DNA from: Branchiostoma lanceolatum
Lineage: Eukaryota; Chordata; Leptocardii; Amphioxiformes; Branchiostomatidae
Length of the DNA: 64,000 nucleotides
Assembly (NCBI RefSeq): GCF_035083965.1
Contig: NC_089722.1
Coordinates: forward strand, 29,100,642-29,164,641
Reading direction: 5' to 3'
Under the pieces are notes generated by a model, which was not told where the DNA came from, did no database searches, and was given only the letters and a program-made list of their open reading frames with translations. Below are positions 1 through 64,000 of the stretch, one piece after another. A program made the position numbers and the translations under genes. Every line of letters begins with the position of its first letter. Within the stretch, counting starts at the first letter, position 1.

Positions 1-417
1 GATTTAATGGGAACCAGTGACCTGCAAACATTGGCTGATCCTAAAAATGCTGCAAGGATCAAGAGAACATAAAAAAAATAATGCCGAAAATGTTATTTAG
101 AGCTGGCAGACCTATCCGCCAATCAATTTTTGTGCTGTATGACAAAGGTATTACAGGCTAAGGGAGAGAAAACTAAGATTATTCCTTTTGATAATAGGTG
201 AGATAGCTGGATCCATGTACTATGTGCTTGTCATACCACTAAAACAAACTGGAAAATTAGATGAATATTTCCGCTTGCCAATGTTTGCCACATAACCCAG
301 TGTTAGGTTAAGTTATATATGTATTAGAAATGTTACAAGGCATGTATTGTTAGGGCTAACTGTGCCTCACAAGATGGGAAGGCATGAACTAAAATGTGGT
401 CTGTTTGTTTGTTTCAG

Positions 418-519
418 CTGCGGCGTATGCAGGAGATGTTGGCCCGTATGGAACAGCAGCTTGAGGAGCAGAAACGCCAGTCAACGCAGACCACTCCCAA
501 ACACCAGCTGGTCATCTAG
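418..519 (+). CDS. Terminal coding exon of a probable septin
   Basis: The exon opens after a pyrimidine-rich acceptor ending in CAG at 415-417 and runs to a TAG stop at 517-519. It encodes 33 residues, beginning LRRMQEMLARMEQQLEEQ and ending HQLVI. A short, charged coiled-coil tail with an RMQEML-type heptad is what septins of the SEPT2/4/5 kind have at their C terminus. Septins are GTP-binding filament proteins of the cell cortex, and the tail mediates side-to-side pairing. The GTPase domain lies outside the window, so the assignment rests on the tail alone. Another coiled-coil protein could look similar. The gene runs in from the left, and bases 1-417 are its last intron, in which I see nothing else. 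Confidence 0.55.
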   Translation: MRRMQEMLARMEQQLEEQKRQSTQTTPKHQLVI

Positions 520-2035
520 GCACTGTGTAACATCCGGTTTCTGTCAGCTAAGGTGGAACATCACCATGAAGAAGTAAAGATGTAACCTCATTGAAAAAAA
601 TCAAGCTTCCTTCATGCTTCCCAAGCGACAAACTACCATCACTGCCCCTCCCCACTAACATGGATCTAGTGAAGAAAGTCTGGATGGAGATTGGAACAGG
701 AAAGATGTTATTTCTCTAGGAGATAGTGTTCATTTCATGCAACATAACCACGTAACCAATGTGTGATGCCATGTGTCCCGTGTGAATGTAGGATTCTCAG
801 ATATTGTAATTATAACATGTCCTTCAGGCCCATAGGCTGGTATAAAGTATATTATGTAGCGTACCATCTGTCGTTTAAAGTATGGGGTATTTGTAGTAAG
901 CCTTGCACTAGAGCCCACTCATATATAGAATATGGATTACTCATTCTGTGATCCCTTCCTTTTTTTACTAGCAGTCTGAGACTGAAGATTTGTGAGAAGG
1001 TTTTGGGGAGTGCAACTGTCTAATATCTCTTCTCAACTGTGGCCAAGTTGTAAATACTTCCTAAGGTGAGGCATGGTTTTTCAGAAGAAGTTTAACCTAT
1101 TAGACTGTCATGTATTACTATTAGATAGAATATGCTGGGATGGCAGTAGCATAAGTATACAATGTGGAACAATATGCCATAAGAAACAGTACCATAGCTT
1201 GAAAATAGCTTAAAAGAATGCACAACTTAAGTGTCAAAATACAGGACTGGTATACACAACAATAAGAGAGGAAAATACATGTTTTACTATTTCCACTGCA
1301 CAATGAAATATGCACTAGTACTAGACTGCATGTGCCTCTATGGGTGCTTCCAGTTAAGGTATATACATGTAGAATGGGTAAGGGCATAACAAGCAGACTG
1401 CTTTTAGATCAAACAAACTACATGTACTATCAGGTCTCAAATGATGCCATCAAAGTGTAACCAAAACAGCTTTGATTCCCAAATGTTTAACAGGACTTTT
1501 GATTGGATCATACTACATCTAGAACTACAGTACTAATAGGCACAATATACAAAAACAATGGTGTGTTTGTGACTTGTGGGATGATCATGATTTACCAAAG
1601 TTAGAGCACCATCTTGGGCTAACCATCTCAAGTTAGCTTAAACCTGTACTGTTAGTTGTGATGCAGTTTTCTTTATGGTTGAAAGTGTATTTTGTGTTGT
1701 TTTTTAAGCGGTTTTTAGTCAAACTACTGACTAGTAATGATTAGTCGTGCCAATGTTGGTGAAAAGTATGTCAAAGTGTTTGTACCATCATTTAATTTTT
1801 TGTAGACTTAACTCTTTTAAGATCATAAATGGTGCTTTGTATTTGTTTCATGTTTTCTGGTATTATGTATATTATCTATTTATTGTATCGGCAATCATTT
1901 TTAACTTGTGTAAAACAAGAGAGTTTATTTCCTCCAATGTGAGTGCAAGCTATGTGGAGTTTACGTTTTATATGTAACGTTACATTGACTTGACATTTTT
2001 GACTTGTTGAATAAATATCATACAGAAAACCTTTT
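520..2035 (+). other. 3' UTR and poly(A) signal of the septin-like gene
   Basis: After the stop codon there is about 1.5 kb of AT-rich DNA with no credible coding potential. An AATAAA hexamer at 2010-2015 is the first good polyadenylation signal on the plus strand. The next gene is transcribed towards this one, so the two genes converge. The UTR limit is inferred from the hexamer only. Confidence 0.4.
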
Positions 2036-3437
2036 GTCCAGACAAATGCTTTTAATTTATCCTGTTTATCCTTACAGTACTCAACTGACATATACTCTCA
2101 TAATAGTTTAAAAAATACACACAGTTCTCATAGAATATGTACAGTACTTTGGACGGTTGCATTGCTTCTGTGATCCATAGACAATCACATTTCAAATTTG
2201 TTGCTGCATGCTCATCTGGGGAAAGTGCCATGTTAATCATACAGATTCTAAATGGCAAGACTTACATAATAAGAAATAACAGTCAAAGATTTCTGGATGG
2301 TATCAATGTTTGTAGTGTGACCAAGGTAGCACAGTGATAGCACCTCTAGCAGAAGTCATTTCGATCTATCTAAAGTCCTGAAAGTTGCACTTGTTCTTAT
2401 GCTTTGCAACAAAGCAGTATTTGGCATTGTATGCAGATGACATGCAATTCTTGATTCAGAATAAATCAACCACTAGAACATGACCATTTCTTTTCTATAA
2501 ATAAACGTTGACACTTTGCAGGCATACAATACATGTAACGTTATACAAGAATTCAAGCACAAAAATAAAACCTCACATTGTACAAAAATATATCATCTGA
2601 TGCCTTTGTCACAGCAGTAGCTACGAACAACAGAAAACACTTCAGACTAAAAAAAATTGAACATTATACAACACCTGACACATACAACTTTTCATTACAA
2701 ATCTGAAGAATTCTGCTCACAAAATGACAAAATACTGTACACTTTTGTTCAAAGACACTTAGCTACTCGTTCTAATCGCTAATTCATTACATTTGAAATA
2801 ACTACATGATTATTTATGTTTGATTAGAAGAAAACATCTTAAAATCCTGATAAGATTTCACAGTACATGTACTTAAGAAATATCAATACGACAATATCTG
2901 TATATTATTTTACAACCCTCTTCATCAACCAGTTATTGATATCCTTTTGATATTAACTTGTACATGTTGTCAGTACCCCTTTATGCTGTACTCTCGAAGC
3001 AGAGGTTATAATCTTTCCTGTTTTGGACGTCTTTTTCAGACGTTATTATCGGGCTTTCTATTTTATCAGGTTTTATTTTTTTGGCTGTCTGACAAAAAGA
3101 AAACCTGAAAAAATAGAAAGGCTGATAAAAACGCCTATAAAAGATGTCCAAAACAAGCCGGAACCTAACCTCTGCTTGGAATGTATCTTATGCTGGACAC
3201 TGAAAGATTAGCCTGGGTACCAGACCACTGCGCTACAGTCGCTTATCCTTCCGCAGGGGAGGCCCCGCCACCACAGATAACACACGGGCCCCTAATTATT
3301 TCACGCGCAATAGATATTAGAGATCGGCTGCCAAGAGAGACCGGGTGCCAACTCTATCCCCTACTAGGTCTTCCCCGGCCAAAAGGCGTTACCGTCTCAC
3401 ATCGCACGAAGGATCTGGTATGCAGGCTACTGAAAGG
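2036..3437. other. Intergenic or 3' UTR stretch between convergent genes
   Basis: No coding exon is visible here. The right part is probably the 3' UTR of the minus-strand TIR-HEAT gene. A minus-strand AATAAA (TTTATT on the plus strand, 3072-3077) lies inside a foldback element. From about 3209 the sequence is GC-richer and begins TAGCCTGGGTACCAGAC, resembling the left end of the short element at 47911, so it is probably a mobile-element remnant. Confidence 0.35.
2997..3178. repeat. Foldback (long inverted repeat) element
   Basis: The two halves are near reverse complements. AAGCAGAGGTTA at the left end matches TAACCTCTGCTT at the right end. Inside, GTTTTGGACGTC pairs with GATGTCCAAAAC, and the stretch from CTTTCTATTTTATCAGG pairs with its partner around 3095-3120. 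The whole segment of about 182 bp could fold into one imperfect hairpin. It looks like a small MITE or foldback element. Confidence 0.75.
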
Positions 3438-6400
3438 TCACTTGGCCAGGTCGTTCATCTCTCTGGTCAGCACCTGTGTGATGTGAACGGCTTGGTTCGC
3501 CTCGTCTCCACCAATCACACGCAGGGCTGCCTGCGCCGCCTCACGAACATGGGAGATGGGGTCATTTCTCCTACAGGGGAGAAAGGTCAAGGTCAGCTAA
3601 ACTACAGTCAAACTTGTAGAAGTAACCACCTCTACATAAGGACCACCTGGACAATGTAACCACTCTTTGGCAGTCCCTCAAAGATAATTTTTCCCATTAA
3701 CACAAGAATCCTAGTGACCACCTGTCCACATAGACAAGACTTTATCATTCCCCTAAGGGGTCTTCTCGGGCAGGTTTGACTGTATCAAAGCGCAGTCGTC
3801 TAGCAAAACTGGCTGTAAACTGGAACCCAGCTTGGAAGAAGAAAAGAGGCGACCAATCAATAACCTGGAGGACAGCAGAGTGAGACCTTGTAGAGATGGG
3901 TTACAGATGGGATAAGGCAAAATGACTAGCATCTGAGTCATTTGAGACCCTCCCCTGTGCCTGATATTAAGTGACCATCGTGATGATGATAAGAAATCCT
4001 GCTAGGTTAATCAACAAGGCCAGGCGTTCAGATCCTAACTGAGCTGTCAGATCTTACTGTATTCAGTTGAGATCTTAACGATGTTAACTCACCATGCGTT
4101 AATGATGTGAGGTACAGCTGCCTGGGCCTGTAGGTAACCCAGTGACACACATGTACTCTCACGCACCAGTCTGTCTTCATCCTTCAGTAGGTTCACCAGT
4201 GCTTGGACTATGTCTGGTGTACATGCACCTACGGAGGGACGTATGTCATTCAGTAGTCATCAAACTTAAACCTTAGAGCCAATGTCTGTAAGGATCAAAC
4301 AATAGTGCTCACGGTAAAAAATCGATTTTGCTCATATTTTGCACAGAGATACAAGTAGTACTTGGCCCACAACCCCTGAAAATAGCTTTCTTTCCACTCA
4401 ACACCCATCATTGCCATGGCAACAGCCCAGTCAAGTTTTGGGGCCATTTTGGTAGATTTTTGTATGGCCAGAACATGGAAATTGGCAAAGTTTAGAGCAC
4501 GCTCATTGCCAAATGCTTTAACGTAGCTCAAAACTCAAAATGCTCTTTTTAGACCAATGCCTAAACTTTTAGAAAAATGGAGTGAAGTCGATGTACAGAT
4601 AGATTTAAGTACTTGGGCATCCTCAAAACAATATGATGTTTTAAGGCTACAAAAAAACTATACTTTTTGCCTAACTTTGAGATGCTAAGGTAGCTATTTG
4701 ATACCAAATTTGAATTGGGTTTTGGGGTTAGACAGCAGGGAGAAGGTTAAAGCACAGTGCAAGACACAGTTTTTAAATTCTTGCCTCTCCATTATATTAG
4801 CACAAAACTCTATAGAAAGGCCACAAGATTTTCAGTTCTTTGCGTGCTACTTATCTATTGCTATGCTATTCCTCAGCATTGCAGTGCCACCTAGCAAGCT
4901 GCTGTAGAATGACAGTCTAGCATTGCTACATCGCCCATGCCATAGGGAGGCTGTTACCTGTCTTGCCCAGTGCGATGGCTGCCACAGCCCGGATGTTGGG
5001 ATCTTCATCTACCAGGAGCTTCTTAAGAGAAGATACCACTCCTGGTGTCTTGAATTTTCCTGTGAGTTTAAGCAGTAAAACTTTAAAATATTACACAGCA
5101 TCAAACAAGTTTTTGACTACTTACGGACAATTAGGGAAAAGGTGAGGAACATAGCAAATTCATGAAAGTATATCAGTTGTGCTACAAATAATTTGCATGG
5201 CATGTAACATCAATGTTTTATTTGAGAAGATGTTGAACATAAAGCTACACAGCAACATGAAAATCAATGGTATTATAATTGTCTGTTTATATATACAAAT
5301 TTGACATGAAATGCAAATAAAATATCATGATTATATACTGGCTGTGTGCAAATAACGTTGTTAACCAATAAGAAAAGAGTCTGACGTTACCCAGATTCTG
5401 TATTGCAGACAGGCGAACGGTGGAGTCCATACTGAAAACCTCCCTCATAGCATGCTTACTGGCACAATACTCCTTCAGCCTGCTGTAGAACCCGTGGGTT
5501 TTGCCGACCTCCGTCCCACAAAAGTTATCATACGCCTCCCGATGAAACCGCGGACTTCCCTCAAGGAGGTCCTTGTTGATGAGTCTCATCAAAAACTCTT
5601 GCTGCTTTCCTGGAAAATGTTTGTCCAGCTTCCGCTGGTACTCCTCCTGGAATGCCTTCTTGAATTCTACCCACGGAATGTTCGTCCTCACGTTTCCAAA
5701 CTTCCTCTCCCAGAATCCAGGCTTGGCCTCGTGTGAATCCCTGTTGTTTACGTACAACTGGCTGACCTCGTAGGTGGACGCAACTCCTTCTGTGTTTGAG
5801 AGTTTGTTGAGGGATGACCTGATGGTGGTAACGAGAGTTGGAAGGCTTTTCTGACACTCCTCATTATTGGTGAAAAACATCCAGTTCAGCTTGGCAAGCG
5901 TCAACTTCCTGTTGAATGAAAAGCAAAACTTTTCAGCTCACAGTTAACATTGGGGTTAGCATGCTCAAAGTAGGGATTTTTGCTTTACATGATATGTGAA
6001 GTTGTGGCAACTGGCTATATGCAAGTTGTTAGGGCTGAACCTAACAATGACAAATGTGTGACTGATTATGTAACTTTGATGAATTGACAATGATTTTATG
6101 GCTTACCTTGAATGATATGGTACGAAAACAAAAACCAATAAAATGAGTGTCTATTGGTGCCAATGTCATAAATTAATTGTTGTGCATGACCTTTAATTGT
6201 GTTATATAAATGAACTAATAATTCTATTATTCAACTGCATAAAAAGTACTGTAACAGTTGTTATTTCTTCGAAATGAATATTTCTACCCAGCCTGGAAAC
6301 TTTTAAAGTATCTGACAATGCAAGTGATCCCTAGATATAAGCCATACCCGTGAGGTACTGAGAAACTAATACAACATTGTCTATTTCAGGATGTCCCTGA

Positions 6401-9400
6401 CACAGTTTACCAACTGATGATGCTTCAAAAGTCACTGCTGTGTTGCTACAGGTACCTACATGCCAAAATCAAGATCCTTGTAGATCTTATCAAAGGACTC
6501 CTTGGCGACTGGGAAGATGGCCTTGTTGGAGATGTAGGCCAGCGACACCTCGTCAGTGCAGTGTTGAGACTGAACCGCATTGCTGCTCAACACTATGACG
6601 AAGGCCTGAAAAAAACATTGCAAAGAAATAATTATAGCAAAAAACTCTAGAAGGGGGACAAGATTTTCATTTCTTTGCTTGCTGCTTATCTATTTGTATT
6701 CTATTAGTTAGCATCGAACTGCATTGCTGCTCAACACTATGATGAAGGCCTAAAAAACATTGCAAAGGAACATTTATTTTCATTTATTAAAATTCATCAC
6801 ACATGTGGAAGGGACGGGAGAACAGGAGATAACACCTTTTCCAGCTCTCACCCCACAGAGATACATACAACATCAGATATAGTGAAAAATTTTAATTACA
6901 TGTATACAATTATAAAATAACATAATCAACTAGAGTTCCACGACCTCATATCTTCGCCAAATAATATGAATTGTACCGACAGATGCAAGTACCAAATTAC
7001 CGCCATTTACCAATATGACATTACATAGCCGTTTTTCTCAACAACCATTCAATTTAAGTCTTTATTTGCTTAAACAATATCTATCAATGTTCCCCTCTTT
7101 CTCAGTGGCTTGATATGCCACATGTCTTAAAGTCCTCTCATGGAATGTCAATAACAGTTAGACATCCAGGTAATAAGGATTTTTCTGATTTGTTTATTCG
7201 GCTGTAGATAAGTACAGCCAGGGCTACCCAAAGGCTAAGGCTATTACGGGTTAGCCCTACTAACTGAACAATATCCCCCTGATACAAGCTTTCACAAAGA
7301 CTGAAATACGACTTAAATGCATATGAACGCGCACAAACACAGAACTCGGCAGATTTTTAAAAAAATTCATTAATCATGCAAATTAGGTCCTGTTTGGCAT
7401 AATTATCATCTAACGTCAATCATCAGATTCATTTTAAAATCTAGCTATCTTCATACCAAACATAACAGATACATTTTAGTCCTTTCTTTTCAATCGCCCA
7501 GCTAGTAAGCTAGCTGTTGACCTAGATTCAGGATGCCAGCTGTTGACCTAGATTCTGGACGCCAGATGTGTACTATCACATGCCGCGTACTATGGTGCAG
7601 CAGTGCTATACATTTTCCTCAATGATTACGTAAAGTAGGTCATGATCTGCATAATGAGCATATCATTATGTTGATCATCACCTAAGGTACATATATACCA
7701 AATACAAGAATAATCCATCAATCACTGCTTGAGTTATCCTCCTCAAAAGTTACAAACAAATAGGCCCACTGCAGTTTACGGCAAGCCGCAAGGGGGCCCA
7801 AACTTACATCACTTACTCCCTGCCCCAAGATCTATCTACCACTTAAAAATCATAACCATAGCACCTGCAAAAAAATTGACCACAAACTTTGAGCGGATTA
7901 ATAAACTTTCCTTATTTATTATGCAAATTAGCTCCTGGTTTTCATAATATGTATTTGATTATGTAAAACATTACCTAAGCTATCTACATGCCAAAAATCA
8001 TGACGATCCGTCAACCCCTTCTTTAGTAATTCGCCTCCAAAGGTTTCAGCAAAAACGCCAACTGTAGGTCCAAACAATCCGCTAGGGGGCCCAAACTTGC
8101 ACAACTCATTCCCTGTTCAAGATTCAATGTATTACTGAAAAAACATGAGCCTGGCACCTCCAGAAAATTCGACCTCAAACTTTAAAACTCAGCTGCAGTA
8201 CCTTAAATATCCGCTAGGAGGCCCATTATCGAACTTGACCTTCCTACGAAAAATCATGAAGATCCATCAACGTTTCCGTCACTTTTTTTGCCTACATACA
8301 AACACAAAAACACGCAAAGTCCGCTGCAGTACTGATAGAATATGCCAGGTGAACGGTTTTCGAACTTGACCTTCCTTTGCACAAGCACTACACACCTATC
8401 AAAAATCATAAAGATTCATTGAAGCTTTCTTGAGTTATGCTCCTGACATACATACAGACCCACCCAACAGATTTTTCAACCGAAAACATAATCTTCCCCG
8501 AGTACAAGTACTCGGCGAAGATAATAACATAACAATAACTCTTAGAATAATTCCTAAAGCCTGTTTGGAAGACATGTCACATTTCACATCATTTGACTTG
8601 GTGGTAACAGTGTTACGCATTCTAGACGAGTGTTAGGTAGGCTGACCAAAATAACGTTGAAGGCCAAGATGAACAAGAAAAATACTCAAGCAAAAACAAT
8701 CCATAGAGAGGGAAGTATAACACCAACACCTAGTTCAGTACCAAGGCCAGGGTTCTTGAAAAGGATAGAGGTAGCCCTACTAATTGTCTATGTACAGCAA
8801 TAGAACTTTAAATCTCTTGAAGACCAGATTCCCTTCTGTATCCACTTCACCCTTGTGCTGCTGGGTCCATATGTACACGGGGTTGCACCTTGCAGTGCCT
8901 ACATGTATATGTACAAGTTGGGGGTATTTCTTAACTGAACGTGTCACACCACAGCACAATGCACTGAATGGGGAAGAAACTACATTTTTTGTACTAGTAT
9001 GCCACAGCAGTGCAGGAAAAGTAAAGGGCCAATGACCTGATTAAGGATTCAAATTAATGGAAAAAAATTGTGTAGGGAGTAAAGGAAAGGAAAACTGACT
9101 AGGACCAGCTGACTGGTTGAACCTAGAAGAGTCACACCTTTATGTTTACTTGTGTGTAATGTGTCAGTGTGGTTGGTCGGTTCATTTCATTCCTAGGGGA
9201 ACACTGGGCATCAAGTTATCTTTGCTGTTTCTGTTTGATTTTTGAGGAGTACAGGGAGTATCATGTGGTTTAAATGTTTTGATGATCCACTTAACTCTTT
9301 TCAAATTTGCTTTCTCTGTAGCACGCTTATGTAATAAATCCTGACTCATGTTACTTATTAGTTATCATCATGCTTCCTCCACCATATTCCCACTTTAAAG

Positions 9401-12400
9401 GTACCAACTTAAACATTAACATGATGCCATTCAGCAGCTAAAACATTCAAATTTCTGCAGATCCAAATTGCTGGTTTCATTAGTAATACAATATCTACCT
9501 GTTGGCTACATGCTCCAGTATCTCTTTCTGGCTTTTATATGTAGCTTTCTGCTACATCAAGTTGCCATGGGATATCATATCAAAGCAGCTCTGTCAAAAG
9601 ACTAGCTGAAAAGTATTACCAGCTTTAGACAAGGAGGCATGCTTCAGAATTTTGACATTTACACAATGTTTGCTATTTCACTGTAGGACCACATCAAAGT
9701 AATATTCTTGTTCAAGGACTTGAGAAGATTATAATGCTACATTGGAACATCAACCATAGGCGGTAGGCCATCGAGTTTTTGTTGAAATAGGCATTACTGT
9801 GCCGTATATGTATAAACTCCGATGGTCCGCTAAGGAACAAACAAACTGAAAGATTTCGGTGAATCGTAGACTAACGCACTGACCGTGTACTCGGCCTACT
9901 GAAAGATTCCCGAGAACTTACTCTAACACGCACTGTGTACGAGTCGATCCACTGCAAGATTCAAAAATCGTACACTACTGCAACAACCGTAACGCCCGAT
10001 CCGCACTACCTGTGTACTTGATCCACTGAAAGATTCCCGAGAATCGTACATTAACTGTAACAGCCAAAACGCCCGATCAGCACTACCTGTGTACTTGATC
10101 CACTAAAAGATTCCCGAGAATCGTACACTAACTGTAACAACCACAACGCCCGATCCGCCGTCTATTCCAAAGAACCATACGAACAGATGCTGAAAGTCAC
10201 CCAAAGATTGCCGAGAGCCGAACAGCGATTTCCGAACGCTTTGGGTAGTGTTAAGAACAAGAATAGATAGGTAGGAAATGCAGTTTCAAAAGCCCATATT
10301 TTCGGCGAAAAAACGCCATGAAATTTAACACGTTGATACTATTTATAATCTAGGGGTTACTTACTAGCCATGCAGAATTTCTTAGGATACAATACCTAAT
10401 TTTAAAGGTGATATGCGGCATTTTAAAAAGTCTGATTTCCGGGGGACAGTGTTACCAGCAGTGCGGCAATGACATCATTGATAGCCAATCAGACGCAAGA
10501 CCCATATTTCCCGCCACGTTCGAAAATGGAACCACTATTCGGCACGGCGAGGTCCAGAGATTTATTACACTCTAACATGTGATTGGTACCGTCTGTGAAA
10601 AGAAAACTAAATACAGAGATGGCAAAGATAGTTGCCAATAAGTAGACGGAGTGTTGTTGATGTAAGCGGTAGGTGTCGTTTGTTCGTAACGATTACGTTA
10701 GTCAGGCCGCATTCACTGAGTACGTCGGGCTGCGTATTTAGTGGGTAGTAGCCTATTTCAGTAAGCAGTGCCGTCGAACGTGTTTCTAAGTCACCAAAAT
10801 TACTGTCCACATGAAGTGGTAACGCTGTCCACGGGTAGCTTTTCCTACCCTGTCATTTTTATGAAGTTAGCGAAGTTAGCTCTTGACGGTTCTACGGTTT
10901 CGAACAGTTGGTTCGCGAATGCGTTCGAACTAACTATACTCCCGCCGGCCTTTGCGCGAGCTGTGACCAGAACACGGAAGTAACAACTGATGCTGTTCGT
11001 CGCGCGGACTCTGTGTACTACGTGTACGTGTATTATATTAGAGAACAGTATGATTATCAAGAATCCTCCTTCAGCGGACCAAGTACACACTTTGGTGTTC
11101 AAACAAAACAACAGCGATTTCAACAAAAACTCGATGGCCTATCGCCCATGCATCAACATGAAAACAAATCCAAAGGTACAGTTCACACATTTTCAAGAAG
11201 TGAACATAATGATATTCAAGATTTCCTCTTGTCTTCTGATCCAAGGAAAGAAATTAGGACCTGAAATTAGCGTGGCTTAGATCTCAAATCAACAATAGCC
11301 TAGTACGCCTCTGTACTCCTAATTTCCAGCATACGTTATTTCCACTGTGGCCCTGATTTAAATCAAAGCCCCAGTTGCCAGATGCGGCCCCTGCTGTAAC
11401 CTCTGAAACTAATTTGATCCCTTTGCATGATCTAGCTCTCAAACAGACGGAAGAGCCCCTGACAAATTGAACTGTCCTCCTTGATATTTGTTATCTGTTA
11501 TTTGACCTTTACTTGAGAGACACTGCGGCTGATGACAGGAATTTTTTTCCTTGGATAACAGTCAAAAACTGCAGTTACCCGACTACAGAGGTCGTGGTAG
11601 ACCAAAGAAATCCTGGATTGAGTGTGTTAAGAAGGACATTACAGAGTGCGGCCTCACCAACGTGGACCCGCTGGACAGAGCCGCTTGGAGGCGCTGTGTG
11701 AAGACTGGCTGACTGCTGCCTACCCCTGCGTCAGGGAACCCTGCAGCAGTATAATCTAATACTGGATATTACTAGATAAACCAAAAAGACAAGAGGAAAT
11801 CTTGAATCTCATTATGTTCACTTCTTGAAAATGTGTGAACTGTACCGTTGGATTTGTTTTCATGTTGACGTTCCAATCTAGCATTATCTCAAAACTCCTG
11901 TCATCATCGGTAGTGTCTCTCAAGTAAAGGTCAAATAACAGATCATTTGATCCCTTTGCATGATCCAGCTCTCAAACAGACAGGAGAGCCCCTGACAAAT
12001 TGAACTGTTCTCTTTGATATTTTTCATCCATTACTTGACCTTTACTTGAGAGACACTACTGATGATGACAGGAATTTCTAGCTTGGAGAAATGATCCATA
12101 TAATCAATCTGGTTATTTATAGCTATAGGCTTCACTGCCCTTAAATAATTATAGTGATATGCAGTGTCCTTCTATTGAATTTTCTTGTGACAGTTACTGT
12201 TTATGACGGTTACTATTACAGGTAACAAGTACAATCATCCAAAGTATTCCAAATCTGTATCACTTACAGAATACGTGTGAATAGCTTCAATTAGCATTCA
12301 AGTTGTCAGTACCAAATAAAGTCTAAGTTTCAAACAAGAATTAAAATTCAAACCACTTTGTTCAAATCAATTCACCTGCAATACACCTGTACTGAACAAA

Positions 12401-15400
12401 ATGTATTATATAAATGTGCAAAAATTAATGTTCTAAGATTGTTACAGCCTTCAATAGTTTGTTTCTGCTGGATGCAGCATCAGTCCATCATAGATGAATT
12501 CCCCTCAGATAGAACTGATTTTCTAACTGTCTTTCATGTTTGCACACAAAAGCAATGCATTTTTCAAAGGGAAGCCAAAATGAATCATTTGTGAGACCTA
12601 ATAGCATGCATTAATCACTTGGTAACAAATTGAATATCGAGGAAGCAAATCATGATTATCAGCTCAGCCTTAAGCCCCCCTCTCACTGGACCCGCGGCAC
12701 GCTGGCTGTGCCGCTGCCTCCTAAACTGGATTTGTGTTACCCTTGACTTCATAATGGGAACATCATTCAAAACATACAAGTATGACCAAAAAGACAACAA
12801 AACACACAAAGCTTAAAAAGATTCGTTTTTTGTCGATAAAATTCGTTCAGTGCTATGTCAATTCGATCGGCCGAAGCGACTCCGCCAAGCGTGCCGCGGG
12901 TCCAGTGAGAGGCAGGCTTTATCTCAACTCAATCTTACCAAAAGGGTTATTTCTAGCAGAGTGGGGTTCCCTTTGTGGATCAACAACTTACTATCTAGCT
13001 CAATAACTGAAGAAGCTATGGATAGATGTGAAGTCAAAAGTATACAAACCAAGTTGAGTTGAATAGTTAAATGGGAAAATGATTTCTGGCAAAGATATGA
13101 GGTCATGGAACTCTGATGTAGCTGGCTAACCCCATTAGAGAATGGCGTCACCGAAAACGTGTTTTTTTTTTCACTGTCATCACCTCAAATTTCATATAAG
13201 GCCTGTGACAGAAAGGTCTTCGAACTCTGGTCAGTTATACACACGAGCCTAGGATCTTTCAATACCTTATTTGGTAATCTGCACCTATAGTATGATATAA
13301 CGGTAGACATTGCATAACACACTTCATGATTGATAGCATGTTGAGATCCTTCCAAGTAATACCACAACTTGGGCAAAGCTGGATGTATCATTTTCAAAAT
13401 CAAAAAATCTTACGTAACACCATTTTGAGCTCTTGGTTGAAGACCTACTTCATTTTCATCCTGTGGAGACCCTGATAAATAAGGGAATTATGTTTTCTTG
13501 CTGTTACTGCCATGCAATATTTCCAGTATACTACATGTATATATTAACTACATCTTTTCAACATGAATTCAAATAACGTAAAGAATTTCATCACCTATTG
13601 TTTCTCATCATCTCTTTTACTCTTGCAGCAAATTTGAATCTTGAGAAAGACACTACAGGTATGAAAATGAGATGACAGAGCCTAGAGAAGAGTGAAACAA
13701 CATAAGCTAGTTGTCCTGCCTTTGCTTCTACTATGGCCTGTGCTCGCTGGGAGGGGTTGGACACAGTTGCGGGATCTTTTCTTTCCTCATTCCACACCTT
13801 CAGTCCTTCACTACTCAACTCCCCTATACACAGAACACACCAGTCAATACATGTACATGTACACACACACACAGACATATAACAGAGACATGTACAATGT
13901 TTACCTCAACACAACATCAATGTTTATGTCAGGAAAAAACCTTATTATGTACATGTAGTTACAATTACTGTAAATGCAGAAATTTCACTGTGGTTTTATG
14001 TTCGTGGTTTTTGCAGCGACGGTTTTACTGCGAACTTAAAATCCCAGCGAACATTTTTGTCCAATACTGTAGCAGTATGTGACTATAACACTGCCGCGAA
14101 ATTAAAACCACGTGAACACGCCATTTTTATCTTAGCGCGAAATAAAAACCACGCGAACTTAAATGCATTCACAGTATACTTATAAATCAGTTTATGTGCA
14201 AAATATTCTACGTTTGATGTTCCCCAATCCTAATGATATTCTCTTGTCACGGAACACAAAAAAGGAGGAATAAAATAAGGACTTACTGGATAAAAAATTA
14301 ATGAAGTCACGGTCGTTTCCGTCCCCACTTATCATGATGTCTGCTGCTTGTGATGACGCCATGTTTTCTTCCTGCTTGTTAGGTAAAAAAGATGTGGATG
14401 GGCCTGACTCTGTTACTCTTTCCTTAGAAGTTGCACTTGAAAACGATTGTCTCTGTTGACTGTACCCCACAGTTAAGGAAAGCTTCCTTTCAAACTTGGT
14501 GAGTTGAGTTTCACTTTGGGCTCCGGTATCCACAAATACACTGGTTGGCTCTATGACTGGAATGTCAGGAGAAAGAAATGTATGAAATATCCAAAAGACA
14601 TTTAAAGACCTTAAAAGCAATGCAAAGTTGTTAAGTGAAAGAAAACAGAAGTCCATACATATAGATGAATTAAAAAAATACTGTAACAGCAGGACCTAAC
14701 TATCATAGATATAGACCTTAGATCTGAAAATGGCCAAGATGATGTCTAAGTAGGGTGTCTAAATATCTACATGCAGGGAAATGGTTCGAGATTCCCTCAA
14801 CATTTTGTTTGATTTTTTTTAAAGCTTTGTTTATTGATAAGAAGCTCAAACCGGCCTGCAGGCCACTTTTCATTGAGGGCATGAGGGAAGAGATAAGGGT
14901 CCTGCAGATGAAATATAACAGACATACAAAGTACATCATTTAATGTTAAGTCCTAATAACTCTATGTTTGATAAGTAGTCTTCAAGTGTGGCCATTCCCT
15001 CCCTGAAAAAATTCTGCTGATCAGCCATCATTCATTGAAGGCACTTCACTTTGTGACGGCTGATTTGCAGATCACTTGTCAAATGGTGCATTCTACTTGT
15101 CTATAACGGAGAGGTGAGTAAAATAACTACGCTTTCAACAGGAGGACTGGGCAGCTGCCTGACATGTTCTGGTAATAATGTTCATTGAAAAGGAAAACCA
15201 GTTTGAAAGGAACTCAATAAAGTCTAACCATCCACGATGAGGTGGTTCAGCACCAAGGACAGTATCCACAATTTTCTGGATCGAAAATGACTTTTATTAT
15301 TTCGTGTTCTGCACCTATGGTAACTTTCAAGTTGTTTTCCTCGCATGTTTACATTTGTTCCTGTTTTGATGCTAAAGATACCACATTTTTGACACTAAGC

Positions 15401-16840
15401 ATGTCAATAGCCAAGTCAAAAACATTACTAGTATGTTATAGTACACATGTAACGTTACATCTATTGCATGTACATTACATACTACAACTGGAGCTTAATT
15501 GACTTTTTGTAACTCTTTGTATAAATCTATCTAGAAGAAAATCTGATGTTCAGTAAGACCTTTTTTTTTGCACATAGCATGTTCTTGTCAATAGCCCAGC
15601 AAACACATTATGTAGCAGTACACATGTGCATGTATTATACGTACATACATACTACACCTAGGGCTTAATTGGCTTTTTTCAACTCTTTGTAAAAATCTAT
15701 TTAAAGAAAATCTTGTGTTCATCGGCTTGCATATTTCAGAGGGAGTAATTAGAAATGGAATATTGCTGTACCCCTGGAGCACAATGAAGCTGTTGTAGTC
15801 ACAGCATGTTTCTGATTACAGAGGCACTTGCAAAGGGATTGAATGACACTTACAGTAATTGAGTTAATTCAAGATGTACATCACATCAGATAAGCTGCCT
15901 TGCCTGGTCTGGCAATAATATTTCTGCGTGTGAAAAAATTTAGCTTGAAAAAGTAAAGTTTTTTGAAATGTGTGTTTAATACAAAATTCTAGTAAATGTG
16001 AATTAAAAATGGAATATTGATGTACACTTGGTGTACAATGAAGTTGTTGTAGTCACAGCATGTTTCTGATCACAGAGGTACTCATGGAAGGATTGGATGG
16101 TGACAGTGGCAGTAATTGAATTATTTTAAGATGCATTTCACATCCTGCAAACAGTCACTGCGAAGCATATGTTAAAATAACTCAATTAAACAGTCTAAAC
16201 ATAAGTGTACTGCTTGGTTGCAAAGCATGCAGGTTCTGGTTGTTTATTCGTTAGTTATAGGAACTGCAGCTGATCATACACTTAAGGGTAGATCATTAAC
16301 CCTATGATTATAAAACAATCAAACACTGGCAATCCCATGTTTATGAATGTGGATAAAAATGCATTGACTTCAAGTCACCATGTTAAAAACAACAGCAACG
16401 CAACTTGTTGTCAGACTGGATGTGGACTAGGGTGTCTGCCTGTCTGGTTTTGAGTTTTCCAGAACTAAATTATCAACCCAAAAAATCCCATATAATTGTT
16501 CTGCCTGCAAGGCTTTCATGCTTTTCCTGTTTGGATGAAATCAATCTTACTTCATAATGGGTTCATTACCTGTCCTGTGCTCCCATAAAAATAAAAATCA
16601 TGTCATTGCTAAGTTAAACGTTAACATTCTTGAGTATTTTAAAAGGGACACTCACTCACTCTATGTATTGGAGTGATTCAACAGATAAGGACAACAGAAG
16701 CTACCATCTACAGAGATACACTGCTAAGACATATTACTCATCTATTAAAGGTAATCTAACAGGTGCTAACAGGTGGGTTACGTACCGTTAATCTGTACAG
16801 GCTTAGGCGGTGGCAGAGCGAAGGAGCTCCCGCAGCCCAT
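3438..16840 (-). CDS. TIR-HEAT repeat protein, minus-strand paralogue (8 coding exons, 487 aa)
   Basis: Coding exons in gene order are 16840-16786, 14556-14287, 13823-13720, 6605-6460, 5908-5391, 5059-4958, 4228-4093 and 3570-3438. They total 1464 nt, exactly 488 codons with the TGA stop. The start MGCGSS is a strong N-myristoylation motif with a palmitoylatable Cys3. Residues about 20-90 are Ser/Thr-rich linker. A TIR domain spans about 92-230. Box 1 is degraded (DIMISGDGND), but the segment SQHCTDEVSLAYISNK keeps the C-x-x-E candidate catalytic glutamate (E162). Residues about 230-360 form a helical region, followed by three HEAT repeats (for example LVDEDPNIRAVAAIALGKT and KDEDRLVREST). 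The protein is paralogous over its whole length to the plus-strand gene starting at 18304. TIR domains signal by self-association, and some cleave NAD+; HEAT repeats are protein-binding scaffolds. Location at membranes is inferred from the N terminus. Most splice sites are canonical; the donor after 13720 is GC. The intron 6606-13719 is 7.1 kb and full of repeats. Confidence 0.85.
6712..6771 (-). pseudogene. Duplicated start of the TIR exon with its splice acceptor
   Basis: Sequence matching the acceptor and first codons of exon 6605-6460 is repeated about 145 bp upstream in gene direction. Read on the minus strand, it has a T-rich tract ending in TAG, then codons for AFIIVLSSNAVR, after which similarity ends. 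It retains a plausible acceptor but no donor or remaining exon. It is a decoy acceptor or a duplication relic. Confidence 0.7.
6931..8526. mobile_element. Copy of a dispersed repeat ending in TTCGCCAA / CGGCGAAG
   Basis: The left end (TAGAGTTCCACGACCTCATA then TCTTCGCCAA) also starts the repeat at 48631 in HFM1. The right end, near 8510-8526, carries CTCGGCGAAGATAA, a rough inverted match to the left end. Inside, a module containing CCGCAAGGGGGCCCAAAC or CCGCTAGGGGGCCCAAAC recurs several times, with phrases such as AAAATCATGAAGATCCATCAA. There is no long ORF. It is a non-autonomous repeat of unknown class. The right boundary is approximate. Confidence 0.6.
9840..10160. repeat. Tandem repeat with a unit of about 77 bp
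   Basis: The phrase GCACTACCTGTGTACTTGAT starts at 10003 and again at 10080, and GATTCCCGAGAATCGTACA recurs between. More diverged units extend to the left, to about 9840, giving roughly four copies. It lies in the 7.1-kb intron of the minus-strand TIR-HEAT gene. Confidence 0.75.
10161..11147. other. Intron stretch with no recognised feature
   Basis: This part of the large TIR-HEAT intron is moderately GC-richer than its surroundings around 10500-11000. I see no convincing exon, RNA gene or repeat boundary in it. Short open frames here have no family signature. Confidence 0.4.
11148..12085. repeat. Nested inverted and direct repeat complex
   Basis: Bases 11148-11236 (containing CAGTTCACACATTTTCAAGA) return as reverse complement at about 11793-11880. 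A second module, starting near 11410 with CCCTTTGCATGATC and containing TTTACTTGAGAGACAC, is repeated directly at about 11945-12085. Part of it is inverted at about 11890-11940. A LINE coding fragment lies between the arms. The layout suggests successive insertions into the TIR-HEAT intron. Confidence 0.65.
11587..11712 (+). pseudogene. C-terminal fragment of a non-LTR retrotransposon ORF2
   Basis: The frame reads RGRGRPKKSWIECVKKDI, then a GLTNVDPLDRAAWRRCV segment and a TGA stop. The pattern GRPKKxW...D...GL...DR..WRR is typical of the extreme C terminus of LINE reverse-transcriptase polyproteins. No upstream RT domain remains, so this is a 5'-truncated or dead copy inside an intron. Confidence 0.75.
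12669..12918. mobile_element. Short inverted-repeat transposon (Harbinger-like MITE)
   Basis: The left terminus contains CTCTCACTGGACCCGCGGCA, and the right terminus is its reverse complement (GTGCCGCGGGTCCAGTGAGA). The repeats extend to about 35 bp with mismatches. The element is about 250 bp with no ORF. A possible TTA duplication flanks it, which would fit PIF/Harbinger elements. That class call is inference. Confidence 0.75.
13966..14176. mobile_element. MITE with TACTGTAAATGCA termini, copy 1
   Basis: It starts TACTGTAAATGCAGAAAT and ends AAATGCATTCACAGTA. The interior is rich in GTGGTTTTA and TAAAACCAC pairs, so it folds on itself. The same family recurs at 61174-61388, in related form at 61801 and 63347, and distantly at 24479. 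Confidence 0.8.
15754..16130. repeat. Two-copy tandem duplication with a spacing of about 254 bp
   Basis: AAATGGAATATTG..GTAC followed by TGTAGTCACAGCATGTTTCT occurs at about 15754-15870 and again at about 16008-16130. A related pair (AACTCTTTGTA.AAATCTAT) occurs at about 15510 and 15680. It lies in the first intron of the minus-strand TIR-HEAT gene. The rest of 14557-16785 shows no other feature. Confidence 0.6.
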
Positions 16841-17332
16841 GCCTGGCGCCTCCCCTGCAGGTTCGGTCACGACCAGCGCCCTGGGCAGCCCGCGGCACGA
16901 TTGAGAGCATATCTGGAGTGATCTACGTGATGCTGAGAACCCCAGGAATATGATGTTTTCAAGATTACTTATTCAAATATGCTCAGACCGCCTACTAACC
17001 TATCAACCTGGTGTGCTATTACAGGACCGCTGTGACAGGCAAACTAATTAGACTCTCCCACTAGCGCACTAGGGATAACACATGTATTTTTTCATACGAA
17101 ATGTAGACATAATGTACAGAATTATACAATTCAATCGCTAAATATACATCTAAAATCTTCTGACATTTTATCTTAAAACCGACTTATATGGTATTGGCAA
17201 CAGAATCGATGTTACAAATTACAAGAATAGTATATAATCCTGAGCACCCCTCTAAACGTTTGGTTGGGTCGAAATCGTCGCCATATTTAGAAAACGAAGT
17301 GTCTTCAGACCACTCCTTCGTTAGACAAAAGC

Positions 17333-17350
17333 ATGGTGGCAAAAACAACG
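17333..17350 (+). promoter_or_regulatory. Possible upstream ORF in the 5' leader of the plus-strand TIR-HEAT gene
   Basis: ATG at 17333 opens MVAKTT directly before a good donor (GTACGT, 17351). Joined to the acceptor at 18229, the frame continues DKVPWS and stops at a TAG before the main start codon. This would be a 12-codon uORF. The splice is predicted from the signals only. Confidence 0.3.
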
Positions 17351-17686
17351 GTACGTAATTCGTTCACGTCTTGTGTCTTGAGTTAGGAAGACTTGATCAA
17401 CCCTAGATTATTTTAGCTATTATTTTAAAGTTACTGTCTCTAGTAGTGGATCAGTTTGGGATTTTTAAAGTGTAAAAGCCTGTAGGGCGAAACCTGATCG
17501 TGCTGAAGGCCAAATATTAGTCTTTCGGTGTTTGTTTACCCCGTTGTTTAGATCGTAGTTAAGGGTGTTATTTTACACGATGTCACAGTGACAGTGCATT
17601 ATTATAATGCCCTGGACAATCAATACTTTTCTTCGCATTAAAGCTGTACTCGATAGCTATATTTCGATCAGAATCTATGAAGATCC

Positions 17687-17736
17687 TAATCTCCAAGCAG
17701 ATCTACGGTGAACCGTGTAGATCTGCTTGGAGATTA
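17687..17736. repeat. Perfect 20-bp hairpin
   Basis: TAATCTCCAAGCAGATCTAC is followed by a 10-nt loop and its exact reverse complement. It lies between the divergent TIR-HEAT genes. Confidence 0.9.
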
Positions 17737-17811
17737 AGAAATTGAGACATACAGACAAAAGGTCAAATGTAAGGTTACCCTGAACACCCACCTCAGAGCT
17801 GACTACGTTCT

Positions 17812-17931
17812 TCAGCTAATATTAGCTGAGGACCAGGGGTAAAACTAAAAGCATGCATAATCCTCCAGGATGACCATCATTTAAACTTTGTAATTTACAA
17901 TGTTTATATAAATTGGTCATCCTGGAGGATT
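17812..17931. repeat. Palindrome TCAGCTAATATTAGCTGA and an 18-bp inverted pair
   Basis: An 18-bp perfect palindrome sits at 17812-17829. AATCCTCCAGGATGACCA at 17859-17876 is repeated inverted at 17914-17931, around a 37-nt AT-rich loop. With the hairpin at 17687, three inverted repeats fall within 250 bp. Confidence 0.85.
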
Positions 17932-18303
17932 TTTAACACAATTCTCTTTACTTTTGTCATCTGTGTGATTGATAAGTACATTTAGGTCCTCTTGTTCTGA
18001 TATTTTGATTATAGTCTCTAGAACGTGAAAAGAAGGTGCCATGTTAATTAATCCGGCAGCCCTGTGTATGAGGGAACTTCAGTTCAGGCGTATGCCTCAA
18101 GCATCAAAACCTCTGCACGTTAAAAGAACCCAAGACTCAGTGTACATGGCTAAATATGCAAGTCGTGGAAAATTACACCATTGAAATAAACTGCCAGGAT
18201 GAATTCTAACTTTGTTTCATAATTTGCAGGATAAAGTGCCTTGGTCGTAGAGACGACTAGGGACATGTCAACCACTACAAAAAAGAAAAAGAAAAGTACA
18301 ATC

Positions 18304-21300
18304 ATGGGATCAGGGCCAAGCAGGAAGTCTTCCTCAGCACATCCACCTCGAGAGTTCCGTATGTCTCAGGCGGTGCAGAATAACGAGAATGAGAAGAGAA
18401 CTCAGAGTTTAACTGTGATGCCAATTCGGCCTCAGGCAGTACAGAACAACGAGAATGAGAGGCTAGTGGGTTTGGATCACCTTGTGATGCAACCTCAGGC
18501 AATACAGAACAATGAGAATGAGAAGCTGGAGGTAATACCAATTCAGGCGGTACAAAACAACCAGAACAAGAAGCGAGAGGATGACACCACAAAACAAGGT
18601 CAAACACCTTCATATGCATTTTCATACTCTTGTATTGAGAGTCGTTTGTTCGTTCCTTCGTGCGTTTGTTTGTTCGTTTAGACCCTTGTAGTGCCTAATG
18701 GCACATATATATACTAGTAAGACAGCAAGTCGAAGAAGATATGTATAACAGAAAAGAACATCCTCATTATATTTTTTGTTCTGCTCTAGATGTGGAGTAC
18801 ATTATAACGTTAATTGTTATATTTAAATCCAGGTGGCCAGACGGCCTTGCGTAGGCTGGACAGTTCCTCAGAGTTTGGGCAGGATGTGATGATCAGCTAC
18901 AGCCACCAGGACATGGACTTCATGAGGAAGATGAGAGGTGATGTCCTTAGTCTGTGTCTTCGGGTCAAATTCTTTTACTAGTTTTAGAATGTTTAGTTAA
19001 AGGTTTCCAAAGATATTTCTGAAGACATATGCAGATAAAGACACACAATATCACTTCGGGGAACTGATATCAACACATACTCTATGGCAAAACTGAGGTA
19101 TCAGCTTCTTTAAGATTGTGGAAGGGGGTAAGAATTATAGGGAAAGTGTCTTTGTTCGTTTTGCTCACAATCTTTTTGGCTTAGTTTTGTTGCATTTCCC
19201 TTTTCGCAGATTCGCAAAAAAAGGTAAAAAAATCCCTTAAGGCACTTATATGCCAATTGATGGTCTATGTTAGAAGGTGTTTTAATAAGTTATGAATGTA
19301 ATTGCAGGATCATGATCCACTGAACAAACAAGATGATCAATGATCAGATTTTGCTGCAAATTTAACACTTTTCCCACCTGTTATTCAAACTTAGGTTCAT
19401 TGGAGGCAGCTGGCATCAGTGTGTGGGTGGATGAACAGGGGCTGGGGGCAGGGGTGGACTTCCTCAACAAGATCGGCCATGCCATTGTTGAAGCAAAGGT
19501 GGGTACTGTTAAGCTAACATGGTGTTCATTGTGTGACAAAGGAACCATCGTTGCCTTTGCAAAATGAATTTACTTGACTTTGTGTACTTTGTACACAAGG
19601 GAACCATCGTTACCTTTGAAAGATGTCTTTATATAATTACTTTGTAGTTCAGGCTTTGAGAGCTGCCTGAGAACTTTTAAGCTAAATTGGTGTTGACTTT
19701 GGGATTGTTGACAGTAGTCAATGCCAATAGAATCTGGGTACATGTTGTTGAAAGTACCATTCCAAACTCCATTTCTATAAAATGATAGTAGCTTGATACA
19801 CTTGTTTTGCCCTCCCTTTTACATTGTGATAAACTCAAACAACAAGAAAATATTCCGCTCTCTTTTCAAAATGTCTCACAAAAGTTCTCACAAATAACCA
19901 ATGCTAAAGTATTTTCTGAAAGGTTGCAATTGATTGGAAGTTTAATGGCTTTTCTAGAAAAAAAAGGTTGAAAAATGATTTTGGAAAAAGTGTACAACAA
20001 ATTACATTATACATGGCAGGATAATGTCTATACTCAAAATTAAATGGTGTTTCCTGTTCACTGCTCTAACCACCCTCCTTTTGTTCCAGGTTTTCCTTTC
20101 CTTGCTCAGTCCAATCTCTGTCACCTCTAAATACTGTAAGGATGAGCTCGCCCTGGCATACATCTCCAACAAACCCATCTTTCCTGTTGCCATGGCAACA
20201 CGGGACAGCCTGCGCAAGGACATGGACTTTGGGATGTAAGTGCTGTTTATCTTATTATAATTAACTGTTTTGAAGTGTGTCTAATTTCTTGTTGGAAATT
20301 TCCTTCTAGAAGAACTGTATGTCCATTGATGTCCCAACATGTACAGTGTCATTCAATCATTCATTGGTGTGAAAAGAGAGGGTGTGCAAAAATATCATTG
20401 ATGAAATGAATGACTTGCAATATGTAAAAGATGTGCTACCTCCTGTCCATAGCTTCTAAAAGATTCAACCGCCATTTCAGCTGAGTCACACAGCGAAACA
20501 GTTTAGCTGGTTGCCTAGCAACACCAACTAATTACTAACAGATTAGCACCCCTCCAGGGTCATTACCAGGTAATTCTATCCAAACCATTTGTTAACATGC
20601 ACCCAGGGAGACGAAAATCGAATGGTACATGATGTCTTCAAGGCTTTATTAAATTTCCAGTCATAACTCAATTATGTCCATTGCCAGACATAATTCACTT
20701 GGCTTTGCAGCATGTTTTGAATGGGGTAAAGGAGAAAGGAGGTTTATTGTATGTTGTACAATGTCATGTGAAATGTGTTGTGTTTTACTGCAGAATTGTT
20801 TCAACCCCGAATGTAAAATGCAGTGAAAACATAATTTCTCATTCAGCCACAAAATTAAGTCCCTCCAAAAATAGATTAATTTACAGTACAAGTCTGACTC
20901 CTTTAGCTTTACAGGTTGTGATAGGGTAGCTTTCATGTATAAGTTTTCAAATTCATGCTTTGATGATTAGGAAATCATAATCCTCAGGTCTTTAATCATT
21001 TTGCATGTTTGATTTATTCTTCAGGCAGCTGACCCTAGCCCCTATGGAGTGGGTGGACTTCTCTGAAAGGGGCAGTTTTGACCTCAGTTTTACTGCCCTG
21101 ACACAGAAGATTAAGGCTGCAACCAAGCCTGAGAGTGAAGGTATGTTTAACTGTCTCTCTGCTGAAGTAGCCTTTCGGCACCAAATTTGTATTAGTTATG
21201 GGCTTAGGCAGTAGAAAGAAGGTTAACCTATAGCAGTATCCCTTTAGTTATTGATTTTTTTTATTGTTGTTATTGTCTGAATGGCATTGAACATGGCCAT

Positions 21301-24300
21301 GGCTCATTGCCTTTAACATTAAGTTATCTTGGATGGAGAACTAAATTCCATTTTGTGATGTTTAAAGTCCATATCTTTTTTACTCTTTTGTACAAATGTC
21401 AGTCTAGAGCAGATTGGAGAGATTGTAGCAAAAAATGACAATTCAATCATCGTCCTATATGTGGGTTTGGATATTGGATATAGCAATATAGGCCATATGC
21501 CCTGCATGTATCTATCCTATGGGGATACATACAGTATGGCATAGCCAATACGTACTACTGTCACAACAGAAGCTAGTTGTAGTCTTTAGAGAAGCACTAG
21601 AAGCACACACACCTTGACTCTACCTTACAAATGGCTGTCATCTAAAGTTGAATATAGTAGTCAGTCCCTTTAGTGAAGATATTTCTCATTCTAACAGTAG
21701 CAGAGGTCACAAGGCCAAACTTGGAACGGCCGCCCACCCGGCAAAACTTGAACAAGATGACCAGGCTGAATTCCAATCCACTGGATGATGAGTCAGACTT
21801 CTGGGAGAGAGCTTTTAAAAATGCAAAGGATGTCCCATGGTTGAAGTAAGCATTTCTCTTACATTTTCATTTCGTTTGTTCTTTATCTAACCAAGGGAAA
21901 CATGTCATCATCTTAGCGATTTTCAATGTGCCATGGAGTTACATGTACAAACAATTCAACCAGAAGGCAAAGTAAAATTAGACATTAATTGAACGCATGA
22001 ACAAAGTTACTGCAGGTAAATCTGACTTCTGTACATTGAGTATTGCACTTTTTGGAAAAGAACATGTTTTCAAATTGGAACATTTGTTTTATGATACAGT
22101 ACATATATTGGATATGTTGACCTGCAGATCTACGTCTGTCTCCTCAGTGTTTGAAAATGTTTCATGGAACTAGAAGTCGTGAGTTTGATTCCAACTTTGT
22201 CGCTCACCCAACATGCATGCTACTGGAAAGGGTCGCAGTCCTTATAAGTCCTTATAGGACGGAATGTTAAGCTGTGGTCCACTGTTCATTGTGCTAATGT
22301 CCAAAAGAGCAAGGGGAATTTGTAAATGCTTTAACGTTGGGTAACATAAATTCGTGGGGTACTTAAATTCGGGATTTTTCGAAAACGGGGTATTTAGGGA
22401 TATGTGCTAGATGCAACATCAGTAATACCACTAGAAATGCAAACTTGACAGGCTAACACATTCAGAACACTGCCTGAAAAGCTTCGATAACCATGCATTA
22501 GAAGTTGGCGACGTCAAAAACTCTCCGTCCCTTATTGACAGAGTCTGGGGGCTTCGTGGGAGACTCACACTGCACGGTTGTTCGCTGGTTTATAAGACAA
22601 ATGTCACATCTCCTGCCTGCTAAACACAATTATTTACAAGACAACTTATTACAATCTCTTTTGCTAACCTGCAACTGGATTCTAAGTGTGATCAATCATC
22701 AAAACTCCTCTTTGTTGCTACAACCTACGGCACGTGTATTTTCCCGCCGCCATATTGTTACCCAGAATCATGTCGTCAAGCAGACGACAAAAGGTTTGTG
22801 AGGAACACTTTTTTGTCTAAATGTTGCGTGTGATAGTGGACTGAAGACGATATTTTCCTCAAAGTTTGCTCCTAACACAACAAGGAACACATGGACATAG
22901 TAGTATAACCATTGGTACGGCATCCAGCTAACTTGACATGAATAATGTACACGTTGCCATGACGGTGGGGATCGACTTTGAGTGACGTTCAACCCACTCA
23001 ACAAACGGGATGTTAGCAAAGGCCTGATGTGTGCGGTGCGGCCGTTTTTTCGTGTATTTTTTTACTTGGACACGTCTATATCCATAGCACTCTCCTCAAG
23101 CCAAGGATGGAACGAATAGCTGCTGTATAAAATGTGATTAGCGGTAAGATATTCAAGACGAATCTTCTCTCCCGAATTAATGTGCCCCCCTGTCCGACAA
23201 CACTGTCATTGTGCGTGCGGCGGACGGTAGTTTCAAGTTGAAATATTATGGTGTCAGCACGACTAGAGACAAAATCTACCATATATATGATTAGTGCAAA
23301 GATAGTACATGATACTGACAGAATAATAGAAAAAAAGGATGGTTTATTGTTCTGCTAGATTGATTTCAGTCAACCATTATCGGAAAAATCCCGAATTTAT
23401 GTTACCCAACGTTACATAGTGTCTGTCTTCTTCTCTGTCACAAGTACTGTGGAAGAATAGCTCTTCAGTGAGAAAAACTGGATCGAGATCACTTTCTTTC
23501 TTCTTTGAACATTGTGTTGAACCTAAATGTTAAATCTATCTCCCCTTCAGGTTCACAGAGGCTTTTGACAAGACCTACAGCTCTCTGCTTGACGGTATGC
23601 TAATCAGCAGTGGTTCAGAACACAAGGACTGGCTCATGACGGTTCTGAAGAGAGAAATGACTGTAGAGAACAATGTCTTGACGAGGGAAAACTATGACGG
23701 TGAGATGTGATACGTTTGTTGTTTTATTGGGTTACAGATTGCCCTATTGTGGTTATTCGTTCTTGAAAATTCCTCTAAGAACAGAACTAAAGATGAAAAT
23801 GTCAGAATTGGTGGTAATTGTTGGTAGCTTTTAGCTATGGTCTGTGCCACCACTGTTTGCTTTGAATCTGCCAACAACTAATTGTTGAGAGAAGCTTGAA
23901 TCAGTGGACATTCAGATGCCCAATTTTGAAATGCAAGTAAGGATAACCTTTTTCTACGCATCCCAATATGGATGGAGGAAAGATTTGCGCAGTGTTCTCC
24001 TCTTGTATTACCACATATTCAGTTGTACTGTAGTAGTTTAGTAGTACAAAAATGTATTCCTAAAAAGATGTCAGATATTGTCGTGACATATGCCCTGAAC
24101 CAGACCTATGATCTTGCAGAGTTCTGACAAGGAGGAATGAAAAATATTGTTTTTTCACAGCTCTAGTTACGACATGTACTGTATCCCTTTTTGAACTTGA
24201 TATTGCCATGATATAACAACTTGGTATGGTTCCAGAGTTCCGTCATGTGGGAGGGGTGGAGCTTCCGTTCTGGCAGCGTGTCCATGAGCAGGCAGTGGAG

Positions 24301-26634
24301 TCCTACACCATGAGGGAGGTGTTCCAGATGGAATCTTCAGTCAGACTCTCAGCTATTGAAGATTTAGGTAAGATCTCTTCAGTCTGATATACTAGTATAT
24401 CACTGTAGTACTAGGTATTAACTTAAGGCTCTTTAATTTTTGTACACAACCAAAGCAATGTTTCTGCAGGCCCTCTGCTACTGTAAATTTATTTACTTTT
24501 GCAGTGGTTTTATTTTTCACAATATGATGGAAAAGGAGGTTTTTGCAGTGTTTGAAATTCGAGGTTGAAAGGATTCTGTAGCCATGCAAGCTTAAGGGAA
24601 ATATTTTAGCAGTGCCATCCATTCGTGTTGGAGAGATCACCACAAAAAATTAGAAAATAAAACTGCTGCGAAAGTTTCAGAATTACAGTTCCTTCCTCAG
24701 CACACTACTGTCTACTTCTACTTTCCATTGCTGTGTGTATGTATCTGATGCTTTTGTCATTTTGACAAACACAACATCATAACTTAATTATGCTGGCTTT
24801 AACACATCCATCTTTTCTTAAAACAAACCATCCAAGATCAATTCAAACTGGTTATTATATGTCACCACCCATTTCAGCTAAGTATCGCAGTAAAGCCGTT
24901 GTGGATGCGCTGTTGGACCTGCTGAATGACTCAGACCCTAATGTGAGAGCCGTGGCTGCCGTAACACTGGCCAAGTCAGGCAACGCTGAGGACCAGGAGG
25001 TCATCAACAGGTACGTTACTGTAAGGTAAATGTAGGTAAAGGTAAAGATAGTCCCATAGCCTTTTTGAAGCCATAGGGTCAGTGGGTTGTTATCCACTGT
25101 GTCTAGGAACACAGTATTCAAAGCCATAGCCCATCCCTCTCCTTCCACCGCCTTTTACCTCCCAAAGTCAGGTACCCATTTTTACACATGGGTGGAGTGA
25201 GGAAACGTCCCAAGGGCACTTGACAGGATTCGAACCCAGGACCATTGGGGTCTGGGCCAGACGCCCTGCCGTTACGTCAGACGACCCCATATTTCTGTAA
25301 GATTCAGAAATATAACATTTTCTTAGGAGATTGTATTCCTCTTACTTTGTATGTCATATATGGACCTTTTAAAGATCTTATACACTATATCCGTACACAA
25401 AGGAAAGCGCTTACCAACAGCTTTTTGATCAGTCCTCTTATCCCTCTGAAGTTGAAATGACCTGAACCCTATGTCACGTGACGTGAACAAAAGTTTAGGC
25501 AAGGACCGATATAGACTTGCTTATTTTGTCAAAAGTGCATTGGCATGTTATCTAATAATTACTTCCTACTTCATGATGTTGTAAGGTTGTGTGATTTATA
25601 CTGCCCATTCATCTTTCAGGTTACTGAAGACATTACAAGACAAGGACAGGCTTGTGAGAGAGAGTGGCTGCATTGCCCTGGGATACCTTAGAGCCAGCAA
25701 AGCTGTCCCACAGTTGGTGCACCTTTGGTGAGCTATTCGTTGAGAACTGGAATTATCTTCTATATAATTATATATTTTCCCTCCCTCTCCTGTTGTTTCT
25801 TCCTCTCTAGATTTAACTTTGTCTTTCCATCTCATGGTCTCTCCCTCTCCTTTCTATGAAGTGAAAGCAGATTGGAGATACTCAAAGCTAACAGTTATAG
25901 ATGTAGATACATGTACAAACAGGGCAATATATTAATGGTAACATGCCGCAATGGTCTCATACTTGGTTGACTGTAAGTCTAGCGCAGTCTAAAAACTCTC
26001 TTGGATGTCTATAGCTGCAGGGCACACACTGGGCATACAAAGGTAGCACTAGGGCCCGGTCTTCCTAGAATGGCATTGCAAACAGCATGAAACTTTATAT
26101 CTGTGTTGTTAGTTTAGACATAGTCAACATTTTGTGTTCAAATGAAGTTTTAGTTATGTACACATCGAAAACACCTTTGTGCAAACTCTTAGCTCCATCA
26201 TGTAACTGAAATCAACACAACTTTAAGTTACTGTCCAGTAACAATGTTGTCAATATTATGGAAGCCCATCTGCATTGGTAGTAATCATAATACAATGCTA
26301 AACATTCTTCCAACACTAAGGTATTCACAGATTGATCCTGAAGAGGGCGACAGTGGTCGTTAGAAATTTGATCTGTGAATAGCTAAGTGTTAGAAGCAAG
26401 TTTAGCATTGTGTAACGAGTTTGTACAATTGTATTATAATGTTGTCAGTAGATTGAGACAGTCCCATCTCTTGCCTACAGGAGGAACGACACCATCTCCA
26501 CAGTCCGTGAGGCCGCGTCAGTTTCCCTGGAGAAGATCGGAGGGGAGGAGGCGGAGAAGGCCATCCACATGACCAAGGTGCTGAGTGAAGAGATCAAGTT
26601 GCTCATGCAACAGAGCATGCAGAAACAGGCCTAG
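18304..26634 (+). CDS. TIR-HEAT repeat protein, plus-strand paralogue (11 coding exons, about 529 aa)
   Basis: Coding exons are 18304-18598, 18833-18937, 19395-19498, 20090-20235, 21025-21140, 21698-21845, 23551-23699, 24236-24367, 24878-25010, 25620-25727 and 26481-26634. They total 1590 nt and close in frame at TAG. I chose MGSGPS (18304) because it is an N-myristoylation motif. An in-frame ATG at 18265 would add 13 residues (MSTTTKKKKK...) and destroy it. An in-frame TAA lies just upstream in the same exon. The N-terminal 90 residues hold four copies of a QAVQNNENEK motif (about 22-31, 44-53, 65-74, 81-90). The TIR domain spans about 114-250: box 1 QDVMISYSHQD, then VWVDEQGLGAG, then SKYCKDELALAYISNK with candidate catalytic E187. 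A helical linker and C-terminal HEAT repeats follow (LLNDSDPNVRAVAAVTLAKS, QDKDRLVRESGCIALGYL). Its TIR boxes are better preserved than those of the minus-strand paralogue. NADase activity is inference. Exon 6 has a second possible acceptor 6 nt downstream. Confidence 0.88.
20510..20522. promoter_or_regulatory. Perfect RFX X-box (GTTGCCTAGCAAC) in a TIR-HEAT intron
   Basis: GTTGCC-T-AGCAAC matches the RFX-factor X-box consensus (GTNRCC, 1-3 nt, RGYAAC) on both half-sites. It lies in the intron after the exon carrying the candidate catalytic glutamate. In animals X-boxes mark cilium genes and MHC-type promoters. Function here is inference. Confidence 0.45.
22170..22331 (+). mobile_element. Degenerate SINE-like fragment
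   Basis: GTGAGTTTGATTCCAAC resembles a pol III B box, and the following GGAAAGGGTCGCAG...GGACGGAATGTTAAGC resembles tRNA-SINE bodies. It is diverged and directly precedes the element at 22332. Confidence 0.35.
22332..23414. mobile_element. 1.08-kb inverted-repeat transposon inside the plus-strand TIR-HEAT gene
   Basis: The termini are ACGTTGGGTAACATAAATTC and its reverse complement (GAATTTATGTTACCCAACGT), flanked by TA on both sides. A subterminal TTCGGGATTTTT is also mirrored. TA flanks suggest a Tc1/mariner-type insertion. No transposase is recognisable, so it is non-autonomous. It lies in the intron between exons 21845 and 23551. Confidence 0.8.
24479..24690. mobile_element. Diverged MITE related to the TACTGTAAAT family
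   Basis: It starts TACTGTAAATTTATTTAC and ends near GAATTACAGT, with GCAGTGGTTTTATTTTTCAC inside, as in the copies at 13966 and 61174. Confidence 0.5.
25030..25290 (-). mobile_element. tRNA-derived SINE (reverse orientation)
   Basis: On the minus strand a B box GGTTCGAATCC appears, followed by CCTTGGGACGTTTCCTCACT, GTAAAAATGGGTACCTG and GGGAGGTAAAAGGCGG. The same body follows the B box of the copy at 33521. It lies in the intron between the last two HEAT segments. Confidence 0.8.
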
Positions 26635-27880
26635 AAAAAAACATAGCACCAAGTGAATAGGGCAAAATACTAGTCTAAACCTATTCAGCCTCACGCCAAC
26701 TGCTTTCACATTAAGGTGAGGTACATGTACCTCATTTCTGTCAACATTTCAATTTGTTGCTTCTTAAATCTTGCTTGATATACATTCAATGTGATCAAGT
26801 TTGCGCACAACGTTGTTGCAACATGTTCGAAGTTGAGAGAATGAAGGTATGCACCTCTGTGAAATTGTGAAATAAGCAAATTTTCTAAGGCTGTTATGCA
26901 TGTATATATTATATAGAGCAAGCAAGCTTGTGTGAGTTTCATATTTGTGTGTATTTTTTTTATAGCTTCACAATTCTAGCATATGTGGTTCTTAAGTTTG
27001 CAAATGTTTTTATTCATGTACAATCATAATGTTGAAGTGAATACGAACAAAGATATTGTCTTCTTCTAAACATGTATTCTATGTTGAAATCATTTTACAG
27101 AAAGCTCTATTTTTGCTATTCCCTTCATTATATGCTTATATTACATTGTGCTTTTAAGATAGAAATGGTACAAGATGATATAAAAATGATTTTAGCTTTT
27201 AGTAACTTGAATTTTAAAACAGTGACAATTATGAAAGTTAGGATGTCAAATCCTACCTTTTTTAGGGCTTCCATGCAGGCATGAAACCTTTTATAATTGG
27301 AGCTTAGCTCCCCATGTTTATGCTTGAATTTGATGATGTTATACAGATTATTTACTGAGATTTCTCTGTATTCCATACAACTGTGACTTATATGTAACGT
27401 TTCATGTTTCACTGTTGTATAGTCTGAATTTACCAAAAGAATCTATCTTTAATGTTTAGCAATTTTTACTATCCTTCTCAGGGATTTAGCAAGTATCATG
27501 CTTTTATTAGGTCACTTTTTAAGGAATTTAAAGTCTAATAGGGACCAAATACTATTGAGAATACTGTGGCTAGTTTGGCTTGTCATCCTACTCATCCACA
27601 CTTGTCAAGTTTGTTTTAATTGTAAATACCCAGGAATTTTCACATCCTGGATGATGATGTAAATTTGAATGTATTTTCAATCTGGTATATACTGATCGTG
27701 TGGTCGTTTTACAGTGTGGTTATTTTTGTAACCTTCCAAGGTGAGCCTTTATAGTAATATCAAGGTTAAAATCCTTGGTAATATCCAGTGGCTTGTTGGG
27801 CAAGCTTGGCTGTACGTGTACATGTACTTATGTCAGCGGAACCAATGAATGGATAAATAAATGAATAAATAAAGTACTGA
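26635..27880 (+). other. Probable 3' UTR of the plus-strand TIR-HEAT gene
   Basis: This is AT-rich sequence with no coding signal after the TAG stop. Overlapping AATAAA hexamers at about 27853-27872 are the likely poly(A) signal. Confidence 0.4.
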
Positions 27881-30727
27881 AGATGAGCTTTTGTATTGAA
27901 CATTGCAATGTAAGATCATCAGATTGTTTAGAAAATGGCTCAACCTTTTCTACATGTGTAGGAAATATATCAGGAAATAACTACCTTTTTAAAAAGGCCA
28001 GTGACTGACATATTGCCATTTTATGGGTTTTTCAGCAGTTGTGTTTCTGGAACATGTAGCCACAAACTTGCATGAGTTTCATTGTGATGATCATGTGTAT
28101 AAAGAGCCAGTAATGTCACACTTCAGGTTATTTTAGACTTTAAGCCACATCCTTCCCTTCTCAGCTTTTCAAACAAACTCTGACAATTGAATGTATATTT
28201 TTCATATATTTTGAAATATTCTTGTTTGTACATTTAAGTGAAAGGAGATTAATGATTTTTAAAGATTCTAAATATAAAATTTTTTGTGGAAACAGACTTT
28301 GAATGTTATTTTGTGTAGTGTCATCAATCACAATTTTGATGATAAATGTGTTGGAAGTTAACATTGTTTAATGTATCCCTAAATGTTGTGGTATAACTAC
28401 CAGCATTGTTCAGCTTTTATTCACTCTTGTGTTGCTCTACCACCAGTGAGTCTGGCAATTTAGTCCCCCCATTTATCATGAAGTCAGGCTGTTTTGGACG
28501 GCAAATCTTGAGTGGACTATAAATGCCCAACAATGCTTTTACTCAAGCTTAGAAAGTTGTTTGTCTCCGGTCATGTGGTCACCTTTAAATCTAAGATATA
28601 TGTACATGCAAACCAAACCTACTTAAATTGTCCTGTTTAAAACTCAGGAAAAAATTGCAGCTTAAATTAGAAAAAAGGCTATTTAGAGTTGAACATTGTA
28701 TCGTCTTTCTGATCCCAAAAGCAATCCTCAACCCCCAAATCAATCATATGATAATAGTACGTTCAAAACACAAGATACAAACAACCTCAGCTCTAAAAAG
28801 GCACCGGGATCTGAAATCTTACCACAGGGAGATGATTGGTCACACGTAAAACCTTAAGCACTTTGAAGGGGGTTTGACAGCTATTGTTGCCATCTTTTTT
28901 TATAACCCAGAATTGAAGGATCGCATTTCAAAACCTCAAGTCTCGTAAGTATTTAATGATATTCATAGATATAACGACTAATGTTGACATGGTTCAGGCC
29001 ATATCGTTACGGCATACCATGTCATGTATAGTTTTTCAATACAGACTTTGAAGTGAAAGGCGTGCGTGTGAGTTTTGACTGAGTTGAAATAGGTGACGTA
29101 GTGTTAAGCTATACACAAAATGGTGCGTAATTTGGGCTGTTTATACCATTTGTATTGTACAGGTGCTGTGTCATTGTGTGGGGTACAAGTGTCGTATGAA
29201 AAATTAATGAACCCAAAGCAGCGTTATGAATTATTGATTGGGTGTTTATCAGGGTATGATGGACAATGGTGAAAAAGGTGTTGGTCGAGACATGCGTAAG
29301 GAAGGGTGCATTTCAGTCAACAGGTGGCATATGATAAAAAGTTCCGGTTAAAAAGACCTTTGAAAAGCTATCTTTTTACGTTGATTTTTCCGTACATTGC
29401 AAACTAATTTTCATTCAAATTCTATCCCCAAACTGGGTGTAATATACTTAAAATTTCGTTTTAGTCATGTAACTTTTCTCTTACTTCTACCCTTTTTCTC
29501 CGCAACATGTTCTGCTCCAGATGAGCAGTCAGGCATTCCAAGGTTGAGGGTGAACAGAACCAGCGAAAGCTGAGTGTGGCAGCGGTGGAAACTTGCCTTG
29601 GAATACACATATTCGGATTTGACGGCTGTCTCCCCCAGAAAGGTAAGATGATTTTCTTGTTGTAAATTGAAAATGTCTTTCGTGGCTTTTTTTGGACGGT
29701 AGTGGATACGGTATGGACACTGTCCCAGGTGGACTAACAGCCTCCACTAGACTGGCCACTTTTACTCCATCCGCCAAATTCTTACTTATATTACGGACGT
29801 TTTGCGCAACGGACGTTGGAGCATTTACATTTAAGTTAGTGGCACCACAATACCTGGATTAAACATGATTTTAGATTGTTAGAATTTGTTGAGTCAACGC
29901 TTTCCTGATCATGATACCAGGGGTTTGGGTGACGTCGAAAATGTGGTAAAGATATGACTAATGACAGCACTTCTTCAACATGTAAGCGTTGTGTATGACC
30001 ACAAATGTAGACCACGTTGAAATGAGACAATTTTCCATCTCTCCATCCCATGAAATTCATTATTAGGATATCACATAGACCACGCTCATTCACTTACTCT
30101 ACAAACTTATTGGGGCAATAAGTTTTTCTTTTTTTAATTGAACCGCTGTAAAGTCAATTTGCTGCACATGTTTCGCCTTTTGGGTATTATATTTGGGAAG
30201 GTTATTTTGCTAAGGTTATCAAATATCGCCACAGCCTAATCAAGTCTGATCAAGCAAACATAATGACCAGTCGTGCTACCACAGCTGCAATTACAGTAAG
30301 AGCATATAATTACCCCACTAACATTTGTGGTAATGATTCTCCGCGTCGTTTTGTTCTTTACGTGACCACCACCGGTGCACCACAAAATCTGTGGGATACA
30401 CGCGAATTCCTATAGCTGCGTGACAACAGCACGGTATTGGGCTTTCTATGATAACGTTACAAGGACCATCCTTATTGTCCGAGCGGTTGATCCACATAGG
30501 TATACCCAAGTGTCCTAAACAAAAACACAACGGTTGAATATACACTACAGCAAAACGGTAGTTTTTTTTCTATGGCATTCATGTTTGGTATGTTTTAGTA
30601 CGTATGACTAAGGACGTAAACCTTTTATGCATATACAAATAAAGATACGATGACGCTTGGTTAATCCAACGAACAGATCACAACGAGCTCTTTTGACTAT
30701 TCTAATACACATTGTATTTTACAACTC
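27881..30727. other. Intergenic region before the LRR-Ig gene
   Basis: I see no coding exon. An exon-like block at 29522-29640 has an acceptor (CTGCTCCAG), no extended frame and a donor (AAAG before GTAAGA). It could be a non-coding first or second exon of the LRR-Ig gene. The rest shows nothing I can name. Confidence 0.3.
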
Positions 30728-30772
30728 ATGCGAAAAATGAATGCTACGTTTATGCATTTCGCAGACATCAGA

Positions 30773-31886
30773 ATGGGCCACCAGACGACCACAAAGATCA
30801 GTCCGTATCTTGTATCCTACCTATTGACGACGTACGCTGTTTGGACAGTGGGACTTGGTCAAGCCGTACCTTCAGCTGAGGCTAATGTGGGACTGGACAG
30901 GGTACGGCGTGGTGTCATGTGCGTGACTGGATGTAGCTGTAACAGTGCTACAGCCACAGTCACCTGCATATGGCCATCTTTGGACGCTATATCCGGGTAA
31001 GTGTATTGAGAGAACACACATGTGAAGTGTGCATAATCTACGTACACTGCTTTTACAACTATAGAATATTTTCTGCATCATGTGTAATGCGTCTTTTTTA
31101 GATTTATCATCACATGGACACTTGATCTCCCCGTGTGTTTTCTAAGTTTTCTGATAGAAGTGCAGTAATAATCACTTCGATTCTGTCAGAAAACTTAGAA
31201 AACACTATTTTTCATGCAAAGCCTAAGGATGGTAGAAATGATTCAAAACGCTAGTGAAGCACTTTCTGGCAGCGACTTATCTTAAAGATTCATTTTCATA
31301 CCGGTTTTTACTAAAAGAAAATCGAACCATTAACGAAAATTATAGTTGGTTTCATACATTCTCTGCAGCATGCCCAAGTGACTGTGCAAAATTTTATTTT
31401 GGTTATCAAAGAAGCGTCAGATAATTTCAATTTTTCTTCACAACCTCAGCGTCCCCGTCGGCACCAGCGCTCTGAGTTTCCGTGGTGGGAAACTGACGAA
31501 GGTTCCCCGGGGGACGTTCGCCAACTTCGCGAGCCTGAAGACTCTTCATCTGGACCAGAACAACATCAAGACCCTCGCCGACGGATCGTTCACCGGGCTG
31601 TCCAACCTGAGGAGGCTCACACTGAGCAGGAACGCGCTCTGGGTGGTACGTAGGGTACTGGATTGTATGTATGGTATTCATTTTCTGGGTATGGAAGAAA
31701 GTAAAATATTGAAAGCCTTAAGCCTTAAGGCTGGACTTAATGTTTCAAAATGATGATACGTCTAGCTATAGGTTGATACTTTGGTTGGATTGTTTTCTTT
31801 GGAAGGAATGTATCGTTTGAAAAAGCCAAATATCATATGTTACTTTCGTTCAGTCATTTAGGATTATACGTTACGAATGGCTAATA

Positions 31887-31968
<82 letters not shown>

Positions 31969-33493
31969 TGTGTTGAAGTCGGGCATGTCCCTTTATTTCT
32001 GTGTACACCCTTGTGTAAGGGTCTATGCTTATGTTATCTTATTAAAACCTTTCCCCTAGATTCCACGAAACTCCTTCCGGGGGCTACAGCGCGTGTCCCG
32101 TCTGGACCTGAGTAAGAACCGGATCTCCGTCCTGTCGTCTTACGTCTTCACAGGGCTGGCGTCTCTGATGACTCTCGACCTCCGCGACAACCCGGTGAGC
32201 TTCATCACGGAGAACGCGTTCGCCGGAGTGACCGCCATCAAACAGCTCTACCTCCGCGGCTGCCGCGTCACCAACATCGCCCACATCACCAAACCACTCC
32301 GCACTCTCCTCTCTCTCCAAACTCTGCAGTTGCAGTCCTTGCAAATCTCTTACCTCCCCACTAAGGCGATTCCGTTTCTTCCTAACCTGACTTCGGTAGA
32401 TCTCAGCTACTGGAAGGGACTAAGGCGTATTCACCCCTTCGCCTTCAGCGGGTTGAATCTCAAAACGTTGTCCCTGAAAGGCGGCTCTCTCACCGGTGTG
32501 CCTTCGCAGGCCATCCTGAAGATCCCTTCTTTGGTGAATCTTAGTTTGTCAGGAAATCCGATCCGATACATTCAGCCCTACGATTTCAACGGGTTAAATA
32601 ACCTCCAGAATCTTTATCTGAAGAGTCTTAACATCTTAGATGTTCGAGAGATGGGTTTCATAGGATTAGACAGCCTAGGGTTCTTGGATCTAACCGGCAA
32701 TCCTCAGTTACAGCCCTTGAGACGGAAGGTTTTCGGAAGTCTAAAAACGGTCGTGTCTCTAAATGTCACCGGTTCTACGTGGAAGTGCGACTGCAACTTG
32801 AAGTGGTTTGCAGCGACCCCGAACGTAAATATTAAAAGAATAACATGTAACAGCCCCCCGCTGTGGAGGAACAAGAACCTGTTCACGTACCTGAAGACAC
32901 GGGCGTATGATAATCTCATGACGTGTAGTGTACCCATTGTAGCCGCCAGGCCGTCGGCACTCAATGCTACTATGGGTCAGAACACTAAACTCTCCTGCTA
33001 TGTGTCGAGCGGCGCAGCTTCTACCATCAACTGGGTTGCTCCCAACAAAAGGGTCATTCTGTCCGGGTTGCCATGGGGACGGGTTAGCATGAACCAGACC
33101 TCGCGTTCAGTCGGGACGCTGACCATCAAAAACGTAACCGCCGCCGACGCAGGTAAGTACGTCTGTTTGGCATACAACGGCGGTGGGAATAGAACTTCTA
33201 CAGTAGATCTGAAAGTGGTCCCGATTGTACCCACACCCCCAGCCTCTTCCCTGCGAATGAAACACGCCTACACCAAAGAGAATTTCATCCTGTCTTGTCT
33301 CATAGGCTCTCTGCTGTTTCTCGGGGCTGTGGTTGGCTGTTACTCCATCATCTTTCCCTGTAGTAGAATGTGCCAGGCGCAAACGATAGCGATTAAGATA
33401 GACATGCCTGAGACGACTCTGTCTCCCGAACAGACCGGTGGAAGGAAAGGTAATGTCAGTGCCAACATGAACATACAAAGGAGCACGTTGTAA
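30773..33493 (+). CDS. LRR-Ig single-pass membrane protein (3 exons, 617 aa)
   Basis: Exons are 30773-30996, 31450-31645 and 32060-33493. The frame closes at TAA. An upstream in-frame ATG at 30728 is possible, but MGHQTTTKISPYLVSYLLTT places a hydrophobic signal peptide (about residues 10-33) at the N terminus. Next come a Cys cluster (CVTGCSCNS...C, about 55-70) like a short LRRNT, and about ten leucine-rich repeats (80-380). An LRRCT starts at WKCDCNLKWF (about 381-430). One Ig domain has Cys near 453 and 508 (NVTAADAGKYVCLAY). A transmembrane segment lies at about 549-574 (FILSCLIGSLLFLGAVVGCY), and the cytoplasmic tail is about 43 residues. Such LRR-Ig proteins are cell-surface recognition or adhesion molecules (AMIGO/LINGO/LRIT type) and are numerous in amphioxus. 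No TIR is attached, so it is not a Toll receptor. The exact orthologue is not assigned. Confidence 0.88.
31135..31205. repeat. Inverted repeat with perfect 20-bp arms in LRR-Ig intron 1
   Basis: GTGTTTTCTAAGTTTTCTGA at 31135-31154 is mirrored exactly at 31186-31205. Pairing continues inward (AGAAGTG / CACTTCG). It is a small foldback element. Confidence 0.9.
31889..31973. repeat. (TG)n microsatellite
   Basis: About 80 bp of nearly pure TG lies in the second intron of the LRR-Ig gene. Confidence 0.95.
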
Positions 33494-33520
33494 AATGGAT
33501 GCCAACATTGAAAGTGTTGT

Positions 33521-33735
33521 CATGTTGTCGTAAAGGTTAGGGCGGAATTGGCCCAGAACCTAGAGGTCCTGGGTTCGAATCCCCTGACATGCCACCGATG
33601 TTATGTCCTTGGGAAAGGAACTTAACACGACTTTCCTCACTCTACTCAGGTGTAGAAATGGGTACCTAGCTTTGGTTGGGGAGGTAAAAGGCGGCGAAAG
33701 TAAAGGAGAGGCTTGTCACAAGCTTTGATAGATAT
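33521..33735 (+). mobile_element. tRNA-derived SINE in the LRR-Ig 3' UTR
   Basis: A pol III B box GGTTCGAATCC sits in TCCTGGGTTCGAATCCCCTG. It is followed by CCTTGGGAAAGGAACTTAAC, TCCTCACTCTACTCAGGTG and GGGGAGGTAAAAGGCGGCG. The same family as the reversed copy at 25030. Confidence 0.8.
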
Positions 33736-34359
33736 TTTAATGGTACTTTTGATACTAGAGTATAATACTGTCTAAAGTATCAGTTAAGATGAAAATGATT
33801 ATGGTTGTATTTTAAGATAGCGCTTATTTTTGCTAGATAGGGACTACTAATGATAAGTTTGCTGTAAGTATGAATCTTTCGCATTTGTATAAATTCGTGT
33901 GCAGAAATCTAAGGAGTTATTACTTTTCACGTGACTCCTCCGTGATAGTTGGTTGAACTGTTACAAAATTCTGGATCATGTAGATAACGTAGCGTATGTC
34001 ATATTCACCTAAATGTTGAATGATTGAACACAATATCTTACAATGTTAATTACCTACACTCATGTCTTACTGTAGCTTTTGTGGTTTTAGATTTGAATAA
34101 ATATGATTCAAGATTTGTATACACCAAAAAATGTACATAATTTTTGTAGCCTTCTAGATAATCTGTATACATATTTTGCGTGCACTTTTTATTACTGTAT
34201 TCGTAGTAAGCCTTTTTTGAGTCTTGGATCCCAAGGATGTTATCCTACCTGGTGTCTCTTTATATCTTAGTTTTGACTTTAAGCATTAAAGTGCGTGAGA
34301 AACACAGACGATGTGTTGCATCTAATGTAAGTAACAATGCTTAAACATCACAACTATCG
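33736..34359 (+). terminator. 3' UTR remainder with poly(A) signal of the LRR-Ig gene
   Basis: The sequence is AT-rich and non-coding, with AATAAA at 34096-34101. Downstream I see no further feature until the ATCC repeat. Confidence 0.45.
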
Positions 34360-34412
34360 ATCCATCCATCCATCCATCCATCCATCCATCCATCCATCCA
34401 TCCATCCATCCA
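34360..34412. repeat. (ATCC)n repeat, left edge of the triplicated block
   Basis: Pure TCCA tetranucleotide repeats. Similar tracts precede copies B (40141) and C (44266), so the tract is part of the duplicated unit. Confidence 0.9.
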
Positions 34413-37039
34413 TTGAAGTACGGTGTATATTTTGATTTAGCTCACAACAAAAACACAACCCACGCATCGGATATATAGTCAAACCTCACCAATGTATTTA
34501 TTTCTGCTGCATTGTAAAATCAAGGTAGCTGACAGTGTAAGGACGCCCACATTCCATAATAAAATCACAATGGAAAATAAAAAGGTTCCGTATATAAGGC
34601 CATATACATAAATGATACGACAAACGGAATGAGCATATTTAGTGGTATACCAGATTTAGGCTTAAACTTATGACGAGACAGGTACCAAACATTTACCCAT
34701 GTGCTGTACATACAAGACACGACATACAGAATTAGTATTTTTAGTGTACACCATATTTAGGCTAAACATTGCGACGAGAAAGGTACCAAACATTAACCCA
34801 TGTGCTGTCCCGAACAAGAACATTGCAAGCTAGTGATATTTGGGTGAGGGACATTTTCAAACTATTTCTCAATCCATCTTTGTCATTCTAACGGATATAA
34901 TTTCAGGGGTAGAATGCTGACCTACAGCTTTACGTAGATGTGAACTTCGTTGTCGTTCAAATTACACATAATACAATTCATACTTTAAAATCTTTCTATA
35001 TACATAACTTCAAAAATACAAAAAGTCTGCGCTGCTGTACTCATCTCCAACAGGATGAGATCGCGTCGCGGCACCGTGACAGTGCCCTGGCGACTCCTCG
35101 CAGCTTCCTCTTCACCCACCTCCTGGCAGGGTGAGCCCGTCGCTGCCTGTAGTAGTCCGCGTACTCTTGGTACGTATACGTGACTGGGGAGACTTGATCG
35201 GCCACCATTTCCTGGAGCACCTCCAGCGGGAGCGACAGCTGCTGAATCCTTAGCCGGACGGACTCGGTGGATCTGTTTAAGATGTCGTGGAGCTCGGCCG
35301 CCGTCTTGTCCTGGACGGGCTGGAAGTTGACTGAGACCAGCCGGCCCGTCGGTAGCGGCGCAATGCTGTCGGCAGCTTGGAACACCAGGTGGCATCGCTC
35401 CATGTCAGGGGTGAACGTTGTGAGCAGCGAGAAGCCGAACTGACCGAAGTTGTTCCTATAAAGAACAAAATGCGGCTGAAGGACGGGGGTGCTTTCCGTG
35501 GCCTTTGTGGCTGCGTCGGTCAGATGCTGGGTGGGGGCCGGCTCCACTAGCTTCACGGCTAGAGACTGCCTGCGAACAGGCTTTCGCGGCGTCACGGTGA
35601 TGGTCGTCTGGGACGTTTCGTCTGGCAGACCCATGAGAAGCGTGCGGAGTAGCTGCTCTTGCCTCACGGCAAGGGCCCTCTGGGCATCTTTAGCGGTCGC
35701 AGACCGGATGCGGGGTGGCTTGTTTGGCCTAACGGCATCTTTGCCGGCCACAGACAAGGTACGCCGTAACCTTCGTGTTGCCAGCCGCGTCACCAAGCAC
35801 AAGGCTGCGCAGAAGATCTTCTGCGGCAGGCTCCACGTCATCCGACGTCGCACCAGCAGTGTCGCCAATAAGGTGGGTTTGGGGTGGTTTTACGCTAGGC
35901 ACCGAGTCGGCCGGAGGTTCCTCTTGCTTTGCGGCAGCCGCCGTCTGGACAGCTGTGTCAGCCAGGGACTGGGTGCAGAGGGGTGTCTGCGTTTCCGTGG
36001 CACTCGCAGACCTGGGAGTATGCAGAGACTTGGTCCGTGGGGGCTTCTGGGGCCTGACGTTAACCACACTAGCCTCTGACAATTGCAAGGTGGTGCTCGC
36101 CTTTCCCTCCAGCTCGTCCTTGATGTCTCGTACTGAACGTCTGTGTTTAGACAGGAAGATTAATATCACACATTGTCCTTGTGGACGCAATCGTACATGC
36201 TTCTATTCTAACGAGAGGACGAGTACACTGACGAGTAATGGTGGAATTTTTGTGCGGTTATGATCGAGATGCTCATATCTTTTACATAACATAAACCGAA
36301 AACATTCTACCAAAGAAAGCCGAGAGAAGACTCATGAAGAAACCCAAGATGTCATTCCTTTTACTGACACCTACTCACATATCAAATATCTTAGGGATTC
36401 ATTCGAAGCTTCTGGAGTTATGATGTTCACAATCCACCCCACAGACAATCCCACAAATGACACCGAAAACTTTGTTTTCTTTGCGAACCCGAATCCTTTG
36501 TGAAGTAATTAAATGAATCCTATAGATTACATGTTAAACGCACGGCATTCAGTACCCTGGAAAGCCGTCAGGGGGTCCATAATCAAACCTTGATATTTGC
36601 TAAAACCCATCCACATACCAAACATGCCCTACAGATGCAACTATAACTTCTCGAAGCTGCCCATTAACAAAAACACAGTACAGACAAACACACAGACGCC
36701 ATCGAACACAAGATTTGTTTGCGAACGTAAGTACCTGCTCAGGACTTGGTCTGCATCAGGCAGTGTCAGGACGGGTGTGATGCCAGCAGCTGCATGACAG
36801 GGCTGGCTGGTCAGGGCCTCGAAACTGCTCACGAGTTTGCTCACGTGAGTCGACCTGTAAAGTGCGCAAAATATATATATCTATACTAGCTACAACAGTA
36901 TTTGAATACTTGGCTTTCTCTTTCTGTTATTTTCATAGGTAATCAACAAAAGCATAAAGTCATATCCTAAACTGCTCCACCCATGTCCAGTATCAGGGTG
37001 AAATGCACGAAGTTGTCCTAAGTTAAGTTAGATGTCCGA

Positions 37040-37320
37040 AGTTGTCCAAAGTTGTCCGAAGTTGTCCGAAGTTATGACGTCATCCTAACTTTGGACAGTC
37101 AGCCGGGTGGTGTACGAAGTTGTCCGAAGTTGTCCGAAGTTATGACGTCACCCTAACCATGACGTCATCCTAACTTTGGACAGTCAGCCGGGTGGTGTAC
37201 GAAGTTGTCCGAAGTTGTTCGAAGTTATGACGTCACCCTAACCATGACGTCACCCTAACTTTGGACATTCAGCCGGGTGGTGTACGAAGTTGTCCGAAGT
37301 TGTCCGAAGTTTTGACGTTC
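37040..37320. repeat. Left subterminal array (unit about 85 bp, three copies)
   Basis: Units read CAGCCGGGTGGTGTAC, then repeated GAAGTTGTCC, then GTTATGACGTCA and CATGACGTCATCCTAACTTT. Each has one or two CRE-like TGACGTCA palindromes. Confidence 0.85.
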
Positions 37321-37451
37321 TTAGAGCGGTGTCGTTTTTCAGTCTATCAGTTTGAAACCGGGTTGCGCTGAAGTCGCCACGGCTAATTTTTAGTCCGTGT
37401 CTTTGACGAAATAGACTTTCTTTACGGGAGAATTACGGACAATATCATATC

Positions 37452-38263
37452 ATGTCGTGCAGTAAATCTTTGAAGGCTACAGATCTACATTCGTCCTGGA
37501 AAGTCGAGTTCGACTGGAAGGATTTTCCGGAAGAACTTGTTCAGGTGGGTTAGTCGTATTTATCGCATCTCAATATCTTTTGCGTTCTGACTTTTGATTT
37601 ATAAATCTTATTTCTATAGTAATTAAATGTACTCAAAAATGATAATTCTTTTTTAAATTCATCTTTGTTCAGAGAGTCTACTTCGTAAAACATGACATAC
37701 TAGGACTTCCTGACGCGGACAAAACGGCAGCGATAGTGGCCTTGGCTCAGCATGGTGTCAACATCAAGGAGTATGCTGACACTCTCGTCGATAGGTAAGC
37801 GGAAAATTGAATTTTTTTATGTATACAGAATTGCCATGATATTGATCATATTTGCGTCGATATCTGTTTCCATAAGGATTATTTATTATACGCTATTCTT
37901 AAAGATAAGTAGTTAACATGACCAGGTACTTAATGTTGTTTACCTGATATTATTTTGCTTTGTTTCGTTTAGTGTTAGTGTTGTGTTCGAAAAGAGAGCA
38001 TTGATGAGATGATGAAGTGTGTCTTGTAAATGAATCGTGAAACGATAAATAGCGACGGCAACAATTAACGTTGGCATTAGTGAGTGACAATTTCTTTTTT
38101 ATTAAAACACAGCGAAGCAGAGGGAGACATGAATAAGTCCATTGAGGCAAACGAAGTGATCGCGGGAGAGAAAAGGAAGTTGTGCGCCGCTTCAACGATG
38201 CTCTCTCCACTATGCGATGCCGACGATGACGACGACTTTGCTCCGACAACCAATAAAAGGTGA
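37452..38263 (+). CDS. Unrecognised three-exon gene carried by the transposon (121 aa)
   Basis: Exons 37452-37544, 37673-37794 and 38113-38263 join in frame (366 nt with the TGA stop) using GTGGGT and GTAAGC donors and TTCAG and ACACAG acceptors. AATAAA follows at 38566-38571. The protein starts MSCSKSLKATDLHSSWKVEF. The middle exon reads RVYFVKHDILGLPDADKTAA. The end is acidic then basic (DADDDDDFAPTTNKR). I do not recognise a family. The complete gene structure inside mobile ends suggests either an element-encoded accessory protein or a captured host gene. Reading through the last possible donor (AAAAGGTGA) gives the stop used here; splicing there would extend it. Confidence 0.6.
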
Positions 38264-38744
38264 TCAATTTAAACAGTCTTTTTATGTAAAAGGGGTGTGA
38301 CCTTGCAGGCAGAAACTGCCATACTTCTGTACTAAATGGTGGAAGTACTTCAATTAATTGTTGAATTACAAGGATTAAAATAACAACTACTACTTCTTAT
38401 GATACAAAGTAGTGAAAGAAGACTGCAATACATGTAGTTTATAAATAGATATGGGAGATGTTTTCAGGTACTTGTATTTAGAAGTGACGTAAAAATGGAA
38501 ATATAATAGTAAGAGTGAACTTAAATTATTTTGTGTGCATTGTTTAAGCGAACTTTAGGAGTAGAAATAAAAGACTAAAAGACTTAAATAAAACTAACTA
38601 AACTAAAATAAATGAATTTTTTACAATGCATGAACATTGTTTTTGTGATGATTTATGTGCATCTATATTTCATTTGTTCATATGCGTGAGTGGTGTGTAT
38701 CATATTTACATATATATATAAGTTTTTACTATGTATTAAGTAAC

Positions 38745-39180
38745 TTTGGACAACTTCGTACACATGCCACCCTACCCTGCCTACTGTACGAAGTTAGATG
38801 ACGTCACGTAACTTTGCACAACTTCGGACAACTTCGTACACATGCCACCCTACCCTGCCTACTGTCCGAAGTTAGCTGACGTCACGTTACTTTGCACAAC
38901 TTCGGACAACTTCGTACATTTTCCACCCTACCCTGCCTACTGTACGAAGTTAGATGACGTCACGTAACTTTGCACAACTTCGGACAACTTCGTACATTTT
39001 CCACCCTACCCTGCCTACTGTACGAAGTTAGATGACGTCACGTAACTTTGCACAACTTCGGACAACTTCGTACACTTGCCACCCTACCCTGCCTACTGTC
39101 CGAAGTTAGCTGACGTCACGTAACTTTGCACAACTTCGGACAACTTCGTACACTTGACACCCTACCCTGCCTACTGTCCG
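38745..39180. repeat. Right subterminal array (unit 78 bp, about six copies)
   Basis: ACCCTACCCTGCCTACTG recurs every 78 bp from 38769. Each unit also has GTCCGAAGTTA or GTACGAAGTTA, a TGACGTCACG motif and CACAACTTCGGACAACTTCG. The GAAGTT core is inverted relative to the left array. Confidence 0.9.
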
Positions 39181-40140
39181 AAGTTAGATTACGTCATCCA
39201 ATAAACGATTTAACGTCATCTGTGACTCCCGATATAGCCTCAAAGCCACTAGGAAACGGCTTCAACTTCGTACAACTTCGTACAACTTCGTACACCCTAA
39301 CTTCGTGCACTTCACCCTGATACTGGACATAGCTCCTAAACTGCATTGTCTCTTGTACAGTAGATTATGTTTCATATAATTGTCAATAAGTAGCATAAAC
39401 TGTCATTCACTGTTTCTGATACAGTTGCTGACTAAGAAAGTTATCAACATTATGTGTTGAAGAGAAATATCCAATAGAAAATGCCGACATATGGTTCAAA
39501 ACTCTCTGCATCGTTGCTGACCGGGAAATACTGTCAAGGTCGTACGGCATGAAAAAGGATTGGATTCCATCACTGTAACACACTTAAAGTGTTAAACAAG
39601 GCAAAATAAGGGATGCTAACTTACCTGGCCAGTAGGTCCTTTCTCAACTTGCCTTTTTCCATTTTCAAATCGAGATATACTCGAAAACAACGAACAAATC
39701 AACAAGAAATAGCGGATAAACACGGAAACGACCCGTTCGTGTCCGCAGGTGATTTGTTTGTGCCGCGTTGCCGCGGGAGCAAGACGAAGACTTGTTCTGG
39801 AACATCATTGACTATTAAACTAGTGTTGCATCATGACGTTCTTGAACCGTAGTTTGGTTTGACGACGTGTAACGGCCGTGTTCTTCTGCCTTCCTAAAGT
39901 CTTGTGCTGTTGCGTTTTTTGTTTGACATTGTCACAACTGAAACTGAGTTAGAGCTACGTGGTTTTAGTTTTTCAGCAGTGAAAAACTTTAAGAGAAACT
40001 TAGATTTAGCGCAAAGGCCCGCGGGACGGTTCGATGGTGTCACGAACACGTGCCACGGCGGTCAATTCAAGCGAAGATAGTTTTAGCGGTATTTCAGTCT
40101 ATTTTACAGGGAAAAGCATCGTTTTACACATTCGATTTCG

Positions 40141-40230
40141 TCCATCCACCAATCCATCCATTCATCCATCCATCCATCCATCCATCCATCCATCCATCCA
40201 TCCATCCATCCATCCATCCATCCATCCATT
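40141..40230. repeat. (ATCC)n repeat between copies A and B
   Basis: An imperfect CCATCCAT tract, the counterpart of those at 34360 and 44266. Confidence 0.9.
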
Positions 40231-40790
40231 TGAAATTGAGATGTATATATCTTCATTAAGCATACGAAAAAAACATAAACCAGTCATCAGGTGTACAGTC
40301 CAACCTCACCAATCTATTCATTTCTTCTGCATTGTAAAATCAACGGGAGTTGTCGGCTGACAGTACTAGTGTACGTAAGGACACTCACACTTCATAGTAA
40401 AATCACATTCATGGATCTTACTTATGTTTTCGTATATAAGTACATACAAGACACGACATACAGAATTAGTATTTTTAGTGTACACCATATTCAGGCTAAA
40501 CATTGCGACGAGAAAGGTACCAAACATTAACCCATGTGCTGTCCCGAACAAGAACGTTGCAAGCTAGTGGTATTTGGGTGAGGGACATTTTCATACTTTC
40601 TCTTGATCTATCTTTATTATTTTAACACATATAGATTCAGGGGTAGAATACTGACTTACAGCTCTACCGTAAATGTGAATGCCGTTGTTCAAACTAAACA
40701 TCATAGAAATTTATACTTTCATACTCATATAAAACCTCTTTATATACGTGTACATAACTTCATAAATAGAAAATATCTGCGCTGCTGTAT

Positions 40791-43789
40791 TCATCTCCAG
40801 CACGATGTAAATGCCCCCCGGAATCGTGACAGTGCCCTGGCCACCCCTCGCAGCTTCCTCTTCACCCACCTCCTGGCAGGGTGAGCCCGTCGCTGCCTGT
40901 AGTAGTCCGCGTACTCTTGGTACGTATACGTGACTGGGGAGACTTGATCGGCCACCATTTCCTGGAGCACCTCCAGCGGGAGCGACAGCTGCTGAATCCT
41001 TAGCCGGACGGACTCGGTGGATCTGTTTAAGATGTCGTGGAGCTCGGCCGCCGTCTTGTCCTGGACGGGCTGGAAGTTGACTGAGACCAGCCGGCCCGTC
41101 GGTAGCGGCGCAATGCTGTCGGCAGCTTGGAACACCAGGTGGCATCGCTCCATGTCAGGGGTGAACGTTGTGAGCAGCGAGAAGCCGAACTGACCGAAGT
41201 TGTTCCTATAAAGAACAAAATGCGGCTGAAGGACAGGGGTGCTTTCCGTGGCCTTTGTGGCTGCGTCGGTCAGATGCTGGGTGGGGGCCGGCTCCACTAG
41301 CTTCACGGCTAGAGACTGCCTGCGAACAGGCTTCCGCGGCGTCACGGTGATGGTCGTCTGGGACGTTTCGTCCGGCAGACCCATGAGAAGCGTGCGGAGT
41401 AGCTGCTCTTGCCTCACGGCAAGGGCCCTCTGGGCATCTTTAGCGGTCGCAGACCGGATGCGGGGTGGCTTGTTTGGCCTAACGGCATCTTTGCCGGCCA
41501 CAGACTGGGTACGGGATGGCTTCACCGTAACCTTCGTGTTGCCAGCCGCGTCACCAAGCACAAGGCTGCGCAGAAGATCTTCTGCGGCAGGCTCCACGTC
41601 ATCCGACGTCGCACCAGCAGTGTCGCCAATAAGGTGGGTTTGGGGTGGTTTTACGCTAGGCACCGAGTCGGCCGGAGGCTGGGCACTGGCTGGTTTCTCT
41701 TGCTTTACGGCAGCCGCCGTCTGGACAGCTGTGTCAGCCAGGGACTGGGTGCAGAGGGTTTTCTGCGGTTCCTTGATACTCGCAGACTTGGGAGAAGCAT
41801 CACGCGGCAGCTTGGTCCGTGGGGGCTTCTGGGGCCTGACGTTAACCACACTAGCTTCTGACGAGGTGGTGCTCGCCTTTCCCTCCAGCTCGTCCTTGAT
41901 GTCTCGTACTGAACGTCTGTGTTTAGAGAAGAAGATTGATATCACACATTTTCCTTGTGGACGCAATCATACATGCTTCTATTCTAACGAGAGGACGAGT
42001 AATGGTGGAATTTTTGTGCGGTTATGATCGAGATGCTCAAATCTTTTACATAACATAAACCGAAAACATTCTACCATAGAAAGCCGATAGAGTCAATTCC
42101 ATGTCACCGAGAGGGTTTTCAGGTGATATTGCTAATCAGTTTGAACAATTTTAGAGAAAAGACTATTTCAGTCAAACAAATTCCAGACTGTTCAAACAAT
42201 TAGAAATGAAAGTTTGAACATGTTTGAACTCATCGATATATTTTGGAAATATTATGAAAGTAATTGCACAAATATCTCTTTATTTAGAACAATTTTCAAA
42301 CATCTGTGTGATTGTTTCACTGTTGGAACATGTTCCAACATTTTGCATCATTCTCAAAATGGTAGATTTGGGTTATTGCCTCCATAAAAGTAGGTGCTAA
42401 TCACGTTCTATCGTCTGCATCTGTATATTTTTAGATTTCACGTCTTGACTCTGGCAGCTCTTCTGTCTTGAGGTGTCTATGCATGGCACCTAGGCCTAAT
42501 CCACTATACTTTGAAGGGATGTGTGAATTGCCCTGCTCCCAGCCCACTGACCCAGTTATACCATGTTTGTAGAATGTTGGAACATGTTCAAACAAATGAT
42601 TTATCTATGTTGCAACAGTTCAGGAACTAATACAAATAATGTGTTCAATGTTGGAAATTTGTTTAACATGTTGGAACACAGCAGAAAATATCTAGAACAT
42701 CAAATAAATGTTGTAAATTGTTCTTAAGAGTTACTTATCTCACATAGATTGTTACAAAGGTTTTGTAAATGTTAGAACAAAAGGCAACAAACACCCTCTG
42801 GGTAATGTGGAATTGACTCTAGAAGACTCATGAACAAACCCAAGTTGTCACTCCTTTTACTGACACCAACCCACATATCAAATATCTTAGGGATTCATTC
42901 GTATCTTCTCGAGTTATGATGTTCACAATCCACCCCACAGACAATCCCACAAATGGCACCGAAAACTTGGTCTTCTTTGCGAACCCGAATTCTTTGTGCA
43001 GTAATTAAATGAATCCTATAGATTACATGGAAAGATCCTATAGATAACATTACCTTGGAAAGCCGTCAGGGGGTCCATAATCAAACCTTGATATTTGCTA
43101 AAACCCATCCACATACCAAACATGCCCTACAGATGCAACTATAACTTCTCGAAGCTGCCCATTAACAAAAACACAGTACAGACAAACACACAGACGCCAT
43201 CGAACACATGATTTGTTTGTGAACGTAAGTACCTGCTCAGGACTTGGTCTGCATCAGGCAGTGTCAGGACGGGTGTGATGCCAGCAGCTGCATGACAGGG
43301 CTGGCTGGTCAGGGCCTCGAAACTGCTCACGAGTTTGCTCACGTGAGTCGACCTGTAAAGTGTGCAAAATATATATCTATACTAGCTACAACAGTATTTG
43401 AATACTTGGCTTTCACTTTCTGTTATTTTCATAGGCAACCAACAAAAGCATAAAGTCTTATCCTAAACTGCATTGTCTCTTGTACAGTAGATTATGTTTT
43501 ATATAATTGTCAATAAGTAGCATAAACTGTCATTCACTGTTTCTGATACAGTTGCTGACTAAGAAAGTTATCATCATTATGTGTTGAAGAGAAATATCCA
43601 ATAAAAAATGCCGACATATGGTTCAAAAATTTCCGCACCGTTACTGACCGGGAAACACTGTCAAGGTCGTACGTCATGAAAAAGATTAGATTCCATCACT
43701 GTAACACACTTAATGTGTTAAACAAGGCGAAACAAGGGATGCTAACTTTACCTGGCCAGTAGGTCCTTTCTCAACTTGCCTTTTTCCAT
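40791..43789 (-). CDS. PDZ-like tandem gene, copy B (3 exons, 427 aa)
   Basis: Exons are 43789-43752, 43352-43233 and 41916-40791, 1284 nt in frame with stop. The start MEKGKLRKDLLA is followed by STHVSKLVSSFEALTSQ and a central Pro/Lys/Ser-rich disordered part (PQKPPRTK, PSVKPPQTH). Then a basic segment (KPPRIRSATAKDAQ) leads into a C-terminal domain of about 80 residues, NNFGQFGFSLLTTF through GRLVSVNFQPVQDKTAAEL to SVRLRIQQL. Its order (GFSL loop, GRLVSVN, a KTAxEL helix, VRLRIQ strand) matches a divergent PDZ fold. The tail is strongly basic (RRWVKRKLRGVARALSRFR). No signal peptide or membrane span is seen. PDZ domains bind C-terminal peptides. I do not recognise the family; PDZ is my inference from pattern. 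This is the longest intact copy. Its second intron has a 730-bp transposon. Confidence 0.75.
42090..42819. mobile_element. 730-bp inverted-repeat transposon in copy B, TA duplication
   Basis: Ends GAGTCAATTCCA and TGGAATTGACTC are inverted and flanked by TA on both sides. Copy C has the uninterrupted site (GCCGATAGAAGACTC), which proves insertion. The interior is rich in GAACATGTT and GTTGGAAC motifs and has no ORF. TA flanks fit Tc1/mariner-type MITEs. Confidence 0.85.
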
Positions 43790-44265
43790 TTTCAACTCGA
43801 GATATACTCGAAAACAACGAACAAATGAACAAGAAGTAGCGGATAAACACGGAAACGATCCGTTCGCGTCCGCAGGTGATTTGTTTGTGCCGCGTTGCTG
43901 CGGGAGCAAAACGAAGACTTGTTCTGGAACATCATTGACTATTAAACTAGTGTTGCATCATGACGTTCTTGAACCGTAGTTTGGTTTGACGACGTGTAAC
44001 GGCCGTGTTCTTCTGCTTCTCTAAGGTCTTGTTGCGTTTTTTTGTTGAAATTGTCACAACTGAAACTGAGTTAGAGCTACGTGGTTTTAGTTTTTCAGCA
44101 GCGAAAAACTTTAGGAGAAACTTAGATTTAGCGCAAAGGCCCGCGGGACGGTTCGATGGTGTCACGAACACGTGCCACGGCGGTCAATTCAAGCGACGAT
44201 AGTTTTAGCGGTATTTCAGTCTGTTTTACAGGGAAAAGTATATCGTTTTACACATTCGATTTCGT

Positions 44266-44385
44266 CCATCCACCAATCCATCCATCCATCCATCCATCCA
44301 CCAATCCATCCATCCATCCATCCATCCATGCATCCATCCATCCATCCATCCATCCATCCATCCATCCATGCATCCATCCATCCAT
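44266..44385. repeat. (ATCC)n repeat between copies B and C
   Basis: CCATCCAT units, with occasional CCACCAAT and CCATGCAT interruptions. Confidence 0.9.
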
Positions 44386-44950
44386 TTGAAATTGAGGTGT
44401 GTATATCTTCATTCAGCATACGAAAAAAAAACACAAACCACTCATCAGGTGTACAGTCCAACCTCACCAATCTATTCATTTCTTCTGCATTGTAAAATCA
44501 ATGTGGGAGTTGTCGGCTGACAGTACTAGTGTACGTAAGGATACTCACACATCATAGTAAAATCACCTTCATGGATCTTACTTATGTTTTCGTATATAAG
44601 TACATACAAGACACGACATACAGAATTAGTATTTTTAGTGTACACCATATTTAGGCTAAACATTACGACGAGAAAGGTACCAAACATTAACCCATGTGCT
44701 GTCCTGAAGAAGAACATTGCAAGCTAGTGGTATTTGGGTGTGGGACATTTTCATACTTTCTCTTGATCCATCTTTATCATTTTAACACATATAGATTCAG
44801 GGGTAGAATACTGACTTACAGCTCTACCGTAAATGTGAACGCCGTTGTTCAAACTAAACATCATAGAAATTCATACTATCATACTCATATAAAACCTCTC
44901 TATATACATGTACATAACTTCATAAATAGAAAATATCTGCGCTGCTGTAT

Positions 44951-47049
44951 TCATCTCCAGCACGATGTAAATGCCCCCCGGAATCGTGACAGTGCCCTGG
45001 CCACCCCTCGCAGCTTCCTCTTCACCCACCTCCTGGCAGGGTGAGCCCGTCGCTGCCTGTAGTAGTCCGCGTACTCTTGGTACGTATACGTGACTGGGGA
45101 GACTTGATCGGCCACCATTTCCTGGAGCACCTCCAGCGGGAGCGACAGCTGCTGAATCCTTAGCCGGACGGACTCGGTGGATCTGTTTACGATGTCGTGG
45201 AGCTCGGCCGCCGTCTTGTCCTGGACGGACTGGAAGTCGACTGCGACCAGCCGGCCCGTCGGCAGCGTCGCAATGCTGTCGGCAGCTTGGAACACCAGGT
45301 GGCATCGCTCCATGTCAGGGGTGAACGTTGTGAGCAGAGATAATCCGAACTGACCGAAGTTGTTCCTATAAAGAACAAAATGCGGCTGAAGGACGGGGGT
45401 GCTTTCCGTGGCCTTTGTGGCTGCGTCGGTCAGATGCTGGGTGGGGGCCGGCTCCACTAGCTTCACGGCTAGAGACTGCCTGCGAACAGGCTTCCGCGGC
45501 GTCACGGTGATGGTCGTCTGGGACGTTTCGTCCGGCAGACCCATGAGAAGCGTGCGGAGTAGCTGCTCTTGCCTCACGGCAAGGGCCCTCTGGGCATTTT
45601 TTGCGGTCGCAGACCGGATGCGGGGTGGCTTGTTTGGCCTAACGGCATCTTTGCCGGCCACAGACTGGGTACGGGATGGCTTCACCGTAACCTTCGTGTT
45701 GCCAGCCGCGTCACCAAGCACAAGGCTGCGCAGAAGATCTTCTGCGGCAGGCTCCACGTCATCCGACGTCGCACCATCAGTGTCGCCAATGAGGTGGGGT
45801 TTGGGTGGTCTATGTGGACTCACGCTAGCCGCCGACTCTGACGAGGTGGTGCTCGCCTTTCCCTCCAGCTCGTCCTTGATGTCTCGTACTGAACGTCTGT
45901 GTTTAGAGAAGAAGATTTATATCACACATTGTCCTTGTGGACGCAATCGTACATGCTTCTATTTTAACGAGAGGACGAGTACACTGACGAGTAATGGTGG
46001 AATTTTTGTGCGGTTATGATCGAGATGCTCAAATCTTTTACATAACATAAACCGAAAACATTCTACCATAGAAAGCCGATAGAAGACTCATGAACAAACC
46101 CAAGTTGTCACTCCTTTTACTGACACCTACCCACATATCAAATATCTTAGGGATTCATTCGAAGCTTCTCGAGTTATGATGTTCACAATCCACCCCACAG
46201 ACAATCCCACAAATGACACCGAAAACTTTGTTTTCTTTGCGAACCCGAATCCGTTGTGAAGTAATTAAATGAATCATATATAGATTACATGTTTAGCGCA
46301 CGGCATTCAGTACCCTGGAAAGGCGTCAGGGAGTCCATAATCAAACCTTGATATTTGCTAAAACCCATCCACATACCAAACATGCCTTACAGATACAACT
46401 ATAACTTCTCGAAGCTGCCCATTAACAAAAACACAGTACAGACAAACACACAGACGCCATCGAACACATGATTTGTTTGCGAACGTAAGTACCTGCTCAG
46501 GACTTGGTCTGCATCAGGCAGTGTCAGGACGGGTGTGATGCCAGCAGCTGCATGACAGGGCTGGCTGGTCAGGGCCTCGAAACTGCCCACGAGTTTGCTC
46601 ACGTGAGTCGACCTGTAAAGTGTGCAAAATATATATCTATACTAGCTACAACAGTATTTGAATACTTGGCTTTCGCTTTCTGTTATTTTCATAGGTAACC
46701 AACAAAAGTATAAAGTCTTATCCTAAACTGCATTGTCTCTTGTACAGTAGATTATGTTTTATATAATTGTCAATAAGTAGCATAAACTGTCATTCACTGT
46801 TTCTGATACAGTTGCTGACTAAGAAAGTTATCATCATTATGTGCTGAAGAGAAATGTCCAATAAGAAATGCCGACATATGGTTCAAAACTTTCTGCACTG
46901 TTGCTGACCGGGAAACACTGTCAAGGTCGTACAGCATGACAAAAGATTAGATTCCATCACTGTAACACACTTCAAGTGTTAAACAAGGCGAAACAAGGGA
47001 TGCTAACTTACCTGGCCAGTAGGTCCTTTCTCAACTTGCCTTTTTCCAT
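44951..47049 (-). CDS. PDZ-like tandem gene, copy C (3 exons, 367 aa)
   Basis: Exons are 47049-47012, 46612-46493 and 45896-44951, 1104 nt in frame with stop. The N terminus and PDZ-like half are nearly identical to copy B. The Pro-rich middle is shorter by about 60 residues: after GKASTTSSESAASVSPHRPP it rejoins at KPHLIGDT. The PDZ-like part has a few replacements (GLSLLTTF, RLVAVDFQSVQ). Introns lack both transposons seen in A and B, so this copy shows the ancestral intron state. The open frame and near identity argue for recent duplication and a functional gene. Function is unknown. Confidence 0.75.
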
Positions 47050-48215
47050 TTTCAACTCGAGATACACTCGAAAATCAACTAACAAACAACAAGAAATAGC
47101 GGATAAACACGGAAACGATCCGTTCGTGTCCGCAGGTGATTTGTTTGTGCCGGTTGCTGCGGGAGCGAATCGCAGACTTGTTCTGGAACATCATTGACTA
47201 ATTATTGTTGCTTCATGAAGTTCTTGAACCGCAGTTTGACTTGACGGCGTTTAGCAACAAATTTTCTTGTACCATCCTAAATCATTGTCCCGTCGTACTT
47301 TTTTTTTGAAATTTTCGTTTCTAAAGTGAGCTAGAGCTACGTTGTCGCAATTTTTGAGCAACGAAAAACTTTTTGCGAGAACTTGGGTTTACCGCAAAGG
47401 CCTGTGGGACGGCATGATGACGTCACGAACATGGCGGTCATTTCAAGCGACGATGGTTCCAGCTAAGTCGGGCCGGCATTTCAGTCTGTTTTACAGGAGA
47501 AAGGTATCGTTTTGTATCTTTGATTCTGTCAGAACACCTTTCACAGACTACAGTTGATTTGATTTTAGAAGAACATGCGTGTTGCTGCATCAGTTGACCC
47601 GTATCGGGACATTGTTTTGGGTAGTAATTTGTGTGAAAATATCGTCTGCTATGCATGGAGCTGGAGGGGCAGCCGTTGGTTGATGATCCAGAAATGACAC
47701 TTTCCTCAGTTAAATCAGAACAACAGCAACAAAATATACTTTCAGTCAATAATGTCAGTCTTTGCCATAGATAGATCAACATCATTTATATCTGGTGTGT
47801 CTTTCTAGAGGGCGAATATCATGTGTCGATTGCTTGAATTGCACGAATTTGCTGCACAAGAAATTTTCATTTGGTGTATAATGTTGATCTGAGTCACTCA
47901 GTGTTGCATCTAGCCTGGTCCCAGTCTCTAGGGGTCGGCCTAGGGGTGTTTTACCGGGCCCAGTCTGCATTATTGAATCGTATCTGATAGCCTATCTATA
48001 CTTAGCTGCCATATAGAATTTTCGCTGCCACCCTACTAATCTAATCCAAGGCCATAAACACACCCCGATCGGACTAAGCTGTCTGGGTGGGCGGGGTCAC
48101 TCCCTGCGCCGTAGAGATATCGAGGAGCCCCCGGCCCCGATGGTATGGTTTCCAGGCTATGTGGCATCATGATCAGTGTGTGTATCTTGACATCATCAAC
48201 AGTGCAGATTGTAGG
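47050..48215. other. Upstream DNA of copy C and spacer before HFM1
   Basis: 47050-47560 is the duplicated 5' flank that also lies upstream of copies A and B. Copy C is transcribed away from HFM1, so the stretch may serve both genes. Apart from the short element at 47911-48159, I see nothing else. Confidence 0.35.
47911..48159. mobile_element. Short TAGCCTGG...CCAGGCTA element just upstream of HFM1
   Basis: The termini TAGCCTGG and CCAGGCTA are inverted, and the body is GC-rich for this window. It ends about 57 bp before the chosen HFM1 start, so it would lie in the 5' leader or promoter. A similar left end is seen at 3209. Confidence 0.55.
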
Positions 48216-51200
48216 ATGCAGGACGACTTCATCGACTCATTCTTCTTTGGACAGAGTGATGCAGATGATAACAGGTGATCATTAAAAAAAGATTCACAAT
48301 GCAATGTGATGTTTTAACAGTCATCATTTGATGCCCGTGGCCTATGGTTTTCCTTGAATTGCTTGATCAAACTTATCAGTTGTTATCAACATTACTAACA
48401 TGTTGTACTTTGGCGAAATAAGTTGAGTTTTATAGTGTGATTAAAACATAGAAATCAAAATTAAAATGTTACACAGTATGCATGCACAAACCACTGGTCT
48501 TGTCATTTCTGCTATTTAATAGCTCCTCATTTGCACTGAAGAAAAAGAACAAGAATGACTTTAAGTAGTTTAATACACAGAAAGACCAGGACATTTTGAC
48601 TGCCTGTAGTGCTAGCTCCACAAATGAAACTAGAGTTCCACGACCTCATACCTTCGCCAAATGATTTTAACCATTGTGACTGACGTATTAGGAGTGTTTC
48701 TCATCAATTATAAATCAGACCAGTTGATTGTCTTAAAATATGACATGTCCAAAGTATAAGCTTAACAAAATATGACCTTAAGAAGGTTATGCTAATATTG
48801 ATCATCAATTATGCAATTGATGCCCTTATTAGCATAATTTGATTCAACGATGTTCACATTCACATAACTTCCCGATGCCACAAAAAAGGATTGAATGCAT
48901 AAAATTTCCATCATTTACCAGTATGGAATTATAGTAGTTTCTCATTTAAGTATGCAAATTAGGCCCACATTTGCATATTTTCTATCTTCAACATTCCTCT
49001 CTTCCTCAGTTACAATTTGAATAGTCACATCATGGCACAAAGCAGATTTCTAAAGTTGCCTCATTAATTGTACAAATTAGCATCTGATTTGCATAATTAT
49101 TGTCCAATCATTCTAAGCATCACACAAGCTATCTACAGACCAAAAATCATGACCATCCATCAAGGCCATCTTAAGTTATAGTATTTTCTCATTAATTATG
49201 CAAATGAGGTCTTCATTTGCATAGTTCATATCAATTAATATTTCTCTCTTCCTCAGTTACATATGTCACATGTTTCAGAGTCCTATCATGGAATTTGGCG
49301 GATGTATAAACTTCCCTCATTAGTTATGCAAATTAGATACTGATTTGCATAAAAATATCTAATCATGTCCATCATCACTCAAGCTATCTACTTACCAAAA
49401 ATCATTGCCATCCATCAAGCCCTTCTTGAGTTATTCCCTTTCAAAGTCAGATGCAAAACCTGCTCCTGCAGTTCCAAAAAAGCCGCTAGGGGGCCCAAAC
49501 CCATACCACTTACTCTCTGTCCAAAGAGCTATCTACCACTCAAAGATCAGTTCCATAGCATGTCCAGAACACGAGATATCAAAACAGGAAGTTCCGCTGC
49601 AGTACCGTAACAAGCCGCTAGGGGACCCAAAATCTAATCATTTCCAAGTCTCATCAAGACCTACCCACCTACCAAATATCAAGACAATCCATCCAAGCCT
49701 TCTCGAGTTATCCTGTACATTACATACACACATACATACATACATACAAACGCTACCCTCTGCATAACCTTCTTGGCGAAGGTAACAACACACTGCATTT
49801 TGTGTGACAATGACCCCGTTCACACTCATTTTTTTCAATCGCGATTGAAGTATAATCGCGATTGTTCGATCCGATCGCGATTGAACGCAAAGAAACTTTT
49901 GCGTTCACACTGCTTTTCGCCAAGTGGATTAAAGTACGCCGTGACCCGATCGCGATTGAAGCACGATTGAAGCATGCTATCGGCGATCATCTGGTAAATG
50001 TTGTTGTTGTCCTTGTTGTCCTTGTTTTGTGTCTATTTTTCCGCTAGACATTGTCACTTGGTGCGGTAAATATCCCTCTTTCGGTGACATTTCCCCAGTT
50101 TGGCCTGCACCTCCTCTCTCCCCCAGATTGCGATGAGGACCCTGGTCTCCTCATCGCGCCATCTGCCACCAGCTGAAGTTGCTGACGGAGTTTTATTCTT
50201 CTTCTTGGGCATTGTTGACGATGAAAATTTGTTGTTGTTGTAAAAGAGCGATCTGACGTGCGGATTGGGTTTGTTTTCCCGCGCGATGCGAACTATGACC
50301 CCACGTACCCGCATGTATGACCTCCCACCCCCGGAACCAGCCAAAATCTCCACCGATCGCGATGGAATGAATCGTAGTTGTGTTCACACTCAAAATTTGA
50401 TAGGATTGGATTGGATCCGATCGCGATTAATCCAATCAAACTACCTCCGGAGGTAGTTACAATCCAATCGCGATTGGATCGTTTTGGATCGTTCCAATCG
50501 CGATTGGGAGCGTTCACACTGAAAAAATCAATCGCGATCGGATCGATTCAATCGCGATTATACTTCAATCGCGATTGAAAAAAATGAGTGTGAACGGGGT
50601 CTACATCATTTCATTTCAATAACATCTTATCAGCATAGATATGTGTCTGTTCAGACTGGCATGAAAAAAGTAATTATAACACCTGTGGTAATTGTTGACA
50701 GGCAGAATGCAGAGGTACGCTACAGAGGCAACTGCAGCATCCCACCTCCCCCTGCATCCATGGACGAGTTTCCCTCTACACAGCTGCTGCAGGCATCTCA
50801 GGGACCACTGTCTCAGTTTGAGGGCAGACAGCAACCTTCAGGTCTAAATGTGTAATCAGTCATTTAGTGTCCGTATAATTACGATGAAATATTTATCTCA
50901 TACTCAGTATGAGTCATAGTTGCTTATTGATGGCCAATACATTAATGACATACTTTCCTATCAATTTCTAGCAGAAAGGGTAGGAAAATCAGAACACAGA
51001 ATTCTGAGTAAAAACCTTGTTACCGAAGGTATTTCTTTTGGTCTTTCTGTGTGTTTGTTTGTTTGTCTTGGCGTGTGTCCACAGTTTTTTTAAATATTGT
51101 AGCGTGTAAGCCACTGACAGGATGTGTGGTGGAAGTTGGTGTAATTGGAGATTGGCAAGATGTGAAGGTTTGCTGGGCCTGTCCCCAAAGTTGGTCCCCC

Positions 51201-54200
51201 AGGATGGGCTGATTGCCTTGGCCCAGGTCCATAGCTGCATAGGCAGGCAAATGTATGGACAGAATTAGAGAGAAATTCATAATCATAAAAATAAAAAACA
51301 AGTACATGTACAGTAATTCATAAAGACTATTTCCCAAGGTATTTGATTTCTTATCTGATCTTTGTACCTTTCTCCAGGGTCTCCAAGTTCCCAAATGTCA
51401 AGTACACAGTCCAGAACCGATGTCCAGCATGATCTGACTGAAAAGATTCCTACTTTGTTGTCCCAAATTACCTCAATGGATGATGTCGTTATTCCACCAA
51501 GTCAAGCCTCCATCCATAAGGAGCTGACAGCATCTCAGAGACCTCAGAGTGTTTCTGCCTACAGAACTGCGAGGTACTGGGTTACTTCTTTTTTCTATAA
51601 CTGAGTTGCTGTGCAATTAGCACAGTTAGTTTTGAATCTCTATGAGTGTGAGTGAGAGTCATAGGCCAGTTTGGAAAGCCAAGTATGTACATGTGATAGG
51701 TACACTACTTTATGATATAAAGAAACATTTCTATTGTATTTCTCTTTGCAGGCCATTGTTCAAACCTCCATTCAGACCTGCCACCAATTTCGGTAGAGCA
51801 GGGTACAATCTACCATCCATTCAACCAGAGTATGGCCAAGGGGAAAGACTCTCAGATGAGCCAAGACAGTACTCACAGCCTGAGCATATCATTCAGCAAA
51901 GGGGTATTCTACAGGGTAGACAGCCTACTAAGTCTAATACAACACCTGCAAGGTATGGTCCTTTGCAACAGAGCTATCTTACTCCATCTCAGTCAGAAGT
52001 GGAATCAAATAGACAACACTCAAGAAATCGTTCCACCAGGCAGCTCTATGGCAACACACCAATGCCTCTCACTATTCCAAGTAAGTCAACCTGCTTTCCT
52101 ATAAAATTTTGTAGTGTTGAGTTTCTTTTAGAATTTTAGCAATGGTAGCCTTAAAGGATAAGGCTTATTAATTAGTGGTACTATCATATCTTAGTTTCGC
52201 CAATGACTAGTTTTTCAAGAGCTTGCCCTATATAAACTTTTAGATACAAAAGCGCAAATGTGAAAAAATTTCGGCATCAATGAAGATTTTCATCTTTCAG
52301 GTGTAACTCCAGGAGGCACGACAACAGGTGAAACAAGACAACTGAGATCAGTCCATGAGATCCGTATCCTTTTTCCAAATTTGTGAAATAAACATTGTCA
52401 GTAGCTGTTGATTTTGAGACAATAAAGATCTAGTCATGTGCCAGTATTCTATTTATCAAGAAAATGGTACAATGTGTATGCATAATGAAAAAAACAGATA
52501 AGTGTGATTTGACTCTCAGTCTGAAATAGAGGAAGTGTGATGTTTTCTGTTGCAAATGATTGAATCCTTAATCATGTCATAGCTGACCAGTTCCGGTCTG
52601 TCTTTAAGGAGTTTCCCTACTTCAACATCGTGCAGTCCAAGGTCTTGGATGATGTAAGTTTACTTGGAAGTTGGATTTGAATCCCACATTAATTTCATTA
52701 AAGCAGAAGAGATGGTTAGAGAATGAATGATAAACCAAACACTACATCGGCTATCTACATCAGATTTAGTCATGCTACACAAGTATCTTTTTCACTTAAA
52801 AATTCATCTGTCTTGGTAGAAGTCATTCTGTATCAAAGTTGAACTGCAATTTCGAACACAAACCAACTGATCAACTCCAGTCTTTGTCAAGGAATGAGCA
52901 ATCCACTGCTTCTGTGACGTCACGTTATGCAGATAGGACACCTGACTCGGTGAGCAATAGATCATAAGTTGCAAAGGTCTATGGCACCCTCTGTCTCTGG
53001 ATGGTTGGAAAGCCCTGATGTAGATGGCTTTATGATAAGTTTCTTTTGTCTAGGTGTTGTATACAGACAAGCCCCTTGTTGTGTGTGCTCCGACTGGATC
53101 AGGCAAGACTGTCATCTTTGAGCTGGCCATCATCAGGCTTCTTATCAGACTAGCCAACACTCCTGTCTACAATGCCAAGGTTGTCTATAGTGAGTAATGT
53201 TCATCCTTGTCTATCACAGTTTGTTTATTGCACTCATCCAAACACTATATAGATACTGTACAGAAAATATAATCTGGCTATTGAGATGATAGTCTCAGAG
53301 GAAACCAAATGATAGTGTATGCAATGGAAGATGATATCAAATCAATACTATAATTAATTATTATTACTTTAACAAACAAAATTCAGAAGTATTGGGAAGT
53401 GTATTTTACATGCAGCTTTCCTGTTAGAATAGATGTTTTTTGTATGTGAGATTTTGAAATTTTTTATCATTATTTCTATGTATCAAGAGCAGGTACAATT
53501 CATCAACTTGAAGATGAAAAAATCTAAATACATGTATGGTGTTGTTTATCTGTGCAAAAAGCTTAAATTCATTTTGTAACAGTTTTTTGAGAACTAAGAG
53601 AAAGCAAGCTTCTCGCCAACATTTTTGATTAGTGACTCCCTGTTATTTTAAAATCTTCTCTTTTGTTATTATTTTTGTCAATTGAGAGTAGGTCCGATTT
53701 ACCAATTTGAAAATTTGAATAGTCTAAATGTGGTATTGCTCACTTGTGCAAAAAGCTTAACTTTATTTTGACACAGATTTTTATGAACTACAAGAAAGAC
53801 AAATTCTGACCTACCTTTGTTGATCAGTGGCCCCCATGAAGGCCCTGTGTAGTGAGCGGTACCTAGACTGGAAGGAGAAGTTCGGTCCCCTGGGGCTGAA
53901 ATGCCAGGAACTGACCGGAGACTCAGAGATTGACGACTACTACCAGCTAAGGGACTGTCATATAGTCCTGACAACACCTGTAAGTGAAGATGTCTAAATT
54001 TGTTATTGTTGTCAATTATATACATATTTCTACATCTAAATGTAATATACATTAAATAGCTCCTCTTACATCTCTCTCCTCTCCGCAAATAGGAGAGGAC
54101 AGATAAGAAGACACTCTATGATAGGTGTGGATACCAGGCTACTTGCATCTTTTGCTGTATAACTTGCATGATATGTATGCTTTTGCAGGAAAAGTGGGAC

Positions 54201-57200
54201 AGTATGACAAGGAAGTGGAGGGACAACAAGTCTTTGGTGCAGCTGGTTCGGCTGTTCCTCATTGATGAGGTAAGAGTACAGGACCACATATCCTCTGTTT
54301 GTTTAAATCTATCCATGTATCGACTGAACCAAATGCCTTAAAAGTTGAGAAGTATAATGCATGTACTTGATGATTACAGAATATCCCAGCTAACCGGAAA
54401 AGAAATGACAGCTCTGTTGAAGCCATCAAAATGCAGTTCATAACCATTTTAAAATGGTGTAACAGATGTTTCTATTCACACTCAAAATTCACTGGTATCA
54501 ACATGTATTAATGTGCCAATCAGCCACCCATGCACTGGAAAAGTTAGAAGCCATCTTATTTGCATTGGGTATTTACTTTGGTACTTACAATCACTTCTTT
54601 AAGGTTCATCTTATCAGTGATGAGAACAGAGGTGCAACCATGGAGGCTGTGGTGAGCAGAATGAAGACCATCCAAGCTGTGGTGGGGAGGGAGAACGTCA
54701 CCAACTCTGAATATGAGTCAGCAAGGGCACAGTCTGCAGCTGGCATCAGATTTGTGGCTGTGTCTGCTACCATTCCTAATGTGGAGGATGTATGTATAGA
54801 TCATATGTTGATCACTCAATGATTATCATTCTATCACGATCTTTGCCTATACACATTATACAATTTACTGTGTATTTTGTTTTGCTGTTATCAAACAACT
54901 CAGTGGTTGTACATGTAGAGCCTATATCAGGTGTGCTTACTGTATTTCTGTCCATAGGTAGCTGCATGGTTTGGGAAAGAAGATGCCACTGCAGTTTACC
55001 ACAAGTATGTTGTTTGTAGTCTTCTTGTTTGTACCTTTTTGTAGTATTTTCTTAAAAATTTCTCTCCATGTACAAGTTATGATATACATCATTCCTAAAC
55101 ATGTACATGTACAGTATAAGTATAAGACTTAGTTTATATGGATGTACCGTCCAAGCTGGTCAGGCAACCACCTGGCACAGGCAACCACCCCCATCCACAG
55201 TTCCATCTATTTTTACATTCTTTGATTTCTTAACCCACCCTGTCCTGAGCAACCCCCTGTCCTCACCAACAACTTTTCCTCAGTCCCTTGAGTGGTTGCT
55301 GTATCCACTATTGTACAAGATTCCCTTGATTTTAACATTTAAGCATGGTCTTTCCTATGATCACATTTCTGCAGTCTTAGATAATCTCAAAATCGATAAA
55401 TTATAATCAATCATGACATCATAATCCTTTCTGTGTTATTCCAGGATGGATGAGAGCTACCGTCCTGTGAAGCTGAGGAAGGTTATTTTGGGCTACCCCT
55501 GCTCCTCAGGCAGCTCTGAGTTCAGATTTGATCTGTCTCTCAACTACAAGATCCCAGGCATTGTCCAGACCTACTCTGATCAAAAGCCAACCCTAGTGGT
55601 CAGTCCTGCTTTTCAATGTATATATCTTTTACATTACAGACTTATGCTACATATCTATAAAAAGTGAAGTCTTTTCAATGAATCATATCCTTTACATGTA
55701 CATATGCATGTATATGTAAGTTTAGCATGTAGAAACTGAACTTCAAGGCATTTTCTTATCAGCAACTTGTTCGAGTAGAGTTGAATGTTTAGCTTGCAAG
55801 ACTTTGCTATTTGACTAAGCAGACCAACCACAACCCCAAGAAATTCGAACATGAAAATTGATGCACACTGAACATTCAATACTGTTAGGCTGAGTGTAGA
55901 ATTAAATACAAGTACGTCATATGAATACGAATTTGCCATTTCAAATTATCTACAACTATCAGGGCTAGTCAATGCTGGTAAACATTTTTTATTTTCAGTT
56001 CTGTGCAACTCGGAAAGGCTCAGTACAGTGTGCATCTATGCTGGTGAAAGATGCCAAGTTTGTAATGAATGCTGCACACAAACAAAGGTATACTCTTCAT
56101 CCAAACTCTTATAAATTAGATGCCCAAACTAGAATATTGTGGTTTCCCTCAACACTATGAGTATTAACTTGTGAAAGGCAATTATGATATAATGATATAT
56201 GATACATTGGACATTGAGCTGACATTCATATGAGTCGTAGATGATGAACTACAGTTCTTACAATACTTTCTTCTGTTTACTGTCTCTTAATTCATAGATG
56301 TGATTACTGCTTTTTACTCAAAATTGTTTTTTTTTCCTCAGGCTACAAAAAGTTGCAAACATGCTTAGAGATCACAAGCTGAGAGGTACTTTCACCTATC
56401 ATAAAATACATTGTATTGTGTTGTCAGAAGTGAAGTTTAATTCTGTCTCTGGTAAAGGAATTTATATACTGAATAATCAGCACCAAGGTCAGGCATGTGA
56501 TTCTCTAGTGACTCTGTGATGTTCAATGCAGTTGATTGTAAACTGAAACTATTGTTCTTTTCTGTAGTCACCATTTTAGAGTTTCTTTTACTTTCATACA
56601 AGGTGTATATTTTGCTGAAAATGTAACTTATATTTCATTGTAAAGTACTCTCAAGCTGTTATGTTCTCACTCCACAAGTAGTGACTGGACTGCCCCCTAT
56701 CAAATTGATATGGTACTACATGTGGAAAAGTCATGGGTGCAATGATATCCACATTTGCACGTGTGTGAGGCATGGAGACACTAATAAACTGCAGCATGAA
56801 AAGTGGCTTCTAACAATAGTATGGGATGATATGCACTGCATTTTACTATGTTTCAGACCTTGTCCTGTTTGGAGTTGCGTACCACCATGCAGGGCTGGAA
56901 CCCACAGACAGAAAGGCTGTCGAGACAGCCTTCACTCAAGGGGACATACCTGTGCTCAGTAAGTATTGAGGTAGTAACTCCTCTTTTGTAAGGGCTGTCT
57001 GATGTTAGGGAAATAAATTTTGGGAACAGACATCAGTTGATCAATGATGATAGAGGCAAATGGTGTGTTTTGTGCACATGTGTCTGTTGCCCATCTGTCA
57101 TAAATCTGTCAAATGATGATGATGATGACTGGCTTATTTGCAACATGTGCACACATACCAAAGATACCGTTGCAGCCTTATCTGACTGAATTGGGCTATG

Positions 57201-60200
57201 AACATTTCTTGAAATTCATTAAATATTATTCTCTTTTTGAATATACTAAGTAAAAGGATTGATGTGTTCAAAAATTTGTATTTCCCGAGAACTATAGTAG
57301 AATGGAACTTGTCATCAAGCACTGTAGGAGCTTCCTCATCAAGTAGCTTTAAAGACCGGTTGCAGTCAGATATGCAAAGACTAGGTGTAACAGACCGTTC
57401 GGTGTAATATGACCAGCTGCTGCCGCGCCGCGTGCCTGCGAAGCTGGTGTGTTACGCCTAATGGCGGTTATACCGGCTATATAGATACAGATACAGATAC
57501 TAAGTAAAAGGTAAGGTACTAATCTTAAACCTGGAAGATCTGCAGCTGAACTGTGTGCAGTTGTCCTTTGTTTTTAGTTCTCTACTGTGTAAGCTTCCCC
57601 ACCAACTAAAAAGGGTGGGGGATTTAGATATAGACAATTCAAATTCCCACAAAGATTACATTAAAATGCTATTTTCAACTTTTGATACAGCTGAAATGGT
57701 GTTCCTACCTTTACATTGTTACCAGTATCAACCAGTACCCTGGCCATGGGAGTGAACCTGCCAGCGCACCTGGTGATAATCAAGTCCACCCTTCACTACA
57801 CCTGCGGGATGTATGAGGAGTACTCGGAGCTCCAGGTGCTGCAGATGATCGGCAGGGCAGGCAGGCCACAGGTATGTGCAGAAATGTCTGTGACAGTTTG
57901 TTTGTTTGCTTGTTTGTTTGTTTGTGCAGACCATAGTCAAGTTCACCCTGCACTACACCTGCGGGATGTATGAGGAGTACTCGGAGCTCCAGGTGCTGCA
58001 GATGATCGGCAGGGCAGGCAGGCCACAGGTATGTGCAGAAATGTCTGTGACAGTTTGCTTGTTCATCCAGATCCTTGTAGTTCCTAGTAGTTGTGCTGCA
58101 CCCCTGTCCCACAACAGTGGCTTACACATTTTTATAGGTAGCAGGTTGATCAGACTGAATGCCTTGCTATATATAGGGGAAGGTTGCTTTGCATGATCAA
58201 TCCCATTGTCATACAACTTTGTTATGATGTAAGGTAATGAAAATGCATGTTTCTGGGTAATACTAGTCTATTGTGTGGTACAGAATGAGTTGAAATTAAT
58301 TATAGCAGAATGAATAGACTGCTCATTCCTTATCTTGTATCATTCATACCTACTTTTCTTCAGTATTTTGTAACTATTTTGACAGCTCCTGCCATGATCC
58401 CTGAGACCCCGTTCATACTTAATCGTGCAAATCGCGAAATCGCCCTGAGTCGCATTCCTTCGAACGAGCGCGAGTTGTAAAATTGCGTCCAACAGCTTGA
58501 TAAACGGCGGACGCGTTATTCGATTGTCCTCTGGTTTCGGTGGGATCCCTTGAGTCTCTTCTGAATCCCCACAACCCCGAAGATGGCAATCAGTACATGC
58601 GTTTTCGTCATTCCATACGCCAAAATCGCCGCCCGATTCTGACATATTTCCGCCGCATTCGGCGTAATATTTCAACAAGCTAGGAGGTAGATGAACATCG
58701 TATAATGAGCGGAAAGACTGAATTTGCAGATGACCCCTTGACCCATGACCGGGTCAATATGCAAAGTAAAGCGCCCAACGCGCATCAAGGCGATTTCGAG
58801 CGTTCATACTAAGTCGGAATGCAGGCAAATTGCGAGTAAACCACCTCCGGAGGTGGTTTCGCGGAAAGCGATTTCGGGCGATTTCAAATGCGATTTGGAG
58901 CGTTCATACTAACTAAGTCACATTATCGCGATTTCGCGATTTACGCGATTTAGTATGAACGGGGTCTTTAGTGTCCCTCGCATAAGTCACAAAGCCTTTC
59001 TGTGTGATGCCCCCTTCTGATGCATGAATGAAGTGCATGTGTTGCAGTGATACTGCACTAACTGCAGCTATATTTGCATTGAATGACCATATTTTTAGCA
59101 AGCTTCACTGTGTGACTTCTTTTTTATACCTGTGTACAACCAGATATGACATATTGCTTTTCACAGTTTGACCAAAGTGCAACAGCTGTCATCATGACAA
59201 GAAACCAAACAAAGGTACACCACCAGGTTTATACATTACTGTTCTCAATAATATCATAATGTGGCATATATGATATGGATATTAAAAATGTGGATGCCTT
59301 TTATAATGTCTTGGGGCTGAGACTGTCTGCTTATTCATGTGTATGCTATGATAAGAAATGAATCAGCACTGATTGAATACAGGGTTTTATGTGTGTGAAA
59401 GTCCCTATACAGTAGATTGATATGATGAATTATCATGTAACTAACATTCTGATGTTTTACGGTATGTCCTTGTCTCTATAGGCCAAGTATGAAGCTTTGG
59501 TGAATGGAACACAAATAATTGAAAGCAGGTAGGTTTCATGGCTCTCTTGCTCTTTTCAATAAGTGGCTCTTTTCAGCCAACGTCAATGGGACAAATCAGG
59601 GGACACCTGAATCAAACCTAGGACTTCTGGGCCAAACACCCTCCCTGCCACTGCACCACAACTCAGATAACACTAACAGAGTCTTTGAGCGCATGGAAGT
59701 AGACTGTCTTGTCACCAGTTTGTGTTTTGGAACTAGTGAATTCAACAGCTAAGTAATGCAGCCAACAGTTCGGGAAACTACACATGAAAGGTTGCTTTTG
59801 AAAGGTTGCAGAAAGTCATCAAAATTAATTGCACGTGTCCCAAGTTCACGGCTGTGGTAGGTAGGCCAATCAGAAAGTCAACAGGGAAAAGGTTAGTATC
59901 ATGCATAGTCAAGCTTGTGACATAGTTGACATTTAAATCATTTGTGATGGATGCCATTGAATGTCATCCCAGGCAAAGGTTTACTCTGATAAGTATCTTA
60001 ATTACTCCATCACAACTGAAAGTTATCTGTGAGCTTTTGCTCCTAATTAAGGGAGCCTAATTGAACATGAACATGGAAAATTAGGACTATCTTAAAATAT
60101 TATAACATAACATTGCATACACGCAGGAGCCTCAGGCATGATATATAAACAAATGGCATTAAAGGGAGAACATATTCAATCATGCACTGTAAATAACACA

Positions 60201-63200
60201 GGCATCACAGAACTCAGACTGATGAACTGAGAAGTTAGGATACTAAAGGTAAAGTTAAAGGCAACCTAAGCAATATTAGGGCGCTGAAAGTCATATATTC
60301 AAAATCAATTTTTTTCTGATTTCTATCCATAGTAAGTTTAGATAACACTATCCCATCGCATATCGACCATCATGTAGCAAAAATGTGATGTCGTTGTGTG
60401 GTGGGAACTCATTGAAAATCTGAGCACTTGGAGCCCAGCCATCATTTCAAATCTTCCGAACATGCACGATTCTGACCGATAAGTCCCGAACGCTTACGAA
60501 GAAATAATCACATGGTCATGGCTCAATGTGCTTGGGCATTGTGACGTCACGCGGCCGGAAGTTACCGAAAATTGTCGACAGAAAACGGTTACGGCTGGAT
60601 TCCGGGCTGATTTTTGGGGGGACCCAATAAATAAAATACTCCTTTTGTGGCTTGCTTCTGTGCTATTTTTAAACGCCCAAAGTATGAAATAATGATGCAG
60701 ATGTGCTAATATAGGGAAGTAAATGTAATTTCAACCTCACCAAACAGAATTGCTTTCCCCAGAATATTTCAAGTTTTACCCCCTGAAATCGCTTAGGGCA
60801 CCTTTAAGGCATCACATTTTCTACACAGTTACTCTAACAACCCACATTAGGTGTTGAACATGCTACGGGTCAACTGACCCATTGTCTTCATGACTGGGGT
60901 CCAAAACCTGACATGAATGAAGAAAAAGAAATTTCACACTATCAATTTGAATCTCCAGCCTGCACAAGAATTTGATTGAACACCTGAATGCAGAGATTGT
61001 GCTCCACACCATCAATGACGTCACCGTGGCCTTGGAGTGGATCCGCTCTACCTTCTTGTACATCCGTGTGCAGAAGAACCCCAGGCACTACAGTAAGGCC
61101 ATTTTTTTTCTTAAGGCCATGTTGATTTGATTATATGGATGACATTCTCTGGGGACCCCAAAATTGATGCGAGTACTGTAAATACAGAAATGTTCGTAGT
61201 GGTTTTATGTTTGCGGTTTTCGTGGCGACCGTTTCACCGTGAACTTAAAGCCACCGCAAACATTTTTGTCCAATACTGTATAGCAGTATGTGACTATTAC
61301 GCTGCCGCAAACTTAAAACCACCGCAAACACTCCATATTCGCCTTAGCGCAAAATAAAAACCATGCAAACTTAGATGCATTTACAGTATCCAGATAAAAA
61401 ATAAAGTTTGGCAGCAAAAAAAGTTGCTTCCATTATGAAATCCACATGGTCAGGAAGTATGAACAAAACTAACACACAGAGTATAGTATGCCAAAATATA
61501 GATTCTTTATTTTTGTTCTTTCAAAACTTCTTTGACTCTGGTATTGACTTTGTTATAAACATGGCCTAAAGCAGGTAACTCACTGGACCCTCAGCGCATT
61601 GGTGACCTAGCTGCGGCAGGGCAATTTGACAGAGCACTCAATGAATTTTATCGATAAAAAAAGGAACATTTTCACACTTTGAATGTTTTGTTGTCTTTTT
61701 AGTCATACTTGTACATTTTGCATGATTTTCCCATTGTTAAGTCAAGGGTAATACAGTTTAGGGCGCAAAGAGGTCGCCAACAAGCCGCAGTCAAGTGAGA
61801 TACTGTAAATGCAGGAATGTTCATGGGGATTTAATTTCGAGGTAGGAAGAAAATGGAGTGTTCGCGGTGGTTTTGAGTTTGTGTTTGAAACATTAGTAGC
61901 GCTACAGTCACATAATGGAACGGCTTTTCGTGATGGTTTTAAGTTTGCGGTAAAGACTTTGCCGCAAAAACCGCGTACCTGCTCAAAGCCGCACAAATTT
62001 AATTTCTTGGTTCTCGTATTTAGAAAGAAAGTAATGCTAGATTGGAATATCAAGATGAAAAGAGACTCTGAGGGAAAAGACTGTACCTTAATTGGTCAGA
62101 TGCCAGATTTTCTCCCAGCCCTTTGTTTTCATGATTGGAAATTTTACATAGAAATGGGAACCGAGGAATTGTTAATAATATTGGAATGGCCGAATAAAGT
62201 ACTTTTGTGGATTCTCTTAGTCACTATTTATTCAGGAGTGAAAATTTTAGAATCAGTTGCAGCATTGTAATACATAATCTTCGTATCTATAATCTATAAA
62301 TCATACGTATGTATCATCCAGTTTTAGAATATGCCTGAAACTGCAGGAAAATTTGTAATCATAATCCAGGTATCTCAACTTATAACTCATGCCTTTTGTG
62401 ATAGTGAATTCTAAATGAGAAAAGTAATAATGTGCTGAGCAGTGGATATACAAGTGATGAAATCACAAATAACACATCATTGGTGTGTATATATTCAACC
62501 ATCTGGAATCATATGATTGCGAGAAAAGTAATATTATGCAGTCATCTGTCTTTGTTCTAGTCATTAACGCTGCCTACATCATGTATTGGAGCATGCATTT
62601 TTTCCAGATGGCCAATAAGACTTAATGTTGAAACATTTCCCGAAGGGTTGTATCTTAATGGGTATGATTATGTGTGGAATCTACTTGTTTGTGAAGATGC
62701 CAACATACAGAGATGTGTGTGTGTGTGTCAGTATGATGCATTAACAGTGCAGTGGTTGGCTAAAAGCTGTTTGAAGTATCCTATCTGTTATCTGCGGTTC
62801 TTCATCAATGTTTAGGGAAAATCATTGGTTGATCAAAATAAAAATAAAAATAAGATCAAAGACGGTAATAGAAATTAGGAAGTCATATCCAGATGTAAAC
62901 GTGTGGCTTGGAATGCAAAATGGTAATAATGTCATTCCATTAACATCTAATTTCAATTGAGCTAGCATAATCATTGTGATCATCTTCATTTGTTGAAAAC
63001 ATGGATTATTCAGTTTTTTGTTTATTGATTTTCTACTATGGTCTTATACATATTTGGCTTTATGACGAAGAAGATGATTCATTTATACGCAAAAAAATGT
63101 GCAACCACTTTCATACAGTCAACTACAAATAACAAAATAGAAATACAAAATAAATGTTAAATTCTACTTACTAAGCAATACAGGCTAACGTGAGTAAATC

Positions 63201-63913
63201 CGTAATATCATGTTACAAGCAGGCTAATCGTGGTTTTCAGTATCTTTTCAATTACTAGTACAAAGTAATAGTTAATGTATTGACCTATTTTTGCATTTTG
63301 AGTTTATGTGTGATGACGGCTGTTTGGGCTCCATAGAAAATATTAGTACTGTAAATGCAGAAATGTTTGTGGGGATTTAATTTCACGGCAGGGAGAAAAT
63401 GAAGTGTTCGCGTTTGAAACAATAGTAGCGGTACAGTCACACAATGGAATGGCTTTTTGCAGTGGTTTTGATTTAAGTTGTGGTAAAGAGTTCACCGCAA
63501 AAATTGCACACATTTCTGCATTTACAGTATTATACCTTTGAGCAACAGCTACTCAGGCTGTAAAATGGTATCCTAAACAAAGTAAGTCTGATAGTTACGT
63601 CCATGAAGGTTAGACATCCAGGTAATAAGATACACCAAATAGCAGTTTGGAGCAACTAGATATGATTTTGGAAACGGTCAAAGGTTTCAAGTAGCATCCA
63701 CCACTCTTTTTAGTGTCACTTTTTGTAGTGTCATTGGCGAAAAGTAGCGGATGCTACTTGAAACGTCTGACCGTTTCCAAAATCATATTATCTAGTTGCT
63801 TGAGTAACTGCTATTTGGGGTATGTCTGATAGTTAATGAAATTTTTAAACTTGTTTCCCCTTCAGATATCCCTGCTTGTTTGAGTAAGGAGGACATGGAG
63901 AGCAGACTGCAGG
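48216..63913 (+). CDS. HFM1: ATP-dependent DNA helicase HFM1 (MER3), 5' part, 20 exons
   Basis: Exons: 48216-48274, 50702-50841, 51378-51573, 51752-52080, 52301-52363, 52583-52653, 53054-53189, 53828-53979, 54189-54269, 54604-54789, 54958-55004, 55445-55598, 55999-56087, 56342-56385, 56857-56958, 57726-57871, 59167-59214, 59482-59528, 60959-61092 and 63866-63913. All phases agree, giving about 757 residues before the window ends. The first 260 residues are disordered, as in the family. Motif I is CAPTGSGKT (about 297-305), motif II is DEVH (about 408-411, split by an intron), and motif III is [20 protein letters not shown] and QMIGRAGRP are motifs IV, V and VI. Then [12 protein letters not shown] and [14 protein letters not shown] begin the winged-helix and Sec63 part. 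HFM1/MER3 is a 3'-5' Ski2-like helicase that promotes meiotic crossovers in the nucleus. Start [13 protein letters not shown] is the first good ATG; the N terminus is less certain. The 3' exons lie outside. Confidence 0.93.
48631..49782. mobile_element. Dispersed repeat with CCTTCGCCAA / TTGGCGAAGG ends
   Basis: The left end TAGAGTTCCACGACCTCATA plus CCTTCGCCAA is shared with the copy at 6931. The right end TTGGCGAAGG is inverted to it. CCGCTAGGGGGCCCAAAC and AAAATCATGACCATCCATCAA modules recur. Size is about 1.15 kb, with no ORF. Confidence 0.65.
49812..50601. mobile_element. 790-bp inverted-repeat transposon, GACCCCGTTCACACT family, member 1
   Basis: The termini GACCCCGTTCACACTCATTT are mirrored exactly, and the inverted repeat goes on through stretches of CAATCGCGATTG for over 50 bp. 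The interior has GCGTTCACACT repeats and the perfect 20-bp palindrome AACTACCTCCGGAGGTAGTT (50439-50458). A Myb/SANT-like fragment lies on the minus strand. It is related to the element at 58404. Confidence 0.85.
50054..50212 (-). pseudogene. Myb/SANT-like (trihelix) DNA-binding fragment in a transposon
   Basis: A 52-residue frame starts [16 protein letters not shown] and continues [20 protein letters not shown], then KRDIYR, then stop. The RWxDEETRxLIAIWGxxxVQ pattern is the first helices of Myb/SANT-like domains, as found in PIF/Harbinger accessory proteins. The domain is cut short, so the copy is probably dead. Confidence 0.6.
57276..57500 (+). pseudogene. 3' end of a LINE (ORF C terminus and repeat tail)
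   Basis: The frame reads [20 protein letters not shown], then [14 protein letters not shown], and stops at 57405-57407. FPRTIxEWNxL...SFK is the classic end of CR1/L2-type LINE proteins. The sequence after the stop ends in a short GATACA repeat tail (about 57480-57500). It lies in the HFM1 intron before the motif V exon. Confidence 0.75.
57930..58028 (+). CDS. Tandem duplicate of the HFM1 motif V-VI exon (99 nt, frame-preserving)
   Basis: This block repeats the end of exon 57726-57871, including the donor and intron start, with a 157-bp spacing. It has its own acceptor (GTTTGTTTGTGCAG) and the same donor CAG/GTATGT. It encodes [20 protein letters not shown] followed by [13 protein letters not shown]. 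Both junctions are phase 0, so inclusion would add 33 residues, including a second motif VI, without breaking the frame. It could be alternative, mutually exclusive, unused or an assembly effect. Confidence 0.6.
58404..58967. mobile_element. 564-bp inverted-repeat transposon, same family, member 2
   Basis: The left end AGACCCCGTTCATACTTAAT is mirrored at the right, with one mismatch in the first 20 bp (TTTAGTATGAACGGGGTCT). It carries GCGTTCATACT subterminal repeats, GCGATTTCG stretches and the perfect 22-bp palindrome around ACCTCCGGAGGT (58838-58859). A minus-strand frame within 58440-58678 ([21 protein letters not shown]) may be transposon-derived coding DNA. Confidence 0.8.
60259..60803. 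mobile_element. 545-bp TTAA-flanked MITE
   Basis: Ends AGGCAACCTAAGC and GCTTAGGGCACCT are imperfect inverted repeats, flanked on both sides by TTAA. TTAA duplications are typical of piggyBac and Kolobok elements. It lies in an HFM1 intron and has no ORF. Confidence 0.7.
61174..61388. mobile_element. MITE with TACTGTAAAT termini, copy 2
   Basis: It starts TACTGTAAATACAGAAATG and ends GATGCATTTACAGTA. The inside matches the copy at 13966 (ATTTTTGTCCAATACTGTA). Confidence 0.85.
61801..61975. mobile_element. Truncated MITE of the TACTGTAAATGCA family
   Basis: It starts TACTGTAAATGCAGGAATG. The interior (GGGGATTTAATTTCGAGG, TAGCGCTACAGTCACA) matches the copy at 63347. The right terminus is missing. 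Confidence 0.6.
63347..63529. mobile_element. MITE of the TACTGTAAATGCA family, subtype with GGGGATTTAATTTC
   Basis: TACTGTAAATGCAGAAATG at the left is mirrored by CATTTCTGCATTTACAGTA at the right. The body is shared with 61801. Confidence 0.85.
63630..63823. repeat. Foldback element just before the last HFM1 exon in the window
   Basis: ATATGATTTTGGAAACGGTC and TTTCAAGTAGCATCC in the left half are mirrored by GACCGTTTCCAAAATCATAT and GGATGCTACTTGAAA on the right. The outer CCAAATAGCAG pairs with CTGCTATTTGG. Total about 194 bp, ending about 40 bp before the exon at 63866. Confidence 0.85.
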
Positions 63914-64000
63914 GTAAGTGTCTCTCCTTGGTGCTGAAACCCCTGTGTCGGTGAATACAATCTTTTCCACTGCAAGTAAAAAGTTAAGACATAGATGAAT

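Follow-up and report, generated by a model that had tools for sequence, protein, structure and literature searches.

Divergent TIR-HEAT paralogues of amphioxus with an uneven pocket: a possible enzyme and its pocket-altered partner

Organisation of the gene pair

The window analysed here, a stretch of 64,000 nucleotides from Branchiostoma lanceolatum, contains two divergent, head-to-head paralogous genes (A and B), each encoding a TIR domain followed by HEAT repeats, as determined from splice models and sequence comparison. Coding stretches in the window are short and split by introns, and the gene models were rebuilt from the exons conserved between A and B together with splice sites. Gene A lies on the minus strand (16840-3438; 8 exons, 487 amino acids) and gene B on the plus strand (18304-26634; 11 exons, 529 amino acids). 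A preliminary description of this DNA had placed both genes, in this layout, within 3438..26634, and the splice models end at exactly 3438 and 26634. The features of the pair are as follows.

16786..16840, minus strand: A exon 1, MGCGSS start with Cys3, ending in phase 1 (donor score 8.5; upstream in-frame stop)
14287..14556, minus strand: A exon 2, linker and TIR beta-A (ADIMISGDGND) (splice model)
13720..13823, minus strand: A exon 3, spanning alpha-A to alpha-B, with a rewritten BB loop and a GC donor (position and phase match B exon 3)
6460..6605, minus strand: A exon 4, from beta-C to beta-D and carrying E162 and LAYISNK (splice model, alignment)
5391..5908, minus strand: A exon 5, end of the TIR domain and middle domain, 518 bases (conserved with B, splice model)
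4958..5059, minus strand: A exon 6, HEAT (splice model, Pfam)
4093..4228, minus strand: A exon 7, HEAT (splice model, Pfam)
3438..3570, minus strand: A exon 8, end of the HEAT region and stop codon (splice model, Pfam)
16841..18303, no strand: gap of 1.46 kb separating the MG start codons of A and B, with inverted repeats in it (start and repeat scans)
18265..18303, plus strand: B upstream in-frame ATG and 13 codons (MSTTTKKKKKSTI) before MGSGPS (open frame, start and splice scan)
18304..18598, plus strand: B exon 1, MGSGPSRK start and QNNENE-repeat linker (splice model)
18833..18937, plus strand: B exon 2, TIR beta-A (QDVMISYSHQD, with S120, Y121, S122 and H123) (splice model, alignment)
19395..19498, plus strand: B exon 3, beta-B with D146, BB loop DEQGLGAG, alpha-B (splice model, alignment)
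20090..20235, plus strand: B exon 4, from beta-C to beta-D and carrying S181, E187 and LAYISNK (splice model, alignment)
21025..21140, plus strand: B exon 5, end of the TIR domain (splice model)
21698..21845, plus strand: B exon 6, middle domain, FWERAF...VPWLKF, weak resemblance to Cbl_N2 (splice model, profiles)
23551..23699, plus strand: B exon 7, middle domain (splice model)
24236..24367, plus strand: B exon 8, middle domain, MREVFxMxSxVRLSAI common to A (splice model)
24878..25010, plus strand: B exon 9, HEAT (splice model, Pfam)
25620..25727, plus strand: B exon 10, HEAT (splice model, Pfam)
26481..26634, plus strand: B exon 11, end of the HEAT region and stop codon (splice model, Pfam)

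The anatomy of the gene pair is solid. There are no in-frame stops across the 487 codons of A or the 529 codons of B, exon phases are compatible, and 16 of the 17 introns are bounded by GT-AG (10/10 in B and 6/7 in A), the single exception being A intron 3, which has a GC donor (AAG/GCAGGA) where B has GT. One A exon of 518 bases holds the content of four B exons. Aligned identity between the two proteins is 52/118 in the TIR domain, 39/140 in the middle domain and 70/135 in the HEAT region. Third-position divergence exceeds second-position divergence in 4/4 regions (0.61 vs 0.34 in the TIR domain, 0.66 vs 0.22 in the HEAT region), a measure that is an average across the full history of the two lineages and so does not date the constraint on A. 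Searching the window with A and B as queries, at an E limit of 0.1, yielded no third copy.

Two observations concern the surrounding non-coding sequence. Unspliced past the GC donor of A exon 3, the frame continues on the minus strand (13594-13720) to a stop just beyond 13594. Between A and B, inverted repeats at 17668-17931 (39-nt arms that are 79% complementary and 18-nt arms that are 100% complementary) are possibly small mobile elements, and the gap that holds them (16841..18303) is a possible common promoter of the two genes.

Domain composition

The preliminary description had ordered both proteins as N terminus, TIR, HEAT, with the repeats after the TIR domain, unlike SARM1, and had called for an HMM search for the two families; Pfam positions bear this order out, with both families above cut-off in A and in B. 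TIR_2 is matched by residues 92-209 of A (E=2.1e-13, 51.3 bits) and 117-237 of B (E=1.1e-21, 78 bits; cut-off 28), and HEAT_2 by both A (7.4e-21, 74.7 bits) and B (2.3e-19, 69.9 bits; cut-off 27.7). As these scores lie above curated cut-offs in both proteins, the matches are far beyond chance. The other Pfam TIR family, PF01582, stayed under its own cut-off in both, and at E up to 1 Pfam showed no SAM family in A or B. The HEAT block is a short one of two to three units (HEAT PF02985 stretches number three in A and two in B), and Arm matches lie within the HEAT region. In the PADLOC models, at E up to 0.01, the matches were to TIR (SAVED-TIR, Argonaute TIR, ThsB) and HEAT models (6 families for A, 17 for B), and every NCBIfam match was far under cut-off; neither collection settles function.

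The TIR domain and the HEAT block are separated by a middle domain of ~130 residues, in which FWERxF...PWxxF and MREVFxMxSxVRLSAI are common to A and B. Its sole recurrent weak match is the EF-hand-like Cbl_N2 family, matched weakly by both members (best E 0.024; 15.2 bits for B against a cut-off of 22; phmmer 0.55 against Cbl in the PDB). In a two-member profile of the middle domain, bacterial foldase and PYD chains score slightly above Cbl. The resemblance to Cbl_N2, below cut-off and outranked by unrelated chains, is no more than a lead. The contiguous coding part of A exon 5 (5392-5907) gave a predicted fold with a mean pLDDT of 41.

N termini

The two starts, MGCGSS in A and MGSGPS in B, share the pattern M-G-x-G-x-S, in agreement with the published preference for N-myristoylation, G-x-x-x-S/T (PMC5492501). 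A exon 1 is joined to exon 2 by matching phase alone; of 14 candidate phase-1 first exons (minus strand, 14557-18300, donor score 6 or more), no other begins with MG, and just one other has a donor score of 8 or more. Its ATG is flanked by G at -3 and +4 and is the first in frame after the upstream stop. Gene B is less straightforward, in that an in-frame ATG with G at -3 stands at 18265, 39 bases 5' of the MGSGPS ATG. The top-scoring acceptor within 17300-18304 is at 18230 (score 6.25, within the range of 4.75-6.38 for the ten acceptors in the B model), so both B ATGs are probably on one exon and transcript. Initiation at 18265 would give MSTTTKKKKKSTIMGSGPS, in which Gly2 is absent. The second ATG, with A at -3 and G at +4, could possibly be reached by leaky scanning. 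That M-G-x-G-x-S is common to both first exons argues that this start is old, an argument from likeness with no formal chance estimate behind it.

The earlier proposal that both proteins begin with an acylatable Gly2 holds as far as the motifs go, and is partly undercut for B by the ATG at 18265, an alternative start of the kind that the proposal itself had named as damaging. N-myristoylation and membrane tethering are plausible for A; the upstream ATG weakens the case for lipidation of B, for which tethering is the less likely of the two.

The glutamate and the NAD pocket

By the splice models, the candidate catalytic glutamates of the preliminary description are E162 in A and E187 in B. The pocket was mapped by sequence alignment to Cat1, in place of a structural overlay on SARM1; E187 aligns with the catalytic E74 of Cat1, and E162 aligns with E187. 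Cat1, a TIR NADase of a type III CRISPR system, is the best solved-structure match of the B TIR domain (phmmer 4.8e-5). A profile built from A, B and four bacterial TIRs, which is tilted by its bacterial rows, matched best, among the best 60 of 65 matches, Cat1, the 7uxr TIR domain protein, AbTIR and TIR-APAZ chains, with a TLR chain and SARM1 ranking next, and also found TLRs and MyD88.

Position is thus upheld for the glutamate, but not its use as evidence of activity in both proteins. This residue is conserved in >70% of TIRs, a share that rises to >90% within the TLR1/2/6/10 subgroup, and according to the same survey has no necessary link to reported activity (PMC7075850). Dictyostelium TirB, TirC and TirD are reported all to carry it, with only TirC cleaving NAD (PMC13142454). 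Because the glutamate may be conserved without activity, the remaining pocket sites were compared.

In Cat1, the NAD site is described as S7, H8, N9, N10, D33, S68 and E74 of one protomer with K121 and Y122 of the next; alanine changes at six NAD-site residues were defective in vivo, and D33A abolished toxicity in vivo with the purified enzyme losing activity only partly (PMC12162218). Our mapping took in the seven one-protomer sites. At these sites B has S120, Y121, S122, H123, D146, S181 and E187, and A has S95, G96, D97, G98, E121, S156 and E162. Besides the glutamate, S120, D146 and S181 of B are identical to Cat1, and Tyr, Ser and His replace His, Asn and Asn. Strict identity is therefore 4/7 in B and 3/7 in A, and the contrast between them comes down to two sites plus the BB loop. 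Taking the five pocket sites (S, aromatic, D, S, E), B has 5/5 (S120, Y121, D146, S181, E187), and A retains S95, S156 and E162, with Gly at the aromatic site and Glu, a conservative change, at the D33 site. The BB loop of A is rewritten (KDPATVSN), and beyond the glutamate A retains only part of the Cat1 site expected of TIR NADases.

Comparison sequences came from searches for relatives. Two scans of genome contigs gave 61 and 61 pattern matches and one scan of viral contigs gave 40, none a confirmed relative, within a reach limited to near relatives. Matches were found in 131 plasmid records, all at <60% identity, and in one phage record; 4/131 of the plasmid records were compared (8 TIR domains of 4 proteins, picked by likeness to B and compared by sequence only). 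The Tyr at the H8 site is present in 8/8 of these bacterial TIRs and in B, and the Asp at the D33 site in 6/8 and in B; A has neither. The glutamate is retained in 8/8, including the 2 without the pocket Asp, and the N9 and N10 sites vary among the eight. A TLR15/TLR2 chain has the Tyr, His and Glu and lacks the pocket Asp. By Asp and BB loop, then, B groups with the prokaryotic chains shown (Cat1, AbTIR, 7uxr and 8j7s), and at the aromatic site A is unlike B, the 8 bacterial TIRs and the chains compared. In two of the bacterial records, L001 (190-2697) and L002 (1489-3264), there are triple tandem TIRs, the middle one without the pocket Asp and with the Glu retained.

Divergence between A and B is uneven along the TIR domain. 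Identity is 20/56 in the N-terminal half (beta-A, beta-B and BB loop) and 31/54 in the C-terminal half (beta-C, Glu and LAYISNK-IFPVA, to beta-D), so the serine, glutamate and LAYISNK motif that the preliminary description had read as common to both is well kept from beta-C to beta-D, and not in the N-terminal half. From this one-sided change we infer that A may have kept a TIR contact surface and that its substrate pocket was lost or altered. On these residues, B could tentatively be taken as a candidate NADase, and an enzymatic A is quite unlikely.

Relation to known systems

A TIR domain joined to an Armadillo-type fold is already known beyond SARM1, as is a myristoylated TIR protein, TRAM. 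TRAM (TICAM2) is not known to carry HEAT repeats. It resembles the proposed arrangement as a TIR protein placed at membranes through N-myristoylation (PMC5492501). In Aplysia, TIR and Armadillo-type folds occur together outside SARM1 in proteins (10 in the text and 11 in Table 5 of the source) described as of unknown function (PMC9334734), and ARM-TIR proteins are also listed for oyster (PMC4346834). Genes A and B are like these mollusc proteins as described (PMC9334734; PMC4346834), and by architecture only they fall in the invertebrate ARM-TIR class (TIR with an ARM-type fold, not SARM1). Amphioxus has been credited with 28 TIR combinations, 20 of them specific to it (PMC2575513), and group 18 of a TIR survey brings together TIRs from protozoa and metazoans that differ in architecture (PMC7075850). 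A phrase search for literature joining TIR with HEAT or ARM returned SARM1 only; as most subscription papers lay outside this search, absence is unproven.

SARM1 and TIR-1 are alike to A and B in combining a TIR domain, alpha-solenoid repeats and the catalytic Glu. SARM1 differs in its C-terminal TIR, which follows ARM and SAM, whereas the TIR of A and B precedes HEAT with no SAM found; given this domain order and lack of SAM, a SARM1 orthologue was rejected. In the BB loop B resembles the SARM1 group, with L-G-A-G at the place of its L-E-A-G (PMC7075850). Cat1, with which B shares the pocket S, D, S and E, is prokaryotic and has a CARF sensor rather than HEAT, with His, Asn and Asn in place of the Tyr, Ser and His of B. 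The Dictyostelium paralogues, all with the glutamate and one active, offer a precedent for an uneven set, but these TIRs have been linked to those of bacterial TIR-STING proteins (PMC13142454). The feature of interest in A and B is the uneven pocket of the pair.

Discussion

Here, we propose that A and B are divergent animal TIR-HEAT paralogues with split roles, B an enzyme and A its pocket-altered partner, a reading to which we give a probability of roughly 0.37. B would be an oligomerisation-dependent TIR protein, NAD-cleaving or NAD-signalling, whose HEAT and middle domains would scaffold the TIR domain or keep it inactive, and which may act in stress or immune signalling. A would be a pseudo-enzyme that still packs against TIR domains and either helps to assemble B or restrains it. 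N-myristoylation would hold one or both at membranes, A being the likelier. HEAT regulation and the A-B partnership are the conjectural parts of this scheme. The contrast between A and B is weakened by the D33A change in Cat1 being only partly damaging in vitro. The most specific form of the proposal, in which a membrane-tethered, HEAT-regulated animal TIR NADase distinct from SARM1 is controlled by A as a divergent pseudo-enzyme with the TIR contact face retained and the substrate pocket lost, we consider unlikely.

That both proteins are instead non-enzymatic TIR adaptors, making homotypic TIR contacts with HEAT as scaffold and a lipid for membrane placement, is almost as probable as our main reading. 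TRAM, a TIR adaptor, is dependent on N-myristoylation (PMC5492501), the glutamate does not predict activity (PMC7075850; PMC13142454), and the C-terminal TIR half of A is conserved despite the altered pocket. B fits this less well, with an intact BB loop, an NADase as its best solved match, and the Asp found in Cat1, AbTIR, 7uxr and 8j7s and absent from the TLR15/TLR2 chain. The opposite position, taken by the preliminary description, is that both are active membrane-tethered TIR NADases under HEAT regulation. The glutamate, the two pocket serines and MGxGxS are indeed present in both, and loss of the Asp alone harmed Cat1 only partly in vitro (PMC12162218), but the Gly at the aromatic site, the Glu at the Asp site and the rewritten BB loop of A, together with the upstream ATG of B, make it very improbable.

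It is also conceivable, if rather unlikely, that B is a working gene and A a decaying, functionless copy. The GC donor of A exon 3, in place of the GT of B, could mean decay, and the N-terminal TIR half of A has diverged. Against this, A runs for 487 codons without a stop or frameshift, its HEAT residues are identical to those of B at 70/135, and third-position divergence exceeds second-position divergence in all regions, though averaged over the history of both lineages.

In light of a 2020 survey, in which SARM1 alone among metazoan TIRs has known NADase activity (PMC7075850), and a 2026 preprint describing TIR clades that are widespread in eukaryotes and unstudied (PMC13142454), what might the pair contribute? 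With the pocket retained in B and altered in A, it provides a built-in comparison. If it is true that B cleaves NAD and A does not, the pair would represent a second kind of animal TIR enzyme with a possible regulator. It also illustrates why TIR enzymes should not be called on a conserved glutamate alone.

Other features of the window

Near the TIR-HEAT pair lies a plus-strand gene (31382-33490) with LRR and Ig domains (LRR_8 3.7e-31 and I-set 2.5e-12, 32060-33490) and, by eye, a hydrophobic stretch near its C terminus. Beyond it, 34706-47458 is a cluster of duplicated segments, mostly 86-97% identical. Minus-strand open frames at 35044-35889, 40794-41966 and 44954-45916 encode closely similar proteins sharing HPARRWVKRKLRGVARALSR, with no Pfam match. 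Helicase-like exons, which we take to resemble the meiotic helicase HFM1/Mer3, occupy 54463-58193, with a Helicase_C match just under cut-off (E 2.6e-4) in 57695-57970; the frames 57695-57970 and 57894-58193 contain one common peptide stretch.
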